DNA of 64,000 nt from Falsiroseomonas bella (GTDB lineage Bacteria > Pseudomonadota > Alphaproteobacteria > Acetobacterales > Acetobacteraceae), in NCBI RefSeq assembly GCF_003173615.1, contig NZ_QGNA01000002.1:806001-870000 (forward strand). Reading direction: 5' to 3'. Within the stretch, counting starts at the first letter, position 1, and each line of letters starts with the position of its first letter. Under the pieces are notes generated by a model, which saw only the letters and a program-made list of their open reading frames with translations, was not told where the DNA came from and did no database searches. Both the position numbers and the translations under genes were made by a program. Shown here piece by piece: positions 1 to 64,000 of this stretch.

Positions 1-1
1 G

Positions 2-1153
2 ATCATGGCGGTGACCGGCATCGGCGCCGCCCAGGCCAGCCGCCGCCAGTTCGAGGCGCTCGGCCGGCTTTCCGGCCGCTTCCTCGACCGCATGCGCGGC
101 CTGCCGACGCTGGTGCTGTTCCGCCGGCAGGAGGCCGAGGCCGAGGCGCTGGGACAGGCGGCGGCCGAGCTCAGGGCGCGCACCATGAAGGTGCTGCGCG
201 TCGCCTTCCTCTCCTCCGGCGCGATGGAGCTTCTGGCCGCGGGCGCCATCGCGATGCTCGCGATCCGCCATGCGGCGCAGCTTGGTGCCGGTCACCCGGA
301 CCCGGTGGCGGGCATCTTCTGCCTGCTGCTGGTGCCCGCCTTCTTCGCGCCGCTGCGCAACTTCTCCATGGCCTATCACGAGAAGCTCGCGGCGCGCGGC
401 GCGGCGTCCGAACTGGCGCCGCTGCTCGCCCCGCCCGCCGGGCCGCCGGGCCTGATTCTGGAGGAGATGCCGCGCAAGCTGGTCGTCACCTTCCAGGATG
501 TGCGCCTGACCTACGACCCCGCCCGCCCCCCGGCGCTGGACGGCCTTTCCTTCCGCGTCATGCCCGGGGAGACGCTGGTGCTGTCGGGCGCCTCGGGGGC
601 CGGAAAATCCTCGGTGCTGCGGCTGCTGATGGGCTTCCGCCGCCCTGATTCCGGCCGCATCGCCCTGAACGGCCAGGACGCGACCGCCTTGCGCCCGCCG
701 GAGCTGCGACGGCTTTCGGCCTATGTCGGGCAGCGCGCGCATCTCTTCCGCGGGACGCTGCGCGAAAACATCCGACTTGCCCGCCCCGAGGCGACCGATG
801 CCGAGGTGGAGGAGGCCGCCGAGGCCGCGAAGGTGATGGCCTTCGCCCGCGGCCTGTCGCAGGGCCTGGATACGCTTGTGGGGGAGGGCGGCTTCGGCCT
901 TTCTGGCGGCCAGGCGCAGCGCGTGGCAGTGGCCCGCGCCTTCCTGCGCGACGCGCCGCTGGTGCTGCTGGACGAGCCGACCGCGCATCTCGACCCCGGG
1001 ACGGAGGGCGAGGTGCTGGAAAGCCTGCGCCGCCTCTGCTCCGGCCGCACCGCGATCGTCGCGACGCATTCGCGCGCCGCGCAGCGCATGCTCGGGCGCG
1101 TGCTGGAGATCGAGCAGGGCCGCGCCGCCGGGGCGCGGATGGCGGGCGAATGA
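2..1153 (+). CDS. cydD: CydD, ABC exporter subunit (5'-truncated by window edge)
   Basis: This is the C-terminal two thirds of CydD. CydD forms a heterodimeric inner-membrane ABC exporter with CydC that moves thiols (glutathione/cysteine) to the periplasm and is needed to assemble cytochrome bd oxidase. The reading frame is open to the left edge, and the family is about 550 residues, so about 170 residues are missing. Visible parts are the last membrane helices and then the nucleotide-binding domain. That domain has a Walker A (GASGAGKSS, about residue 195 from the first visible Met), an ABC signature LSGGQAQR (about 300) and a Walker B ending LLLDEPTAHLD. The stop overlaps the next start (ATGA), so CydC is translationally coupled. 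Assignment to CydD rests on family resemblance plus the adjacent second half-exporter; another heterodimeric exporter is possible but less likely. Confidence 0.85.
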   Translation: MMAVTGIGAAQASRRQFEALGRLSGRFLDRMRGLPTLVLFRRQEAEAEALGQAAAELRARTMKVLRVAFLSSGAMELLAAGAIAMLAIRHAAQLGAGHPDPVAGIFCLLLVPAFFAPLRNFSMAYHEKLAARGAASELAPLLAPPAGPPGLILEEMPRKLVVTFQDVRLTYDPARPPALDGLSFRVMPGETLVLSGASGAGKSSVLRLLMGFRRPDSGRIALNGQDATALRPPELRRLSAYVGQRAHLFRGTLRENIRLARPEATDAEVEEAAEAAKVMAFARGLSQGLDTLVGEGGFGLSGGQAQRVAVARAFLRDAPLVLLDEPTAHLDPGTEGEVLESLRRLCSGRTAIVATHSRAAQRMLGRVLEIEQGRAAGARMAGE

Positions 1154-2805
1154 CCGCCGATCTGATCCGCGTGCTTGGCCTCTGGCGCAGCCGAGCGGGC
1201 TGGCTGGTCGCCGGCCTCACCGTCGCCGCCCTGGCCGCGCTGGTCGGCGTGGCGCTGCTGGCGGTGGCGGGGCGCGGCATCGCGCATGCGGTGACGGGTG
1301 CGGCGATCTTCGCCGGCGCCGCGGCCGCGCTGGCCTGGATCTGGCCGATCGCCCTGATGCGGCCGGTGCTGCGCTACCTCGACCGCCTCGTCAGCCACGC
1401 CGCGGCCTTCCGCGCTTTGGCCGATACGCGGGTCTGGTTCTTCCGCCGCCTGGCGGAGCGGCTGCCGGCCGGGCTCGGCTTCCGGCGTGCCGGCGACCTG
1501 CTCGGGCGGCTGGTGTCGGACATCGACGCGCTGGACCGGCTCTATCTCGGCGCCATCGTGCCGGCCGTCGCCGCCGCGGTGGTGGTGCTGGCGATCTTCC
1601 TGCTGCTCGGTGTCGTCGCGCCGGACCTTGCCGTGCTGGTCGCCGCGCCGCTGGCGCTGGCGCTGCTGCTGCCCCCTCTGCTGGCACCCGGCGCGGCGGA
1701 GGCCGGGCAGCGCGTGGCCGCCGCGCAAGGCAGCCTGCGCGCCGCCGTGGTGGACCCGCTGACCGGCATCGAGGACACGCTGGCCGCCGGCGCCGAGCCG
1801 GTCGCCGCCGCGCGGGTCGCCGAGGAAGGCGCGCGGCTCTCCGCCGCGCAGCGCCTGCTCGCCCGCCGCGGCGCCTGGGGCGGGGCGGCCGGCACGGTGC
1901 TGACGCAGGCTGCGATGCTCGGCGCGCTGGGCTATGGCCTCGCCACCGGCCATGAGGGGGTGGCCGGCGCGGTGCTCGGCCTGTTCCTGGCCATCGCGGC
2001 GGCGGAGACGCTCGGGCTGATGCCGCGCGCCGGGGCCGCGCTCGCCGCCGCCGCCGCGAGCGGCCGCCGCCTGTTCGAGGCCGCGGATGCCGCGCCCCCG
2101 GTCGCCGATCCGCAAAAACCCGCACCGCTGCCCGCGGGCCACGCCATCCGCATCGAGGATGTCCACTTCACCTGGAGCACCGACCGCCCGCCGGTCTTCG
2201 ACGGGCTGGAGCTGGACGTGCCGGAGGGCGCGCGCCTCGCGCTGCTCGGCCCGTCCGGCGCCGGCAAGTCAACGCTCGCTTCGCTGCTGCTGAAATTCGC
2301 CGCGCCGCGCACCGGGCGCATCCTGCTCGGCGGGGTGGACATCACGACGCTGAGCGGCGAGCAGCTGCGCAGCCGCATCGTCTGCCTGACGCAGGATGCG
2401 CGGCTGTTCGACGATTCCATCGCCGCCAATCTCCGCCTGGCGCGGCCTGAGGCGACGCCCGCCGAGATGTGGCGCGCGCTCGACGCCGCCGGGATCGGGG
2501 AGGTGGTGCGCAGCCTGCCGGAGGGGCTAGAGACTCGCTGCGGCGAAGCGGGTGCGCGCTTCTCCGGCGGCCAGGCGCGGCGGCTGGCACTCGCGCGCGC
2601 GCTGCTGTCGGATGCGCCGGTCCTGATCCTGGACGAGCCCGCCGCCGGGCTCGACCCGGACACGGAGCGCGCCTTCCTGGAGACGCTGGACGAGGCGACG
2701 GCCGGGCGCACCGTGATCCTGATTGTCCACCGCCTGATCGGAGTGGAGCATCCGACGAAGATTTTGCGTTTGGCCGGCGGGCGGGCGCTCACCGCGATGG
2801 GGTGA
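1150..2805 (+). CDS. cydC: CydC, ABC exporter subunit
   Basis: The 551-residue partner of the preceding CydD; together they form the thiol exporter required for cytochrome bd maturation. The N-terminal half (about residues 1–310) is a hydrophobic six-helix-type membrane domain. The C-terminal half is the ATPase, with Walker A GPSGAGKST, signature FSGGQARR and Walker B LILDEPAAGLD. The ATG overlaps the cydD stop by four bases, giving a tight two-gene unit. Length is normal for CydC. No cydAB is visible in the window; it may lie to the left. Confidence 0.87.
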   Translation: MTADLIRVLGLWRSRAGWLVAGLTVAALAALVGVALLAVAGRGIAHAVTGAAIFAGAAAALAWIWPIALMRPVLRYLDRLVSHAAAFRALADTRVWFFRRLAERLPAGLGFRRAGDLLGRLVSDIDALDRLYLGAIVPAVAAAVVVLAIFLLLGVVAPDLAVLVAAPLALALLLPPLLAPGAAEAGQRVAAAQGSLRAAVVDPLTGIEDTLAAGAEPVAAARVAEEGARLSAAQRLLARRGAWGGAAGTVLTQAAMLGALGYGLATGHEGVAGAVLGLFLAIAAAETLGLMPRAGAALAAAAASGRRLFEAADAAPPVADPQKPAPLPAGHAIRIEDVHFTWSTDRPPVFDGLELDVPEGARLALLGPSGAGKSTLASLLLKFAAPRTGRILLGGVDITTLSGEQLRSRIVCLTQDARLFDDSIAANLRLARPEATPAEMWRALDAAGIGEVVRSLPEGLETRCGEAGARFSGGQARRLALARALLSDAPVLILDEPAAGLDPDTERAFLETLDEATAGRTVILIVHRLIGVEHPTKILRLAGGRALTAMG

Positions 2806-2859
2806 GCGCCGGCTGCCGGCGGAAGCGGGCGCGGAGGCCCGCCGCCGCCGGCGGCAGGA

Positions 2860-3966
2860 TCAGCGGCGATCCTCGAACAGCTCGAGCACGCCGGCGCCGG
2901 GGACTTCCGACATCCAGAAGCCGAGGCTCGCCTTGGTCGGCTTCGTCGGCTGCGGGCGCTGCACCACGACCTCGACGCGCCCGATCTCGCGGCCATTGCT
3001 GTCGGTCAGCGCGGGCTCGACGGCCGCGATCAGCAGCTCCGCCTCCTCCGTCGGCAGCGCATGGACGCGCCCGAGGATGCGGGCCAGCACGCCCATCTTC
3101 GCCCGGCCGCTGGCATCGCCATCGGCCACCTTGATCGCGATTCCGAGGCCGCGGTCGCGCACGCAGGCCAGCAGATAGCCCTCGGCGCCACCCTTCAGCA
3201 GCACGTTGCCGTCGGTGTAGCGGATCATCCGTGCCGTCGGGGAATCCTTGGCCGCGATGTGGTCGGGATAGGCCGCCATGGCGTTCGCCACGCGCCGCAC
3301 CGCCGCCCGGCGCCGCTCCGACACCGCCTGGCCGACGCCGAAGCGGGCCGCCGCCTTGGCCATGGCGCTCATCGGCACGCCGATCGCCGGCAGGCCGCAG
3401 CCATCGCCGCCATGAGGCAGGCTGTCGGCATCGAGGCCGGTGAACTCCGACAGCACGTCGCGATAGAGCCGCTGGGCCGGATGGTCGGGGTTCGCATAGT
3501 CGTGCCCGCCGCCCATGTGCTTCGCCATGCTCAGGAAGCCGCAATGCTTGCCCGAGCAGTTGTTGAAGACGCGCCGGGGGCCGCCATGCGCATAGGCGGC
3601 GGCGATGTCCTCCGCGCCGCGGGGCACGGCCGGGCCGCAGATCAGCGAGTCTTCCGTCATGCCGAGCCGGCCGAGCCAGTCGCCGAGCAGCGCCACCTGG
3701 AAGGGCTGCGCGTGGTGGGAGGCGCAGGCCAGCGCGATATGCTCGTCGGTCAGGCCCAGCGCGTCTGCCGCGCCCGACTCCACCAAAGCGATGGCCTGGA
3801 AGGGCTTGAGGGCCGAGCGCGGCGTGTTCACCCAGCCGGCGCTGCCCCAGGCATGGCGGAGCGTGCCGCCGGTGTCGGCGACGACGACCACGCCGTGATG
3901 GACGCTCTCCATCACCGGGCCGCGCCAGACGCGCGCCAGTTCCACGACTTCGACGCCATTGGGCAT
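2860..3966 (-). CDS. L-asparaginase, zinc-dependent ReAV/AnsA type (PF06089)
   Basis: A predicted cytoplasmic asparaginase of 368 residues that hydrolyses L-asparagine to aspartate and ammonia. It belongs to the Rhizobium etli ReAV-like family, which is unrelated to E. coli asparaginases. The landmarks known from ReAV are present: the Ser-x-x-Lys pair (S51, K54), the CASHH motif with S83, the Cys-x-x-Lys motif (C137, K140) and the second zinc cysteine in DGCGLP (C190). The start at MPNG was chosen because AGGGGA sits six bases upstream; a longer frame upstream reads through arginine-rich non-conserved sequence. The next gene upstream on the same strand ends about 100 bases away, so the two may be co-transcribed. 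Confidence 0.9.
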   Translation of the reverse strand: MPNGVEVVELARVWRGPVMESVHHGVVVVADTGGTLRHAWGSAGWVNTPRSALKPFQAIALVESGAADALGLTDEHIALACASHHAQPFQVALLGDWLGRLGMTEDSLICGPAVPRGAEDIAAAYAHGGPRRVFNNCSGKHCGFLSMAKHMGGGHDYANPDHPAQRLYRDVLSEFTGLDADSLPHGGDGCGLPAIGVPMSAMAKAAARFGVGQAVSERRRAAVRRVANAMAAYPDHIAAKDSPTARMIRYTDGNVLLKGGAEGYLLACVRDRGLGIAIKVADGDASGRAKMGVLARILGRVHALPTEEAELLIAAVEPALTDSNGREIGRVEVVVQRPQPTKPTKASLGFWMSEVPGAGVLELFEDRR

Positions 3967-4063
3967 GGAATGTCCCCTGTAAACACCGCCGGAGGCGGTC
4001 GCTGGTCGGCTCCCCACCCCTCGATAGAGCGCGCGCCGCCCCGCGTCCAGCGATTGCAGGCGT

Positions 4064-5125
4064 TCAGCCTGCGACGAGGGCCGCCACCCGCGCCCCGAAG
4101 GCCTTCGTCCCGAGCGCACCGCCGAGGTCGGGCGTTCGGGTCGCCGGGTCGGCCAGGGCCGCGTCCACCGCCGCGTTGATCGCCGCCGACGCCGCCCCGG
4201 CCGCCTGGTTCCCGCGCTTCTCGGCGTGCCAGTCCAGCAGCATCGCCGCCGAGAGGATCAACGAGGTCGGGTTGGCCTTGTCCTGGCCCTGGATGTCCGG
4301 CGCGCTGCCATGCTGCGCCTGGGCGCAGCACAGCAGGTCGTTCTGGTTCGTGCTGCCCGCGAGGCCGAGCCCGCCCGACAGCTCCGAAGCCAGGTCGGAG
4401 AGGATGTCGGCGTGGAAATTGGTGGCGCAGAGCACGTCGAAGCGCTGGGGGTCGCGCACCAGCAGCGCGGCGCAGGCATCCACGATCACCTCGTCCAGCG
4501 CGACGTCGGGGAAGTCCTTCGCCACCTCCCGCACGCAGCGCAGGAACAGGCCGTCCGTCAGGATGAAGGTGTTGGCCTTGTGGACCGCCGTGACCTTCCC
4601 CCGCCGCCGCCGCGCCAGCAGGAAGGATTCGCGCGCGATGCGGGTCGAGGCATGCGCGGTGATCTTCCGCATGGACATGGCGACATCCGGCGTCGGCATG
4701 AACTCGCCATTGCCCGCATGCATGTTTCGGTCCGGGTAGAAGCCCTCGGTCGCCTCCCGCATGATGACGAGGTCCAGCGGCGCATGGCCGCGGCCGAGGC
4801 CGGGGCGGGTGCGCGCGGGGCGGACATTGGCGAACAGGTCGAGCCCGACGCGGAAGGCCGCCGAGACATTGATCCCGCCCTGGTCGCGCGACGGGTAGTG
4901 CAGGTGGGAGATCGGGCCGAGGATCACCCCGTCGCTCGCCTTCGACGCCTCCATCACCTCCGGCGGCAGCGTCGTGCCGCGGCTCTTCAGCGTCTCGAGC
5001 CCGATCGCATGCGTCTCGAAGGTGAGGCCGAGGCCGAAGCGGGCATCGGCGGCGCGCAGCACGGCCAGCGTGGCGTCGGTGATCTCGGGCCCGATCCCGT
5101 CGCCGGGCAGGACGATGAAGCGCAT
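4064..5125 (-). CDS. Isocitrate/isopropylmalate dehydrogenase family protein
   Basis: A 353-residue NAD(P)-dependent beta-decarboxylating dehydrogenase acting on a 2-hydroxy acid with a 3-carboxylate (3-isopropylmalate, tartrate/malate or homoisocitrate type). The N-terminus has the LPGDGIGPE nucleotide-fold motif. The MREATEGFYPDRN segment (about 122–134) carries the substrate-specificity loop and its catalytic Tyr. Lys183 in VHKAN and the metal-binding aspartates D216, D240 and D244 are all present. It lacks the Arg-rich loop spacing typical of LeuB, and leu genes are not nearby, so the exact substrate is open. The start is the Met that begins the conserved MRFIVLPGDG core; the longer frame upstream is proline/arginine-rich and unlikely. 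Confidence 0.83.
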   Translation of the reverse strand: MRFIVLPGDGIGPEITDATLAVLRAADARFGLGLTFETHAIGLETLKSRGTTLPPEVMEASKASDGVILGPISHLHYPSRDQGGINVSAAFRVGLDLFANVRPARTRPGLGRGHAPLDLVIMREATEGFYPDRNMHAGNGEFMPTPDVAMSMRKITAHASTRIARESFLLARRRRGKVTAVHKANTFILTDGLFLRCVREVAKDFPDVALDEVIVDACAALLVRDPQRFDVLCATNFHADILSDLASELSGGLGLAGSTNQNDLLCCAQAQHGSAPDIQGQDKANPTSLILSAAMLLDWHAEKRGNQAAGAASAAINAAVDAALADPATRTPDLGGALGTKAFGARVAALVAG

Positions 5126-5276
5126 GGTCTGGCGGTTCCTGGGTTTCGGCCGCGATGTGGCACGCCCCGGCGCCGGCGGGGAAGGGGGCGGCGTCTGGCG
5201 CGGCGGTGCGCGAGGGATTACCTCTGGTCGGCAACAAGCCGGCGCCCGCGCGGCGCGGCGCGGATGGAGGGGGGCC

Positions 5277-6608
5277 ATGGGAGCGAGCGCAGGCGGCGGA
5301 CCGCGCCACATCACCGCGGAACAGGCGGCGGCGCTGGTGAAGCCCGGCGACTGGGTGGATTACGGCGCGTCCTTCACGCAGCCCGACGCCTTCGACCGTG
5401 CGCTCGCGGCGCGCAAGGGCGAGTTGTCCGACATCTGGCTGCGCAACTGCCTCAGCCTGAAGCCGCGCGCGGTGCTGGAAGCCGACCCGGATGGCGAGGT
5501 GTTCCGCTGCTTCAACTGGCATTTCTCCGGCTACGACCGGAAGAAGCACGATGCCGGGATCTGCCACTACATCCCGGTCCATCTCGGCGAGATCCCGCAC
5601 TACTACCGCCGCAACATCGACCGCGTGGACGTCGCGGTGCTGAAGGCCGCGCCGCCGGACGAGGATGGCTGCTTCAACCTCGGCCCCAACAGCCTCTGGC
5701 ACCGCGCGGTGATCGAGCGGGCGAAGACCGTGGTGATCGAGGTGTCGTCGCAGATCCCCCCCGCGCGCGGCACCGACAACCGCATCCCCGCGAGCGAGGT
5801 GGACTACGTCATCGAGGGCGATGCCGGCACCACGCCGGAGTTGCCGAATGCGCAGCCGACCGATGTGGACCGCGCGGTGGCACGGCTGATCGCCGAGGAG
5901 ATCGAGGAGGATGCCTGCCTGCAGGTGGGCATCGGCGGCATGCCCAACGCGGTCTGCGCGCTGCTGCTGGAAGGCGGCGCGCGCCGCTTCGGCATCCACA
6001 CGGAGATGCTGAACGACGGCCTGGTGGAGCTCTATCGCGCCGGGCGCGTGGACGGGTCGAAGAAGGCGGTGGATCCGGGGCTGATCACCTACACCTTCGC
6101 GCTCGGCACGCGCGTGCTGTACGACACGGTGCGCGACAACCCGGATTTCCTCTGTCACGCGGTGGACTTCACCAACGATCCCTTCGTGATCGCGCGCAAC
6201 GCGCGCGCCGTGGCGATCAACAACACGACGCAGATCGACCTGCAGGGCCAGGCGGCCTCCGAGAGCGACGGGCACCGCCACATCAGCGGCACCGGCGGCC
6301 AGGCGCAATTCGTGCGCGGCGCCTATGCGTCGGAGGGCGGGAAGAGCTTCATCTGCCTCGCCTCCACCTATGAGCGGAAGGGCGTGCGCAAGAGCCGCAT
6401 CGCGCTGAACCTCACACCCGGCAACGTGGTGACCACGCCGCGGTCGGACATGATGTACGTGGTGACCGAATACGGTATCGCGAATCTGAAGGGCCGGTCG
6501 GTGGCGGAGCGCGCGCAGGCGATCATCGGCCTTGCCCATCCCGACTTCCGGGAGGACCTCGCGCGGCAGGCGCGCGAGGCGGGGCTGCTGCCGCGGTACT
6601 GGCGCTGA
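5277..6608 (+). CDS. Acetyl-CoA hydrolase/transferase family CoA-transferase
   Basis: A 443-residue class I CoA-transferase of the acetyl-CoA hydrolase/4-hydroxybutyrate or butyryl-CoA:acetate CoA-transferase family. These enzymes move CoA between short acyl-CoAs and carboxylates through a glutamyl-CoA thioester. The glycine-rich motif GIGGMPNAV (218–226) is present, and E243 in HTEM is the expected catalytic glutamate. The start is the ATG preceded by GGAGGGGGG; the upstream open frame is shadow sequence. It is divergent from the dehydrogenase gene, with a 150-base gap that must hold both promoters. It ends in TGATG, overlapping the next start by one base. Substrate specificity cannot be read from the sequence. 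Confidence 0.86.
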   Translation: MGASAGGGPRHITAEQAAALVKPGDWVDYGASFTQPDAFDRALAARKGELSDIWLRNCLSLKPRAVLEADPDGEVFRCFNWHFSGYDRKKHDAGICHYIPVHLGEIPHYYRRNIDRVDVAVLKAAPPDEDGCFNLGPNSLWHRAVIERAKTVVIEVSSQIPPARGTDNRIPASEVDYVIEGDAGTTPELPNAQPTDVDRAVARLIAEEIEEDACLQVGIGGMPNAVCALLLEGGARRFGIHTEMLNDGLVELYRAGRVDGSKKAVDPGLITYTFALGTRVLYDTVRDNPDFLCHAVDFTNDPFVIARNARAVAINNTTQIDLQGQAASESDGHRHISGTGGQAQFVRGAYASEGGKSFICLASTYERKGVRKSRIALNLTPGNVVTTPRSDMMYVVTEYGIANLKGRSVAERAQAIIGLAHPDFREDLARQAREAGLLPRYWR

Positions 6609-6946
6609 TGCGCGCGCTGCTCCTCGCGCTGCTGCTGGTCTCGGGCGGCGCCGCGGCGCAGGGGCCGGACAGCACGGCGGCCATCCTGCCGGGCTGCAGG
6701 GCCCATCTGGAAGGGCGGCATGATCGGCTGGAGGCGGAGGGCATCTGCCTCGGCCGCCTCGCCGTGCTGCTGTCCAACCTCGATCTGATCGGCGCCTGCC
6801 CGCCTGCGCGGCCCGAGATCCGGCCGACGCTGCGCATCCTGGTGGACTACATGGAGAAGCGCCCGGAACGCTGGGGCGAGCCCTTCGGCCGCTTCGGCGC
6901 GGAGGCGCTGCGCGCCGCCTGGCCGTGCCCCGCCGCCGGGCGCTGA
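6608..6946 (+). CDS. Small secreted Rap1a/Tai-family-like protein
   Basis: A 112-residue protein with a signal peptide (hydrophobic residues 3–17, cleavage near AAA-QG) and four cysteines (C30, C47, C64, C107). It shows the pattern of the Rap1a/Tai periplasmic immunity fold: GICLG in the middle, a Pro-rich turn, then a helix ending EALRAAWPC. Rap1a proteins neutralise type VI amidase effectors, but single copies without an effector are common in Alphaproteobacteria and may have another role. It is translationally coupled to the CoA-transferase (TGATG), and no toxin gene is adjacent. Confidence 0.6.
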   Translation: MRALLLALLLVSGGAAAQGPDSTAAILPGCRAHLEGRHDRLEAEGICLGRLAVLLSNLDLIGACPPARPEIRPTLRILVDYMEKRPERWGEPFGRFGAEALRAAWPCPAAGR

Positions 6947-6956
6947 CGCAGGCGCG

Positions 6957-7997
6957 CTACCCCAGCGCCTTCGCCACCATCGCGCAGAAGCGCCCGAGCG
7001 CGTCCGGGTCCACCCAGCGCAGCACGGCGACGACCTCGCCCTTCGGCCAGATCCAGGTGTAGTTGCCGCCCGCGCCCTGGGCGAACACGGAATCCCGCGG
7101 CGCCTCGGCCTGCCGCCCGGCGCCGTTCAGCCACCACAGGAAGCCGTAGGAGGGGTTGAGCGGGCAGGGCGCCAGCGACCAGTCGATCCATTCCGCCGGC
7201 ACCACCTGCCTGCCGCCCCATTCGCCGCGCTGCAGCACCAGCCGCCCGACCAGCGCCTGGTCCTCCGCGTGGATGCGCATGCCGCCGCCCCAATGCGTGC
7301 CGCCCGGCACGGAGGGCAGGCGCATCCCGTCCACCTCCACGATTGCGTTGTCATAGGCGTACCAGACCCAGTCCCGGCTGCCGCCGATCGGGTCCATGAT
7401 CCGCTCGGCGAAGATCTCGGGCAGCGGGCGGCGGAAGAGGCGCAGCAGGCAGAGCGAGAGGCGGTTCACCCGCACGTCGTTGTATTCCCAATGCGTCCCC
7501 GGCGCCTGCAGCGGCCGCGCGATGCCCTTCGGCCCCGACCCCTCCCGCGCCAGGTCGCGGCCGCGGTCGATCACGTCGGACTTGCCGAACAGCTCGCCCT
7601 CCCATTCGGAGGTGTTGGTCAGCAGGTGACGCCAGGTGATCCCGGCATTCTGGTCGCTCTCGAAGCCGCCATCCTGGATCTTCTGGCGCACCGGCTCGTC
7701 GAGGTCGGTGATCAGCCTATCTGCCCAGGCGATGCCGGCCAGCAGCGAGAGGTACGACTTCGCCACGCTGAAGGTCATGTCGGCCTGGCGCGTGTCCCCC
7801 CAGCTCGCCAGCCGCTCGCCGCGGCGCTCGATCAGCCCGTTCGGGGCGCCGCGCGCGAAGACCGGGCCGATGACGGCATTGTGTGGCGGCGGGTCGAAAT
7901 GCCCGGATTCGAGATGCGCGCGCAGGTCGCGGGGGAAGGGGCTCTCATGGGCCTCGGCGAAGGCGACCGCCTCGGCCAGTGCGGGATGGTTCGGCAT
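6957..7997 (-). CDS. Serine hydrolase, beta-lactamase/class C family
   Basis: A 346-residue penicillin-binding/beta-lactamase-fold hydrolase. The catalytic Ser-x-x-Lys is S77-V-A-K80 and the Tyr-x-Asn-like element is Y172-N173-D174. A late glycine-rich QGAGGNYT segment fits the third (KTG-like) box. There is no evident signal peptide, suggesting a cytoplasmic esterase or peptidase rather than a true beta-lactamase. The start is the Met at MPNHPALAEA; an upstream frame begins in Arg/Gly-rich sequence with no ribosome site. It converges on the small secreted protein gene with only ten bases between stops. Confidence 0.8.
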   Translation of the reverse strand: MPNHPALAEAVAFAEAHESPFPRDLRAHLESGHFDPPPHNAVIGPVFARGAPNGLIERRGERLASWGDTRQADMTFSVAKSYLSLLAGIAWADRLITDLDEPVRQKIQDGGFESDQNAGITWRHLLTNTSEWEGELFGKSDVIDRGRDLAREGSGPKGIARPLQAPGTHWEYNDVRVNRLSLCLLRLFRRPLPEIFAERIMDPIGGSRDWVWYAYDNAIVEVDGMRLPSVPGGTHWGGGMRIHAEDQALVGRLVLQRGEWGGRQVVPAEWIDWSLAPCPLNPSYGFLWWLNGAGRQAEAPRDSVFAQGAGGNYTWIWPKGEVVAVLRWVDPDALGRFCAMVAKALG

Positions 7998-8095
7998 GGC
8001 GCGCAGCCTGCCCCCGCCGCGCCGCGCGCGTAACCCCCTCCACCAGGCAGGCGAACGCCCCCACATTCACGAAGACAAAGGATGGAGGACGCCTG

Positions 8096-8641
8096 ATGGC
8101 GACGGAAACCGCGACGCTCGGTGGCGGCTGCTTCTGGTGCATCGAGGGCGCGCTGCGCCACCTCGACGGCGTGAGCCGCGCCGAGAGCGGCTATGCGGGG
8201 GGGCATGTGGACAACCCCACCTATGAGCAGGTCTGCGGTAAGAAGACCGGCCATGCGGAGGTGGTGCAGATCGACTTCGACCCCGCCAAGGTCAGCTATG
8301 CCGACCTGCTGCGGATGTTCTTCACCCTGCACGACCCCACCACCAAGGACCGCCAGGGCAACGACATCGGCCCGCAATACCGCAGCATCATCCTGACCCA
8401 TTCGCCGGAGCAGGAGGCGACGGCCCGCGAGGTGATCGCCGAGATCGACGCCTCCGGCATCTGGGGCGCCAGGGCGGTGACCGAGGTGGTGCCGCTCGAC
8501 CGCTTCTGGCCCGGCGAGGCGGAGCACCAGGACTATTTCGCGCGCAACCCCTGGGCGGGCTATTGCCGCGTCATCGTCGCGCCGAAAGTCGCCAAGTTCC
8601 GCAAGACCTTCGCCGACCGCCTGAAGAAGGGAGCCGCCTGA
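8096..8641 (+). CDS. msrA: Peptide-methionine (S)-S-oxide reductase MsrA
   Basis: A 181-residue cytoplasmic repair enzyme that reduces the S-epimer of methionine sulfoxide. The GCFWC signature places the catalytic cysteine at C12 and a second cysteine at C15. Downstream GPQYRS and the E-H-Q-D-Y segment near the C-terminus are typical of MsrA. The start is the ATG six bases after GGAGGAC. The stop overlaps the msrB start by one base (TGATG), so both stereospecific reductases are made together. Confidence 0.95.
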   Translation: MATETATLGGGCFWCIEGALRHLDGVSRAESGYAGGHVDNPTYEQVCGKKTGHAEVVQIDFDPAKVSYADLLRMFFTLHDPTTKDRQGNDIGPQYRSIILTHSPEQEATAREVIAEIDASGIWGARAVTEVVPLDRFWPGEAEHQDYFARNPWAGYCRVIVAPKVAKFRKTFADRLKKGAA

Positions 8642-9072
8642 TGAGTCTTTTCGGCACAAAGGCCAAGGAATCCGAAGAAAAATTCCCGGTGGAGAAGTCC
8701 GAGGCGGAGTGGCGCGCGGAACTGTCGCCGGAAGCCTTCCGCGTGCTGCGCCAGCACGGCACGGAACGCCCCGGCAGCAGCCCGCTGAACCGGGAGAAGC
8801 GGCCGGGCGTCTTCGCCTGCGCCGGCTGCGGCACCCCGCTGTTCGAGGCCTCCACCAAATACGAGAGCGGCACCGGCTGGCCCAGCTTCTGGGCGCCGAT
8901 CGAGGGCGCCGTCGCCACGCGCACCGACCGGTCCTTCTTCATGACCCGCACCGAGGTCCATTGCGCGACCTGCGGCGGGCATCTCGGCCATGTCTTCCCG
9001 GACGGCCCGGCGCCCACCGGCGAGCGCTACTGCATGAACGGCGTCTCCCTGGACTTCCGGCCGGCGGAGTAG
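8641..9072 (+). CDS. msrB: Peptide-methionine (R)-S-oxide reductase MsrB
   Basis: A 143-residue enzyme that reduces the R-epimer of methionine sulfoxide, complementing MsrA. Two CxxC pairs (C60/C63 and C108/C111) are the structural zinc ligands, and C131 in RYCMN is the catalytic residue. The GWPSFW and GGHLGHVFPDG motifs are present. The first 20 residues are charged and variable. It is the second gene of the msrAB operon and is followed by a strong hairpin. Confidence 0.95.
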   Translation: MSLFGTKAKESEEKFPVEKSEAEWRAELSPEAFRVLRQHGTERPGSSPLNREKRPGVFACAGCGTPLFEASTKYESGTGWPSFWAPIEGAVATRTDRSFFMTRTEVHCATCGGHLGHVFPDGPAPTGERYCMNGVSLDFRPAE

Positions 9073-9078
9073 CCGGAA

Positions 9079-9113
9079 GGGCCGCATCCTGCCCCGATGG
9101 GAGGGTGCGGCCC
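9079..9113 (+). terminator. Hairpin terminator after msrAB
   Basis: Seven bases after the msrB stop, GGGCCGCA pairs with TGCGGCCC. The stem extends inward to about 12 pairs with one G·T, and the loop is about 11 bases. No clear T-run follows, which is usual in very GC-rich genomes. Confidence 0.5.
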
Positions 9114-9212
9114 GCCCTGACGCGGAATTTGCCGGCCGGCCATGCCCCGGCCCTGGACAACAAGCCACCGCCTGCCGATTCTCCGCCCCGTTCCGCCCCC
9201 GAGGACACGCCG

Positions 9213-10298
9213 GTGCGCCTGCGCCCCCTGATGATCGCCCTTGCGCTGCTGGCCCCGGCCGGCGCGCGCGCCGACCTCGTCTATGTGCTGAATTCGGGCG
9301 AGGCCTCGGTCAGCGTGCTGGACGCCGCCACGCGTGAGGAGACGCGCCGCATTCCCGTGCTGCGAGAGCCGCACCACCTGGTGCTGACGCCCGATGGCAG
9401 CGAACTGGTGATCGCGGATTCCGGCGGCAATGAGCTGCTCTTCGTGGCGCCGACCACGGGCGAGGTGCTGCGGCGCGTGCGCATCTCCAACCCCTACCAC
9501 CTGGAATTCAGCCCGGATGGGCGGTTCCTGGCCGTGGCCAGCCTGCGCCGCGACCAGGTGGACCTCTATGACGCCGCGACGCTCGAGCTGCTGCAGCGCT
9601 TCCGCCCCGGCGACATGCCGAGCCACATCGCCTTCACCCCGGACAGCAAACGCTTCTTCGTCACGCTCCAGGGCGACCGCTCGGTCGCCGCCTTCGACAC
9701 CGAGACGCGCACCCAGCTCTGGACCGCCGAGGTCGGCAAGGACCCGGCGGGCATCATCTGGCACCGCGGCAGGCTGATCGTCGGCATCATGGGCGCCGAT
9801 CATTTCGTGACGCTCGACCCGGAGACGCGCGAGGTCCGGCCTGCCTTCACGCTCGGACGCGGCGCCCACACCATCTTCCCCTCCCCGGACGGGCGGGCGC
9901 TCTACGCGACCTCCCGCGTGGACAGCCGGCTGGCCGAGGTGGATCCGGAGACGCTGCAGGTCCGCCGCGTCTGGAACGTCCCCGGCGGCCCGGACTGCCT
10001 GACCTTCGATCCCGAGGGGCGGATCTGGATGACGCTGCGCTGGTCCGGCCGGGTGGCGGTGCTGGATCCCGCCCGCCCCGATGCCCAGCCGGCCTTCGAG
10101 ACGGTGCGCGTCGGCCGCAGCCCGCACGGCATCTTCTTCAAGCCGCGGCGCGAGGGCGTCGGCGGCGACTTCGCCCAGGCCATGCCCGGCGCGGTGTCCG
10201 GCACGCGGCCGCTGTCCGCGCCGGTCCCGCCGCGCACCGTGCCGGCCGCACCCTTGCCCGGCGGCGCCACGCCGGCCGCGGCCCGTCCCGCACCGTGA
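9213..10298 (+). CDS. Secreted YVTN/40-residue beta-propeller protein
   Basis: A 361-residue exported beta-propeller. A GTG start is preferred because GAGGAC lies six bases upstream and it supplies an Arg-containing n-region before the hydrophobic signal (cleavage near ARA-DL); the in-frame ATG at 9231 would remove those arginines. Repeats of the YVTN type run from about 22 to 310, each with a pattern such as LTPDGSELVIAD, FSPDGRFLAVAS and FTPDSKRFFVT. The last 45 residues are a Pro/Ala-rich tail without repeats. Such proteins often act as periplasmic scaffolds or in quinohemoprotein systems. Its stop overlaps the GTG of the deacetylase gene, so it belongs to a three-gene coupled operon. Confidence 0.78.
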   Translation: MRLRPLMIALALLAPAGARADLVYVLNSGEASVSVLDAATREETRRIPVLREPHHLVLTPDGSELVIADSGGNELLFVAPTTGEVLRRVRISNPYHLEFSPDGRFLAVASLRRDQVDLYDAATLELLQRFRPGDMPSHIAFTPDSKRFFVTLQGDRSVAAFDTETRTQLWTAEVGKDPAGIIWHRGRLIVGIMGADHFVTLDPETREVRPAFTLGRGAHTIFPSPDGRALYATSRVDSRLAEVDPETLQVRRVWNVPGGPDCLTFDPEGRIWMTLRWSGRVAVLDPARPDAQPAFETVRVGRSPHGIFFKPRREGVGGDFAQAMPGAVSGTRPLSAPVPPRTVPAAPLPGGATPAAARPAP

Positions 10299-11050
10299 AG
10301 CGCCGCCTGCTGCTGGCGGGCGGGCTCGCCGCGCTGGCGGCGCCGGCGCGCGCGACCTCCCCGGCGATCTGCAAGGGGCCGCTGTATCTCACCATCGACA
10401 CCGGCTGGAGCCGGGAGGCCGAGCAGATCGCGCTGATCCTCCGCCGGGCCGGCATCCGCGCGACGCTGTTCATCGCCGATGAGCCCACCTTCCGGGGCGA
10501 CACGACGCTCTCCGATGCCTGGGCGCCCTTCTGGCGGGCGCGCGCGGCGGAGGGCCATGTCTTCGCCAGCCACACCTGGCGGCACTGGTACTTTCGGGGC
10601 GACCCGGCGCCAGGGAAGGTCCGCTACGTCTCCCGCCGCGGCCCGGGGGAGGAAGTGCTGGACCAGGCGGCGATGTGCGCCGAGCTCGCCCGCCCCACCG
10701 ACACGCTGCGGCGCATGGTGCCCGAGGCCGCGCTGGTGCCGCTCTGGCGCGCGCCGGGCGGCATCACCACGCCCAACGCGCTGCGCCTCGCCGCCGGCTG
10801 CGGCCTGCGGCACCAGGGCTGGACGCGCGACGGCTTCCTTGGCGACGAGCTCGATTCCGCGCAGCATCCGAACGCCGCGCTGCTGCGGCGCAACCTGGCC
10901 AATATCCGCGCGGGGGAGGTGCTGGTGATGCATTGGGGCGTGCGCAGCCGCCGCGAGCCCTTCGCCGGCATCCTCGAAGCGCTCGTCACCGGCCTCATCG
11001 ACAAGGGCTTCTGCTTCGAGCCGCTGCCGCCGGAAGGGGTCCCGACCTGA
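10295..11050 (+). CDS. Exported NodB-type polysaccharide deacetylase family protein with altered metal motif
   Basis: A 251-residue carbohydrate-esterase-4-like protein. A signal peptide is evident (KRRLLLAGG followed by an Ala-rich stretch ending ARA-TS). NodB motif 1 is normally TFDDG; here it is T33-I-D35-T36-G, keeping the putative base aspartate but replacing the usual metal-ligand aspartate with Thr. Motif 2 keeps the His-x3-His metal pair (H93, H97 in SHTWRH). A later LWRAPGG resembles motif 3, and VMHW near the C-terminus resembles motif 5. GTG start and four-base overlap with the propeller gene; its stop overlaps the next ATG by one base. Activity without the second Asp is uncertain. 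Confidence 0.75.
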   Translation: MKRRLLLAGGLAALAAPARATSPAICKGPLYLTIDTGWSREAEQIALILRRAGIRATLFIADEPTFRGDTTLSDAWAPFWRARAAEGHVFASHTWRHWYFRGDPAPGKVRYVSRRGPGEEVLDQAAMCAELARPTDTLRRMVPEAALVPLWRAPGGITTPNALRLAAGCGLRHQGWTRDGFLGDELDSAQHPNAALLRRNLANIRAGEVLVMHWGVRSRREPFAGILEALVTGLIDKGFCFEPLPPEGVPT

Positions 11051-11994
11051 TGCTGGACCCGCTGATCCGTCTCTGGGTCGATGTGTCGGGCGCCGTGTTC
11101 GAGGGCGCGGTGCAGCCGGCGCTCTACGCCGCGGGCCTGATGATGTGGGCCGACGACGTGCAGGAGTGGCTGGATTTCGCGCTGCTCGGCATCGTGCAGA
11201 TCGTGCTGGTCTATGCGGTCTGCCGCCCGCTCGAGGCGGTGCGCCCGGTCGAGCCGGTCAGCAATCGCGCGGCGGTCCTGACCGACGTGTTCTACACGCT
11301 GCTCGCCCGGCTCGGTCTGCTGCCGCTGATCGCCTTCGTGCTGCTGTCCTCGGCCGAGCGGATGCTGAATGGCTGGCTCGCGGATGCCGGCTTCGTGCCG
11401 CCGACGCTCGAGACGCTGATCCCCGCGCTGCGCGAGATGCCGCTTCTGGCGCTGCTGCTGTATGTGCTGATCCTGGATTTCGGCGAATACTGGCGGCACC
11501 GCTTCCAGCACATGTTCGGCTGGTGGTACGCGCTGCACAGCGTGCATCACGCGCAGCGCCAGATGACCTTCTGGACCGACGACCGCAATCACCTGCTGGA
11601 CGATGCCATCGCCGCCGTCTGGTTCGGGGCGGTGGCGCTGCTGATCGGCGTGCCGCCGGCGCAGTTCGTGCTGATCGTCATGCTGCGCCAGCTCGCGGAA
11701 AGCCTCAGCCACGCCAATGTCCGGCTGAGCTTCGGGCGGGTGGGGGAGCGGCTGCTGGTCAGCCCGCGCTTCCACCGCATCCATCACGGCGAGCTTTCGG
11801 CCGGCGAGGACGGGCGCAACTACGCTGTGCTGCTGCCGGTCTGGGACTGGATCTTCGGGACCGCCGATTTCGACCGGAAGAGCTATCCGCGCACGGGCGA
11901 TCCCAACGCGCCGGAAAGCCTCGCCACCGGCGGCTGGCTGCGCCAGCAGATCGACGGCTTCCGGGAGCTGGGGCGCGCGCTCAGGCGTCGGTGA
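11050..11994 (+). CDS. Sterol desaturase/fatty acid hydroxylase family membrane protein
   Basis: A 314-residue integral membrane di-iron oxygenase of the fatty acid hydroxylase superfamily (PF04116). Hydrophobic segments lie at about 42–58, 80–100, 130–146 and 188–214. The histidine boxes are complete: H150-x3-H154, H163-x2-H166-H167, H221 and H242-x2-H245-H246. Members hydroxylate or desaturate membrane lipids, sterols, carotenoids or ornithine lipids; the substrate cannot be assigned. It is the last gene of the coupled propeller–deacetylase–hydroxylase operon, hinting that a lipid or lipid-linked glycan is the common substrate. It overlaps the convergent AraC gene by 14 bases. Confidence 0.82.
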   Translation: MLDPLIRLWVDVSGAVFEGAVQPALYAAGLMMWADDVQEWLDFALLGIVQIVLVYAVCRPLEAVRPVEPVSNRAAVLTDVFYTLLARLGLLPLIAFVLLSSAERMLNGWLADAGFVPPTLETLIPALREMPLLALLLYVLILDFGEYWRHRFQHMFGWWYALHSVHHAQRQMTFWTDDRNHLLDDAIAAVWFGAVALLIGVPPAQFVLIVMLRQLAESLSHANVRLSFGRVGERLLVSPRFHRIHHGELSAGEDGRNYAVLLPVWDWIFGTADFDRKSYPRTGDPNAPESLATGGWLRQQIDGFRELGRALRRR

Positions 11995-13078
11995 GGCGGC
12001 CGGCGCGCACCTGGCCGATGCCGCGCAGCAGCGCGCCGTAGTCCCGCGAGTCCGGCAGGGCCGGCGGCACCGGCGCACGGCCGGCCAGGGCGGCGATGCG
12101 TGCATCGCGCGGGCTGCAGCCATAGGCGGTGCGGAAGGCGCGGCTGAAGGCGCTCGGGTCGTGGAAGCCGGAGCGTTCGGCCAGTACGGCGATCGGCGCC
12201 GCGGCCTGCCCCGGGTCCGACAGCAGCGCGAGCGCCCGACGCAGACGCATCGCCTGGATATGCTGCGCCACGCCGCCTTGGCTTTCGAACAGCCGATACA
12301 GCGCGCTGCGCGACATGCCCGCGAGCGCCGCAAGGCGCTGCGGATTGAAGCGCGGCGAATGCATGTGCTGCCGGATCAGCGCCTGCAGGCGCTGGAACTG
12401 CCCCTGCGCGATGTCGTCCGGCGCGCCGCGCGCCGGAGCGCCATCGGCGGCGAGGCAGGCTGCCAGCATCCCTGCCGTGCCGCCTGCCAGCACCGCAAGC
12501 CGCGCCGGGGTCGCGCCGCGGACCTGGCGTTCCAGCAGCGCCATGTAGTCGGCAAGCACCGCGGAACCCTCTCCCTGCACGGGGCCGGCCCCGCGCGCGG
12601 CGAGCGCGGCGGCCAGGGCGGGATGCGAATCCCGCGGCAGGCAGAGGGAGATCCAGGCGGCATCCTCCCAGACCGTCTCCCAGGGCGCGTCGAGGCGCAG
12701 CAGCACGGGCACACCCGGCTCGATCACGTGCTGCGCGCCGCCATGCTCGATGCTGCTTCGTCCGCGCAGCACCATGCGAACGACCCAGTGGTCCAGCCCG
12801 TCGCGCCGCACATGCGCCGCGCTGCGGGTGAACACCGCCGGCGAGGTGCGGCTGACATTCAGCAGCATGTCGCCGAGCAGCCAGTTCTCGGTCCGCGTGG
12901 AAACGGCGGCCGGATCGGGCCCCATGGCTGCGATGCGGTTCAGCGTGCCGAACTGGGCGTTCCATGCCTCCAGTCGCTGGCCGGGCGGGAAGGTGTCGGT
13001 CGTGAAGACGACCGGTTCCACCCGCTCGGTCGCGGCGGAGTGAAAGGCACGGTCGCTGTCCGGCCCAGGCAGGAACAT
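11981..13078 (-). CDS. AraC-family transcriptional regulator
   Basis: About 365 residues. The C-terminal AraC/XylS DNA-binding domain (about 255–345) has two helix-turn-helix units: LAALAGMSRSALYRLFE, then a second one ending in FHDPSAFSRAFRTAYGCSP. The N-terminal half resembles the cupin-like AraC-binding domain of the PF14525 type (includes HWVVRMVLRG and PGVPVLL), which would sense a small molecule. The start is uncertain: an ATG at 13078 fits the family length, but an ATG at 13123 is in frame, and neither has a clear ribosome site. It converges with the hydroxylase gene and overlaps it by 14 bases. Target genes are unknown. Confidence 0.84.
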   Translation of the reverse strand: MFLPGPDSDRAFHSAATERVEPVVFTTDTFPPGQRLEAWNAQFGTLNRIAAMGPDPAAVSTRTENWLLGDMLLNVSRTSPAVFTRSAAHVRRDGLDHWVVRMVLRGRSSIEHGGAQHVIEPGVPVLLRLDAPWETVWEDAAWISLCLPRDSHPALAAALAARGAGPVQGEGSAVLADYMALLERQVRGATPARLAVLAGGTAGMLAACLAADGAPARGAPDDIAQGQFQRLQALIRQHMHSPRFNPQRLAALAGMSRSALYRLFESQGGVAQHIQAMRLRRALALLSDPGQAAAPIAVLAERSGFHDPSAFSRAFRTAYGCSPRDARIAALAGRAPVPPALPDSRDYGALLRGIGQVRAGRLTDA

Positions 13079-13147
13079 GGGTGCGCTTATGCACTGCGCG
13101 TCGCGCCTGTTGCAACGCATCATTCCGGCCGAGCGCCCTGTCGGGCC

Positions 13148-13501
13148 CTATCGGTAGTTCGGCTGATAGCCCGCGGGCGGCGGGCCATTGTGCCACTGAC
13201 CATACTGGTCGTACCAGCCGCCGTAGCGCGGGTCGTAGCCGCTGGCGGCGTAGGGCTGCTGGGGGATCCGCTCGGGCTGGGGAGCCGGCGTCAGCGCCCC
13301 GGCCACGCCGCCCAGCGCGCCGCCGATCAGCGCTCCCTTTCCGGCGTCGCCGCTGAGGGAGCCGATCAGGGCGCCCGCACCCGCGCCGAGCGCCGCCCCA
13401 CCCAGGGCACGCTGGTTCCGGTCATTCGGGTCCACGCCGCCGGCGCAGGCCGAGAGTGCCAGCGCGGGGGCCAGAAGAAGCACGGGAAGTCTCGGTCGCA
13501 T
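13148..13501 (-). CDS. Glycine-zipper lipoprotein
   Basis: A 117-residue predicted outer-membrane lipoprotein. A lipobox (LALSAC, Cys about residue 19) follows a short signal. A glycine-zipper region at about 34–68, with repeated G-x3-G spacing (GAALGAGAGALIGSLSG, then GALIGGALGG), resembles the YMGG/OmpA-like glycine zipper. The C-terminus is Tyr/Gly/Pro-rich and ends QPNYR. It is divergent from the Kelch gene across a 195-base intergenic region. Typically an envelope-structure or stress protein; exact role unknown. Confidence 0.78.
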   Translation of the reverse strand: MRPRLPVLLLAPALALSACAGGVDPNDRNQRALGGAALGAGAGALIGSLSGDAGKGALIGGALGGVAGALTPAPQPERIPQQPYAASGYDPRYGGWYDQYGQWHNGPPPAGYQPNYR

Positions 13502-13696
13502 CGCAGTCTCCGCATCATGGGTGCCGCCGGTCGGCGGCCATGGAAGCGGAACGCACCAGCCGGGCGATGGTGCGGCGCGGCCATGACGCGTGCTCGGCGC
13601 AGGCGCGCCGCTCGCGCGAATTTCGTGTCCGCGCATGCAGCGATCTTCCGCCGCGGCCCGCCCCACCCCATCTGCTCGCCCGCCCAGAGGGGGAAC

Positions 13697-14818
13697 ATGG
13701 ACATGTTGCAACGCAGGACGATGCTCGGCGCGGCGGCCGGGCTGCTGGGGGCGAGCGCGACCGCCGCGGCGCAGCAGGCCACGCCGCATCACGGCCTGCC
13801 CATCCCCTCGGACCGGCTTGCGCCGCTGCGCGGCGACGGGCCCGTGGTCCTCACCCCGGCCCAATACGCGCAGCGCTTCGTGGACAGCCCCGCGCCGGCG
13901 GGCCAGCCGGGGCGCTGGGTGAGCCGCGCCCCGTTGCCGCTGCCCCGCACCGAGATGGCCTGGGCCGCCGAGGCCGAGGGCAAGCTGTGGGTGATCGGCG
14001 GCTATGCCGAGCAGCGGGTGAACAACAGCTACAACCATGTCTACGATCCGGCGACCGACAGCTGGACGGAGAAGGCGCGGCTGCCGCGCGGCGCGAACCA
14101 TGTCGCGGTGGCCGCGCTCGGTGGGCGGATCTACGCCTTTGGCGGCTTCAGCAACCAGAACCGTGGCGCGGACGACCTCGCCTTCGTCTACGACATCGCG
14201 GCCGACCGCTGGGAGCGCGTGGCCCCCATGCCGCGTCCCCGCGGCGCCGGCGCGCTGGCGGTGGTCGGCGGCAAGCTGCACCACATCGGCGGTGCCTCGA
14301 ACCCCGAGAGCGAGCGCGCCTCGGTCGGCTGGCACGAGGTCTACGACCCGCAGGCCGACAGCTGGGAACGGCGCAAGGCGCTGCCCGGCGCGCGCGACCA
14401 TGCCGGCGTGGTGGTGTTCGACGGGCTGATCCACATCGTTGGCGGCCGCTTCAACACCTTCGAATACAACACCGGCCTGCACCATGTGTATGACCCGGCG
14501 GCCGACCAGTGGACAACGCGCGCACCGCTGCCGACGCCGCGCTCCGGCCACGGCCTCGTGGTCTATCGCGGCCGCTTCTTCGCGATGGGCGGGGAGAGCG
14601 GCTGGTTCACCAACCGCGTGCTCACCGGCCAGGTGCATGGCCAGGTGGAGAGCTACGATCCCGCCGCCGACACCTGGCAGCACCATGCACCGATGCCGAC
14701 GCCGCGCCACGGCATGGGCGCGGTGGTGATCGGCGACTGGATCTATGTCGCCGGTGGCGGCCCTGTGGTGGGCGGCGGCGTGAAATCCGCCGTCCACGAA
14801 GCCTTCACGCTCGGCTGA
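13697..14818 (+). CDS. Exported Kelch-repeat protein
   Basis: A 373-residue secreted Kelch beta-propeller. The N-terminus has a twin-arginine-like RRTMLGAAAG sequence and an Ala-rich stretch ending AAA-QQ, consistent with Tat or Sec export. About six Kelch blades run from about 80 to 370. Each has a Gly-Gly pair followed by a YDP-x2-DSW unit, for example at VIGGY, AFGGF, HIGGA, IVGGR and AMGGE. The start follows GAGGGGG closely. A bacterial lectin or galactose-oxidase-like role is possible, but no radical-copper Tyr/Cys site is evident. It is convergent with the chemotaxis receptor gene, with a hairpin between them. Confidence 0.8.
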   Translation: MDMLQRRTMLGAAAGLLGASATAAAQQATPHHGLPIPSDRLAPLRGDGPVVLTPAQYAQRFVDSPAPAGQPGRWVSRAPLPLPRTEMAWAAEAEGKLWVIGGYAEQRVNNSYNHVYDPATDSWTEKARLPRGANHVAVAALGGRIYAFGGFSNQNRGADDLAFVYDIAADRWERVAPMPRPRGAGALAVVGGKLHHIGGASNPESERASVGWHEVYDPQADSWERRKALPGARDHAGVVVFDGLIHIVGGRFNTFEYNTGLHHVYDPAADQWTTRAPLPTPRSGHGLVVYRGRFFAMGGESGWFTNRVLTGQVHGQVESYDPAADTWQHHAPMPTPRHGMGAVVIGDWIYVAGGGPVVGGGVKSAVHEAFTLG

Positions 14819-14824
14819 CCAGGA

Positions 14825-14854
14825 CGCCGGGCGGGGCTACGCCGCCGCCCGGCG
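14825..14854. terminator. Bidirectional hairpin between convergent Kelch and MCP genes
   Basis: A perfect ten-base inverted repeat (CGCCGGGCGG pairing with CCGCCCGGCG) with a ten-base loop. It sits seven bases past the Kelch stop and covers the stop of the convergent receptor gene, so it can end transcripts from both sides. Confidence 0.5.
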
Positions 14855-17119
14855 CAGCAGGGATGCGATGACGCCGTCCAGCCGCGCGGTGGTGTCGTCG
14901 TCGAGCGACAGCACCAGCGCCAGGGTCGGCCACTCGACCCGCGAGACGCGTGCGGTGATGGCGCCGGCGCCGGGCAGCGAGACCTGCAGCTCCCGCCCGG
15001 GAGAGAGCTCGGCGGGCGGCGTGCCCTCGGCCTCCACTGCCATGCCGCCCCGCGACATGTCGCGCAGACGCCCGCGCATGGAGAGGCCGCCGCGCCCGGC
15101 GAGCTCCACCATTCGGCCATCGCCCGCGACGCGGTCGTAGTGCCGGCGGTCGCCGCGTGCGCTGCGGAGCGAGGCGAGGAACTGGTCCACCTCGCGCTGC
15201 AGCGTGCTGCTCTCGCGCTCGACCTCGCCTGCGCCGGCCTCGACCTGGCGGCTGACGGCCAGCGCGTCGCCGGCGGCGCGCCGTGCCTCTCCCATCGCCG
15301 TGACGGCGCGGCGCGAGCTGTCCAGCACGCGCGTGACATTCGCCGCGATCTCGCGCGTCGCCGCGCCCTGCTGCTCGACCGCCGCGGCGATGGCCGCCGA
15401 GGTCTCGCCCATGTCCTGCACCTGGCCGGCCATGTCGCGCACCACGCCGACCGCTTCCTCCGTGACGCCGCGGATCGCCTGGATCTGGGTGGCGATCTCC
15501 TCGGTGGCCTTGGCGGTCTGCGCCGCCAGTGCTTTCACCTCGCCGGCGACGACGGCGAAGCCCTTGCCGGCCTCGCCCGCGCGGGCGGCCTCGATTGTCG
15601 CGTTCAGCGCCAGCAGGTTGGTCTGCCCGGCGATGTCGCCGATCAGCCGCGCGACGTCGCCAATGGTCGCCGCGGCCTCGGCCAGGCGCTGCATGGTGCC
15701 ATCCGCCTGCTGCGCATGGTCGGCGACGGAGCGCGCTGCGGTGGCGGCCGTGGCGGCCTGGCGCGCGATCTCGCCGACGCTCGCCGTCAGCTCCTCCGTC
15801 GCGGCCGCGACGGAGCCGAGGTCACCCACCGATCCCTCCGCGCTCTCCGCCGTCTCGGTCGCGCGCGCCTCGGTCTGCGTCGCGCTCGCCGCCATGCTGG
15901 TGGCGCAGCGGCCCATGTTCTCGGCCGCGCCGCCCAGGCTCCGCATCACGCCGCTGAGCGCTGCGCCGAATTCCTGGGTGTGCCGGTCCATCGCCTTGGC
16001 GCGGCGCTCCTGCTCGGCCCTGTCCTCGGCCGCCTCGGCCTCGAGCCTGGCGCGCGCGGCGGTTTCGTCGCGGAACACCTCCAGCGCGCGTGCCATGGCG
16101 CCGATCTCGTCCGGCCGGTCGCGGGCCACGATCGGCGTGTCGAGCCTGCCGTCCGCGATCGCCTTCATCGCATCGCCAAGCCCCGCGAGCGGCCGCGCGA
16201 CGCGCCCGGCCGCAACGAGCCCGGCGGCGCCCGCGCAGAGCAGCACCAGAAGTGCCAGACCGCCGATCAGCAGCAGCTTCTGGCGCTCCGCGGCAAGCCA
16301 GGGGGTCATGTCATAGGCGATGGCGATCGCGCCAACGGGCGCCCCGGCGGCGTCGCGCAGCGGATGCGCCAGGCCCAGCACATGCATGCCGGCCGTCAGG
16401 TCGAAGGCGACCGGCTGACGCGCCTCGGTGAGGCCCGGGGGCAGCACCGCACCTCCCAGGCCCTCCACGCTCGACGCGATCAGGCCGTTGCGGTCGAGAA
16501 GCAGCACATGCGCGCCGGTGACGGTGGCGAGGTCCCGCGCCGTCGTGCCATCGAGCCTGCTGCCGATGCGCAGCGTGCCGACCACCTGCCCGCCCTGTCG
16601 CACCGGCAGCACGGCGGAGAAGGCGAAGCGGCGGCTTGTCGGGGAGAAGGCCACGCCGCTGGCCGTTTCCCCGCGCAGCGCGCGGGCGACATCCGGCAGG
16701 CCCGACTTGTCGTCCCCGAAGACGGAGGGATCATGCCCGCGGACCGCGACGCGACCCTGGGCGTCGGTGACTTCCAGGACGGTGATGGTCGGATCGGCGG
16801 CGCGCAGCGCCTCGAACAGCGTGACCAGGGGCGCGCGGAGCGCCGCCGCGTCGCCCGCCGCCAGGGCCGCCCCGATGTCCGGCCGTTGCGCGGCCCCGAT
16901 GCCGACGGCGTGCAGGCCCGTGAAGCGCTCGGCCACCGCCTGCTCCGCGCGCTCCAGGCTGAACCGCGCCATGCCGGTCGTCCGCTCGGTGCGGAGATCG
17001 TGGAGCACGGCTGTGCTCGCCATGGCGACGAGCAGCACGCCGGCGATCGCGGGAAGGATCGCCAGAAGGGCGAGGCGCGGCCGCAATCCCGCCGGCACCC
17101 TGGACAACAACGCACGCAT
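14837..17119 (-). CDS. Methyl-accepting chemotaxis protein with C-terminal PilZ domain
   Basis: A 760-residue chemoreceptor. TM helix 1 (about 16–38), an extracytoplasmic Cache-like sensor (about 40–280) and TM helix 2 (about 283–305) are followed by HAMP (about 305–360). The signalling coiled coil has its hairpin tip around 490–530 (IGDIAGQTNLLALNATIEAA). After it comes a PilZ domain (about 660–755) with the RxxxR-like start RGDRRHYDR and an (D/N)xSxxG-like DMSRGG, which binds cyclic di-GMP in other proteins. It may therefore join ligand sensing and second-messenger input. AGGGGC precedes the ATG. No che genes are near, so it is an orphan receptor. Confidence 0.88.
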   Translation of the reverse strand: MRALLSRVPAGLRPRLALLAILPAIAGVLLVAMASTAVLHDLRTERTTGMARFSLERAEQAVAERFTGLHAVGIGAAQRPDIGAALAAGDAAALRAPLVTLFEALRAADPTITVLEVTDAQGRVAVRGHDPSVFGDDKSGLPDVARALRGETASGVAFSPTSRRFAFSAVLPVRQGGQVVGTLRIGSRLDGTTARDLATVTGAHVLLLDRNGLIASSVEGLGGAVLPPGLTEARQPVAFDLTAGMHVLGLAHPLRDAAGAPVGAIAIAYDMTPWLAAERQKLLLIGGLALLVLLCAGAAGLVAAGRVARPLAGLGDAMKAIADGRLDTPIVARDRPDEIGAMARALEVFRDETAARARLEAEAAEDRAEQERRAKAMDRHTQEFGAALSGVMRSLGGAAENMGRCATSMAASATQTEARATETAESAEGSVGDLGSVAAATEELTASVGEIARQAATAATAARSVADHAQQADGTMQRLAEAAATIGDVARLIGDIAGQTNLLALNATIEAARAGEAGKGFAVVAGEVKALAAQTAKATEEIATQIQAIRGVTEEAVGVVRDMAGQVQDMGETSAAIAAAVEQQGAATREIAANVTRVLDSSRRAVTAMGEARRAAGDALAVSRQVEAGAGEVERESSTLQREVDQFLASLRSARGDRRHYDRVAGDGRMVELAGRGGLSMRGRLRDMSRGGMAVEAEGTPPAELSPGRELQVSLPGAGAITARVSRVEWPTLALVLSLDDDTTARLDGVIASLLRRAAA

Positions 17120-17245
17120 TCGGTGGCCCCTGTTTCAGACGGCGTCACGTCTGCCACGGGGGCGGTGAAGGCTGCGTTACGCCTTGCATCGCGGACGGGC
17201 CGGGTCAGACCTCCGGGCCGGCCGGTCCTGCGGTCATCGGGACGC

Positions 17246-18214
17246 TCAGGCGGCGGCCTGGACCTGGCGCGCCGCCAGCGCGACCAGATGCGCGGCGACC
17301 GCCCCCATGCCGGTGCGCGCGCCCTCCCGCCCGGCGCGGCGCTCGGCCTCCGCGTTGTAGTTGGTGTTGGTGTTGACGTCGTAGGCGAAGGTCCGGCCCT
17401 GGCGGTCCGTGATGAACTCGATCGCACCGACGCCGATGCCGTTGGCCAGCAGGAAGGCCTCCATCCGGTGGATCAGCGGATGCGCGAAGCCGTCCAGGAT
17501 GCGGAACTTTTCGGTCACCGCCACGGCGGGGCAGACCTCGCCCTCGCCGGCCTGGCAGGCATCGGCGGGGCAGAGCTCGAAGCCTTCGCTGGTGTCCACG
17601 CGCACGGCGTAGAGGAACCTGCCGCCGATGAACTCGGCCCGCGTGATGAAGGGCTCCGGCGCCTCGATGTAGCGCTGCACCAGCCAGATGCCGTCGCGCG
17701 GATGGGCGTGCGGGTCGGCATCGGTGGCGAGCAGGTCGAGCGCCTGGCGCAGCCCCTCCGCGCTGCGCACCAGGCGCACGCCAAGGCCCTTGCCGGCGCG
17801 GTTGTGCTTCAGGATCACCGGGAAGCCGAGCTTCCGTGCCGCCTCCGGGATGTGCTGCGCGCCGATGACGGCGATGGTCTCGGGCGTCGGGATGCCATGC
17901 GCGGCGAGCGCCTGGTACTGCGCGACCTTGGACAGTTCGAGCTGGAGCGCACGGCGGCCGTTGACCACGGCGCGGCCGTGCCGCTCCAGCCACTCGATCA
18001 CGGCGCCGGCGTATTCGGGGGCGTAGGTATGGTCCCGCGTGTGGGAACTCGCGCTCATGCGGTTGTAGAACACGCCCTCCGGCGGCGGCTGCGTCAGGTC
18101 GAGCAGGCCGGTGTCGAGGAACCACTCCGCGTGCCGCGCGCCCTGCGAGGCGAAGGCGGCGCGGAGCGGGACGACCCAGGCGTCGTTCTCGTGGATGACA
18201 TGGATGACGGACAT
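17246..18214 (-). CDS. RimK-like ATP-grasp ligase
   Basis: A 322-residue ATP-grasp protein. It has a Lys-bearing P-loop-like segment (PVILKHNRAGKGLGV, about 137–151), and a C-terminal metal-binding end containing DVNTNTNYNAEAE, where Asp and Asn residues bind Mg-ATP. It resembles alpha-L-glutamate ligase or D-alanine-ligase-fold enzymes that join an amino group to a carboxylate. The acceptor cannot be assigned, and no lysW-type carrier or peptide substrate gene is visible nearby. The 31-base upstream sequence has a weak GAGG ribosome site. It may be co-directional with the phosphoesterase but is separated from it by 143 bases. Confidence 0.8.
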   Translation of the reverse strand: MSVIHVIHENDAWVVPLRAAFASQGARHAEWFLDTGLLDLTQPPPEGVFYNRMSASSHTRDHTYAPEYAGAVIEWLERHGRAVVNGRRALQLELSKVAQYQALAAHGIPTPETIAVIGAQHIPEAARKLGFPVILKHNRAGKGLGVRLVRSAEGLRQALDLLATDADPHAHPRDGIWLVQRYIEAPEPFITRAEFIGGRFLYAVRVDTSEGFELCPADACQAGEGEVCPAVAVTEKFRILDGFAHPLIHRMEAFLLANGIGVGAIEFITDRQGRTFAYDVNTNTNYNAEAERRAGREGARTGMGAVAAHLVALAARQVQAAA

Positions 18215-18357
18215 GACCGGCCTCGCTGCAGATCGAGGCGGTAGAAAAATCGTTTACGACGACGTCGCAAGGGGCCGCCTCGAAGAAAGATTTTCGTTTT
18301 CCGGCGATCGGCGCGAAGGGCAGGCCCTGCTCCCGAAAGTGCCGGCTGGCGGAAGTC

Positions 18358-19218
18358 CTACTCCGCCGCGCTCGCCACCTCGGGCGGGCAGGGCGGCATG
18401 TCGCGCAGGAACTTCCAGCGGCCATGCTGCTTGATCTCCGCCAGCACGAAGGGCGTCAGCTCCAGCCCGGGCAGCGGCGCCACCACCGCCTCCGGCGTGG
18501 CGAAGTCCACGCTGACGGCGCCCACCTCGGGCGCGCCGCCATGCGACCCGGCGCCGAGGAAGGCGCAGGCCGGCAGCCAGAGATGGCGGATCCCGTCCAC
18601 GACGCGGTCCCGGCTGGCATGCAGGTGGCCGCTGATGACCATCCGCACGCCGGCGGCCTGCAGCTTCGCCAGCAGCGCGGATCGCGGCGCCGGGTTGAGC
18701 GAGGAGACGGTGGGCGCATCCTCCCCGGCATGCTCGACGAAGAGCGGCTTGTGCAGCACGAGCGCGACGGGCCTGCCCCGCGCGCCTGCGAGTTCCTCAT
18801 CCAGCCAGGCCTCCTGCTCGGCCTCGCGCGGCAGGCCCGAGCCGAAGAGCTGCGCATTGACGCCGATCACGCGCCAGGCGCCGGCCTCGATGGCGAAGCG
18901 GTCCGCGGTGAAGGCTGCATCCCAGCGCGCGAGGCGCGCCTCGTCCACGATCTGGGCGGGGTCCTGGCCGGGCGGCTCGTCGCCGACATCGTGGTTGCCG
19001 GGCAGGGCGAAGACACGCGCCTCCAGCCCTTCAAGCGCCTGGGCGGCGAACTGCATCTCCGCGTCGCTGTCGGGGCCGTTGATGCAGAGATCACCCGTGA
19101 CGATCACCAGATCCGCTTCCGACGCATTCGCCGCATCGCGCGCGCGCCGGAAATTCTCCCAGAAGAAGCCATGCGTGTGCGAAAGGTGCAGGTCGGACAG
19201 GAAGACGATCTTCGACAA
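18358..19218 (-). CDS. Metallophosphoesterase (calcineurin-like)
   Basis: A 286-residue binuclear-metal phosphoesterase, similar to cAMP phosphodiesterase/Icc-type enzymes. All metal motifs are present: D9-x-H11 in SDLHLSH, D43 in TGDLC, N75-H76-D77 in GNHD, H156, and H198-x-H200 in SGHLH. A TTG start is preferred: it begins the conserved core and GAGGAG lies a few bases upstream; no ATG is suitably placed. It follows the ABC binding-protein gene by eleven bases, so both are likely on one transcript. The substrate is unknown; broad activity on cyclic nucleotides or phosphodiesters is possible. Confidence 0.82.
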   Translation of the reverse strand: MSKIVFLSDLHLSHTHGFFWENFRRARDAANASEADLVIVTGDLCINGPDSDAEMQFAAQALEGLEARVFALPGNHDVGDEPPGQDPAQIVDEARLARWDAAFTADRFAIEAGAWRVIGVNAQLFGSGLPREAEQEAWLDEELAGARGRPVALVLHKPLFVEHAGEDAPTVSSLNPAPRSALLAKLQAAGVRMVISGHLHASRDRVVDGIRHLWLPACAFLGAGSHGGAPEVGAVSVDFATPEAVVAPLPGLELTPFVLAEIKQHGRWKFLRDMPPCPPEVASAAE

Positions 19219-19229
19219 GGCTCTGCTCC

Positions 19230-20783
19230 TCACCCGAAGGCCAGGTTGGTGGCGCGGAAATCCATGTAGTAGAGCGGCGGGTGCGACCAGCGCATGTCGC
19301 GCCACTTCCCGATGTATTCGCGCACCGGATAGAGGATCAGCGCCGGCGCCTCGGCCTCGTATTCGTCGAGCAGCGCCAGCCACAGGCGCTTGCGATCCTC
19401 GGGCGCGGTGGCGACGCGCAGCGCGTCCACGATCGCGTTGTAGCGCACCGGCTGCCAGAAACCGCTGCGCTGCAGTGAGTATTCCTTCGAGAGATGCACA
19501 GCGAGGCCGCCGCCGAGCGGATCGGGGAAGCGGAATGCGATGGAGGTCGGGCGGATGTCGGCGCCGGGCTGGGTGACGGAGGCGAGGTTCTCGCGGGTTT
19601 CCAGCCGGGTGTTGACGCCGACGGCGCGCCACATCTCCTGGATCACCTGCACCGCCTGCAGCATCTGCAGATAGTAGTTCGGCGCGATGCGGATGATCAG
19701 CTCCTCCCCGCCATAGCCGCCTTCGCGCAGCAGTCGCCGTGCGCGGTCGGGGTCGTAGGTGAAGCCCTTGCGGTCCGCGTCGTAGAGCTCGCCGAAGGCC
19801 GGAATCTGCAGCGCCGCCATGCGCCGGTAGCCCTCGCCCCAGAGGCTGCGGCCGAGCGTGTCGTAGTCCACGGCGTGATTGAGGCCCTGGCGGATGCGCG
19901 CATCGCGCAGCGGGCCACGGCGCGTGTCGTAGTAGAGGATGTGCGCGAAATCGAGCGGCACCTCCACGCCCTCCACCCGGGGGTGGCGCGCCAGGCTCTC
20001 GGCCTGTTCGGGCAGCAGGTTGGTGACGAGGTCATAGTCGCCGGCGTGCAGCCCGGCGAGGCGGGAGGAGGCTTCCGGCACCGCGGTGAAGACGATCTGG
20101 CGCACCGGCGGCCGGCCGCCCCAGTACTCGTCATGCGCCTCCAGCACCAGGCGCTGGTCGCGCTGGAAGCTGGCGACGCGATAAGGGCCGCTGCCCACCG
20201 GGGCGCGGCGCATGCCGTCCAGCCCTTGCGCAGCATAGAAGGCCGCGGAATGGATCCAGCCGCCATAGGCGGCCAGGCGCTGCGGCATCACCGGGTCGGG
20301 CGACTGGGTGCGGAACACCACGCGATGCGGGCCCTCGGCCTCCACCCCGGCGAGGTGGCCGAAATTGACCCGGCCCTCGAAGGTCTGGGTCCGCTCGCCC
20401 CACATCCGCTCGGCCGAGAAGGTGGAGAGCACGTCGGCGCTGGTCAGCAGCGTGCCGTCCTGCAGGCGGACATCGGTGCGCAGTTCCGCCACCCAGCTCA
20501 GCGGATCCCGTTGCACGAGGGAGGTCGCGACGAAGGGAGTGAGGTGCCGTCCACCCTCGCGCGCCTCGCGGGCGAAGTCGCGGCGCCACAGCGTGTCGAA
20601 GACGTTGTAGGTGACGCGCAGGCCGACATTGGAGATCGCCTCCAGCGGCTCCAGCGTCGGCGGCAGGGCCTGCACGGCGATGCGCAGCACCGGGCGGCCG
20701 TCGGCCTGGGCGCCGGCGACGCGCGGCAGCAGGGCCGGCAGGGCCAGCGGGGTGGCCAGAAGCGCCCGGCGTCGGATCGTCAT
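19230..20783 (-). CDS. ABC transporter substrate-binding protein, family 5
   Basis: A 517-residue periplasmic binding protein of the oligopeptide/nickel/glutathione class (SBP_bac_5). The signal peptide has twin arginines (TIRRRALLATPLALPALLPR, cleavage after GAQA). The conserved GSGPYRV motif lies around 193–199 and is followed by the usual hinge and C-lobe ending in LYYMDFRATN. AAGGAGG lies seven bases before the ATG. No permease or ATPase genes are adjacent, so it is an orphan binding protein that must work with a distant transporter or as a scavenger. It is co-transcribed with the downstream phosphoesterase. Confidence 0.87.
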   Translation of the reverse strand: MTIRRRALLATPLALPALLPRVAGAQADGRPVLRIAVQALPPTLEPLEAISNVGLRVTYNVFDTLWRRDFAREAREGGRHLTPFVATSLVQRDPLSWVAELRTDVRLQDGTLLTSADVLSTFSAERMWGERTQTFEGRVNFGHLAGVEAEGPHRVVFRTQSPDPVMPQRLAAYGGWIHSAAFYAAQGLDGMRRAPVGSGPYRVASFQRDQRLVLEAHDEYWGGRPPVRQIVFTAVPEASSRLAGLHAGDYDLVTNLLPEQAESLARHPRVEGVEVPLDFAHILYYDTRRGPLRDARIRQGLNHAVDYDTLGRSLWGEGYRRMAALQIPAFGELYDADRKGFTYDPDRARRLLREGGYGGEELIIRIAPNYYLQMLQAVQVIQEMWRAVGVNTRLETRENLASVTQPGADIRPTSIAFRFPDPLGGGLAVHLSKEYSLQRSGFWQPVRYNAIVDALRVATAPEDRKRLWLALLDEYEAEAPALILYPVREYIGKWRDMRWSHPPLYYMDFRATNLAFG

Positions 20784-20924
20784 GAGTGAGCCTCCTTGAC
20801 GGCGCGGGAGGCTAGGCGAGGCCGGAGACAGGCGCGTGACGGCCGCATGAGAGGGGTGTGACGATGGCCCCGCGCCATGCGGCGGGTTCCGGGGACCGGC
20901 CTGGCGGCCTATATGCGGGCGACG

Positions 20925-21752
20925 ATGGTCCCCTTCCGCAAGATGCATGGCCTGGGCAACGACTTCGTCGTGCTCGACGCCCGAGACCGGCCGCTGGCGG
21001 TCACGGCCGGCGCGGCGCGCGCCATCGGCGACCGGCACCGCGGCATCGGCTTCGACCAGCTCATCGTCATGGAGCCGCCGCCTGCCGGCGCAGATGTGTT
21101 CATGCGCATCCTGAACCCGGACGGGTCGGAGGCCGGCGCCTGCGGCAACGCCACGCGCTGCGTCGCGTCGCTGGTCGCGGAGGAGGCCGGCAAGGACCGC
21201 GTTGTGGTCCGCACCATCGCCGGCGACCTGCCGGTGGAGAGGCTGCCCGGCGGCCTCTGGCGCGCCGACATGGGCCCCGCGCGGCTCGGCTGGTGGGATG
21301 TGCCGCTGGCGCGGGAGATGGACACGCTGCATCTGCCGCTGGCGCTGGGTCCGGTCGCCGACCCCGCGGCCTGTTCCATGGGCAATCCGCACGCGACCTT
21401 CTTCGTGGACGACCTCGACGCCATCCCGGTGGCGGAGATCGGGCCGAAGCTGGAACGCGACCCGCTCTTCCCCGAGCGGGCCAATATCGGCTTCGCGCAG
21501 GTGCTCTCGCCCGAGCGCATCCGGCTGGTGATGTGGGAGCGCGGCGCGGGGATGACGCTCGCCTGCGGCTCCGGCGCCTGCGCCACCATCGTCAACGCCG
21601 CCCGGCGCGGGCTGACGGGGCGCAGCGCGACCGTCGAATTGCCCGGCGGGCCGCTCGAGATGGAATGGCGCGCGGACGGGCATGTGCTGATGACCGGCCC
21701 CGTCGCCACGGCCTTCACGGGCGAGCTCGACCTCGCACGCTATGCAGCCTGA
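20925..21752 (+). CDS. dapF: Diaminopimelate epimerase DapF
   Basis: A 275-residue enzyme converting LL- to meso-diaminopimelate for lysine and peptidoglycan synthesis. The N-terminal [11 protein letters not shown] motif is present. The two catalytic cysteines are C73 (in GACGNATRC) and C214 (in LACGSGACA). The ATG at 20925 matches the usual family start; in-frame ATGs at 20913 and 20877 would add non-conserved residues. Its end overlaps the mtaB start by 11 bases. dapF next to mtaB and ftsY is a conserved alphaproteobacterial arrangement. Confidence 0.94.
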
Positions 21753-22983
21753 GATCCTGACCTTCGGCTGCCGGCTCAACGCCTATGAGTCGGAGGCGAT
21801 GCGCGACCTTGCGGCGAAGGCCGGGCAGGGGGATGCGATCATCGTCAACACCTGCGCCGTCACCGCCGAGGCCGAGCGCCAGGCGCGCCAGGCGATCCGC
21901 AAGGCCGCGCGCGAGAATCCGGGCCGGCGCATCGTCGTGACAGGCTGCGCTGCGCAGATCGCGCCGGATGACTGGGCCGCGCTGCCGGGCGTCGCGCGCG
22001 TGCTCGGGAATGCCGACAAGCTGAAGGCCGAGAGCTGGGCCGCGCTCGACACGCCCGCGCCGGTGACGGACATCATGGCGGCGACCGAGACGGCGGCGCA
22101 TCTCGTCACCGACTTCGCCGGCCGCGCGCGCGCCTTCGTGCAGGTGCAGCAGGGCTGCGACCATCGCTGCACCTTCTGCGTCATCCCCTATGGCCGCGGC
22201 CCCTCGCGCAGCGTGCCGATCGGCGCCATCGTGGACCAGGTGCGGGCGCTGGTGGCGCGCGGCTACGCGGAAGCGGTGCTGACCGGCGTCGACATCACGA
22301 GCTACGGCCCCGATCTGCCCGGCGCGCCGACGCTCGGCCAGATGGCGCGGCGGCTGCTGGCGCTGGTGCCGGAACTGAAGCGTCTGCGCCTCTCCTCCCT
22401 CGATCCGGTGGAGATGGACGAGGATCTCTGGCGCCTGATCGCGGAGGAGGAGCGGCTGATGCCGCATCTGCATCTCTCGCTGCAGCATGGCGACGACCTG
22501 ATCCTGAAGCGCATGAAGCGCCGGCATCTGCGCGCCGATGCGGAGGCGCTGTGCGACCGCGCGCGACGGCTGCGCCCCGACATCGTCTTCGGCGCCGACC
22601 TGATCGCCGGCTTCCCGACCGAGACGGAAGACCACTTCGCCGCGATGCTCGACATGGTGGAGCGCTGCGGCCTGACCTTCCTGCATGTGTTTCCCTATTC
22701 CGAACGCCCCGGCACGCCGGCGGCGCGCATGCCGCAATTGCCGAAGCTGCTGCGGCGTGAGCGCGCGGCGCGGCTGCGGGAGGCCGGGCGCCGCGCGGCG
22801 CGTCGCTTCTACGACAGCCGCATCGGGATGACGGAGCAGGTGCTGCTGGAGCGGGCGGATCGCGGGCATTCCGCGCATTTCGCGCCGGTGCGCCTCGCCG
22901 CGGAGGCGGGGAACCCGGGCGAACTTCGCGCGCTGCGCATCGTTGCCGCCGGGGATGACGGCCTGATCGGAGAGGCGGCCTGA
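21742..22983 (+). CDS. mtaB: tRNA ms2t6A37 methylthiotransferase MtaB
   Basis: A 413-residue radical-SAM enzyme that adds a methylthio group to t6A at position 37 of ANN-decoding tRNAs. The N-terminal methylthiotransferase domain has its iron-sulfur cysteines (C10 in FGCRLN, then NTCAVT and TGCAAQ). The radical-SAM cluster is C139-x3-C143-x2-C146. The C-terminal TRAM-like part is short. It is distinguished from MiaB by [15 protein letters not shown]-type sequence and the context with dapF and ftsY. It overlaps dapF and ends three bases before ftsY. Confidence 0.92.
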
Positions 22984-22986
22984 CGC

Positions 22987-24228
22987 ATGGCGCTCAAGGG
23001 ATTCTGGGACAGGCTGCGCGGCCGCGGCACGCCGGGGGAGGGGCCGCAGGATCCGGTTGCCGCGCCGGAGCCGCCGATCCCGCCGCCCGCGGTGCCGGTC
23101 ATGCCGGACCCCAACCTGCCGCCGCCCTACGAGACGCCGCAGGCGCCGATCCCGCCCTCGGCAGCGCCGCCGCCGCCGCCACCCCCGCCCGAACCGCCTC
23201 CGCCGCTGCCGCCCGCGCCGCGCGAAGACGAGGCGGCGCTGCGGGAGGCGCTGGCCAGCACCGTGCCGGACACACCGGAACGCGAACCGGAACCGGAACC
23301 CGAGCAGCGCGGCGGCTGGTTCGCCCGGCTCAAGGCCGGCCTCTCGCGTTCCACCGCGCGACTGACGGAGACGATCACCACCGTCTTCCGCAAGCGCAAG
23401 CTGGATGACGAGGCGCTGGAGGAACTCGAGGATACGCTGATCACCGCCGATCTCGGCCTGCCCGCCGCGCGGCGCATCGTGGAGGGCTTCCGCAAGACGC
23501 GCTTCGGCAAGGAGGTCACCGACGAGGAGGTGAAGGCGACCCTCGCCGAGAGCATCGCCGAGATCCTTGTGCCGGTCGCGAAGCCGCTGGAGCTCCGGCC
23601 CGCGCGCGCGCCGCATGTCGTGCTGGTGGTCGGCGTCAACGGCACGGGCAAGACCACCACCATCGCCAAGCTCGGCCAGCAGTATCGCCGCGAGGGGCTG
23701 AAGGTCATGCTCGCGGCCGGCGACACCTTCCGCGCCGCGGCGGTGGAACAGCTGCAGATCTGGGGCGAGCGCACCGGCTGCCCGGTCGTCGCGCCGGCGA
23801 AGATGGGCGCCGACGCCGCGGGCCTCGCGCATGACGCGCTGGCGCGTGCGAAGGCCGAGGGCATGGACGTGCTGCTGATCGACACGGCCGGCCGGCTGCA
23901 CAACAAGTCCGCCCTGATGGAGGAGCTGCGGAAGATCATCCGCGTGATCCGCCGCCTGGACGAGACCGCGCCGCATTCCGTGCTGCTGACGCTGGACGCC
24001 ACCACCGGCCAGAACGCGCTGAGCCAGGTGAAGGTCTTCCGCGAGATGGTGGAGGTGGACGGGCTGGCGGTGACGAAGCTCGACGGCAGCGCCAAGGGCG
24101 GCGTCGTCGTCGCGCTGGCGCAGGAGTTCGGGCTGCCCGTGCATTTCGTCGGCGTCGGCGAGAAGGCGGACGATTTGCGCCCCTTCACCGCTCGCGACTT
24201 CGCCCGCGGCCTGGTGGGGCTCGACTGA
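22987..24228 (+). CDS. ftsY: Signal recognition particle receptor FtsY
   Basis: A 413-residue SRP-receptor GTPase that docks ribosome–SRP complexes at the inner membrane. Residues about 15–110 form a Pro- and Glu-rich acidic linker. The N domain then leads to the G domain: G1 GVNGTGKT (216–223), G3 DTAGR (299–303) and G4 TKLD (363–366). The C-terminus ends with the membrane-contacting FxARDFARGLVGL. It is the third gene of the dapF–mtaB–ftsY unit. Confidence 0.96.
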   Translation: MALKGFWDRLRGRGTPGEGPQDPVAAPEPPIPPPAVPVMPDPNLPPPYETPQAPIPPSAAPPPPPPPPEPPPPLPPAPREDEAALREALASTVPDTPEREPEPEPEQRGGWFARLKAGLSRSTARLTETITTVFRKRKLDDEALEELEDTLITADLGLPAARRIVEGFRKTRFGKEVTDEEVKATLAESIAEILVPVAKPLELRPARAPHVVLVVGVNGTGKTTTIAKLGQQYRREGLKVMLAAGDTFRAAAVEQLQIWGERTGCPVVAPAKMGADAAGLAHDALARAKAEGMDVLLIDTAGRLHNKSALMEELRKIIRVIRRLDETAPHSVLLTLDATTGQNALSQVKVFREMVEVDGLAVTKLDGSAKGGVVVALAQEFGLPVHFVGVGEKADDLRPFTARDFARGLVGLD

Positions 24229-24240
24229 GCGCGCGGGCGC

Positions 24241-24552
24241 TCACAGATCCTTCGCGATGAACATCCCGACGATCAGCAGGAAGAAGGCGATCAGCGCGAG
24301 GGCGGGCAATGCCACCACCGCGACCAGCAGGATCGCCGGCGTCATGCGGCCGCGCAGGCGGAAGAGCAGGCTGGCCACCAGGCTGAGAGCGGCCGCCACG
24401 GTCACCGTGGCCCAGAGCAGCACGCCCTCGCGGTCCTTGTGCGTGGGATCGGCCAGCACGTAGGGCAGCTGCGAGGCGACCGACATCGCAAACAGCGCGA
24501 GCGAGGGGATCGCCACCAGCATCATCAGCCGCCAGGCCCAGACCGGTCGCAT
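24241..24552 (-). CDS. Small multi-pass membrane protein of unknown function
   Basis: A 103-residue protein with three strongly hydrophobic stretches (about 7–27, 47–66 and 70–97), suggesting three membrane helices. I do not recognise the family. The ATG overlaps the stop of the upstream small membrane gene by one base, so the two are coupled and may form a pair. It converges with ftsY, 12 bases apart. Confidence 0.62.
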   Translation of the reverse strand: MRPVWAWRLMMLVAIPSLALFAMSVASQLPYVLADPTHKDREGVLLWATVTVAAALSLVASLLFRLRGRMTPAILLVAVVALPALALIAFFLLIVGMFIAKDL

Positions 24553-24836
24553 CAGTGCCACTGCGGCGGGTTGCTGATGAAGACGAGGATGACGATGCCC
24601 GCCAGCAGCGCCGGCACCGCCAGCAGGCTCGCAAGCGCCATGGCGGCGCCGCGACGCCCTTTCGCGCGCAGCGTCATGGCGGCCCACAGGATGGCGGAGG
24701 GCACCGCGATCAGCACTGCCCAGAGCAGGATGTTGTCGGCGGAGACGGTGCCGTCCGACACGCCCCAGAGGAAGAAGAACAGGATGACGCCGAGCGTCAG
24801 CCAGCTCATGCCGAACAGGATGCCTTGCAGGATCAT
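24552..24836 (-). CDS. Small membrane protein of unknown function, coupled to the next gene
   Basis: A 94-residue protein with hydrophobic segments at about 4–24, 33–52 and 66–88. Sequence resemblance to the downstream 103-residue protein is limited to composition and topology. No family recognised. It lies divergent from the creatininase-family gene, with about 130 bases between them. Confidence 0.6.
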   Translation of the reverse strand: MILQGILFGMSWLTLGVILFFFLWGVSDGTVSADNILLWAVLIAVPSAILWAAMTLRAKGRRGAAMALASLLAVPALLAGIVILVFISNPPQWH

Positions 24837-24966
24837 GCGCGGAGCGTAGCGGCTGCGAGGCTGGGCTGCATTGCGGCGCCGCTTCGTTTGTGTCGCGGCG
24901 GAAACGCGCTGTCTTGCGCGCCGCGCCCGCCGGCGCATGCTGGCGGCACGAGGAAGGAGACGACGC

Positions 24967-25767
24967 ATGGCCGAAGTCCGATGGGAACGCCTGACGGCGC
25001 CCGAACTCCGCGCGCTGGCCGCACGCGACGCGGTGGTGGTGCTGCCCGTCGCGAGCCTCGAGCAGCACGGGCCGCATCTGCCGGTCTGGACCGACAGCTT
25101 CATCGGCCATGCGGTCGCCATCCGCGGCGCGGAACTCGCCGACGACCTGCCGGCGGTGGTGCTGCCGCCGATGTGGATGGGCCTCTCGGAGCACCACTTT
25201 CCCTTCGGCGGCACGGTCAGCCTGGACTACGCCACCTTCGCCGCCGTGCTGCGCTGCGTGACGCGCTCGATCATGGCGGACGGGTTCCGCAAGCTGTTCC
25301 TGCTGAACTCGCATGGCGGCAACATCGAGCCGCTGGCGGTCAGCGCGCGGGAGCTCGCGCATGAATTCGGCATCCCGGTAGTGACGACCACCATCACGAA
25401 GCTGGCGCCCCAGGCGGTCACGGCGGCGCTGACGACGCAATCCGGCATCCAGCACGCCTGCGAGGGCGAGACGAGCCTTTGGCTGCATCTGGATCCGTCG
25501 CAGGTGCGCGCCGACCAGGTGGCGCACAGCGTCTCGCCCGGCGGCTTCGCGGCCGGCGATGCGGCGGCGACGCGCTTCTGGTCCTTCGCCGAGCGTGCGC
25601 CCGTCACCGGCGTGCGCGGCGACCCGCGCGGGGCGACGGCGGAGAAGGGCCGGGCGATCTTCGAGGGCATGGCCGCGGGCCTCGCCGCGATGCTGCGCGA
25701 CGTGGCGATCTGGCAGGCGCCGGATGCGGTGTGGCGCGCCGGCCGGGCGCAGGCCGGGCAGGGCTGA
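24967..25767 (+). CDS. Creatininase-family amidohydrolase
   Basis: A 266-residue metal-dependent amidohydrolase of the creatininase/MftE family. Metal and active-site residues are seen in LEQHGPHLP (E32, H34), D43, NSHGGN (H116) and a later HACEGETS. The family hydrolyses cyclic amides (creatinine, riboflavin and F420 precursors) or processes the mycofactocin peptide; no mycofactocin genes are here. A strong AAGGAG precedes the ATG. The substrate is open. Confidence 0.85.
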   Translation: MAEVRWERLTAPELRALAARDAVVVLPVASLEQHGPHLPVWTDSFIGHAVAIRGAELADDLPAVVLPPMWMGLSEHHFPFGGTVSLDYATFAAVLRCVTRSIMADGFRKLFLLNSHGGNIEPLAVSARELAHEFGIPVVTTTITKLAPQAVTAALTTQSGIQHACEGETSLWLHLDPSQVRADQVAHSVSPGGFAAGDAAATRFWSFAERAPVTGVRGDPRGATAEKGRAIFEGMAAGLAAMLRDVAIWQAPDAVWRAGRAQAGQG

Positions 25768-25785
25768 TCCCGCCCCGGCGGCGCG

Positions 25786-26193
25786 CTACTCGAAGGGGAT
25801 CCTGACCCGCGCGCCCGGCAGCACGTCGTTCAGCGGCAGGCCCGGGATGAACGTCTCCAGCGAGCGGTCCGGCGCGCTGTCGCGGATGTGCTCGCTCCCG
25901 AAGGTCATGCCCTGCGGCCGGTCCTGCCGCAGCACCATCGGCTCGAATCGCGGTGCGAGCGGATCGCGCCGGTCGGGCGGCCCCTCGATCTCCCGGTTCG
26001 GCACCGGCGCCGGCTCGGCCGCCGTCGCATGCACCGCCCCGGTGAGGCCGAGCGGCTGGCCCAGGCTGAGCGGCAGCCGGGCGGCTGCGGCCTGGGGCGC
26101 GGACGAGGCGGCGGCAAGCTCGGCCGAAGGCGGCGCCGGCGCGCAGCCCGCCATGGCCAGGCCGAGCAGCAGCAACGCCCCGCGGAGGCTCAT
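25786..26193 (-). CDS. Small lipoprotein of unknown function
   Basis: A 135-residue predicted lipoprotein: lipobox LAMAGC with Cys at residue 17, then an Ala/Pro-rich linker and a C-terminal segment with no recognised domain. The ATG overlaps the stop of the NUDIX gene by four bases (ATGA). The pair is therefore coupled although the two products act in different compartments. Confidence 0.62.
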   Translation of the reverse strand: MSLRGALLLLGLAMAGCAPAPPSAELAAASSAPQAAAARLPLSLGQPLGLTGAVHATAAEPAPVPNREIEGPPDRRDPLAPRFEPMVLRQDRPQGMTFGSEHIRDSAPDRSLETFIPGLPLNDVLPGARVRIPFE

Positions 26194-26741
26194 GCGCCCT
26201 GGCCGAGCCGGCGCACGCCGCGCGGATCATCGGGCGGGTTGCCGCGCGGCGCCCCGAGCGGCCCCGCGCCGGCGTCCCGCCACGCGTGCAGGACCCAGTG
26301 GACGGAGGGAAAGGCGAGCTCGTCCCACGGGATCTCATCCCAGTCGAAGAGCCGCACTTCCAGGCTTTCCGCCCCGGCCGCGAAGCCGGGGCTGGCCAGG
26401 CGCGCGCGGAACAGCACCTGCACCTGGCCGATCCGCGCGATGGAATAGACCGCGAGCATGCCCTCGATGGCGATGTCGGCGCAGGCCTCCTCGCGCGCCT
26501 CGCGCCGGGCGGCTTCCTCAATGGTCTCGCCCATCTCCATGTAGCCGGCCGGGATGGTCCAGAAGCCGCGGCGCGGCTCGATGGCGCGGCGGCAGAGCAT
26601 CACCTTGCCGTCCGCCACGACGACGGAGCCGGTGACGATCTTCGGGTTCTCGTACGCGACGAAGCCGCAATCGGCGCAGGTCAGCCGCTCGCGGTCCTCC
26701 CCTTCCGGAATCCGGCGGATGAAGTTGATGGCTGACGACAT
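26190..26741 (-). CDS. NUDIX hydrolase
   Basis: A 183-residue nucleotide-diphosphate-linked hydrolase. The NUDIX box at 66–88 has the G-x5-E-x7-RE-x2-EE pattern, with Mg-binding glutamates in the REAREE segment. The N-terminus carries a zinc-ribbon-like C22-x2-C25 followed by VAYENPK, as in NudC/YfaO-type ADP-ribose or NADH pyrophosphatase relatives. The substrate is not predictable. It is coupled to the lipoprotein gene. Confidence 0.85.
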   Translation of the reverse strand: MSSAINFIRRIPEGEDRERLTCADCGFVAYENPKIVTGSVVVADGKVMLCRRAIEPRRGFWTIPAGYMEMGETIEEAARREAREEACADIAIEGMLAVYSIARIGQVQVLFRARLASPGFAAGAESLEVRLFDWDEIPWDELAFPSVHWVLHAWRDAGAGPLGAPRGNPPDDPRGVRRLGQGA

Positions 26742-26839
26742 GCGCGAAGCTTGGGGCGTCGCCTGGGCGGCGGCAAGGCATGCCGGCATCACGTCGCGCC
26801 CGCGGCCCGTTCCGTGGGCGCGCGGCGCAGGGGCGCGGG

Positions 26840-27040
26840 TCAGACCTTCAGGTCGAGCAGCGATCCGCGGGGCAGCGGCGAGGCCGGCGGCGGGGGCAGG
26901 GCTTCGAGGCGGCGCGACGACTCGGGCGCCGTCGGCGCCCCGCCGGCTGGGCTGCCGGCCGTCGCCGCGCGGGCCTGGGCGGGGCCTTGGAAGCGCGAGA
27001 CCTCCGCCGTGAAGGCGGCGAGGGAGTTCATGCTGATCAT
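26840..27040 (-). CDS. Possible small protein (66 residues)
   Basis: A short frame starting MISMNSLAAF, with a Pro/Ala-rich middle and a basic-hydrophobic end (SLLDLKV). No family recognised. It is supported only by position between genes on the same strand and by lack of a competing frame; it may not be a gene. Confidence 0.35.
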   Translation of the reverse strand: MISMNSLAAFTAEVSRFQGPAQARAATAGSPAGGAPTAPESSRRLEALPPPPASPLPRGSLLDLKV

Positions 27041-27206
27041 GCGCAGGATGATGGGCCGCAGGTCTGAACGCCGCGTTAAGCGGGGCCGGGGATCGCGCAG
27101 GCCGGGGCCGATCGGGCGCATGCCGCAGCATGCGGCGCGCGCCCGTTAACGCTCCAGCAACCAGTGGTAGAAAACGCGCAGTTCCTGACAAAAAGTGAAG
27201 AGCCCG

Positions 27207-28577
27207 TCACCCCCGGAAGGGTGTGAGGTCCAGCTTCGGCAGGTCGAAGGCCCGGGCGCCGAAGCCGATGAGCCCCTCGGCCCGCGCCGAGTCCCATCCG
27301 CCATAACGGCAATTGTCGCGCGCCTTGGCCTCGATCTCGGCCCGTGAGAGCGGGTCCGCCGCGCCGCCCCGGAGGTTCGCCTGCCGCTCCTCCACCACGC
27401 TGCCGTCGCGCAGCGTCGCGCGGACATGGCCGGTGTAGGCGCGCGGATAGGGGTTCTGTGGATCCACGACATAGGTCACGCGGGCGCAGAGGCCCCGCAG
27501 ATCGTGGCGCATCACCATCTCCTCGGTGAAGGCCTCGAGCCCGGCACCGCCCAGCACGAGCCCGGCGGCGATGCCATAGGGCACGCTGAACTTGGCGGCA
27601 TAGGCGTTCGGCGGCGCCTGCTTCGAGGAGAGCGGCTCCCACAGGCGGTGCAGGATGCCCTCCGCCGTCTCGCAGGTGATCGAGGCGATCTCCTCGGCCT
27701 TCACGCCGCGGGCGCGCAGCTTCACCGCGCAATCCACATAAGGCTGCACCATCGTGCCGTTGGCCCAGGGCTTGAAGGCGATGGTCGCCGCGACCCAGTC
27801 GCGGCCGAACCCGTCCAGCAGCGCGGCCCAGTTGCCCTCGGTGGTGTGCGCGAAGCCGTGGAACAGGCCGTGCGGGCCTTCGAAGACGGTGCGCGGGCCG
27901 AAGAAGCCGCCCTTCGCCAGCAGCGCCGCGCGCAGCCCCGCCTGCGCCGCCCAGCCCGGATGCAGGCGCTTCGTCCAGGCGCCGTCCGTCAGGTATTCGA
28001 TGATGCCGGAAGCCATGGAGCCGGAGATGCCGATGGCATCCACGACCTGCCGCGGGCTGAGCCGCATGGCGACGGCGACGGCCAGCGCGGCGGCAGGCGC
28101 GCCGAAGACGCAGGTGGGGTGGAAGCCCGATTTGTGCACGGCCTTCGGCACCACCGTGGAGAGGCGGCACGCGGCCTCCGCGCCCACCGCGATGCCGCGC
28201 AGCACATCGGCGCCCGACAGGCCGAATCGCTCGGCGGCGGCCAGCACCGCCGGCACGACGACCACGCCCGAATGGATCGGGCCGCCTTCGAAGGTGTCGT
28301 CATAATCCTCGCCATGCGAGGCGGTGCCGTTGACGATCGCCGCATCGGCGGAGCTGAACCCGCCCGCATGGCCGAAGGCGGTGCAGCCGCCGCTGCCCTC
28401 GACGGCGCCGAGCGTCGCGGCGACGTAGTCGGTGCCGCGCGCCGCTACGCAGAGGCCGATGATGTCCATCAGCAGCCGCTCGCAGGTTTCGCGCACCGCC
28501 GCATCGGGGCGCGCGGCGAGCGCCGCCTCGGCCAGCTGCTCCGCGACAGTCGGCCCCTCGGCCACCGCCTTTGCCAT
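27207..28577 (-). CDS. MmgE/PrpD family protein
   Basis: A 456-residue MmgE/PrpD-fold enzyme (2-methylcitrate dehydratase, cis-aconitate decarboxylase or related lyase/isomerase). The N-terminal helical domain includes the conserved NGTASHGEDYDDTF (about 80–93). The HKSGFHPTCVFGA motif is typical, as is the lid-domain KPWANGTMVQPYVDC. Substrates vary within the family and no prpBC genes are adjacent, so methylcitrate is not implied. AAGGAC lies about six bases before the ATG. The upstream 0.6 kb is non-coding. Confidence 0.85.
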   Translation of the reverse strand: MAKAVAEGPTVAEQLAEAALAARPDAAVRETCERLLMDIIGLCVAARGTDYVAATLGAVEGSGGCTAFGHAGGFSSADAAIVNGTASHGEDYDDTFEGGPIHSGVVVVPAVLAAAERFGLSGADVLRGIAVGAEAACRLSTVVPKAVHKSGFHPTCVFGAPAAALAVAVAMRLSPRQVVDAIGISGSMASGIIEYLTDGAWTKRLHPGWAAQAGLRAALLAKGGFFGPRTVFEGPHGLFHGFAHTTEGNWAALLDGFGRDWVAATIAFKPWANGTMVQPYVDCAVKLRARGVKAEEIASITCETAEGILHRLWEPLSSKQAPPNAYAAKFSVPYGIAAGLVLGGAGLEAFTEEMVMRHDLRGLCARVTYVVDPQNPYPRAYTGHVRATLRDGSVVEERQANLRGGAADPLSRAEIEAKARDNCRYGGWDSARAEGLIGFGARAFDLPKLDLTPFRG

Positions 28578-29176
28578 CGTATCGTCCTTCCGCAGCGCCC
28601 GGCCGACTCCCGGACCTCTTTGCGCCGACGTCATGGGCGCCGGCGGGCGCGCCGATCAAGAGGGGGACACGGCGCGGCGGCAGGGCGCCGGTGCAGCCCG
28701 GTGCGCCCGAGGCGTCTTACACACGCCTAAGTAGTGATTCGATCAATGCTTGGACAGATCGGGTTGTCCGCTGTCCGGCGGCACTCGGGACCTTGTTCAA
28801 AACGAATTACGCTCTGAGCAAGACGAGACTTCCTTACGAAGTGCGTCGGCCTGGCCTGGAGCAGGCCGACGCAGGCCAGCCACCGCCGCGCGCAGCGGCG
28901 CGGACATAGTGCCCGCCGAAGGTTGCGTGACATTGTAGACTGTCTGAAAGGCAGAAAACCGCCGTTTCCGGACGTTGTTCGCAGATCATCGTTCGGAGTC
29001 GGGCCTTTCGGGCCGGTTTCGTGTCGTCGCGGTCACCGCGGCGCGTTTGGAATCAGGTCACGCCGGCTTGGTAGCGACTTTGCTCTCCTGATCAATCGAA
29101 AGATGTGTCAATACACTCTCGCGCGATCAGTTGCGCATCAGGACGAACGATCACTGTTCCGGACAGGAGAACCCCT
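28578..29176. other. Non-coding, AT-richer intergenic region with an inverted repeat
   Basis: This 0.6 kb stretch between divergent mmgE/prpD-like and desaturase genes has visibly lower GC than its surroundings from about 28,730. Short frames here have no supporting start site or recognisable product. At 28843–28872 there is a perfect 11-base inverted repeat (GCGTCGGCCTG, CAGGCCGACGC) with an eight-base loop. It likely holds both promoters; a small RNA is possible but not shown. Confidence 0.55.
28843..28872. repeat. Perfect 11-base inverted repeat (hairpin)
   Basis: Stem of 11 bases with an eight-base loop, about 300 bases upstream of the desaturase start. It could be an operator or a hairpin in an untranslated or small RNA; no T-run follows. 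Confidence 0.45.
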
Positions 29177-30427
29177 ATGCTTGTTCTGCCCAGCCAGAGG
29201 GAAGCGGCAGTCGAGACCGAGCTCCCCCTCTCGCGCGTGCTCCCGAGCCCCCGGGAAGCCATGGCCGTACGCTTGCCGACGTATCTGCAGCCCTTCCTCA
29301 CATGGTTGACCGCGAAGCCGGCACCGGGGGAGGAGGCGCCCTCCCGCACCGCAATTTCCTTCGTTTTCGGCGCCCTGGCATGGATCATCGGCGGTTGTGC
29401 CCTGACCGTGCTGCCCTTCCTGCTGAGCGAGCCCGCACTCGCGCTCTGGCTGCTGGTGCCGATCGGATTGACCGCAACGAGCTGCGGCCTCGGTCTATTC
29501 CAGGTTGTGATCTTCCACCATTGCTCGCACGGCACGGTCTTCGCGACGCGCGAAGGCAACCGGCGCGCCGGGCGGATCATCTCCGCGCTGCTGCTGTTCA
29601 AGCGATTCGAGGACTACCAGCGCGAGCATATGATCCATCACAGCGCCAAGAAGTTGCTGACGGAGGAAGACGAGTTCGCCGACTTCGTGCTGGGCCTGCT
29701 CGGCCTCGAGGCCGGCCTGTCCAAGCGCGAGCTGTGGCGCCGCGTGATCGTCGCCTGCGTCTCGCCGGTGTTCCATTGGAAGTTCCTGTCGCGCCGCATC
29801 CAGGCGAGCCTCTTCACCGGCGATGCCGCGCATGACTGGGTCGGCCGCGTCGCCTGGAGCGTGGCGATCGTCGCCACGGTTGCGACCGGCACCTTCTGGC
29901 TGTTCCTGCTGGCCTGGGTGCTGCCGGTCACGGTGCTGCTGCAGATCGCGACGATCTTCCGCATCCTGGTCGAGCACAGCTTCCCCGAGGCCGAGCTGAT
30001 CGCCGCGCGCGACAAGGAGTTCGTCTGCCACGCGACCTGCGGCGTGTTCCCCGGCGCGCAGCCGCCGCTCGAGAAGGCCGACAGCCTTCCCGGCGTGGTC
30101 GCCTGGGCCGGCTGGTGGGCCAACATGCTGACGGTGCAGCTCTTCGTGCGGCTGTTCGTGCTGGTCGGCGACGCGCCCTGCCACGACTTCCATCACCGCC
30201 GCCCCGCGACGAAGCGGTGGACCACCTACATCCATGCGCGGCAGCAGGATCTCGACAACGGCTCGCCCGGCTTCCCGACCGGCTACTTCGAGGCCTGGGG
30301 CCTGATGCGCGCCGTGGACCGCAGCCTGGCGAGCCTGGCGGCCACCGCGCCGGCGACCCTCGGGCGCGAGCCGGCGGCCCACGCCGCCGCCCCTGTCGGC
30401 TTCGGTCAACGCCTGCAGGAGGGCTGA
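29177..30427 (+). CDS. Membrane fatty acid desaturase family protein
   Basis: A 416-residue di-iron membrane desaturase (PF00487 type). Hydrophobic segments lie at about 60–83, 87–113, 224–247, 250–266 and 312–331. The histidine boxes are complete: H114/H115 to H118 (HHCSHGT), H151-x2-H154-H155 (HMIHH) and H336-x2-H339-H340 (HDFHH). Substrates in this family include acyl lipids and carotenoids. The start is the ATG six bases after AGGAGA. It stands alone with a long AT-richer leader, consistent with a separately regulated gene, perhaps temperature-responsive as in other desaturases (inference). Two hairpins follow it. Confidence 0.85.
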   Translation: MLVLPSQREAAVETELPLSRVLPSPREAMAVRLPTYLQPFLTWLTAKPAPGEEAPSRTAISFVFGALAWIIGGCALTVLPFLLSEPALALWLLVPIGLTATSCGLGLFQVVIFHHCSHGTVFATREGNRRAGRIISALLLFKRFEDYQREHMIHHSAKKLLTEEDEFADFVLGLLGLEAGLSKRELWRRVIVACVSPVFHWKFLSRRIQASLFTGDAAHDWVGRVAWSVAIVATVATGTFWLFLLAWVLPVTVLLQIATIFRILVEHSFPEAELIAARDKEFVCHATCGVFPGAQPPLEKADSLPGVVAWAGWWANMLTVQLFVRLFVLVGDAPCHDFHHRRPATKRWTTYIHARQQDLDNGSPGFPTGYFEAWGLMRAVDRSLASLAATAPATLGREPAAHAAAPVGFGQRLQEG

Positions 30428-30450
30428 CGCAAACAACTGTCCGGATCGGG

Positions 30451-30509
30451 CCCGCGCTTTCTCCAGCGCGGGTCGCTCGCCGGCCCGGGAACGTCCTGCC
30501 CGGGTCGGC
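30451..30509 (+). terminator. Tandem hairpins after the desaturase gene
   Basis: First hairpin: CCCGCGCT / AGCGCGGG at 30451–30472, perfect eight-base stem and six-base loop. Second hairpin at 30479–30509: an 11-base stem with one mismatch. They begin 24 bases past the stop. Confidence 0.48.
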
Positions 30510-30709
30510 GACACCTTCGGGTCACGCCTGGCGAAACAGCCGCGTGACGCCCCCTCCCGGGCTGTGGCCGGGACTTGTCTCCTTCGTGTAGTCCTGATGT
30601 TTTCGTTGCCCGCGCGGATGCGCTGCGCGCAAACCCCTTTCGTTCGGAGGGGCGAAGCTGCGGAATGGCGGGTCCGGCACGGCCGGCATGGCCGCCGCCG
30701 GTCAGGCCT

Positions 30710-32095
30710 TCAGGCCTGCGGCTCCGCAGCGGGCGGGATGTCGCCGACGCGCACCACGCCTTCCGGCAGCAGGATCGTCACCGCAGTGCCCTCGCCGGGC
30801 GCGCTGACGATGCGCATCGTTCCGCCATGCGCCTCCACCAGGCCCTTGGCGATCGGCAGCCCGAGGCCGGTGCCCGGGAAGCTGCGCGCATGCCCGCCAT
30901 CGATCTGCTGGAAAGGCTCGAGCGCGCGCGGAATGTCCTCCGGCCGCATGCCGACGCCCGTGTCGCGCACCTGCAACTCCGCCGCGCCATCGGGTCTCTG
31001 GCGGGCCGTGACGGTGACGCTGCCGCCGGAACCGGTGAACTTCACGGCGTTGCTCAGCAGGTTGTTCAGCACCTGGCGGAAGCGGAGCTGGTCCACCCTG
31101 ATCTCGAGGCCCGGCTCGCCGCGCTTCACCTCCAGCCGCACGTCGTTCTGGATGGCCAGCGCGGCGAGCTCGCGCACCGAGGCGCCGATCAGCGTCTCCG
31201 CGCGGCACCAGACCAGGCTGAGCTGCGGCGCCACCTTGGCGATGCTGGAATAGTCGAGGATGTCGTTGATCAGCTCCAGCAGCAGCCGCCCGGACTCGTT
31301 GATCTGCTGCGCGTATTCGGATTGCTGGTGGTCCGTCAGGCGATAGGTCGAGCCCGGCAGCATCATGTCGGAGAAGCCGATGATGGCGTTGAGCGGCGTG
31401 CGCAGCTCATGGCTCAGCGTCGCGATGAAGCGTGCGCGCAGCGCGCTCGCTTCCTCGGCCGTCGCCTTGGCGATGCGCAGCTCGATCTCCGCCTGCTTGC
31501 GCGCCAGCACGTCGATGTAGACCGAGAGCGCGCCCTCCACGAGTTCCTGGTCGCCCGTCTCGAAGGGGCGGCTGACATTCGCCTCCGAGTGGTTGCCGAG
31601 GATCAGCGCATGGCCCGAGGCCCGGTCATAGGCCCAGAGCACATAGGGCATGCGCAGGATGCCGGTGAGCTCGTAGGCGGGGGATTCGATGACGCTGCGC
31701 GCGGTGGTGAGGAAGAAGGGCGGCGCGGCCGGCACGTTCGCGAATTCCGCCGGCGCGTCGGAGCCGAAGCCGACCGCATGCGTCACGCGGAACAGGTCCG
31801 GCGTGGTCGGCGACGGCTCGCGCCGGACGAAGGCGGCGCGGTCGCAGAGCGTGTTCTCGACGATCACCTCGAGCATGGAGGCGCCGAGCTCCTCCGGCGT
31901 TGCGCAGAGGTCGGACAGGCGGTGCGCCTCGCGGATCAGCTTGGCGACGGTGCGGCTGCGCCGCGCTTCCCGGAAGGCCTGGCTCTGCTCCTCCTGCAGG
32001 CGCAGCAGGCGCGCCCCGAGGTCGTTGCATTCCCGCCGGTAGTAGGCGAGTTCGCGTTCGAGCTTGGCGATGTCGAGAGCGCGGAGCTCCGTCAT
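30710..32095 (-). CDS. Sensor histidine kinase with GAF-like input domain
   Basis: A 461-residue soluble histidine kinase. An N-terminal coiled coil (about 8–45) precedes a GAF-like sensor (about 50–200). HisKA has phospho-acceptor H229 in the LSHELRTPLN box. HATPase has its N box around N349 (NNLLSNAVKF), G1 DTGVGM (378–383) and G2 GTGLGL (408–413). There are no membrane helices, so it senses a cytoplasmic signal. The ATG overlaps the stop of the FIST gene, tying the kinase to that sensor. No response regulator is adjacent. Confidence 0.9.
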   Translation of the reverse strand: MTELRALDIAKLERELAYYRRECNDLGARLLRLQEEQSQAFREARRSRTVAKLIREAHRLSDLCATPEELGASMLEVIVENTLCDRAAFVRREPSPTTPDLFRVTHAVGFGSDAPAEFANVPAAPPFFLTTARSVIESPAYELTGILRMPYVLWAYDRASGHALILGNHSEANVSRPFETGDQELVEGALSVYIDVLARKQAEIELRIAKATAEEASALRARFIATLSHELRTPLNAIIGFSDMMLPGSTYRLTDHQQSEYAQQINESGRLLLELINDILDYSSIAKVAPQLSLVWCRAETLIGASVRELAALAIQNDVRLEVKRGEPGLEIRVDQLRFRQVLNNLLSNAVKFTGSGGSVTVTARQRPDGAAELQVRDTGVGMRPEDIPRALEPFQQIDGGHARSFPGTGLGLPIAKGLVEAHGGTMRIVSAPGEGTAVTILLPEGVVRVGDIPPAAEPQA

Positions 32096-33294
32096 CGGCG
32101 TCTCCGCAGCACCGTGAGGACACCGGTCCAGTCGAGCGGCCGGCTGTGCTCGCCGTCGAAGGGCGCGACCTCCACGCCGGAATAGAAGCCGAGGAGCGGG
32201 ACATTGGCGTCCAGCCCGCGCACCACCAGCTCCGCCTCCTCGATCGAGGAGCCGCTGCGCGCGCTCGCCCGGCCCGCGCAGTCGATGTAGAGGCCGAGAA
32301 GGTTGTCGCCGTCGCGGACGGTGCGGTTCATCTCCTCGACGCCGCGGCGGACGGAATCGAGCATGAGGCCGTTGTCGCGGCTCATGATCTGCACCAGGGC
32401 GCCTTCCTCGAAGTCGGGCTCGAACAGGGTGATCGAGCCCTTCGCCGCGTCGGCGCTCAGGATCAGGCGGTTCACGTAGGACTTCTCGTCATAGGGCGCG
32501 TAGGGATCGCCCTGCTTCTGGCCGAGCGTCGCGACAAGCGAGAGTTCCTGCCCGCGCCCGCCGCCGATCGGCAGGCCCAGCATGCGCTCGATCACCTTCA
32601 GTGCCGGCTCGCCATCCAGCTCGTAGACGGTGGCGCCGTCGATGCGGGTGATCTCCATGAAGGCGCTTACGGGGCGGCAGCCATGCAGGATGACCGTCTC
32701 GGCCGAGACCGCAGGCGGGAAGACCAGGGCGACGGTCGCGTGCTTGCTGACGCCGTCGCCGTCGAACACCCAGGCGCCGGACATGTTCATGTCGGTGAGC
32801 AGGCCGCCGCCGAGCAGGTTCACCGGGGCGTTGCCGACGGCCTCGTTGAACCCGGCGACGATCGAGCTCGCGTAGTGCAGCTTGGGCGGCTGGGTGCTGG
32901 CCACGCTGTCGAACAGCAGCAGCACCACCTGGTCCTGCTTCACCACGCTGCGGACCTGCGCGCCGATATCGGCGCCGGCCTTGCGCTCGTCCACTTCCAG
33001 CCCGCGGCTCACCAGAAGCTGCGGCGCGGTGGTGGGATCGTCGAAGGCGACGAGGCCGAGCTCGAATCCGCTGTAGCCGTACCCGCCGCGCGAGATGGCG
33101 CCGGCCGCCGAGCCGCCGACGACGGGCACCGGGCCAAGCACCTCGCCCAGGGCCGCGCGCACGGCGAAGGGATCGAGCTTGCCGCCGGAGAAGGCCATCA
33201 GAAGCTGCGGGCTGTCCGCCGCCGAGCCGAGCGCCGCCACGGCCTGCCGAACGGCGGCCATGGGATCCGGGCTCCTGCCGTAACCGACTCGCAT
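32092..33294 (-). CDS. FIST signal-transduction sensor protein
   Basis: A 400-residue protein with FIST_N (about 25–215) and FIST_C (about 220–370) domains, predicted sensory modules for small ligands such as amino acids. Features include VVGGSAAGAI near 60 and a C-terminal ALxGFYSGGE-like element (LLGFYSGVE). A TGGAGG ribosome site lies five bases before the ATG. It is the first gene of a coupled two-gene unit with a histidine kinase, so it probably feeds that kinase directly. Confidence 0.88.
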   Translation of the reverse strand: MRVGYGRSPDPMAAVRQAVAALGSAADSPQLLMAFSGGKLDPFAVRAALGEVLGPVPVVGGSAAGAISRGGYGYSGFELGLVAFDDPTTAPQLLVSRGLEVDERKAGADIGAQVRSVVKQDQVVLLLFDSVASTQPPKLHYASSIVAGFNEAVGNAPVNLLGGGLLTDMNMSGAWVFDGDGVSKHATVALVFPPAVSAETVILHGCRPVSAFMEITRIDGATVYELDGEPALKVIERMLGLPIGGGRGQELSLVATLGQKQGDPYAPYDEKSYVNRLILSADAAKGSITLFEPDFEEGALVQIMSRDNGLMLDSVRRGVEEMNRTVRDGDNLLGLYIDCAGRASARSGSSIEEAELVVRGLDANVPLLGFYSGVEVAPFDGEHSRPLDWTGVLTVLRRRR

Positions 33295-33386
33295 GCGGGC
33301 CTCCAGCCGCCGTCACGGCGGCAAACGCAGGGGCGCGCCAATCGTAGTTCTGGCCGCCAGCGTGCGCCGATCCAGGTAGACCCATC

Positions 33387-33416
33387 CTTATGACGAAGCG
33401 ATGCCCAATGCGTCAA
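33387..33416 (-). promoter_or_regulatory. Candidate sigma-70-type promoter for the FIST–kinase operon
   Basis: On the minus strand, TTGACG (33416–33411) and CATAAG (33392–33387) are 18 bases apart, in a locally AT-rich part of the 300-base gap. The spacing would give a leader of roughly 85 bases before the FIST ATG. The rest of the gap 33295–33593 shows nothing else I can name. Confidence 0.35.
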
Positions 33417-33593
33417 CTATTGCGTGCAAATTTGTACCGTAACGCGGGACATGTACGGCAGGCCGTTGCGTTAGGCGCATAATGCCACGTTTTTGCGTCG
33501 CGTCGCTGCTGGTGAGCCCATGATCGTGGGGAATCGTGCTCTTGCTGCCGGTTCTGCCGCCCCATGCGGCGCCGGCACCGGCCTGCCGGCGCG

Positions 33594-34514
33594 TCAGTAT
33601 TGCGCCGACGGAACCCAGCACCGCGCCGGCACCCGATACCCGCCCCTGGCGAGCAGCAGCATCGGCTTGACCGCGCGCATCCCGGCCTTGAGGCACCAGC
33701 GGAGCAGGTCCGACTGGCGGGCGGGCAGCAGCAGCGCGACCGGCCCGCCGCGCAGCCCGGACGCCCCAGCCAGCAGCGCCGCCATCTCGGCGGCGGTCTC
33801 CGCGACGCCGTGGTTGCTGCGCCAGGCGGCCGGCGCCGCCAGGTAGCCGACGATCCGGCCGTGCCGCTCCGCCACGACAGGCGAATGGACCCGGAGCGCG
33901 TGACGGATCTCCTGCCCGCGGGAGGCGCCATGCGCGGCGGCATGCAGCCGGTCGCAGGCCTCGACGTCCTCCTCCTGCATGGCACGCACCCGGATCTCCG
34001 GGTCGGTCGCCGCCAGGGCATGGCCGGCCAGGAGCATCAGGGGCGCCTTCACCTCGAAACCGAGGTCGGCATGGAGGGCGGTCGCGGCCAGGCTCGCGGC
34101 ATCCTGAACGAGGCGCGTGCTGCCAACGCCCTCGGCCCTGTCCAGCACGGCCCGCAGCAGCCGCCGCCCGATCCCGGCGCCCTGCAGGCCCGGTGCGACC
34201 GCGGTGGGGCCGATCCCGCGGACCTCGTCCCGCTCCTGCAGGAAGCTTGCCCCGACAACCTGGCCCCTGCGCTCGGCCACCACCCCGAACATGGCGGGGT
34301 CGGACAGCAGCGCGGCGGCATGCATCGCGGCCTCGGCGGCGGAGGCGACGTCGGGCACCAGCCCATGCCGGGCGGCGAGATCGGCCTGGGCGGCATGCAG
34401 GACCCGGCCGCAGGCCTCGGCGTCGGCCGCGACGGCGGGGCGCAGGCGCACCGGGCCAGGATCCGGCAAGGCGGGTGGCAGCCCGGCGGGCCGGGCGAGT
34501 TCGGCAAGATGCAC
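33594..34514 (-). CDS. Tandem GNAT-type acetyltransferase
   Basis: About 306 residues with two GNAT-like halves. The first half (about 20–150) keeps an acetyl-CoA loop resembling Q/RxxGxG/A (GLQGAGIGRRLL). The second half (about 175–300) is more divergent and lacks a clear loop. A GTG start at 34514 is preferred because GGAGAG lies five bases upstream; an ATG at 34580 would add 22 Pro/Arg-rich residues. The substrate is unknown. Confidence 0.72.
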   Translation of the reverse strand: MHLAELARPAGLPPALPDPGPVRLRPAVAADAEACGRVLHAAQADLAARHGLVPDVASAAEAAMHAAALLSDPAMFGVVAERRGQVVGASFLQERDEVRGIGPTAVAPGLQGAGIGRRLLRAVLDRAEGVGSTRLVQDAASLAATALHADLGFEVKAPLMLLAGHALAATDPEIRVRAMQEEDVEACDRLHAAAHGASRGQEIRHALRVHSPVVAERHGRIVGYLAAPAAWRSNHGVAETAAEMAALLAGASGLRGGPVALLLPARQSDLLRWCLKAGMRAVKPMLLLARGGYRVPARCWVPSAQY

Positions 34515-34673
34515 GGCGTCTCTCCGGTTCTGGGCCACGCGGGGCGGCGGGCGCGGCGGCACGCTGCCAGGGTGGTGCATGCTGCGAAGCTGCCCGATTC
34601 TGTCGCCCGACGCGATCTTCTGAGTTTTCCGGAGTTTTCCGGCGGCTTTCCGCGACCCTGCTTGCGCCGGCCG

Positions 34674-36074
34674 CTACTCCGGGACGCCGGCCTTCTCCAG
34701 ACCTTCGACGAAGGTGGCGCAATGGGCGAAGTTGGCCAGCACGCGGCGGATCACCGCGATGCGCAGCGGCGGGCCCAGCTTCTCGCGCACCGCCATGAAG
34801 GTCCGTGCCTCCTCCACCAGCCCCAGATGGCCGCAGCAGCTGATCAGCGTGTGGTAGTGGCCGGGATACTCGGCGAAGGCGGCGACGGAGGCGCGCAGAT
34901 GCGGCAGGGCTTCCCCGAAGCGCCGGGCGCCGAGCAGCGCGAGCCCGTGCGTGGAGCTGTAGATGCCTGCGAAGGTGTCGAGCGGGCTCATGCGCAGCGC
35001 GCGGCCGGTCTCCGCGATCGCCTCCTCGTACTGGCCGGCCCGCAGCAGCGCCCAGCCGAGCATGGAGCGGCCGATGGCGGAGTTGGGATTGAGCTCCCGC
35101 GCCGTGCGCAGCTCCGCCAGTGCCTGGTCATGCGCGCCGGCGTTGCTGAGGCTCATCCCCAGGACCATCCGCGCCCAGGGCTCGGCGGGGTCGAGCACCA
35201 CGGCCTCCTCCGCGATGCGCCGCGCCGTGGCGTAGCCCTCTCGCGGGTCGGGCCAGCCGTAGCAGAGCGTCGCCCACCAGATCGCCCAGGCGAGCGTGGC
35301 ATGGGCGCGCGCATAGCCGGGCTCGATGGCGATGGCGCGGCGCAGCAGCTCCTGCGCCTCCTGGTTCTCGCGCCGGCCGATGCGGTTGATCAGCCCGAGC
35401 GCGCGCACGACGAGGCCCCAGGCATCCATGCTCTCGGGCGCCTGGCTGGCGGCGCGGAAGCCTTCCTCGGCGTAGAGATGCGGCTCGATCGCGGCGACCA
35501 CATGGGTGGTGATCTCGTCCTGCACCGCGAAGACGTCGGCGAGCGCCCGGTCGTAGCGCTCGGCCCAGATGTGCTTGCCGCTGCCGGCATCGATCAGCTG
35601 CCCGGTGACGCGGATGCGCCCTTCCGCCGTGCGGACGCTGCCTTCCAGCACGTAGCGCACGCCGAGTTCCTGCGCGACCTGGCGCACATCCACCGCGCCG
35701 CGATAGGCGAAGCTGGAGTTGCGGGCGATGACGAACAGCCAGCGCAGCCGCGACAGCGCGGTGATGATGTCCTCCGCGATGCCGTCCGCGATGTGGTCCT
35801 GCGCCGGATCGCCGCTCATGTTCGTGAAGGGCAGCACGGCGATGGAGGGGCCTTCCGCCGCCGCGCCTTCGGTGTCCGTCGCGGCAGGCCGGCGCAGCAC
35901 GAGGCCGGTCTGCCCCTCCACGATGGCGAGGGTGCGGTCTGAGAACAGGCCGGTCAGCAGCTTGTCCACCGTGGACTTGCCCAGCCGCGTGCGGTGGGCG
36001 AACGCGTCCCGCGACATCCGCTCGCGCGCGATGTAGTCCCTCACCAGCCCGGCGATCCGCTTCCTGTCGTCCAT
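34674..36074 (-). CDS. HTH–TolB-like–TPR protein (adenylate-cyclase-associated type)
   Basis: A 466-residue cytoplasmic protein in three parts. An N-terminal helix-turn-helix-like segment (about 1–50, including RTRLGKSTVDKLLTG) is followed by a TolB-amino-terminal-like domain (about 75–210). That domain has the family's SIAVLPFTNMSGD and DGIAEDIITALSR motifs, usually found next to class III adenylate cyclases. The rest is TPR repeats (about 230–440). There is no cyclase catalytic domain here. It could be a regulator whose TPR part senses a protein or ligand. AAGGAC precedes the ATG. Confidence 0.78.
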   Translation of the reverse strand: MDDRKRIAGLVRDYIARERMSRDAFAHRTRLGKSTVDKLLTGLFSDRTLAIVEGQTGLVLRRPAATDTEGAAAEGPSIAVLPFTNMSGDPAQDHIADGIAEDIITALSRLRWLFVIARNSSFAYRGAVDVRQVAQELGVRYVLEGSVRTAEGRIRVTGQLIDAGSGKHIWAERYDRALADVFAVQDEITTHVVAAIEPHLYAEEGFRAASQAPESMDAWGLVVRALGLINRIGRRENQEAQELLRRAIAIEPGYARAHATLAWAIWWATLCYGWPDPREGYATARRIAEEAVVLDPAEPWARMVLGMSLSNAGAHDQALAELRTARELNPNSAIGRSMLGWALLRAGQYEEAIAETGRALRMSPLDTFAGIYSSTHGLALLGARRFGEALPHLRASVAAFAEYPGHYHTLISCCGHLGLVEEARTFMAVREKLGPPLRIAVIRRVLANFAHCATFVEGLEKAGVPE

Positions 36075-36196
36075 GTCCTTCGGTCGTCACCCGCGGCAAA
36101 GCATCCTGCCGCAACCCGGCCGTGCTGGCTTGGCCCCGATCCGCGATCCTGTCCCGCGCGTCGGCGTGCGGGCACGGCAATGTGAACGATCGGCCC

Positions 36197-37174
36197 TCAG
36201 CAGCTCAGCACGACATTGCCCATGACCGCGCCGCGCTCCACCAGCTCGTGGGCCTCCGCGATGCGGTCCAGCGGAAGCACGGCGCCGATCGCATGCTGCA
36301 GCAGGCCCGCCTCCAGCCAGGCATCGAGCTGCGCCAGTCCCTGCGCGCGCGCTTCCGCCGACAGCTCGTAGACGATGAAGAAGCGGATGGCGGCGCCCGA
36401 GAGGATCATCGGGCCGAAGGGCAGGGACATCTCCGCCTTGCCCGAGCCGTAGCACACGCAGAGCCCGTCGCGTGCCACCACCTGCGGCAGCAGCGCGGCA
36501 TTGGCGGCGAGGTCCACCTCCACCACGCGGTCCACGCCGCGCCCGCCCGTGGCCTCCGCGACGCGCGCGGCCACGTCCTCCTCGCGGTAGTTCAGCACGA
36601 GGTCGGCGCCGGCCGCGCGTGCATGCGCCGCCTTCTCCACCGAGCTCACCGTCGCGATCACCTGCGTGGCCCCGAGCAGCTTCGCCATCTGGATGGCATA
36701 GTGCCCGACCGCGCCGGCGCCGCCGGCGACCAGCACGCTCTGCCCGGCGACGCCGCCATCGGTCTGCACCGCGCGCCAGGCCGTCAGCGCGGGGATGCCG
36801 AGGCAGGCGCCGGCCTCGAAGCTCGTCCCCTCCGGCAGGCGCACGGCCTGGGGGGCGGGCAGGGCGATGTATTCGGCCGCGGTGCCGAAGGGGCGCTTCC
36901 ATTGGCCGTTCCAGATCCAGACGCGCTCGCCGATGCGCGCCTTGTCCACGCCATCCCCCACGGCGGCGATGGTGCCCGCGCCGTCGCTGTGCGGGATGAC
37001 GCGCGGCGCCACCATGGGCCGGCTGCCGGCGCGTGTCTTCCAGTCGGAGGGGTTCACGCCGGAGGTGGCGAGCCGCACCAGCACCTCGCCGGGGCCGGGT
37101 GAGGGGGTGGGCATCTCGCCGACCACCAGCACCTCCCGTGCTGGACCGTTCCGTTCGTACCAGGCTGCGCGCAT
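36197..37174 (-). CDS. NAD(P)H:quinone oxidoreductase, zinc-independent MDR family
   Basis: A 325-residue medium-chain dehydrogenase/reductase of the quinone-reductase (QOR) type. It has the GroES-like N-terminal domain with SGVNPSDWKTR and the Rossmann motif VLVAGGAGAVGHYAIQMAKLLGA (about 150–172). The zinc-binding cysteines of alcohol dehydrogenases are absent. The start is the ATG preceded by AAGGAAC; the longer frame upstream is not conserved-looking. It is divergent from the AtzG-like gene with about 120 bases between them. Confidence 0.85.
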   Translation of the reverse strand: MRAAWYERNGPAREVLVVGEMPTPSPGPGEVLVRLATSGVNPSDWKTRAGSRPMVAPRVIPHSDGAGTIAAVGDGVDKARIGERVWIWNGQWKRPFGTAAEYIALPAPQAVRLPEGTSFEAGACLGIPALTAWRAVQTDGGVAGQSVLVAGGAGAVGHYAIQMAKLLGATQVIATVSSVEKAAHARAAGADLVLNYREEDVAARVAEATGGRGVDRVVEVDLAANAALLPQVVARDGLCVCYGSGKAEMSLPFGPMILSGAAIRFFIVYELSAEARAQGLAQLDAWLEAGLLQHAIGAVLPLDRIAEAHELVERGAVMGNVVLSC

Positions 37175-37292
37175 GGCCTCGTTCCTTCCCCTTCGGCGCG
37201 CGTGTTGTGCCGGGAAGCCGCTCGGCGGCCAAGGGCTGGCCCTGCATTGTCGGGCGGGTGCCGCCGATCCTAGGCTCCAGCCGGCAGCAACG

Positions 37293-37493
37293 ATGAGGCT
37301 TGCGATGGACGAAACCGGCAAGGACGCGGCGATCGCGGCGGCGTTGCGCACGGCGGGCTATGATCTGCCGCCCACGATCGTCGCGGATGTGGCGCGCGGC
37401 CATGGGCTGCTCGCGGCGGTGCTCGCCCGCATCGGGCCACCGCGCCCCGAGGCGGAGCCTGCCACCACCTTCCGTCCGGAGACGCAGCGGTGA
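37293..37493 (+). CDS. AtzG-like small subunit (DUF4089)
   Basis: A 66-residue protein resembling AtzG, the small partner that stabilises the amidase AtzE in the carboxybiuret hydrolase complex. It has helical hydrophobic segments around IAAALRTAGYDLP and VARGHGLLAAVLARI, and a disordered Pro-rich end. Its stop overlaps the GTG of the amidase by four bases, the same gene order as atzG–atzE. The start may be the ATG at 37305 instead. Assignment is from size, position and pattern. Confidence 0.72.
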   Translation: MRLAMDETGKDAAIAAALRTAGYDLPPTIVADVARGHGLLAAVLARIGPPRPEAEPATTFRPETQR

Positions 37494-38872
37494 TCCCGGC
37501 CAGCATCGCCGAGGCGGCGGGGCTGTTCCGCGCCCGCAAACTCTCGCCGGTCGAGCTGGCGCGCGCCTGCCTCGACCGCATCGCGCAGCTCGACGGGCGC
37601 CTGCACGCCTTCGTCGCCGTGACGGAGGCGCGCGCGATGGACGATGCGCGCGCCGCCGAGCAGCGGCTGATGCGCGGCGAGCCGCTTGGGCCGCTCGACG
37701 GCATTCCCTTCGCCCATAAGGACATCGTGGACACGGCGGGGATCGCGACCACCTGCTGCTCGCGCATCCGCGCCGGGCATGTGCCGCAGCGCGACGCGCA
37801 TGCGGCGAAGCGCCTGGCCGATGCCGGCACCGTGCTGCTCGGCAAGCTGACCACGCATGAATTCGCGCTCGGCGGCCCCTCCTTCGACCTGCCGACGCCG
37901 CCCGCGCGCAATCCCTGGGACACCGGGCGCTTCACCGGCGGCTCGAGCAGCGGCTCGGGCGCGGCGCTTGCGGCCGGGATGGTGCTGGGCGCGACGGGGT
38001 CGGACACGATGGGCTCCATCCGTTCGCCCGCAGTCTTCTGCGGCATAACTGGCCTGAAGCCGAGCTACGGCCTGGTCGGGCGCAGCGGCGTGTTCCCTCT
38101 GGCGCAGTCGCTCGACCATGTCGGTCCGATGGCGCGCACCGCCGAGGATTGTGCGCTGCTGCTCGAGGCGATGGCCGGTCCGGACCCGGAAGACCCGGCC
38201 TGCGACGGGCGCGACGCAGCAGGCGTCGCGGCGCAGCTCGGGCAGGGCGTGCGCGGCTTGCGCATCGGGGTGATCCGGCATTTCCACGAGACCGACAACC
38301 GCGGCTCGCCCGCGGCGCTGGCGAACCTCGATGCGGCGCTCGCGGTGTTCCGCGAACTGGGCGCAACCGTCGCCGACGTCACGCTGACGCCGCTCGCCGA
38401 ATGGCACGCGGTGAACGCAGTGATCATGCTGGCGGAGGCGCATGCGATCCACGGCGCCTGGCTGCGCACGCGCTTCTCCGAATATGGCGGCATCTTCCGC
38501 GAGCGCGTGATCCTCGGCGCGCTGATCGGCAGCGAGCACTACCTGAACGCGCAGCGGCGCCGCCGCGCCCTGGCCGAGGAGATGACGCGCGCCTTCGCGC
38601 GGCACGACGTTCTGATCACCCTGGCCCAGCCCGGCGAGGCGCCGGCGGTCGACGCGGTCTCGCGCTGGGGTGTGCTGGAACTCGGCTCCTTCGCGGCACC
38701 CTTCAACCTGACCGGCGGGCCCTCCGTCGCGCTCGGGACCGGGTTCGGGGAATGGGGGATGCCGACGGGGATGCAGATCGCGGGGGCCGCGTTCGGCGAT
38801 GCGACGGTGCTGCGCGCGGCGCATGCGTATCAGCAGGCGACGGGGTGGCACAGAAGGACGCCAGAACTTTAG
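37490..38872 (+). CDS. Amidase-signature hydrolase, AtzE-like
   Basis: A 460-residue amidase-signature enzyme. The Ser–cisSer–Lys triad is visible: K77 (FAHKD), the GGSSSGSG loop (cis-Ser about S153) and nucleophile S176 in DTMGSIRSPA. The residue before GS is Met where most amidases have Gly. Partnered with the AtzG-like peptide by a four-base GTGA overlap, it is most likely a 1-carboxybiuret hydrolase or related small-amide hydrolase. atzD/atzH genes are not visible, so the pathway is not shown. It converges with the Bug receptor gene. Confidence 0.8.
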   Translation: MIPASIAEAAGLFRARKLSPVELARACLDRIAQLDGRLHAFVAVTEARAMDDARAAEQRLMRGEPLGPLDGIPFAHKDIVDTAGIATTCCSRIRAGHVPQRDAHAAKRLADAGTVLLGKLTTHEFALGGPSFDLPTPPARNPWDTGRFTGGSSSGSGAALAAGMVLGATGSDTMGSIRSPAVFCGITGLKPSYGLVGRSGVFPLAQSLDHVGPMARTAEDCALLLEAMAGPDPEDPACDGRDAAGVAAQLGQGVRGLRIGVIRHFHETDNRGSPAALANLDAALAVFRELGATVADVTLTPLAEWHAVNAVIMLAEAHAIHGAWLRTRFSEYGGIFRERVILGALIGSEHYLNAQRRRRALAEEMTRAFARHDVLITLAQPGEAPAVDAVSRWGVLELGSFAAPFNLTGGPSVALGTGFGEWGMPTGMQIAGAAFGDATVLRAAHAYQQATGWHRRTPEL

Positions 38873-38917
38873 CGAGGCTCCGCCTCGCGCTCCGCCGGGG
38901 GCGATGATCGCCCCCGG
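38872..38917. terminator. Two adjacent hairpins between convergent genes
   Basis: The first stem, GCGAGGC / GCCTCGC (38872–38888), starts at the last base of the amidase stop. The second (38895–38917) pairs CCGGGGGCGAT with ATCGCCCCCGG around a single base, nearly a perfect palindrome. Symmetry suits termination in both directions; this motif may also be a dispersed genomic repeat. Confidence 0.5.
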
Positions 38918-38929
38918 GCCCCCACCAGG

Positions 38930-39934
38930 CTACTGGCGCTCGATACCCGCGCGCTCGACCATGGCGGACCAGCGGGCGATGTCGGAATGGACCATCGCCT
39001 TGACCGCGGCGGGGGAGGCGAGCGAACGCGGCGCGAGGCCGAGCGCCTCCAGCTTCTCGCGCACCTCGGGCGTGCCCGTCGCCTTGCGCGTCACCTCGTC
39101 GATGCGGGCCACGATCTCGGCGGGCAGGCCGGACGGCGCGGCGACAGCATACCAGGTCTGGATGTCGAAATCCGGCTGGCCGAGCAACTCGCCCACCGTC
39201 GGCACATCCGGCAGCAGCGGCGAGCGCTCTCGCGAGGTGACGGCCAGCGCCCGCGCGCCGCCATCGCGGATCTGGCCGATCACGGCGGAGATCGGCTCCA
39301 CCACCGCCTGCACCTCGGCGTTGCGCAGCCCGACCAGCGCGGCCGGCGTGCCGCGATAGGGCACATGCGTCAGCTTGAAGTTGCCCGCGGCCTGCGTCGC
39401 TTCCGCCACCATGTGCTGCGTGCTGCCGACGCCGACCGTCGCGACGTTCAGCTTCTCGGGCTGTGCCTGCGCGCGGCGCACCAGGTCGGCGAAATCCGCG
39501 ATGCCGTCCGGCGCGCCGGCCGGCCCGGCCAGCCAGACCAGGCCGACGGAGCAGACCAGCGAGATCGGCTCGACATCCGCCAACGGATCATAGGGCAGGC
39601 GCCGATACAGCGCGGCGGAGACCGCGAAGCCGTTGTTGATCAGCATCAGCGTGTGGCCGTCCTTCGGCGCACGGGCCAGCGCCTCGGCCGCCAGGGTTCC
39701 GCCGGCGCCGGGGCGGTTCTCAACGACCATCGGCTGGCCGAACTCGGCCGCCATGGGCGGCGCGATCAAACGCGCGATGATGTCCGTGGCGCCGCCGGCA
39801 GCGAAGCCTTGCATGAAGCGGATCGGCCGGTCGGGCCAGGATCGCCGTACGGTCTGCGCCGCGGCGGGAAAGGCTGCGCCCGCGCCGGCGGCGGCGAGCA
39901 GATTGCGGCGCGTCAGGCCGGGCCCGGTTGTCAT
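38930..39934 (-). CDS. Bug-family tripartite tricarboxylate receptor
   Basis: A 334-residue periplasmic binding protein of the Bug (TctC) family. A twin-arginine signal (TRRNLLAAAGAG, cleavage near AAAQT) is followed by the typical WPDRPIRFMQGFAAGG start. Mid-protein NRPGAGG and a ligand loop containing LNVATVGVGSTQH are present. These proteins bind carboxylates for TctAB permeases or act as sensors, and are typically numerous in Acetobacteraceae and Burkholderiales. No tctAB is adjacent. The start was taken at MTTG near the signal. Confidence 0.88.
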   Translation of the reverse strand: MTTGPGLTRRNLLAAAGAGAAFPAAAQTVRRSWPDRPIRFMQGFAAGGATDIIARLIAPPMAAEFGQPMVVENRPGAGGTLAAEALARAPKDGHTLMLINNGFAVSAALYRRLPYDPLADVEPISLVCSVGLVWLAGPAGAPDGIADFADLVRRAQAQPEKLNVATVGVGSTQHMVAEATQAAGNFKLTHVPYRGTPAALVGLRNAEVQAVVEPISAVIGQIRDGGARALAVTSRERSPLLPDVPTVGELLGQPDFDIQTWYAVAAPSGLPAEIVARIDEVTRKATGTPEVREKLEALGLAPRSLASPAAVKAMVHSDIARWSAMVERAGIERQ

Positions 39935-40047
39935 GTCTTCGTTTCTCCCACCCGCCACTTGGCACGGGCCTGCCGGCCCCTGCAAGGCGCCTCGCTTGAC
40001 CCTGCATGCCCCGCGCTCTACCCCGCCGCGACGACCGGGAGAGCCGC

Positions 40048-40665
40048 ATGACGCACGACGCCGAGATGATCCAGCGCCAGCGCGTGGCCGAGCTGGTGCA
40101 GAACTGGGCGGTCTGGCGCGACGCCGGCGACTGGGAGCGCTTCCGCAGCTGCTGGCACGAGGACGGCTTCATGATGGCCACCTGGTGCCAGGCGCCGGCG
40201 TCCGACTTCATCAAGGCGAGTCAGGCCGGCTGGGCGAAGGGCGTCTCGATCCTCCACTTCCTCGGCGGCATCAGCGTGGATGTCGCCGGCACGCGCGCCA
40301 TCGCGCAGACCAAGATGACGATCAGCCAGCGCGCCGAGGTGCATGGCGTGCTGGTGGATGTGGTCTGCACCGGGCGCTTCTACGATTTCTGCGAGGAGCG
40401 TGCCGGCCGATGGGGCATCGTGATGCGCCAGCCGATCTACGAGAAGGACCGGATGGATCCGGTGGATCCGGCGGCGCGTCTGGATCTCGACAGGGATCTG
40501 CTCGCGCGCTTCCCGGAAGGCTATCGCCACCTCGCCTATCTGCAGACCGGCATCGGCTACGAGGTGAAGCGAGACATGCCGGGGCTGAAGGGCGAGCGGG
40601 TGGAGGCGCTGTATCGCGCCGGCGCCGCATGGCTGCGCGGCGAGACATTGGCCTGGCCGGCCTGA
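40048..40665 (+). CDS. SnoaL-like/NTF2-fold protein
   Basis: A 205-residue protein of the SnoaL-like/nuclear transport factor 2 fold. It shows the typical opening helix (VAELVQNWAVWRDAGDWERF), a WHEDG motif, and then beta strands with a ring-hydroxylating-dioxygenase small-subunit feel. The fold serves as isomerase, hydratase or dioxygenase small subunit; function cannot be chosen here. It precedes an FMN reductase and a cyclase-family gene by 15 and 3 bases, so a small catabolic operon is likely. Confidence 0.72.
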   Translation: MTHDAEMIQRQRVAELVQNWAVWRDAGDWERFRSCWHEDGFMMATWCQAPASDFIKASQAGWAKGVSILHFLGGISVDVAGTRAIAQTKMTISQRAEVHGVLVDVVCTGRFYDFCEERAGRWGIVMRQPIYEKDRMDPVDPAARLDLDRDLLARFPEGYRHLAYLQTGIGYEVKRDMPGLKGERVEALYRAGAAWLRGETLAWPA

Positions 40666-40680
40666 GGGAAGGAGAGCGCG

Positions 40681-41241
40681 ATGAGCGTGGTGAAGGTTCT
40701 GGGCATCTCGGGCAGCCTGCGCCGGGCGTCCTTCAACAGCGCGGCGCTGCGCGCGGCGAAGGAACTCGCGCCGGAGGGCGTGGAGGTTACCATCTACGAA
40801 GGCCTGCGCGAGATCCCGCCCTATGACGACGACCTGCGCACCGGGAAAGGCTATCCCGCTTCCGTGCAGGCCTTCCGCGCGGCTATCAAGGCGGCCGATG
40901 CGGTGCTGATCTCCAGCCCGGAATACAACTACTCGATCAGCGGCGTGCTGAAGAACGCGATCGACTGGGCGTCCCGCCCGCCGGAACAGCCCTTCGACGG
41001 CAAGCCCATCGCGATCATGGGCGCATCGGGCGGCGTGCTCGGCACCGCGCGCGCGCAATACGACCTGCGCAAGATGGCTGTTTTCCTGAACAGCCATGTG
41101 CTGAACAAGCCCGAAGTGATGATCGCGCAGGCCGCGTCGAAGTTCGACGCCGAGGGCCGCCTGACGGATGAGACGACGCGCGGGCTGATCGCGCAGCAGC
41201 TTGGCGCGCTACGCGACTGGACGCTCCGGCTGAAGCGCTGA
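40681..41241 (+). CDS. NAD(P)H-dependent FMN reductase
   Basis: A 186-residue flavodoxin-fold reductase. The phosphate loop GISGSLRRASFN (8–19) and the SPEYNYSISGVLKNAIDW motif (78–95) are diagnostic for the NADPH-dependent FMN reductase family (ChrR/YieF, arsH relatives). It reduces FMN, quinones or chromate. It is the middle gene of an apparent three-gene operon. Confidence 0.88.
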   Translation: MSVVKVLGISGSLRRASFNSAALRAAKELAPEGVEVTIYEGLREIPPYDDDLRTGKGYPASVQAFRAAIKAADAVLISSPEYNYSISGVLKNAIDWASRPPEQPFDGKPIAIMGASGGVLGTARAQYDLRKMAVFLNSHVLNKPEVMIAQAASKFDAEGRLTDETTRGLIAQQLGALRDWTLRLKR

Positions 41242-41243
41242 CC

Positions 41244-42020
41244 ATGCCGCGCCGTATCCTCGATCTCTCCGTGGCGCTGGAGGCGGGCATCGCCTCCGAT
41301 CCGCCGGGCCATACGCCGGAGATCACCTATATCGACCACCGGCAGAGCGCGGCGGATGTCGTGCGCTTCTTCCCCGGCCTGAAGGTCGAGGACCTGCCGG
41401 GCGGCGAGGGGTGGGCGATCGAGCGGCTGAACCTGACCACCCACACGGGCACGCATCTGGATGCGCCGTATCACTTCCACTCGACGATGGATGGCGGCAA
41501 GCGCGCCTGGACGATCGACGAGGTGCCGCTGGAATGGTGCTTCGGCCGCGGCGTGAAGCTCGACTTCCGCGCGATGGAGGACGGCCATGTGGTGACGGCC
41601 GCCGAGGTGGAAGCGGAGCTTGCGCGGATCGGCGTGACGCTGCAGCCCTTCGACATCGTGCTGGTCAACACCGCCGCCGGCGCGCGCTATGGCCAGCCCG
41701 ACTATCTCGCGCGCGGCTGCGGCATGGGGCGGGAGGCCACGCTGTACCTGACCGGGCGCGGCGTGAAGGTCTGCGGCACCGATGCCTGGTCCTGGGACGC
41801 GCCCTTCCTGCACACCGCCCGGCGCTATGCCGAGACGAAGGATCCCTCGCTGATCTGGGAAGGACATCGCGCCGGCATGGTTCGCGCCTATTGCCACATC
41901 GAGAAGCTGGCGAACCTCGACCAGCTGCCGCCGACCGGATTCCAGGTCGCCTGCTTCCCCTTCAAGATCAAGGGCGGCTCGGCCGGCTTCACCCGCGCGG
42001 TGGCGATCTTCGAGGACTGA
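41244..42020 (+). CDS. Cyclase/kynurenine-formamidase family hydrolase
   Basis: A 258-residue metal-dependent hydrolase of the cyclase family (PF04199). The signature H67-T-G-T-H71-x-D73-x3-H77 supplies the metal ligands. The family contains kynurenine formamidase, isatin hydrolase and polyketide cyclases. No tryptophan-catabolism partners are adjacent, so the substrate is open. It is the last gene of the operon and converges with the M24 peptidase gene 12 bases away. Confidence 0.82.
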   Translation: MPRRILDLSVALEAGIASDPPGHTPEITYIDHRQSAADVVRFFPGLKVEDLPGGEGWAIERLNLTTHTGTHLDAPYHFHSTMDGGKRAWTIDEVPLEWCFGRGVKLDFRAMEDGHVVTAAEVEAELARIGVTLQPFDIVLVNTAAGARYGQPDYLARGCGMGREATLYLTGRGVKVCGTDAWSWDAPFLHTARRYAETKDPSLIWEGHRAGMVRAYCHIEKLANLDQLPPTGFQVACFPFKIKGGSAGFTRAVAIFED

Positions 42021-42032
42021 CCGCGCGCCGCG

Positions 42033-43280
42033 TCACAGCGCCGGCATCTCGCGCGGCAGCGCGGCGCCGGCCAGCGTTTCGGCGCCGTCCTCGGTGATCA
42101 GCAGCATGTCCTCCAGGATGAAGCCGCCGATGCCGTCGATGTACCACGGCGCTTCGAAGGCCATGACCATGCCGGGCTCCAGCACCATCTCGGCGTCCGC
42201 GGCAGTGTAGGGCCACTCCTCCGACCAGATGGAGGCGCCGAGGCCGTGGCCGAAATGCCCGCGCGCATAGCTGGGAAAGCCGGCGCCATGCACGGCGCGG
42301 ATGCACGCGGCGTGGATGTCGCGGAGCGCGGTGCCGGGGCGGAACATCGGGCGCCCGGCCTCGAAGGCGGCGCGCAGCGCGTCATACACCTGCGTCGCGC
42401 GCGCCGGCGCGGGGCCGAGCGTGTAGGTCCGCGCGAGATCCGCCGTGTAGCCGCCAACCACCGCGCCGACATCAACCTTCACCACGTCACCGCGCGCGAG
42501 CCCGCCTGGGCTCGACCAGGGGGAGGTGCCGAAGCCGACATACTCCCAGGCGGTGACGTTCGCCGCCGTGCCGCGCCGCGCCGCCTCCTCCCGCACCAGG
42601 TCGAGGAAGGCGCGGCCGAGCGCGGCGCGCGTGGCCCCTTCCCGAAGCAGCGGCACGAAGGCGGCCAGCGCGGCTTCGGTGATCGCGCCCGCCTCGCGCA
42701 GCAGCGCAATCTCGGCGGGCGATTTGTGCGCGCGCAGCCGGTCCACCAGCCCGGTCGCGTCGCCGATCCGTGCTGGCTCGACGGCATCGAGCAGCGCGGC
42801 ATGGTCCGCCGCCGGCACGGCCGAAAGCTCCGCGCCGATGCGCGCGCCCGCAAGTCCCATCGCGGCGAGCACCTCCCGCAGCAGACCGAGCGCGGCGCCG
42901 CGGTCGAAGGTGCCGGGGCGGGCGAAGCCGGGCGCGCGGTCCGCGGTCGCGGCGGCGATCAGCGTCGCCGCATCGGCATCAGAGGGCAGCAGTTGCCGCA
43001 CCGACAGCGCCTCCGGCCAGATCGGGTGGGTGCGCAGCGGGTCGCAACCGGCGGCGGTCGCGCCGGCGGCGAAGAGGTCCGTCACCACGGCACCGACCGG
43101 CAATGACGGATCGGCGGGAACCACGGCAATGGCCGGCCCCAGGCGGCGCCAGCCCATCGCGACGCCGGGCTCGGCGCCCGTAGCCCATCGGAAGGTCTCG
43201 GGCGAGGCGACCAGCAGCGCGTCGAAGCCGGCGGCCTCCATCAGGCGCGCGGCGCGGGCGCGGTCCACATGTCCTGGCAT
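42033..43280 (-). CDS. M24 family (Xaa-Pro) peptidase
   Basis: A 415-residue pita-bread-fold metallopeptidase. A creatinase-like N-terminal domain (about 1–165) is followed by the catalytic domain with all five metal ligands: D270, D281, H345 (GHFGHG), E376 (AFEAP) and E390 (ILED). It fits Xaa-Pro aminopeptidase or prolidase-type hydrolases, which sometimes act on non-peptide amides. The start was chosen at MPGHVDRARA. It is divergent from the TRAP operon, with about 90 bases between starts. Confidence 0.87.
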   Translation of the reverse strand: MPGHVDRARAARLMEAAGFDALLVASPETFRWATGAEPGVAMGWRRLGPAIAVVPADPSLPVGAVVTDLFAAGATAAGCDPLRTHPIWPEALSVRQLLPSDADAATLIAAATADRAPGFARPGTFDRGAALGLLREVLAAMGLAGARIGAELSAVPAADHAALLDAVEPARIGDATGLVDRLRAHKSPAEIALLREAGAITEAALAAFVPLLREGATRAALGRAFLDLVREEAARRGTAANVTAWEYVGFGTSPWSSPGGLARGDVVKVDVGAVVGGYTADLARTYTLGPAPARATQVYDALRAAFEAGRPMFRPGTALRDIHAACIRAVHGAGFPSYARGHFGHGLGASIWSEEWPYTAADAEMVLEPGMVMAFEAPWYIDGIGGFILEDMLLITEDGAETLAGAALPREMPAL

Positions 43281-43367
43281 GGCGGCATGGCAGGCGGGCG
43301 GGCGCGCGTTGTCAACGCCCCGCCGCCGCCGCATGATCGCGCCGCTCACGAACCCGGGAGAGAAGCA

Positions 43368-44378
43368 ATGCGGCGTGGCATCCTGGCCGCCCTGGCGGCA
43401 ACCCTGATCGGCCTCGGCAATGCCGCGGCGCAGACAGTGGAATGGCGGTTCCACAACAGCTACGCGCCGACCCGGCCGGAGAGCGGCCATGTCCGAGACC
43501 TCGCGGCCGATCTGCGGCAGCGCAGCCAGGGGCGCTTCGTGCTGAACGTCTTCGAAGGCAACGCGATGAACCTGCGCGATGCCGATGCGCTGCGCTGGAT
43601 GCAGACCGGCACGCCGGAGATGGGCTTCATCTGGCCGCCCTTCCTCGGCCGCGACGATGCGGCGATGTCCTCCATCCTGGTCTTCGGCCTGGTGCGCAAC
43701 GCGACGGAGCTGAACCGCATCATGCCCGCGCTGCGCGAGAGCCTGTCCGCCGGCATCCGCCGCTGGAACATCGAGCCGGTGGGCTTCATCCAGCTTGGGC
43801 TGCTCGATGCCTCCTTCATGTGCCGCACGCCGGTGCGCAGCCTGGACGAGCTGCGTCGCGTGAAGCTGCGCGTCGGCTCGCGCGAGCAGGTGGAGACCTT
43901 CCGCGCGCTCGGCGTGGCGGCGCAGATCGTGCCGCAGCAGGAGTTGTATACGGCGATGCAGACCGGCGTGGTGGACTGCGCCCTGTATGCGCCGCGCTTC
44001 GCGCAATCGATCAGCCTGCAGGAAGTGGCGAAGCATGTGATCTCCAGCGGCTTCGCCTTCCCGCCGACGCCCTATGTGGTGATGGCCAACCAGGCGCGCT
44101 GGCGGGCGCTCTCGAACGAGAACCGGGAGCTGTTGACCCAGGCGGTGGCGGCGACGGAGCAGAGCAGCGCGCGCTTCGATCAGGACGTGGCGGCGGACGA
44201 GGCGGCGCGGGAGCGGCTGCGCGGCCAGGGCGTGACCTTCTACGGTACGATCACGGAGGCGGAGCAGCAGGCCATCCGCACCGCTGCGATCGCCACCTGG
44301 GAGACGCTGATGCGTGAGGCGGGCGGCCAGGGGCCGGCCTGGAAGCAGCGGATCGAGCAGGCGCTGACGGCACGGTGA
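43368..44378 (+). CDS. TRAP transporter substrate-binding protein, DctP type
   Basis: A 336-residue periplasmic binding protein of a TRAP transporter. A signal peptide ends near AAAQT. The conserved C-lobe motif LRVGSREQVETFRALGVAAQ and the ligand-binding Arg region are recognisable. GGAGAG precedes the ATG. The following permease genes are joined by four-base overlaps, so all three proteins form one secondary uptake system for an organic acid. The ligand is not predictable. Confidence 0.87.
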   Translation: MRRGILAALAATLIGLGNAAAQTVEWRFHNSYAPTRPESGHVRDLAADLRQRSQGRFVLNVFEGNAMNLRDADALRWMQTGTPEMGFIWPPFLGRDDAAMSSILVFGLVRNATELNRIMPALRESLSAGIRRWNIEPVGFIQLGLLDASFMCRTPVRSLDELRRVKLRVGSREQVETFRALGVAAQIVPQQELYTAMQTGVVDCALYAPRFAQSISLQEVAKHVISSGFAFPPTPYVVMANQARWRALSNENRELLTQAVAATEQSSARFDQDVAADEAARERLRGQGVTFYGTITEAEQQAIRTAAIATWETLMREAGGQGPAWKQRIEQALTAR

Positions 44379-44869
44379 CGGTCATCGACCGGGCGCTCCG
44401 GCTGTTCTCGCGCGGGCTGCTGGCGCTCTCCGCCGCAGCCTGCGCGGGCATCCTCGGCCTCGTTCTTGCGGCCGTGGTGATGCGCTATGCCGTCGCCGCG
44501 CCCTTCCGCTTCACGGAGGAACTGTCGGGGCTGCTGCTCTCCGCCATGGCGTTCCTCGCGCTGCCCTTCGCCATGGCGGGCAACGCCAATATCCGCGTGA
44601 CGCTGCTGACCGAGCGGCTTGCGCCGTTGCCGCGCCGCATCGTCTGGGTGATCGGCCAGCTGATCATGATGGCGTTCTGCGCCATCTTCGCGTGGGAAGC
44701 CTGGGGCATCGCGGAGTTCACCATCCGCCTGAACCTGAGCAGCGAGCAGGCGCGGCTGCCGCTCGGTCCCTGGACGGCGCTGATGCCCGCCTGCCTGGCG
44801 GTCACCGGCTTCATCGCCGCCTGGGCGGCGCTGCAGCCCCCGCCCGAGGACAGGCCGCAGGCGCTGTGA
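44375..44869 (+). CDS. TRAP transporter small permease, DctQ type
   Basis: A 164-residue membrane protein with four hydrophobic helices (about 16–36, 48–66, 84–103 and 130–150), the standard DctQ topology. GTG start overlapping the binding-protein stop (GTGA). Its own stop overlaps the next GTG the same way. Confidence 0.85.
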   Translation: MTVIDRALRLFSRGLLALSAAACAGILGLVLAAVVMRYAVAAPFRFTEELSGLLLSAMAFLALPFAMAGNANIRVTLLTERLAPLPRRIVWVIGQLIMMAFCAIFAWEAWGIAEFTIRLNLSSEQARLPLGPWTALMPACLAVTGFIAAWAALQPPPEDRPQAL

Positions 44870-46155
44870 ACGGCTTTGCGATCTTCGGGCTGCTTGGCGC
44901 CACGGTGCTGTCCGGCGCGGTGCTCGGCGCCGCGCTCGGCCTCACCGGCTTCGTCCTGCTGCATTTCGCGGTCGGCGGCGCCACGCGGCTCGGCGTGCAG
45001 ACCGTGTGGAACGTGCTGAACGAGTTCACGCTGACGGCCGTGCCGCTCTTCATCCTGCTGGGCGAGGTGCTGGTGGCGTCCGGCCTCGCCCGCGGCGTCT
45101 ATCGCGCGCTGGCGCCGTTCTTCGCGCGGCTGCCGGGGGGCCTGCTCCACACCAACATCGCGGTCTGCACGGTGTTCGGCGCAGTGTCGGGCTCCTCCAT
45201 GTCGGTCGCGGCGGCGGTGGGCTCCGTCGCCTATCCCGAGCTGAAGGGCAGGGGCTACGATCGGGCCGCGGTGGTCGGCACGCTGGCCGGCGGCGGCACG
45301 CTCGGCCTGCTGATCCCGCCCTCGCTCTCGCTGCTGATCTATGGCGCGCTGACCGACACCTCGATCGGGCGGCTGTTCCTGGCAGGCGTGCTGCCGGGGC
45401 TGATGATGGCCGGCCTGTTCATGGCGATCATCCTGTGGATGGCCTGGCGCAACCCTGCCATCGCGCCGGAGGAGAAATCCGTCGCGCTGCGCGCCGCACT
45501 GCGCGGCCTGCCGGCCGTCCTGCCGCTGGTCGCGCTGATCGTCGCGGTGCTGGGCAGCCTCTTCGCCGGCCTCGCCACGCCGACCGAGGCGGCCGGCGTC
45601 GGCGTCGCCGCGGCGATGATCCTCGGCTTCACCATCGGCGACCTCACGCTGCGCAGGCTGGGCGAGGCGCTGATCGGGACGGCGCGGATCTTCGCGATCA
45701 TCGCCATGGTCTTCATCGGCGCGCTGGTGCTGGCGCAGGCGATCAGCATGCTCGGCCTGCCGCAGCAGATGCTGCAGGCGATCGGCGAATGGGGCCTGTC
45801 GAGATGGGTGCTGCTGCTGGTGGTGGTGGCGATCTACCTGGTGCTCGGCTGCTTCTTCGACGGCCTTTCCATGATGATCATGACCCTGCCGCTGGTCTTC
45901 CCGCTGCTAACGGGCGTGGGCTTCGATCCCGTATGGCTCGGCGTGGTGGTGACGCTGATGATCGAGGTCGGCATGCTCACCCCACCCGTCGGGATGAATC
46001 TTTTCGTGCTCGTCGGCATCACGAACGGCGAGGTGGACCTCGCCTCCGCCGCGCGCGCCGCGCTTCCCTTCTGGTGCGCGCTGCTGGGGGGCGTGCTGCT
46101 GCTCTGCCTGTTTCCGGGCATCGCAACCTGGTTGCCGGGCGTCGCTTTCGGCTGA
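44866..46155 (+). CDS. TRAP transporter large permease, DctM type
   Basis: A 429-residue, roughly 12-helix sodium-coupled permease subunit. The conserved VFGAVSGSSMSVAAAVGSV and GGGTLGLLIPPS motifs are present. GTG start chosen for the GTGA overlap. It completes the TRAP operon. Its stop abuts directly (zero bases) the stop of the convergent CIS cluster gene. Confidence 0.9.
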   Translation: MNGFAIFGLLGATVLSGAVLGAALGLTGFVLLHFAVGGATRLGVQTVWNVLNEFTLTAVPLFILLGEVLVASGLARGVYRALAPFFARLPGGLLHTNIAVCTVFGAVSGSSMSVAAAVGSVAYPELKGRGYDRAAVVGTLAGGGTLGLLIPPSLSLLIYGALTDTSIGRLFLAGVLPGLMMAGLFMAIILWMAWRNPAIAPEEKSVALRAALRGLPAVLPLVALIVAVLGSLFAGLATPTEAAGVGVAAAMILGFTIGDLTLRRLGEALIGTARIFAIIAMVFIGALVLAQAISMLGLPQQMLQAIGEWGLSRWVLLLVVVAIYLVLGCFFDGLSMMIMTLPLVFPLLTGVGFDPVWLGVVVTLMIEVGMLTPPVGMNLFVLVGITNGEVDLASAARAALPFWCALLGGVLLLCLFPGIATWLPGVAFG

Positions 46156-47259
46156 TCACTTGCTCTCTGGCTGCGCGCCCAGTGCGCGCCGGATCGGCGC
46201 CGGCAGGATCGGCGCCTTCAGGAGGTCTATCGTCACGAAGGCGCCGACACCCGGCAGCTTGGTCTGCGCGCCTTCCAGCGGCCCCGGCGCGAAGGGATCG
46301 GGGCCGACGCCCGCGGGCAGCGGCTTCCAGCCGAGATCGGCGCCGGCGCCGATCTGAAGGTTGACGCCCGGGACGACGCCCCAGTTCGCCAGCCCCGATG
46401 CCAGCGTCACGTTCCCCTGTGCATCCAGCGACCAGGTGAAGTCCAGGGAGAGCGTCATTTGCGGGAACCAGGTGATCTTCTCATGCGCAAGACCGAGCAT
46501 GTCGTCGCCGGAGAAGGAGGCTTTCAGAAGTGTCGGTCCGTTCGGCGTGGAGGGCAGCACGTAGCGGAAATCGGTGAGCGTCGCGTAGGGGATCAGGCCG
46601 ATCGGCGCGACGAGGTTGAAGTCTGACAGCGCCTTGCGACCTTCCGGGTCGGAGAGCCCCGCTCCGAGGCCAAGCCCATAGGTCGCGGCGCCGAAGCCGA
46701 TCACGCCGACCTGCCCGCCCGTGCCGAGCTGGTCCCACTGGCGCAGTGCAAGGGCCTTGGCCGGCTCCAGCAATTCCTTCTTGATGCGTGGATCGTCCTT
46801 CGCGGCGTCCTTCGCGATCTTCATGCCGGTCTCAAGGCTGTTGGCCGCTTCCTCCGGCTTCTTCTCCTCCTCCAGCTGCACGGCCGGACCATGCGCGCCC
46901 TGCTGCACCACATGCGCAAGCTCGTGCCCGAGCAGCCGCCGCGTCTCCGCACTGTGCGGCTGCCATGCTCCAGGTGCGAAGCCAATGTCGCGCCCCGCCG
47001 CGAAGGCGCGCGCGCCGAGCCGCGTCGCCGCGCCGCTGTCGGCATGCAAGCGCACGCCGGACAGATCGGCGCCGAGGCGCTGTTCGAAGTAGCGCCGGTC
47101 GCGCGCCGGCAGATGCATGCCCTGGCCGAGCCCGAGCGCAGCCGGCGCCCGCGTCGGCGCGGCCCTCGCACCCGCCTCCGGTCCGCGCTGCGCGGCATGG
47201 TCGGCGGCACGCTCCCGCCCCGCATGGCGCAGCACGGGGACAGGCGGCGCGTGCCTCAT
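46156..47259 (-). CDS. eCIS-core domain (DUF4157) HExxH protein of contractile injection cluster
   Basis: A 367-residue protein with an eCIS-core/DUF4157 domain (about 44–122) ending in the zinc-protease-like H112-E-L-A-H116 in GHELAHVVQQG. DUF4157 proteins are strongly linked to extracellular contractile injection clusters, where several are cargo or toxins. The N-terminal 40 residues are flexible. The rest (about 130–367) has no recognised domain: a Glu/Lys linker, a Gly-rich hydrophobic stretch near 178 and alternating beta-type segments. The ATG overlaps the ATPase stop by four bases, and it is the last gene of the cluster. Cargo function is inference. Confidence 0.8.
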   Translation of the reverse strand: MRHAPPVPVLRHAGRERAADHAAQRGPEAGARAAPTRAPAALGLGQGMHLPARDRRYFEQRLGADLSGVRLHADSGAATRLGARAFAAGRDIGFAPGAWQPHSAETRRLLGHELAHVVQQGAHGPAVQLEEEKKPEEAANSLETGMKIAKDAAKDDPRIKKELLEPAKALALRQWDQLGTGGQVGVIGFGAATYGLGLGAGLSDPEGRKALSDFNLVAPIGLIPYATLTDFRYVLPSTPNGPTLLKASFSGDDMLGLAHEKITWFPQMTLSLDFTWSLDAQGNVTLASGLANWGVVPGVNLQIGAGADLGWKPLPAGVGPDPFAPGPLEGAQTKLPGVGAFVTIDLLKAPILPAPIRRALGAQPESK

Positions 47260-49103
47260 GTCGTCAGCCCGTGCGGCACGGGGCGGCCGGCCTTTGCGAA
47301 TTCCTGCGCAAGCGCCGCGTGCAGCAGCTTCGCGCCGATGCGCTCGCCGGCCTCGGCGGCGGCATAGGCGGCGGTCAGCGCGGCGTTGCGGATCTCGCCG
47401 CCGGTGACCTCGCAGCTCGTCGCGAGCGTGGCGAGGTCGAGCCCTGGGGCGAGCAGCGCAGCCGGCAGGTGCGCGCGCCACAGCGCCAGGCGCTGCGCCG
47501 CGTTGGGGCGGCGGAAGGGGACGGTGAGGTCGAAGCGCCGCAGGAAGGCCTCGTCCATGCCTTCCGCCAGGTTGGTGGCAAGCAGCGCGACGCCGTCGAA
47601 GCGTTCCAGCCGCTGCAGCAGGTAGTTGACCTCGATGTTGGCGTAGCGGTCATGCGCGTCCTGCACCGCGGTGCGCTTGCCGAACAGCGCGTCGGCCTCG
47701 TCGAAGAACAGCACGGCGCAGAATCCCTCGGCGGCCGCGAAGAGCTCCGAGAGGTTCTTCTCCGTCTCGCCGATGTATTTCGAGACGATGCGCGAGAGAT
47801 CGGCCGCGAGCAGCGGCAGGCCGAGGCGCAGCGCGACGGCCTCGGCGGCCAGCGTCTTTCCCGTGCCGGGATCGCCGGTGAGCAGCGCGACCAGCGCGCT
47901 GCCGCCGGCATCCATGCCCCATCGCTCCCGCACGGTGGCGCGGTGGCGCGTGCGGCGCACCACCTCCTCCAGCTGCGCCTGCGTCACCGGGTCCAGCACC
48001 AGCCGGTCCCAGGCGACCTGTGGCTGGCGCAGCGTGGCGAGGCGGGCGGCGCGCGGTGGCGACACTTCCATGCGTGCGGCCAGCAGCGCTGCGGGATCGG
48101 GCGCGTGCGCCGCCGCGGCAATGGCCGCGATGTCGGCCTCCGCCATCCAGCTTTGTGCGGCAAGGGCCGTGGCGTCCGGCTCCGGCAGGTCGGGGCGCGC
48201 CTGTTGCCAGCGGGCGCGCTGTTCCGCCAACAGTGGCCGCGGCACGCGCAGATGCCGGCGCGGCACCAGGCGGCCGAGCACGGCCTCGGCGCCGATCACC
48301 GCGACGGGCGCGATCGGCGCGGCGTTGGGACCTGTCAGCGCCTCGCCCTCGCCCAGCAGCGCGACGAAGCCGCCGCTCGCCCCGGCCAGTGCGCCGGCCT
48401 CGGCCCAGGGCGGCGGCGCGGGTGCCGTGCCGCGCGGCGGCGGATGCAGCAGGAGCGTCGGGCCGGCGAGCGCCAGCGCCTCCGCCGCGCGCTCGACGCG
48501 CGCGCTGTCCAGCAGCAGCAGCGGTGGCTCGACGCTCCGCGCCCAGGCGCGCAGCGCCGCGACCGTGTCGGCGAGGCTGCCGGGCCTTGCTTCCGTCGCC
48601 GGCACGCGCTGCACGATCCAGCCCTCCGCCGTCGTCTCCGGCAGGGCGCCGTCGAGGATTGCGAGCAGCGTCGGCGTCGGGTCCAGCCGGCGTTCCGCCG
48701 GCGGCTGCGCGGGATCGCCCGCGCGCAGCAGACCGGCGCGCCACAGCGGGCTGTCGCGCAGCGCCTGCCGTGGCGCGGCGTCGTCGGTTGCCGACAGAAG
48801 CAGGCGCAGCGCTCGCCCGGCGGGGAGGCGTCGCGCGCCGCGCGTCAGCGCCTCCACCGCTTCCGCCGCGCGATCGTCGAGCGCGGGCAGCACGGCCAGG
48901 CCGAGCAGGTCGAGATCGAAGGCGGAAAGGCGTGCGGCGCGTGCGAGGCGTGCGAAGGGCGTGTCCGTGGCGGTCAGCGCCGCCATCAGCGCATCCTCGT
49001 CCGCAGGCACCGCCCAGCCCGCATCCGGGACAGGCGGCGCCAGGCGCGCGGCGGCGATCGCGAGCAGCAGCGTGACCGGATCGGGCTTCACTGGCCGGCT
49101 CAT
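47256..49103 (-). CDS. AAA+ ATPase of contractile injection system (Afp15-like)
   Basis: A 615-residue protein with a variable Ala/Pro-rich N-terminal half and a C-terminal AAA+ module. Walker A GDPGTGKT (about 408–415) and Walker B LFFDEAD (about 464–470) are followed by sensor and arginine-finger regions (LLATNLAEGMDEAFLRRF). Afp15-type ATPases terminate sheath or tube assembly in eCIS particles; ClpV-type features of type VI secretion are absent. The start is an ATG that shares one base with the tape-measure-like gene stop; ATGA overlap with the downstream eCIS-core gene. Confidence 0.88.
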   Translation of the reverse strand: MSRPVKPDPVTLLLAIAAARLAPPVPDAGWAVPADEDALMAALTATDTPFARLARAARLSAFDLDLLGLAVLPALDDRAAEAVEALTRGARRLPAGRALRLLLSATDDAAPRQALRDSPLWRAGLLRAGDPAQPPAERRLDPTPTLLAILDGALPETTAEGWIVQRVPATEARPGSLADTVAALRAWARSVEPPLLLLDSARVERAAEALALAGPTLLLHPPPRGTAPAPPPWAEAGALAGASGGFVALLGEGEALTGPNAAPIAPVAVIGAEAVLGRLVPRRHLRVPRPLLAEQRARWQQARPDLPEPDATALAAQSWMAEADIAAIAAAAHAPDPAALLAARMEVSPPRAARLATLRQPQVAWDRLVLDPVTQAQLEEVVRRTRHRATVRERWGMDAGGSALVALLTGDPGTGKTLAAEAVALRLGLPLLAADLSRIVSKYIGETEKNLSELFAAAEGFCAVLFFDEADALFGKRTAVQDAHDRYANIEVNYLLQRLERFDGVALLATNLAEGMDEAFLRRFDLTVPFRRPNAAQRLALWRAHLPAALLAPGLDLATLATSCEVTGGEIRNAALTAAYAAAEAGERIGAKLLHAALAQEFAKAGRPVPHGLTT

Positions 49104-50620
49104 CACGCGCCGTAGCGGAAGGCGATGCGCCTGCCGAGCCACGGCACCCATCCCGGATCGATGTCCCAGCCGGCGCGCCGCAACGCGATGTCGGCGGCGT
49201 CGGGCGGCCAGACCAGCGTCGCCGCGCCCTCCTCCAGCAGCAGGCGGCCAGGCCGCAGCAGCAGCCGGCACAGTGCATCCGTGGCGGCATCCGCCGCGAA
49301 GGGATCCCTGCCATAGGCGCGCCGCAGCGCGGCCGGCGCGTGCGCAGTGCCCGATGGCGCCGCGGCCAGCAGCGCAGCGAGTGCGTCCTCCGCCTCGACG
49401 GCGAGCGACGGCGCCGCCCGCACCGCATCGAGCGGCTCGTCCGGCGGCGGGGCGCCGGCGAAGAGCGCGAGCAGCGGCCGGTCGCGTTCCAGCGCGGCGC
49501 GGCAGGCGGCGGGCGGCAGGGGCGCGGCGAGGCGTTGTAGCGCGACAAGCCCGAGCGCGAGCAGCCGCTCCGGCAGCGCCTCGCCGAGCGACAGCCAGGC
49601 GGGGCGTAGCCTTGCAAGCGGGCGGATCAGCAGCAGCAGGCCGCCGCACCACACCTCCGTCGCTTCCGTCTCCGCAGCCTCCGCGAGCCGTTCCGGCTTG
49701 GGTGCCGGCACGACGCCGTCGCCCGCATGCTGCGCATGGGGCATCGAAAGCGGCAATGCGGTGGCCGTCTCGAGCAGCGCGGCGAGATGGGCGGCCTGTG
49801 CCGGGGCATGCTTCAGAAGGGCGGCGGCGAGCCAGGGCAGGCGCTGCGCTGGCGACATCAGCGCCAGCGCGATGCGCAGCGATGCAGGCAGCAGCGCGAT
49901 GTGTCGCGCCGCCGCGTCGCGCGCCGCCGGCGTGGCGCGGAGCGGCGCAGCCATCCCGGATTCCGGCGGGCCGGAGACGGCGGGTGCCACCGTCTGCAAC
50001 GCCGCCTGCGCTGAATTGAGCAGCCTGAAGGCGAGCACTTGCGCCGGGCGTGCCTCCAGCCTCGCGGCAAGCGCTGGCAGTTGCGTCAGCACGTCGCTCA
50101 TCCGCCATGCTGCCCGCGCAGGATCGCGGGCGATCCAGCGCGCGAGGATGTCGGCCAACACGTCCTCTGCCGATCCTGCCGCATCGCCGATCAGCTCGGT
50201 GGTCCACCACGGCGCGGGCTCGCCCTGCGCAAGGGCGCGCAGCACGGCCATCTCCGCGGCCCAGAGGTCGCGGAAGCTGGCGGGGTTTTCGGCCTCCGCC
50301 ACGCCGGGCGCGTCTTGCTGCGCCGCGGCGTCGCGCGTGGCGGGCAAGGCAGACAGGATGGCCTGCGCCAGGGCCGAGGCCCACGCCTCGCCGAGCTCTG
50401 CTGCGCTCACCTCGCCCTGCAGATGCAGGCGGAGCTGCAGGCGCGGCAGCGCCACCACCGCATCCGGCGGCAGGCCTGCGCGCTCCAGCGCGGCGTCCAC
50501 CCCCGGGCCCATCCGGCGCAGGGCCTGGTCCAGCAGCGCGCGCGCGGCGAAGGCGCCTTCCGGCTCCGGCGCGCGGATGCGCGTCGCCAGCCGGCGGATC
50601 GCGACCTCCGGCGCCGCCAT
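49103..50620 (-). CDS. CIS tape-measure-like protein (Afp14/CIS_TMP family)
   Basis: A 505-residue helical, Ala/Leu-rich protein. It matches the pattern of the family annotated as CIS tape measure (PF19268): an opening like IRRLATRIRAP, then a VWCGGLLLLIRPLARL-like core near 320, and a conserved end DPGWVPWLGRRIAFRY. Position directly before the AAA+ gene is the usual place. Tape-measure proteins set tube length, but the exact length rule for this family is unclear. It is six bases from the next upstream gene. Confidence 0.66.
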   Translation of the reverse strand: MAAPEVAIRRLATRIRAPEPEGAFAARALLDQALRRMGPGVDAALERAGLPPDAVVALPRLQLRLHLQGEVSAAELGEAWASALAQAILSALPATRDAAAQQDAPGVAEAENPASFRDLWAAEMAVLRALAQGEPAPWWTTELIGDAAGSAEDVLADILARWIARDPARAAWRMSDVLTQLPALAARLEARPAQVLAFRLLNSAQAALQTVAPAVSGPPESGMAAPLRATPAARDAAARHIALLPASLRIALALMSPAQRLPWLAAALLKHAPAQAAHLAALLETATALPLSMPHAQHAGDGVVPAPKPERLAEAAETEATEVWCGGLLLLIRPLARLRPAWLSLGEALPERLLALGLVALQRLAAPLPPAACRAALERDRPLLALFAGAPPPDEPLDAVRAAPSLAVEAEDALAALLAAAPSGTAHAPAALRRAYGRDPFAADAATDALCRLLLRPGRLLLEEGAATLVWPPDAADIALRRAGWDIDPGWVPWLGRRIAFRYGA

Positions 50621-50626
50621 GCCGGC

Positions 50627-53446
50627 CTACTTCGTCCGGAAGCGGGTCAGCGCCAGCGTCCGCTCGACGCCGAGCGTGCGCACGAGCTTCGCCGCGCCAT
50701 CCAGCGAGGCGCGCGCCGCCGGGTCGGTGGCGGTGTCGCGCGCTTTCTCCAATGCGACGACGGGGTCCTCGCCGCGCGCGGCGACTTCCGTGACCTTGGC
50801 CACCACCTCCGGCGGCGGCGGCGCGGCGGCGACGGCCTTCGCCGCGACGGCGGCCTCCTCGCGCTCCTTCGCGATGGCGGCGGTGAAGGCTTCCAGCTTG
50901 TCCTCGCCGCCGAGCAGGCGCGCGGCATCCTGCGGTGGCCTGGCCAGCACCTCCGCCACCGTCACGCCCTGCGGTGCATCGGCGACGAAGTCCTTCGCGC
51001 TCTTCTCCGCCACGGCTTCGCGCATGGCGCCATAAGCGATGGTGGCTTCGGCGCTGTCGAAGGTGCGCACGCCGCCCGCGGTGACGCGGTCCGCCACGGT
51101 CGCCTCCGCCACCGTGGCGTTCTGGTCGCGCAGCGGCAATTGCGCGGCCTGGAAGCGGAGATCGGCGATGGTCGCCTTGGCCGCCGTCGGTGGCTGCACC
51201 GCGGAGATTACCTGCACCACCTGGAAGCCCGGATACTCCGCGGCATACGCGTCGGCGACGCGATCCAGCGCGACGCGCTCGCGCTCCGCGGGGTCGGCGA
51301 TCTCCGTCGCCAGCGCGGCTTCCTGCGCCGCGACGGCCTGCACGAATTCCGCATTGCGCGACGGCACGCGCAGGTCCGAGGAACTCAGCGCCGCGGCGCT
51401 GACCACGGCGTTGCGCACCGTGGGCTCGGCCAGCGCGGCCTCGGTCAGGGCGCGCTTCTCCGCGGGCTGCTGCAGATAGGCGGTGCGGTAGGCGGCCGTG
51501 GTCGTCATCGCCTGGTTCTGCGACTGCGCGAGCCTTGCGCCGCGCTGCAGGTCGCGTGCCAGTACCACCACGGCCTGGAGCAGCTCGATCACCATGACCA
51601 GCACCTCCAGCAGCACCATGCGCTGCTTCACGTACACCGCGAAATGGCGCGGCAGCATCTCCAGCGCCATCCGCGCTCGCAGCCCGGCCATGTTCGTCGC
51701 ATTCGTCAGGCGCGATTCCGTGGCGAACCAGGAGGGGGGCTGGGAACCAAGCCAGTCGGGAAGCTGCGCCTGCGCATCCTCCGGCACGACGCCGACCACG
51801 GGATGCGGCCGCGTCAGCCCCTGCAGCGGGATCACCACCTTCACGATCTCCGTGCGGCGGTTCACCAGCTCATCCAGGCCCATCACCTCGAAGATGTCGC
51901 CGAGGCGTTCGAGGAAGTTGTTGACCGGCACATTGGTGCCGGGCGTGTCGGGATTGGGCGCCGGCGTGTCGCGCGGGACGCGGCGCGCCACGCGCACCGG
52001 GTCCTTGTCGAAGACGTTCGAGAGGTCTTCGAGGATGTCGTCGTCATGCAGCGCAACAACGCAATAGGGGATCACGGTCGTGCCGCGGAAATAGGCGAAG
52101 GCCTGCTGCCGCGCCGCGGCGATCAGGCCGGAGACGAGCGCGATGCGCCCACCCGCGGCGGCGATCAGGCGGTCCAGCGCGGCATTGCCGGTGGAGCCGG
52201 TGCGGTCGCCGCGCGCGCCGATGGCGGCGGGATCGAGCGGCAGGAACCCGATGGGCGGGATATGGCGGAAGCCGCGCCGCCACAGGTTCAGCGCGCGGAT
52301 CTCGCTGTTCTGCACCAGCGGCTCCCGCGCCAGGCTCTCGGCCAGCATTGCCTGGAACTGGTGGATGCGCGCCCAGGCGGCGGCGCGCGGCGGTGCGCCG
52401 AAGCGCGTGCGGTGCCAGTCCTCGCCCGGCGTGGCCACGATGCTGCGGCGGGGGATCCAGGAATCGAGGAACAGCGCCGAGCCATCCGTGCCGAGCCAGA
52501 CCATCGCCAGCGCAACGGCGCCGGCCTCATGCCGCGCCGAGCCAACCGGCTTGCGGAAGCCGTCATCGGCGGCGAAATCCGGGTCCCAGCGCTTCAGCAG
52601 CGAATGCTCGAACAGGTCGAACCACCAGGCGGAGGCGGTGCCGCGCAGCGCCCAGGAGGAAGTCAGCCCGTCCTCCTCCGGCAGTTCCAGCGGCACGCGC
52701 ACAAGGGAGAGCCCGAAGGCGCCGCGCCAGCTTTCGGACTGGCAGGTGACCGGCGTCGGGCCGGCGCAGGCCTCGCCATAGACCTTGGCCTCGCCCTGGG
52801 GAACCTCGCCCGGCTCGATGACGAGCAGGTAGGGGCCGGGCCGCACCGCCGCGGTGCCGCCGGTGGGGCCGGCGGGATCGGGCACCAGGCAGACGCAGGG
52901 CGCGAACTCGATACCGCCCGGCGCGACCCGGCGCGGCGTGCTGCGCGACGCGCCGATCAGGTCGGCGATGGTGAAGTGGAAGGGCTGCGAGACGAGGATC
53001 GGGCGCCCGACATGATCGAAGGCGAGGCCGGGCGAGAGCGTCAGCGTCTGCGCCTTGCCGAAGCCGCCCGATGTCGGCGGCGTCGAGCGGTCCTCCACCA
53101 CCGGCATGGCGTTCAGCCCGTTTCCGGCGATCCCAAGGCCATAGGCGACGCCCGGCATCAGCGCATGCGCGTTAAGCCGGTCGCGCGCGTCGAAATAGAC
53201 GTCCTGGCGGCGCAGCGCCTCGGCGGTCAGGAAGCGGCCGTTGAACCAGTTCGTCCGAAGCAGCGCGTTCTGCCCGCGCGCATCGCCGGGCGCCGATTGC
53301 GGCAGACCTTCGTTGCCGCCGGTCGCCGGCAGGAAGGCGGCAAGTGCCGCTTCCTCGCTGGCGGAGAGCGTCGCCTGCGGGTTCTGCACCTTCTTCGCGA
53401 AGGCCATGAACAGCTTGGCCTGCTGGATCTGCATGGTGGTGCTCAT
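50627..53446 (-). CDS. Large CIS-cluster protein with 'TNWFNGRFLTAE' domain
   Basis: A 939-residue protein of no family I can name with certainty. The N-terminal region (about 60–160) shares a domain with the next gene upstream: a WFNGRFLTAEALRRQD-like core, then R-x-RL, a Y/WGL motif and PGLAFDHVGRPI. The middle (about 160–560) is mixed alpha/beta. A hydrophobic helix near 605–630 (LLEVLVMVIELLQAVVVLA) precedes an Ala-rich helical C-terminus that looks coiled-coil-like and stalk-forming. It probably belongs to the baseplate or its surface extension (inference). The start is an ATG 13 bases after the preceding gene's stop. Confidence 0.62.
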   Translation of the reverse strand: MSTTMQIQQAKLFMAFAKKVQNPQATLSASEEAALAAFLPATGGNEGLPQSAPGDARGQNALLRTNWFNGRFLTAEALRRQDVYFDARDRLNAHALMPGVAYGLGIAGNGLNAMPVVEDRSTPPTSGGFGKAQTLTLSPGLAFDHVGRPILVSQPFHFTIADLIGASRSTPRRVAPGGIEFAPCVCLVPDPAGPTGGTAAVRPGPYLLVIEPGEVPQGEAKVYGEACAGPTPVTCQSESWRGAFGLSLVRVPLELPEEDGLTSSWALRGTASAWWFDLFEHSLLKRWDPDFAADDGFRKPVGSARHEAGAVALAMVWLGTDGSALFLDSWIPRRSIVATPGEDWHRTRFGAPPRAAAWARIHQFQAMLAESLAREPLVQNSEIRALNLWRRGFRHIPPIGFLPLDPAAIGARGDRTGSTGNAALDRLIAAAGGRIALVSGLIAAARQQAFAYFRGTTVIPYCVVALHDDDILEDLSNVFDKDPVRVARRVPRDTPAPNPDTPGTNVPVNNFLERLGDIFEVMGLDELVNRRTEIVKVVIPLQGLTRPHPVVGVVPEDAQAQLPDWLGSQPPSWFATESRLTNATNMAGLRARMALEMLPRHFAVYVKQRMVLLEVLVMVIELLQAVVVLARDLQRGARLAQSQNQAMTTTAAYRTAYLQQPAEKRALTEAALAEPTVRNAVVSAAALSSSDLRVPSRNAEFVQAVAAQEAALATEIADPAERERVALDRVADAYAAEYPGFQVVQVISAVQPPTAAKATIADLRFQAAQLPLRDQNATVAEATVADRVTAGGVRTFDSAEATIAYGAMREAVAEKSAKDFVADAPQGVTVAEVLARPPQDAARLLGGEDKLEAFTAAIAKEREEAAVAAKAVAAAPPPPEVVAKVTEVAARGEDPVVALEKARDTATDPAARASLDGAAKLVRTLGVERTLALTRFRTK

Positions 53447-53459
53447 GGCGGCGGCCCTC

Positions 53460-54797
53460 TCAAGGCTCGAACCGTTGGACCAAGCTGACATCGCGGCCCG
53501 CGCCGGCGGGCAGCGGCGGCTCGCCGTCGAGGCCCGACAGAGGCTGTCCGCTCGCGTCCAGCAGCGGCGCCGCACCGGCGCCACGCAGCAGCAGCTGGTA
53601 GGTGGTGGCGTCCGTCCAGTCCTCGCCGATGGTGATCATGGCGAGACCGTTGCCGTCGGACGGCACCGCCCAGCCATTGAAGGTGGCGGGCACCCAGGCG
53701 CCGGTGCCGTCGCGGCGGAAGATGCGGATCGCGTCGGCGGAGAGGCTGGTTGCATCCGGCGGCGTGGTGAAGCGCGCATCCAGCACCACCTGCCCGCCTT
53801 CGCTGCGCGCCGCGAGGGAGACCAGCCGGAAAGGCCGTGCACCGCCGGGGCCGAGCAGGCGCAATCCGGTCGTCATTGCGGCGAGCGTCTGCACATCCGG
53901 CAGCAGCGCGCGCACGGCGTTGTCCGGCCCGGCGACGAGGCGCGTGCGCTCCGCCGGGTCACCGACGGGTTCGAGATCCACGGTCGCCAGCAGCAGCGGC
54001 GCGTCGTCGCCGCCCGACCAGAAGCGCGAGACCTGCGCCGGCGGGTTCAGGATGAAATCCAGCAGCCGCGTGCGCAGATCGCCCTGCCCGGCGAAGGCCG
54101 TCCAGTCGCGGGCAACCGGGTGCGGGTCGGGCGGCGCCTCCGCCATCAGGCAGAGCCGCCAGCGATCCTGCACGCGGGCATAGGCCGTGGCCTCGCCGCT
54201 GCTGGAGCAGGGCGGCGTGATGGCGGGGATCTCGTCGGCCAGGCAGGCGCGGTAGGAGAGCACGACATAGGCGCGACGGACGCGCGTCTCGGTCGGTGCT
54301 TCCTCCTCGTCCCCACCGGGGAGGGAATCCGCGCCGGAGGTCGTGTCGGCGCCTGGCGTCGTGTCCTCCGCCGGTGTCGTCTCCGCACCGCCGCCTTCGT
54401 CAGGCTCTTCCTCCTCCGGCTCGGGCGGTGCAGGCGGCGGCGCCAGGTCTGACCAGAAGGGCGTGAGGGCAAGGCCCGTCACATCCAGGCAAACTTCCTG
54501 CTCGACATGGATCAGCCGGCCCAGCGCATCCACCGCGAGGCCCGGCGCGCAGACCAGTTGCACCGTGTTGTTCGTCGCATCCTCCCGCGCCGAGACGCGC
54601 AGGCCCCACACCGTGCCGTGGCCGTGCAGCGTCGCGGTCAGCAGGCGTTCGCGCAGCAGGTGGTAGCGCTGCTCGGCGGCAAAATCCTCGGCGCCAAGCA
54701 ACTGGCCGTAGCTGTAGCGTAGGCGGGAGAACGGATCGCCCGGCGTCGCGGGGTCCGCATCCTCGAGCGGTGCGAACAGCGTGGCGGTGTCGCTCAT
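53460..54797 (-). CDS. CIS-cluster protein with shared 'YGQLLGAEDF' N-terminal domain
   Basis: A 445-residue protein whose N-terminal 110 residues share a domain with the 939-residue product: RYSYGQLLGAEDFAAEQ, then LRERL, GTVWGLRV and PGLAVDALGRLI. An acidic Pro/Glu/Thr-rich linker (about 120–175) separates it from a C-terminal region with beta-rich segments (for example FNGWAVPSDGNGLAMI). Baseplate- or fibre-associated function is likely from position; I do not recognise a named family. An ATG at 54797 gives an ATGA overlap; an in-frame ATG at 54803 is equally possible. Confidence 0.62.
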   Translation of the reverse strand: MSDTATLFAPLEDADPATPGDPFSRLRYSYGQLLGAEDFAAEQRYHLLRERLLTATLHGHGTVWGLRVSAREDATNNTVQLVCAPGLAVDALGRLIHVEQEVCLDVTGLALTPFWSDLAPPPAPPEPEEEEPDEGGGAETTPAEDTTPGADTTSGADSLPGGDEEEAPTETRVRRAYVVLSYRACLADEIPAITPPCSSSGEATAYARVQDRWRLCLMAEAPPDPHPVARDWTAFAGQGDLRTRLLDFILNPPAQVSRFWSGGDDAPLLLATVDLEPVGDPAERTRLVAGPDNAVRALLPDVQTLAAMTTGLRLLGPGGARPFRLVSLAARSEGGQVVLDARFTTPPDATSLSADAIRIFRRDGTGAWVPATFNGWAVPSDGNGLAMITIGEDWTDATTYQLLLRGAGAAPLLDASGQPLSGLDGEPPLPAGAGRDVSLVQRFEP

Positions 54798-57271
54798 GGC
54801 CATCGCGTCCTGTGCTGGGTCAGAGGTGTTGCGCCGAGGCGGTGCCGGTCCTCGGGCAGGGCGCGCCCGATGGTGCGGCCGCCGCCGAGCGGCGCTTCGA
54901 GGATGGCGGGTGCGAAGCCCGGCCGCTGGCCGATGCGCGCGATGCCGACCAGGCTGCCGGCGCCGAGCCGGAAGCCGGCATCCAGCCAGCAGAAGTCGTG
55001 GATCGTGTGCGCGGGCTTGTGCGTCTCGGTGGCGAGGTCGAGCACGGCGGCGAGATCGTCCGTGCGGCAGGCGGGCACCACCACGGTGAAACGGTGTGCG
55101 AAGCGGCGGTGGAAGCGGATCAGAGCATCGGCTTCCAGCGGGTCGGGCGGATCGGCCTCGGGGCAGGGGGTACCGCCCTCAGCGCGGATCGCGGCGCGGC
55201 GCAGCGTGAGGCCGACATGCTTCAGCGCGAGTTGCTGTTCCCAGGGCTCGGTCGGCGCCGTCTCCGGCCCTTCGTCGTCGCCGATCTGCAGGCCGGGGCC
55301 GAGCACGCCCCAATCGGCGGTGCCGAGCACCGCCGTGCTCTCACGCCGCAGCCGGAAGCCCTCGATGATCTGCACCGGCGCGCGGGCCAGGATGGAGAGC
55401 AGGCGCGTCAGCCCGGGGATGGTGCCGCGCTGCCGCCACAGCGTCATCGCCTCGTTCAGCAAGCTGCGCCGCACATCCTCATCCACGCGGGTGTCGAAGA
55501 CGAGCGCGACGAAGCTCGCGAGCCACTCCAGCGCCTCGCGCGGCGTGGTCGTGGCGGAGAGCAGGTGACGCAGCGCGCTGATGCGCGCATCGGTCTCGGT
55601 GACGAAGCCTTCGAACAGCGCGAGCGAGCGGTCCGTGGCATCGGCCGAGAGGGGATCGCCGCGCCAATAGGCCGGCAGCAGATCCATCAGCGAGGGCCGC
55701 GGGCAGGTGGCGCGCAGCGCGAACAGGGCAGGGGCGCGGCGCTCCGTGCCGGTCAGGCGCAGCCGCAGCCACAGCCAGCGCCCCGGCGGCGCCTTGATGA
55801 CGCCTTCCAGCGTGACCATGCCCTCCGGCGGCGGATTGGCGCTGCCGCGCGCGTCATGCAGCGGGTCTTCGCTCGGGATCGCGGTGGAGAATGGCGGCAG
55901 CGGCGTGTCGGCATAGGCGGGGCGCTTGTCGAGAATGCCGAGGGCCGACCAGCCGATCTGCTCCTCCGGCGTGAGCGATCCGAGCGGCGGCCAGGCGCGG
56001 TCTTCCGGCACGGGCTCGCTGCGGTCGGCGGGTGGGCGTGGCGCGCGTTGCAGCGCCTGCGGCGGCAGCGTATCCGCGGTGCGGGCCTCGACCTCGATCT
56101 GCGTGCCGGGCGGCACGCAGGCGTCGAGGAAGATGCGATGCCAGACGCAGGCGAACACGCCGGAATCCAGCGCGAAGGTCTCCACCACGCCGTCGGTCGC
56201 AAAGCGCGGTTCCTGCGCGTAGAGCGCGCGCGCGCCGGTGGCGGTGGAGGCCATGACGCGGCCATCGGCGCCGGTCCAGATCGCGCGCCCATCGAAGCCG
56301 CGCACGGCGAAGCCGCCCTCGGCTTCGGGACCGCTTTCCGTCAGCAGGTATTCGGTGAAGCGCGTCGGCTGTTGCGCGCCGGGCGTGCCGGCGACATCCG
56401 CGATCAGCACGCGGTCGGAAGCCGTCATCAGCGCGTGCAGCGGCTTGGCGATGGCGGGCAGGCGGTGGATGGCTGGCGCGGCCGGGCCGTTGAGGATCGC
56501 CACGCGCAGCCCGTCCAGCATGACGACGGCGGTCGCGAAGCGCGGATCGGCGGCGATGGCGCGCGGCGCGGCGGGAAGCGTCACGCCGATCCAGGCACCG
56601 CCCCATGGATGCAGGAACAGCCGCGGCGACGCGCCATCCGCGACGATCACGCCCCAGTTGGTGCAGCCGATCGCGATGGGGTTCGCGTCGGCGGGGAGGG
56701 GGATGCGCGCGGATACGCGGAAGTCGCGGCCGAGCAGGCGGACTGCGGGCGGCGCGTCATCGAGCAGCCAAAGCCGGCCGTGTAGGTCGCGGGACAGCGC
56801 TCGTGGCGCGGCAGACGGCGCCGGTGGCGCCGACGGCGCGAAGTCGAGGGGTGCGCCACCGGCCCCCCACCCGGCTTCGCTTCGCTCAGCCACCCTCCCC
56901 CGCGAAGCGGGAGAGGGAAACTCGGGGCGCCCGGACTCCCTCTCCCGCGAAGCGGGGGAGGGTTGGGGTGGGGGTTGGCCGGGCATCGCGAACGCGCTCC
57001 ACTTGCCATCCCGCAGCACGAACAACCCACGCCGCGGATCGGCCAGCAGCACGGCGCTGCCCTCGCAGAGATCCGGTGGGCACTCCACCACCACCGCCGC
57101 ACCCATCGCGGCGCGCCAGGCGCCGAAATTCACGGCGCCGCCATCGCCCGCCACCGACACCGCCGTCGCCAGCGTCACCCGCGCCGGCATACCCTCGATG
57201 CGCGTCGCATCGTGGTCGCAGCGCTCCCACATGCGGCGGCCGGTCAGGTGGAGCATGGCGGGCTGGCGCAT
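54794..57271 (-). CDS. Phage-tail-protein-I-like CIS protein with propeller-like N-terminal half
   Basis: An 825-residue protein. The C-terminal part (about 520–690) has the tail-protein-I-like signature: LLPAYWRGD, then a helix and ALEWLASFVALVFD ... TIPGLTRLL, as in gpI-type baseplate proteins. The N-terminal half (about 30–430) has repeated strand motifs (GRLWLLDD, IAIGCTNWGVIVADG, VVMLDGLRVAIL) suggesting a beta-propeller-like region. Residues about 97–139 are encoded by a palindromic repeat inserted in frame. A start at 57271 lies two bases past the J-like gene stop; a GTG at 57280 is possible. Confidence 0.68.
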   Translation of the reverse strand: MRQPAMLHLTGRRMWERCDHDATRIEGMPARVTLATAVSVAGDGGAVNFGAWRAAMGAAVVVECPPDLCEGSAVLLADPRRGLFVLRDGKWSAFAMPGQPPPQPSPASRERESGRPEFPSPASRGRVAERSEAGWGAGGAPLDFAPSAPPAPSAAPRALSRDLHGRLWLLDDAPPAVRLLGRDFRVSARIPLPADANPIAIGCTNWGVIVADGASPRLFLHPWGGAWIGVTLPAAPRAIAADPRFATAVVMLDGLRVAILNGPAAPAIHRLPAIAKPLHALMTASDRVLIADVAGTPGAQQPTRFTEYLLTESGPEAEGGFAVRGFDGRAIWTGADGRVMASTATGARALYAQEPRFATDGVVETFALDSGVFACVWHRIFLDACVPPGTQIEVEARTADTLPPQALQRAPRPPADRSEPVPEDRAWPPLGSLTPEEQIGWSALGILDKRPAYADTPLPPFSTAIPSEDPLHDARGSANPPPEGMVTLEGVIKAPPGRWLWLRLRLTGTERRAPALFALRATCPRPSLMDLLPAYWRGDPLSADATDRSLALFEGFVTETDARISALRHLLSATTTPREALEWLASFVALVFDTRVDEDVRRSLLNEAMTLWRQRGTIPGLTRLLSILARAPVQIIEGFRLRRESTAVLGTADWGVLGPGLQIGDDEGPETAPTEPWEQQLALKHVGLTLRRAAIRAEGGTPCPEADPPDPLEADALIRFHRRFAHRFTVVVPACRTDDLAAVLDLATETHKPAHTIHDFCWLDAGFRLGAGSLVGIARIGQRPGFAPAILEAPLGGGRTIGRALPEDRHRLGATPLTQHRTRWP
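56861..56983. repeat. REP/BIME-like palindromic element inserted in a coding region
   Basis: Two 25-base hairpin copies at 56893–56917 and 56938–56962, each with a stem of CCCTC plus CCCGC / GCGGG around a GAA loop. The second equals the reverse complement of the first apart from the loop. Outer flanks (GGCCCCCCACCC on the left and GGGTTGGGGTGGGGG-TTGGCC on the right) are also roughly inverted. The element is translated as a Pro/Arg/Ser-rich insert and keeps the frame open. Confidence 0.75.
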
Positions 57272-57273
57272 GC

Positions 57274-59541
57274 TCAGCACTTCTCGACTTCGACAGGCAC
57301 CGGCATGCCGTCCACCGGCGGCGTCGGCTCCGGCGCGATCTCCTCGGCCTTCTCACCGATCGCGACGCGCACGCTGCGGATCACCGGCAACTGCCAGGCC
57401 AGCATCGGCACGCTGCCGGTGACCGGCGTGTTCTCCCCATCGGCGCCGATCGCTTCGCCTTCCAGCAGCACCTCGTTCACCAGGCGCACGCCCTGCACGC
57501 GCAGCGCCGCGGCTTCCGCGTCGCGGTCGCGCACGGCGCGTCCGAAGGGCCAGCCAGCGCCGTCGGGGCCATAGGGCGGCAGCGGCGCGAAATGCTGGCG
57601 CAGCGCGAGCTCCACCCAGCGCTTCAGCGTCTCTCCGCCCGTCCCGGGCTCGGCCTCGACCGCGACGGAGAGGTCCACCGGCACGTATTCCGGCGGCGTG
57701 ACGTAGAGCTCCGTCGTCACCAGGCGCCGCGGTTCCAGATGCGCGCAGACGCGGCGCAGCATCTCGCGATCCGGCGTCGGCGTGTCGGGGGTGACCGGAT
57801 CATGCGCGGGCAGCACGACGACCGTCACGGTCCCCGGCACGCCATCGGCGCGCTGCTGCGGCTTGTGGCGCGGCAAGACATGCGCGCGGCCGACCTTGCG
57901 GCCCGGAGTCTCCAGCGCGATCTCCACGAAATCCTCGGCGGCGACGGCGCGGTCATGCGTGCGCAGCGTGCGCGGGATGCGCGCGGTCGCCTCCGGGATC
58001 GTCTCGGCATCCTGGCCGCCTTCCGCGGGCAGGCTGTTCTCGCAACGCAGCCCGACGCGCGCGTTCTTCACGCGGCTGACCGCCATCGCCGGCACATTGC
58101 CGCGCGCCCCGCCGCCGGCACGGTAGCCGAGGCAGCGGATCGCCTCGCCGGGCAGCGGCATGCGGCCATGCAGCCCGTCGCCGAAGGTGATCGTGCCCTC
58201 GACCGGATCGAGCAGGTAGACGGGATCGTCCGGACCGCCGAGTGCGAGATCGTCGACCCGCGTCCACTTCTCCCAGCCCAGCGTGCCGCGCACCTGCACC
58301 AGCTCGCTGTCCTGCAGCATCGGCGCCTTGGAGAGCCGCACCATCTGCGCCGGCCGTCCATCACCATGGCCGAGCAGTTCGGGCGCGGCGGTGACGGCCT
58401 GCGTGGCGGAGAGGCCATTGCCCTCTACCAGGCGCAGCCGGATCGGCGGATGCGCGGCCTCGATACGCCGCAGGCTGACCCAGGCCAGCACGCGCGCGGC
58501 CTGCTTCGGATCATCCAGCCGGGGCGGCAGCGGGCCGACGCCGAGCAGGTCCGGATCAGGCGGATCGAAGCTGTCCTCCGTCCAGTCGCCCAGAACCGGC
58601 ACGCCGCCGCGCATGTCCGGCAGGCGCAGGCGCAGCGTGCCGGAGCGCGTCAGCCCCTCGGTCCTGTCGTCCACGATGGACAGCCGCTCGAACGCCGCGC
58701 GGTCCACGCGCTTCGAGGCGCCGTGGAAGCGGCCGGTTGAGATTTCCGCGCGTACCGGCCAGGGCGTGGCGGCCGTGCCGGGATCGGGGCAGCGCAGCAC
58801 GTCGGCCGGGCCGCACAACGCGTCATCGGTGCGCACGCCGAGGTTCAGGATGCGGCCCGAGATGCGTTCGCGCAACACCGCGAGCGCCTCCGCCGGTGTG
58901 CGCGGGGCGAGCGCTGCCAGCGCATCCTCGGGCGCGAGGAGGCACAGCCACAGCCGCCCGTCCAGCGTGCCCGCGCTGCTGGTCGGCGCCGGCAGCACGC
59001 CACCCTGCACCGCCGGCATCGGCACCGTCTGATAGGCCGAGAGCGTGCCCGGCGCGCTGCCGAGATGCGATTCCAGAAGCTGCGTGACGGCCTCCGTACC
59101 CTCGGCGGGCACCGCCTCGTCGTGGCGCGCCTTCACGAAGCCCGCGACCTCCAGCGGCAGGACGGTGATCTCCTCATCGGCCTCGAAGGAGACGGGGCCG
59201 GCGGCGCATTCCAGCCGCGGCGCGGTGGGCGAGAAATCCGGCGTTTCCGCATCGATGCCGCCCTTCGGCAGCATCAGCCGCAACTGCACGCGCGCGGGGA
59301 TCGCTGGCCGCGGCGGCAGGTTCAGCAGCTTGAGGAAGGCCAGCTTCGCCGCCTCCGGCGCGCGGTTCAGCCGATAGAGCAGGTTGTCGCCGAGGAAGGC
59401 GAAAAGCTCGATCAGCGTGACGCCGGGATCGGTCGGGCTGTGGTCCGTCCATTCCGGCGCATGGACCGGGATGCGCCGCACGAGCTCGTCGCGCAGATCC
59501 TGCCAGGATCGGTCGTCCAGGCGGGGTGGCTGGATCGCCAT
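57274..59541 (-). CDS. Baseplate J-like protein (Afp11-like, gp6 family)
   Basis: A 755-residue baseplate wedge protein of the putative baseplate assembly (gpJ/Afp11) type. The N-terminus WTDHSPTDPGVTLIELFAFL is typical, and later comes TFGDGLHGRMPLPG. The C-terminal half resembles gpJ core folds. It is the largest well-recognised baseplate component here. A strong GGGAGGAGG ribosome site sits within the last codons of the gp25-like gene. Its stop is two bases from the next gene's ATG. Confidence 0.85.
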   Translation of the reverse strand: MAIQPPRLDDRSWQDLRDELVRRIPVHAPEWTDHSPTDPGVTLIELFAFLGDNLLYRLNRAPEAAKLAFLKLLNLPPRPAIPARVQLRLMLPKGGIDAETPDFSPTAPRLECAAGPVSFEADEEITVLPLEVAGFVKARHDEAVPAEGTEAVTQLLESHLGSAPGTLSAYQTVPMPAVQGGVLPAPTSSAGTLDGRLWLCLLAPEDALAALAPRTPAEALAVLRERISGRILNLGVRTDDALCGPADVLRCPDPGTAATPWPVRAEISTGRFHGASKRVDRAAFERLSIVDDRTEGLTRSGTLRLRLPDMRGGVPVLGDWTEDSFDPPDPDLLGVGPLPPRLDDPKQAARVLAWVSLRRIEAAHPPIRLRLVEGNGLSATQAVTAAPELLGHGDGRPAQMVRLSKAPMLQDSELVQVRGTLGWEKWTRVDDLALGGPDDPVYLLDPVEGTITFGDGLHGRMPLPGEAIRCLGYRAGGGARGNVPAMAVSRVKNARVGLRCENSLPAEGGQDAETIPEATARIPRTLRTHDRAVAAEDFVEIALETPGRKVGRAHVLPRHKPQQRADGVPGTVTVVVLPAHDPVTPDTPTPDREMLRRVCAHLEPRRLVTTELYVTPPEYVPVDLSVAVEAEPGTGGETLKRWVELALRQHFAPLPPYGPDGAGWPFGRAVRDRDAEAAALRVQGVRLVNEVLLEGEAIGADGENTPVTGSVPMLAWQLPVIRSVRVAIGEKAEEIAPEPTPPVDGMPVPVEVEKC

Positions 59542-59544
59542 GGC

Positions 59545-59940
59545 TCAGCCTCCTCCCTGCAGGTTCAGCCCGACCGTCGCCGCCTGCGGCACCGCGCTGC
59601 CGGGGATGCGGAAGCGCACGGTGATCTCCAGCCGCTCCGGCTCGCGCGGTGCGGTGGCTATCTCCACGCCTTCCAGCTTCAGCCGCGGCAGGTCTCGCCC
59701 AATCGCGTCCTCGATCGTCAGGCGCATGCGCGTCCGCGTTTCCAGGCTGTTCGGCTGGAACAGGAAGCGGCGCAGGCCGGCGCCGAACAGCGGCCGGCCG
59801 ATGCGCTCGCCGGGCTCGGTCAGCAGCACCGCGCGCACCGCCTGGTCGGCGGCCTCGGGATCCTCGATCCAGCCCCAGCCGGCGGGGCCGACCAGCGGAA
59901 GACGGACGCCGCGCAGCGGCCTGGACTGCGTTCCGCTCAT
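59545..59940 (-). CDS. gp25-like baseplate wedge protein (Afp9-like)
   Basis: A 131-residue GPW/gp25 family protein. Conserved segments include GERIGRPLFGAGLRRFLFQPN (about 44–64) and the following ERLEITVRF. In T4 and eCIS particles gp25 contacts the sheath. The last three residues are Gly-Gly-Gly because the codons double as the ribosome site of the J-like gene. ATGA overlap with the upstream gene's stop. Confidence 0.85.
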   Translation of the reverse strand: MSGTQSRPLRGVRLPLVGPAGWGWIEDPEAADQAVRAVLLTEPGERIGRPLFGAGLRRFLFQPNSLETRTRMRLTIEDAIGRDLPRLKLEGVEIATAPREPERLEITVRFRIPGSAVPQAATVGLNLQGGG

Positions 59941-62417
59941 GACGATTTCTTCGGCACGGGGATGGGGATGCAGAACTTCAGCAGCAGCATCCAGAAGAAG
60001 CCCGGGATCAGGATCAGGATCGAGAAGATGATGCTGAACAGGATGAAGGCGCAGATGGTCAGCACGGGGATGCCGAAGCTGCAGATCCAGCCGATGCCCC
60101 AGGCGCGCTTGGTGTCCTCGGGTTCCTCGCCGGTGATGTAGCTGCTGTTGGGCGGCGCGGCGAAGGCGGCGAAGGGCTTTGCACGCGCCTTCGCCATGCG
60201 CGGGATGTCGCGGATCAGCTTCGGGATGTCGGGCAGCTGCACCGTGGCGGGCTTGGCGCCGAGGATGTCGGTGGGCTCCGCGATGCTGAACGGCTCGCTG
60301 CCGAGCGTCCAGACGATCGTCTCCTTCTCGCATCTGTCGCGGCCGGCCACGCGCGCCCAGCACCAGACGGCGTAGAGGCTGTCATGGTCGTAGCGCTTGC
60401 GCGGCACGCGCGCCTCGTCGCGCGCGACGCGCAGCGCGACCGCCTGGTTCGCATAGCGTGCGGCGAGCGAGATGCCGAGGGATGCGATGGCCAGCGATGT
60501 CGGTGTCGCGCCGGGCAGGCCAAGCAGGCCGCGCGCCGGTTGCTCCAGAACTTCCAGCCCCTGCACACGCAGGATCGTCGGATCCGATGCCCCGCCGGTC
60601 AGCTGGCCGATGCGGCCGGCGATGCTCGTAGCGCGCGCGTCGAGGCGCGCATTCTGTTCCTCGTCGAAGGCCGTGCCCGCGGGCGCCACGCCCGTCTCGA
60701 ACGCGGCGAAGGCATCTTCCATCCGCCGCGCCGCCTCATGCGCATCCCATGCGCGCAGGTCGCCCGTGCCCGGCGGTGTGCGAAGGTCGAGTGGCGGCCA
60801 TGTCGGCGCATCCGGCGTGCCACGCCATGCCTCGAGCCCGAGCGCGGCGGCGATCTCCTCGCCCAACGCGCCGGGCGTGCCGGCGGGCACGCCGCCCTGC
60901 ATGGCAATCAGCGAGGCGGTCTCCGCATCCGGTCCGAACATCTGCCGTCGCAGCGTGGCGGCGAGTCCGATGCGCATCACGCGGAGCCGCAGCAGGACGC
61001 AGGCCCAGAGCATGCCGGCATCCTCGGGGTTCACGCCGACGGAGACGCCACCGGTCGCGGGCGGCACCGGCGTGCCGTTACGGAAGGCGGTCGCCACCTG
61101 GCGCAGCCGGTGGTCGAGTAGGATGCGCCAGGAAGGGCGGTTCGCCGTGTAGTTCTCCGCGCCCCAGACCGAGCCGAAGCGTTCCGTCCGACGGCTGCCA
61201 TCGGCCGCCCAGGTGCCAAGCAGGTCGCGCGCGCGTCCGAGCCACAGCCCCGCGGTCTCAGGCTCGTCCGCGTCGAGCGCATCCGCATCAACCGTGGCCG
61301 GTGCCAGTACGGAGAAGCCGGCGGCCAGCATGGCGCCGAGCATGCGATCCAGTGCGCTTGCCACCGCCTGGTCCGCCGGTCCGGCCGGCGGTCCACCGCT
61401 GCCGATGAAGCCGTCCACCGTGTTCCAGGCATTCGCGATCTCGGCGGAACTCGGCTGTGCCGGCAGGACGGTGGCGTCCAGCAGATCGCCCAGCGCGGCG
61501 TTGATCGTTGTCGCCATCGTCGGCGCGGCGAGCGCAGCCTGCGCAACGGTGTCGGTCGCGCGCTGCTGTAGCGCGGAGACGGTCTCTGCCGGCGAGAGCG
61601 GCACTGCATCGCCCGCCTGCTCGGCCGAGGAGAAGACCGGAAGGTAGCCGTACAGCGTGCAATGCCGCGCGGCCGCGCCCGCCGCCGCATCCGGCTGCAG
61701 CAGCGCGAGCTTCGCGCTGTCCAGCGCCGTCGGCAGCGGCGTGTCCGCGGGCAGGCCGAGCCGCGCGCGCAGCGCCACTTCCTGCCCGGCATAGGCGCCT
61801 GCCGCGATCGCCTGCGGATCGAGCTGAGCGATCGGCAGCGCAAGCTCCGTCCAGACGCCGCGCTTGCCGTCCGCGCTGATCCAGTCCTCCCAGCGCTCGC
61901 ACGTGCGATCCGGCCGCAGCCGCCGCACGACCGCACCGGAGGCGACGATCCGCGCGCGGTCCACCGGCGGGAAGCCGAGGCGGCGGCACACCAGGTCGAA
62001 GGCGACGAAGGTGAAGCGCTGGTGCAGCGGGAGGTAGAGCTTGCGCAGCCACGGCGGCGTGCCCGCCGGAATGCCGTCGCCGGGCAGCCCGTCATCCTCG
62101 ATGGCCAGCGGCTCGGCCCGTTTCAGCGTGATCGGATAGAGCGCACTGCCCGCGGCATCCAGCACGCCGGAAGGCGGCTCCGACCAGTCGCGCCAGGGCA
62201 GCAGCTTCGGCAGCGCCTGCGGATTGGCGACGGCCGCGAGAAAATCCTCGACGAAGCTCGTGCCCTCGAAGCTCAGCAGGGGCGGCTGCGCGGCCTCCGG
62301 CATGGCCGTGCCGCGCAGGAAAAAGGGTGTCGCGGCGACGAGCGTCTCCCGTGGCGCGTGCTTGACCGCCGGGACGATGAGGCGCCTGCGCGCGCGGGGG
62401 GCGAGGTCCAGCGGCAT
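59937..62417 (-). CDS. Large CIS-cluster protein with hydrophobic C-terminal tail
   Basis: An 826-residue protein that I cannot assign to a named family. The bulk is soluble, Ala/Pro-rich helical sequence with segments such as LRKLYLPLHQRFTFVAFDL near 125 and a central helical part. The C-terminus (about 774–818) is strongly hydrophobic (ICSFGIPVLTICAFILFSI, then ILILIPGFFWMLLL), consistent with one or two membrane-spanning helices, followed by a short Lys/Ser end. It lies between spike and gp25 genes and overlaps its neighbours by 1 and 4 bases. It may anchor the baseplate in a membrane (inference). Confidence 0.58.
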   Translation of the reverse strand: MPLDLAPRARRRLIVPAVKHAPRETLVAATPFFLRGTAMPEAAQPPLLSFEGTSFVEDFLAAVANPQALPKLLPWRDWSEPPSGVLDAAGSALYPITLKRAEPLAIEDDGLPGDGIPAGTPPWLRKLYLPLHQRFTFVAFDLVCRRLGFPPVDRARIVASGAVVRRLRPDRTCERWEDWISADGKRGVWTELALPIAQLDPQAIAAGAYAGQEVALRARLGLPADTPLPTALDSAKLALLQPDAAAGAAARHCTLYGYLPVFSSAEQAGDAVPLSPAETVSALQQRATDTVAQAALAAPTMATTINAALGDLLDATVLPAQPSSAEIANAWNTVDGFIGSGGPPAGPADQAVASALDRMLGAMLAAGFSVLAPATVDADALDADEPETAGLWLGRARDLLGTWAADGSRRTERFGSVWGAENYTANRPSWRILLDHRLRQVATAFRNGTPVPPATGGVSVGVNPEDAGMLWACVLLRLRVMRIGLAATLRRQMFGPDAETASLIAMQGGVPAGTPGALGEEIAAALGLEAWRGTPDAPTWPPLDLRTPPGTGDLRAWDAHEAARRMEDAFAAFETGVAPAGTAFDEEQNARLDARATSIAGRIGQLTGGASDPTILRVQGLEVLEQPARGLLGLPGATPTSLAIASLGISLAARYANQAVALRVARDEARVPRKRYDHDSLYAVWCWARVAGRDRCEKETIVWTLGSEPFSIAEPTDILGAKPATVQLPDIPKLIRDIPRMAKARAKPFAAFAAPPNSSYITGEEPEDTKRAWGIGWICSFGIPVLTICAFILFSIIFSILILIPGFFWMLLLKFCIPIPVPKKSS

Positions 62418-63106
62418 CACCAGACGTTCCCGGCGCCGGGTGTGTAGCTGGCGCTGATCACCGAATTGGTGATGAGCGTGTCGCATTGGACGACGCCGGA
62501 GAAGCGGCTCATGCCAGCATCCACCTGCACCATGCCCGCGCTGACGGAAAGCTGTGCCGGGGCGTTGATGGTGACGCGCGTATTCGCCGTGATCTCGACA
62601 TTGCCCGCCGCATCCATCTTCATCGTGACGCCATTGGTGTGCGTGAGCGTGACGGTGCCGCCGGAGGCATCGTCCAGCGTCAGCTTGTGACCCCCCTGCG
62701 TCTCCACCTCCACCTTCTCGGCGCCAGCCGTGTCGTCCAGCAGCACGCGGTGGCCCGAGCGCGAGGTGATGGAGCGCAGGTTGTTCTGCGCATCCATGGT
62801 TTCGGGCGGCGCATCCACGCCGTTCCACAGCGCGCCGATCACGTAGGGCCGGCTGGCATCGCCGCCGTGGAAGGCGACCAGCACCTCGTCGCCGGGTTCC
62901 GGGATGAACCAGCTTCCGCGGTCGGCACCGGCCATCATCGTGGCCAGCCGCGCCCAGGCCTGCGCATTCGCCGCATCCGCGCCGAGCCAGGGCAGCTCCA
63001 CCTTCACGCGGCCCTGGCCGTCGGGGTCCTGCACGTCGCGCACGAGGGCGGGATAGACGCCGGCGAGGACGGGGCGGCTGAAGCCGCCGAAATCGAGCGG
63101 GGTCAT
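62417..63106 (-). CDS. Spike protein, gp5/VgrG OB-fold type
   Basis: A 229-residue protein. An N-terminal OB-fold domain (about 10–95) has the conserved YPALVRDVQDPDGQGRVKVELPWL and PEPGDEVLVAF segments of baseplate V/VgrG spikes. After it come short glycine- and valine-containing repeats (VEVETQGGHKLTL ... ITANTRVTINAPAQ) resembling a triple-stranded beta-helix needle. It is separate from the hub, which in Afp8/VgrG is one fused protein. ATGA overlap with the hub gene. Confidence 0.84.
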   Translation of the reverse strand: MTPLDFGGFSRPVLAGVYPALVRDVQDPDGQGRVKVELPWLGADAANAQAWARLATMMAGADRGSWFIPEPGDEVLVAFHGGDASRPYVIGALWNGVDAPPETMDAQNNLRSITSRSGHRVLLDDTAGAEKVEVETQGGHKLTLDDASGGTVTLTHTNGVTMKMDAAGNVEITANTRVTINAPAQLSVSAGMVQVDAGMSRFSGVVQCDTLITNSVISASYTPGAGNVW

Positions 63107-63999
63107 GCGCCGGCCTCCAGCGCGGCGCGGCAGGCGTCGAACTCCGTGCGGTAGCCCGCCGCCTGGTCGAAGCTGTGGCGCACCGCCGTCACTTCCCATA
63201 CGCCGGAGAACCAGGCGCCGAGGTCCAGAAGCTCGACGCGCGCGCCGACCCGCAGCTGCGGCGTGCCGCGCGTGACGCCGCGGCCGCGCAGGAAATGCCG
63301 CGCGCGATGCTGCATGCGCGCTTCCGCCAGCCGACGCGCCTCGTCCGTGCTGGCCGGCGCGTCCAGATGCAGGTCCTCTGGCGCATCGCCCCAGGCTTCC
63401 CGCACGATCTCGGCACCCGTGCGGCCCTGGCCCTCGGCGACGGCGCGGGCGGCGTCCGTGCCGGCTTCCTCGGTGATCGCCTGCTTGCCCCCGACGTCCC
63501 AGCCATGCACGCGCACGGCGCTGCGCTGCTCGGCCAGGTCGGCCTTCAGCTCGAAACGGATCAGCTCGTTCAGGCGGGTCAGCGTGACGGGCCGGGCGCC
63601 GTCGCTCCGCGTCGTCACCTTCACCGCGCCGTCGCGCAGCGTGATGCGCGCATCCAGTGCTCGGGCGCGTTCGCGGAGAAGAGCGAGTTCGCTCTGTCCC
63701 ACTTGCCAGCGCTGGGTGTGGGAGGGTCCATCCGCCTGCACATCGGCGCGCAGCCCCGCATCCTGTACGAGCTGGTTCAGGATGTCGGCGTCGCTGCTCT
63801 GCTCGAACACGCGCGACCGGCGCTTCAGCCTGAGCCGCGCCAGATTGTCCTCTGCGAGGATGGTGAGCTCGGGCGGGCGCTGCTCGGGGTAGAGCGCGCC
63901 GATGGCGCTGATGGTGCCATCGAACACCGTCTCGCTGCTGCCGCCGACGTTGAAGGCGATGGCGATGGCCTTGCCGAAGTCCAGCCGGCTCCGGTCGAA
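63103..63999 (-). CDS. Baseplate hub protein, gpD/VgrG N-terminal type (partial)
   Basis: The visible 299 residues are the C-terminal part of a hub protein; the frame is open to the right edge, so the N-terminus is beyond the window. Visible content is typical of late-control gpD/VgrG hub domains: SSDADILNQLVQDAGL, SELALLRERARALDARI, VRVHGWDVGGKQ, and an ending that tapers into the spike gene overlap. It is the first gene seen of the CIS operon. Confidence 0.78.
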   Translation of the reverse strand, partial: FDRSRLDFGKAIAIAFNVGGSSETVFDGTISAIGALYPEQRPPELTILAEDNLARLRLKRRSRVFEQSSDADILNQLVQDAGLRADVQADGPSHTQRWQVGQSELALLRERARALDARITLRDGAVKVTTRSDGARPVTLTRLNELIRFELKADLAEQRSAVRVHGWDVGGKQAITEEAGTDAARAVAEGQGRTGAEIVREAWGDAPEDLHLDAPASTDEARRLAEARMQHRARHFLRGRGVTRGTPQLRVGARVELLDLGAWFSGVWEVTAVRHSFDQAAGYRTEFDACRAALEAGA

Positions 64000-64000
64000 A

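What the first reader, a model, noticed from the sequence alone, without database searches (positions are those of the whole stretch)
46156..63999. Distal half of an eCIS-type contractile injection cluster in a chromosomal catabolic neighbourhood
Seen: ten co-directional genes with 1–4 base overlaps or gaps of at most 13 bases, including hub, spike, gp25-like, J-like, tail-I-like, tape-measure-like, AAA+ and DUF4157 (eCIS-core) proteins. Known: this component set marks Afp/PVC-like extracellular contractile injection systems. Inference: one long transcript. No capsid, terminase, integrase or TssBC-like gene is visible.
Basis: partly seen in the sequence, partly recalled or inferred. Interest (0 to 1): 0.85.

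Follow-up and report, generated by a model that had tools for sequence, protein, structure and literature searches.

The report
PAAR-less injection machine with membrane spike-cap
This is a complete bacterial contractile injection machine of the phage-tail type, and it belongs to a lineage in which the usual spike-tip gene is missing and its place is taken by an unnamed protein with a conserved membrane-seeking tail, which suggests these machines dock on a membrane instead of floating free.

Summary
Eleven co-directional genes (46156-64191, minus strand) have 4-base overlaps or gaps of at most 13 bases. Extending the contig completes the cluster: CIS_tube, two tubes, two sheaths, Pvc16_N; no phage-head or T6SS gene matched among the ORFs scanned. 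It is an eCIS-type contractile injection system in one run of 25.9 kb. Between spike and gp25 lies an 827-residue protein without a Pfam or NCBIfam family; it and all 69 relatives examined end in a hydrophobic stretch of 39-41 residues. It fills this slot in 80 of 80 loci from about nine phyla. Other CIS clusters often carry PAAR there; none was found in the DNA held for 81 loci of this type. The spike co-varies: it ends in [YF][TS]xGxGNxW in 77 of 77 loci and in 6 of 6 genomes fetched afterwards, against 0 of 33 controls. Baseplate-J sequences of the type fall on one side of one branch. I infer a membrane-tethered spike cap that replaced PAAR. Whether the membrane is the producer's or the target's is open.

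The parts
46156..47259 (-). eCIS_core (DUF4157) protein, 367 aa, candidate cargo; last gene of the run
   Evidence: PF13699 E 1e-22 on the longer ORF; start and -4 junction
47256..49106 (-). AAA+ ATPase with winged-helix-like N-terminal part (Afp15-like position)
   Evidence: PF00004 E 1e-24; PF22977 E 2e-5, just under cut-off
49103..50620 (-). tape measure protein
   Evidence: PF19268 CIS_TMP 27.1 bits against cut-off 27.8
50627..53446 (-). 939-aa protein with a weak CIS13-like N-terminal domain
   Evidence: NF053767 E 1e-4; its hydrophobic stretch reaches 2.63 here but 1.88-2.09 with acidic residues in its eight close relatives, so probably not a membrane helix
53460..54797 (-). 445-aa protein with CIS13-like N-terminal domain
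   Evidence: NF053767 E 3e-14, far below its cut-off
54794..57271 (-). tail-I / Cis12-like baseplate protein
   Evidence: TIGR02242 E 6e-17 above cut-off, NF053768 E 1e-23 below cut-off
56855..56962 (-). in-frame palindromic insertion of 36 residues in the tail-I gene
   Evidence: absent from the five relatives aligned over it; coordinates; inverted repeat
57274..59541 (-). baseplate J-like protein (Afp11-like)
   Evidence: TIGR02243 E 7e-94
59545..59940 (-). gp25-like baseplate protein (Afp9-like)
   Evidence: PF04965 E 2.5e-13 on the longer ORF
59937..62420 (-). 827-aa proposed membrane-tethered spike cap in the PAAR slot
   Evidence: no family; same slot in 80 of 80 loci
59955..60098 (-). 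C-terminal hydrophobic (membrane-type) segment, residues 775-822
   Evidence: hydropathy maximum 3.01; coordinates; present in 70 of 70 members
62417..63106 (-). spike (OB domain plus repeat region)
   Evidence: PF04717 E 8e-28 on the longer ORF
62417..62449 (-). lineage-specific spike tail SYTPGAGNVW and stop codon
63103..64000 (-). hub (gpD-like); the gene runs on to 64191 and the cluster outside the window to 72068
   Evidence: PF05954 E 3e-9; rest of cluster

Best explanation
The locus encodes one complete contractile injection system in a single gene run from 72068 to 46156. It belongs to a lineage, one side of one branch in the J tree, in which the PAAR spike tip appears to have been replaced. 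In its genetic slot, between spike and gp25, stands a protein with a beta domain (Ig-like by weak fold matches), a helical insert and a C-terminal hydrophobic segment of about 40 residues, and the spike lacks the [IL]N end seen with PAAR and has a conserved tail YTPGAGN(I/V)W. Proposed mechanism: the spike tail binds this protein; its C-terminal segment sits in the cytoplasmic membrane and holds the loaded, extended particle tip-first on that membrane; when the baseplate fires, the spike is driven through the same membrane, carrying the eCIS_core cargo out of the cell or releasing it in a lysing cell. Shown: cluster content and order, no PAAR found, slot replacement, co-variation of the spike end, conservation of the hydrophobic segment, single branch in the J tree. 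Inferred: physical contact of spike tail and cap, membrane insertion, the side and owner of the membrane, cargo export.
For: Slot: gp25 follows the gene in 80 of 80 genome loci (79 of 80 within 400 bases) and a spike precedes it in 77 of 80; in the other three only 27-1151 bases precede the match. 14 of 14 IMG/VR contigs carry the same CIS genes around it (in three the start-sorted listing prints gp25 before it). PAAR: no PAAR-like ORF in the DNA held for 81 lineage loci (7 of the 80 are under 8 kb), nor in 14 and 6 further ones; 11 of 20 and 5 of 14 control clusters have one. Pfam confirms PAAR in 9 of 10 slot proteins tested, out of 13 controls with a slot ORF. Spike: tail in 77 of 77 loci plus the window's own, 29 of 29 counted as non-overlapping, 69 distinct DNA strings, 6 of 6 genomes not used to define it, 0 of 19 and 0 of 14 controls. 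All 16 PAAR-bearing controls end in [IL]N (read). Membrane segment: hydropathy at least 2.30 in 70 of 70, length 39-41 in all, no signal-like stretch in the first 60 residues in 70 of 70. No other strongly hydrophobic ORF starts within 9 kb downstream in any of the 64 loci with at least 6 kb there. Lineage: 72 J proteins on one side of one branch, SH-aLRT 99, 0 of 500 shuffles as clustered. Best solved sheath match is the haloarchaeal CIS 9ezm.
Against: No experiment shows membrane insertion or contact with the spike. In 12 of 70 members an acidic residue lies inside the hydrophobic stretch, and 5 of 70 have another stretch of 1.8 or more in mid-protein. AlphaFold2 gives one 33-residue helix for the segment in relative L027 (whole model pLDDT 82.9, but 51-88 per ten-residue block there) and a broken, low-confidence one for the window's own protein (68.0 overall, 42-64 there), so hairpin, single span or buried oligomer helix cannot be told apart. 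Charges (mean -1.3 before, +1.4 after the segment) do not settle topology. The sheath matches the cytoplasmic Streptomyces CIS nearly as well (8bky). The haloarchaeal anchor candidate, six predicted helices (PMC11566945, passages), is another kind of protein. A spike may sharpen itself without a cap. Nine of the first 20 and nine of the 14 later controls show no PAAR either, so PAAR loss alone is not specific; the PAAR model was built from the 11 controls it then finds. PAAR-less controls L105, L108, L114, L144, L145 and L146 also end in [IL]N. Two loci counted as non-overlapping, L053 and L097, have the chosen start 756 and 516 bases after the spike and are doubtful.
Confidence: 0.5

Rival explanations
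1. Target-membrane piercing tip: the particle is released as a classical eCIS, and the hydrophobic segment at the spike tip inserts into the target's membrane to let the tube or cargo pass, like transmembrane segments of T6SS PAAR effectors (recalled).
For: Same slot and co-variation with the spike tip; the cluster otherwise has the particle parts, including a tape measure, and CIS13-like proteins that could carry fibres.
Against: No chaperone-like gene to shield a 40-residue hydrophobic stretch was recognised among the scanned cluster proteins (the start of one abstract on Eag chaperones was seen); the segment is a fixed, one-per-cluster part, unlike variable effectors.
Confidence: 0.25
2. 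Self-lysis device: the hydrophobic protein is a holin-like or docking part of a cytoplasmic CIS that fires into the producer's own membrane and kills it, as proposed for Streptomyces CIS with CisA.
For: CisA is a membrane protein of the producer needed for firing of cytoplasmic particles (PMC12237407, passages and section 6 read); the sheath is close to the Streptomyces one.
Against: CisA is coded after the baseplate genes, not in the PAAR slot. Strongly hydrophobic ORFs after J were seen in 6 of 20 controls (L105, L107, L109, L110, L115, L116), in none of 64 lineage loci tested; whether those six are CisA was not tested. None of the six has the lineage's spike end.
Confidence: 0.2
3. The protein is a structural baseplate or spike adaptor whose hydrophobic helix is buried inside the particle; no membrane is involved.
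For: The fixed length (39-41) and the invariant Cys, Trp and Pro positions would also fit packing in an oligomer; 12 of 70 have an acidic residue in the stretch.
Against: Hydropathy maxima of 2.3 and more are unusual for buried helices (general knowledge); the other own cluster proteins reach at most 2.0, apart from the acid-containing stretch of 2.63 in the 939-aa protein.
Confidence: 0.15
4. Ordinary prophage tail or T6SS.
For: Shared sheath, tube, gp25, J and spike families.
Against: Full eCIS set with Pvc16_N, CIS_tube, AAA+ and eCIS_core; no capsid, terminase or Tss gene among scanned ORFs; one relative of the slot protein used as query has no match in 50,697 phage records.
Confidence: 0.02

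Closest known systems
Afp / PVC extracellular contractile injection systems (type Ia)
   Same: Module list: two tubes, sheaths, CIS_tube, hub, spike, gp25, J, tail-I, tape measure, AAA+, Pvc16_N cap.
   Different: No PAAR found; an unnamed protein with a membrane-type segment between spike and gp25; spike ends in YTPGAGNxW; no fibre recognised; release not shown.
Streptomyces coelicolor CISSc with CisA (type IId)
   Same: Sheath closely related (8bky, E 1e-104); cytoplasmic CIS that needs a dedicated membrane protein (PMC12237407, passages and section 6).
   Different: CisA has a membrane span followed by a C-terminal domain, is coded after the baseplate genes and was not detected in purified particles; here the membrane-type segment is the very C-terminus of the protein in the PAAR slot. 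All ten J rows from the class of L058 (Actinomycetes by its title) without the gene fall outside the lineage.
Haloarchaeal T6SS-mode CIS (Halogeometricum borinquense)
   Same: Best solved sheath match 9ezm, E 4e-111; extended particles perpendicular to the cytoplasmic membrane (PMC11566945, passages read).
   Different: Its anchor candidate Hbor_38620 has six predicted helices and lies upstream of the core cluster. Whether that cluster has PAAR or the spike tail was not tested.
Thylakoid-anchored CIS of Anabaena
   Same: CIS held on a membrane by a C-terminal membrane helix of a particle protein (PMC8894136, passages read).
   Different: There the helix is in the fibre-like Cis13. Of four clusters from the phylum of L034 (a cyanobacterium by its title), two have PAAR in the slot, one another short ORF and one none; none has the spike tail. 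Anabaena itself was not tested.
PAAR spike tips
   Same: Same gene slot between spike and gp25, in 11 of 20 and 5 of 14 control clusters.
   Different: No PAAR motif found; roughly five to eight times longer, with a membrane-type segment.

Membership tests
eCIS (gene-cluster sense) | sheath, tube, hub/spike, gp25, J and Pvc16 cap genes in one cluster | tested here: met
eCIS (gene-cluster sense) | eCIS_core (DUF4157) and AAA+ genes in the cluster | tested here: met
eCIS (gene-cluster sense) | PAAR spike tip, listed among the core domains by Geller et al. (PMC8213781, passages) | tested here: not met
   0 of 81 loci of this lineage, own cluster included, in the DNA held
eCIS (extracellular in the literal sense) | particle released from the cell | not testable with these tools
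   needs microscopy or supernatant assays
Afp/PVC type Ia | Afp13-like receptor-binding tail fibre | tested here: inconclusive
   two proteins with weak CIS13-like N-termini; no receptor-binding domain matched
Type VI secretion system | TssJ, TssL, TssM membrane complex and TssBC sheath | tested here: not met
   no match among scanned ORFs of the cluster and its flanks; the rest of the genome was not searched for them
Prophage or R-tailocin | terminase, capsid, integrase or lysis genes | tested here: not met
   none among the ORFs scanned between 42 and 80 kb in window-based coordinates; not every ORF was scanned
CisA-type cytoplasmic CIS (type IId) | CisA homologue downstream of the baseplate genes | tested here: inconclusive
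   no strongly hydrophobic ORF within 9 kb downstream in 64 lineage loci, and in the own cluster only the 827-aa protein and an acid-containing stretch of the 939-aa protein exceed 2.0; CisA itself was not used as a query
PAAR family | PAAR motif (PF05488) | tested here: not met
   0 of 70 members match any Pfam family at 0.01
The lineage described here | hydrophobic-tailed protein between spike and gp25, plus spike ending in [YF][TS]xGxGNxW | tested here: met
   own cluster; also L021, L027 and L035, whose contigs are those of same-family genomes

The most novel reading that the evidence does not exclude
A separate, PAAR-less class of contractile injection systems, spread over about nine phyla, uses a spike cap that is itself a membrane protein: the needle is tethered to the membrane by its own tip, so that docking, tip-sharpening and breaching are done by one protein. 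It would be a further solution to membrane attachment of CIS, unlike TssJLM, Cis13, CisA or the haloarchaeal candidate, and its two sequence marks would let the mode of action be read from DNA.
Probability: 0.45. Interest if true: 0.82.

Novelty: new variant of a known kind. Interest (0 to 1): 0.68.

Why it matters
Predicting the mode of action of CIS (released, cell-anchored, self-firing) from sequence alone 'can be unreliable', as the Roseiflexus paper puts it (PMC12998442, passages read). Here two co-varying marks, a hydrophobic-tailed protein in the PAAR slot and a changed spike end, define a lineage found in environmental and predatory bacteria of many phyla. PAAR is listed as a core eCIS domain, and surveys built on Pfam domains would not see its replacement, since the protein matches no Pfam family. 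If it is a tether, a large group now filed as extracellular would act from inside cells; if it is a piercing tip, it shows a PAAR-free way to cross membranes. A localisation experiment with one fusion protein separates the two.
Full report
WHAT IS THERE. The window lies at C7:806001-870000 of a 5.94 Mb, 14-contig genome. Same-family genomes G129, G050 and G209 have contigs of the same length as L021, L035 and L027, titled Acetobacteraceae bacterium (twice) and Paracraurococcus ruber, so the organism is very probably an Acetobacteraceae bacterium; its genus is not told. The finding's genes are real. Eleven minus-strand genes from hub to eCIS_core have junctions of -4, -4, -4, +3, +2, -4, +13, +6, -4, -4; codon-position G+C follows the chosen frames where it was profiled; and the conserved parts match their families, CIS_TMP just below its cut-off. 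The contig was extended to the right. There lie, upstream in the direction of transcription, an ORF of 65 codons plus stop (64188-64385), CIS_tube, a second tube, a second sheath, the main tube, the main sheath, a protein with a weak carboxypeptidase-regulatory match and Pvc16_N; beyond is a solute-binding gene. The cluster spans 25,913 bases at 72.8% G+C; the window has 72.4%. The own genome has one CIS_tube match. On the left is a TRAP transporter.

Between spike and gp25 lies an 827-residue protein, overlapping both neighbours by four bases. It matches nothing of note in Pfam or NCBIfam. Of 70 members scanned, itself included, 0 match Pfam and 1 matches NCBIfam at a chance level. Its C-terminus, residues 775-822, is the most hydrophobic stretch in the cluster. 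In the same family 5 of 299 genomes, own included, have a match. The relatives align poorly over most of the length but share a C-terminal motif around ICSF-x-IP. A scan of one genome per species gave 287 pattern matches and 99 relatives, of which the best 80 were kept; three of these are contigs of the seeds. By their titles they come from Pseudomonadota, Myxococcota, Acidobacteriota, Verrucomicrobiota, Cyanobacteriota, Nitrospirota, Actinomycetota, Chloroflexota and Gemmatimonadota. Many are metagenome bins, but isolates are among them (Sphingomonas, Nocardioides, Kineosphaera, Myxococcus, Caulobacter, Azohydromonas).

ONE SLOT. In 80 of 80 loci gp25 follows the gene, in 79 within 400 bases; a spike precedes it in 77, and in the other three only 27 to 1151 bases precede the match; J follows in 79, the exception being a 3.2-kb contig. 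All 14 IMG/VR contigs with the gene carry CIS genes around it, and none has a PAAR match. The hydrophobic stretch is present in 70 of 70 full-length members (hydropathy at least 2.30), always 39-41 residues long; 0 of 70 have a signal-like stretch in the first 60 residues; in 12 of 70 an acidic residue lies within the stretch, and 5 of 70 have another stretch of 1.8 or more in mid-protein. No other strongly hydrophobic ORF starts within 9 kb downstream in the 64 loci with at least 6 kb there; the upstream side was not scanned in the relatives.

NOT ALL CIS HAVE IT. Genomes with a CIS_tube match were listed in four groups: class of the window, 10 of 387; class of L058, 53 of 344; phylum of L034, 31 of 244; phylum of L081, 47 of 251. 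The hydrophobic-tail profile was found in 1 of 10 (small profile; six of the ten again with the large one), 2 of 53, 1 of 31 and 6 of 47. Each of these counts includes the centre genome, which has it by choice; without the centres they are 0 of 9, 1 of 52, 0 of 30 and 5 of 46. CIS_tube matches near the cut-off may be other tails. In eight of the nine positive genomes other than the window's, the match lies within about 5 kb of CIS_tube; in the ninth (G680) the two are on different contigs.

WHAT STANDS THERE OTHERWISE. Twenty CIS clusters without the gene were fetched. Between spike and gp25 they have little room or a short gene; a slot ORF was found in 13. Ten of these 13 were scanned and 9 are PAAR by Pfam, the tenth matching nothing. 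A PAAR profile built from 11 of the 13 finds no PAAR in the DNA held for the 81 loci of the new type; seven of the 80 fetched ones are under 8 kb. So the gene takes the PAAR slot.

THE SPIKE CHANGED TOO. This is the strongest sign that the protein works at the spike tip. In the new type the spike ends exactly in [YF][TS]xGxGNxW, usually SYTPGAGN[IV]W. With a first, narrower pattern 72 of 78 matched, with a second 76 of 78; the final pattern, set after looking at the list, fits 77 of 77 loci, and the own spike ends in SYTPGAGNVW. Controls: 0 of 19, one of the 20 having no spike match. The end is not forced by gene overlap: it is kept in 48 of 48 loci counted as overlapping and 29 of 29 counted as apart, and in 69 different DNA strings; two of the 29, L053 and L097, have doubtful start codons. 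IMG/VR contigs: 13 of 14. A fresh set gave 6 of 6 for genomes with the gene and 0 of 14 for genomes without, with PAAR in 0 of 6 and 5 of 14; two of the 14, L148 and L149, show incomplete clusters in the stretch held. All 16 PAAR-bearing controls end in [IL]N, as read; so do six controls in which no PAAR was detected. Related sequences are not independent, so these are counts, not probabilities.

LINEAGE. In a tree of the conserved part of J (92 rows, quick IQ-TREE) the 72 rows of the new type, own included, lie on one side of one branch with SH-aLRT 99, and none of 500 shuffles is as clustered. Several control rows have long branches and the root is arbitrary, so 'clade' is a likely reading, not a proof. 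The window's J is nearest to that of Caulobacter vibrioides T5M6, in a subgroup of ten rows; the members of that subgroup with complete genes have slot proteins of 807-845 residues and, as I read, a second sheath gene after the main tube.

HOW IT MAY WORK. Known CIS attach to membranes by TssJLM (recalled), by Cis13 in Anabaena (PMC8894136), by a requirement for CisA in Streptomyces (PMC12237407), and perhaps by a six-helix protein in haloarchaea (PMC11566945); passages of these papers, and one section of the CisA paper, were read. Here the simplest reading is a tether at the tip itself. A 40-residue hydrophobic tail without signal peptide and without a recognised chaperone would be put into the producer's membrane after translation; the spike tail would hold the particle there, spike first. 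The alternative, a hydrophobic tip that pierces a target, fits the slot and the spike equally well and is set at 0.25. The cargo is presumably the eCIS_core protein; two more eCIS_core genes lie on contig C9 without CIS structural matches nearby.

NOVELTY. The machine is of a known kind. A PAAR-less tip with a membrane-type replacement was described in none of the papers listed by ten searches, as far as titles, starts of abstracts and the passages read show; the paper that defines the CIS subtypes was not available, and it may list the gene as an unnamed subtype-specific one. I therefore call it a new variant of a known kind.

Noticed in passing
window 56855-56962 (inverted repeat 56892-56963): A palindromic element of about 108 bases sits in frame inside the tail-I gene and adds 36 residues that five aligned relatives lack. 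Nine matches to its core pattern with up to two mismatches, the two arms here included, occur in the genome. A contig of a same-genus genome (L017) ends about there.
   Followed up: partly
L006:10993-12405 and L008:1193-3217 (contig C9): Two further eCIS_core genes, 470 and 674 aa, on another contig than the CIS cluster and without CIS structural matches in the 20 and 35 kb around them; possible unlinked cargo.
   Followed up: partly
window 53944-54028: ARAGORN calls a tRNA-Ser inside the 445-aa reading frame; not supported by Rfam.
   Followed up: yes
L004:4188-4385 (64188-64385 in window-based coordinates): A 65-codon ORF between CIS_tube and hub; similar ones in 9 of 80 loci, all with long slot proteins. 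Its Pfam scan was run on the wrong frame, so its family is untested.
   Followed up: no
L105, L107, L109, L110, L115, L116 (control CIS clusters): Strongly hydrophobic ORFs after J, near the place described for CisA; kinship to CisA untested.
   Followed up: no
L118:12614-13384: An alphaproteobacterial CIS has a 256-aa ORF, not matched by the PAAR profile, between spike and gp25, perhaps a third kind of slot occupant.
   Followed up: no
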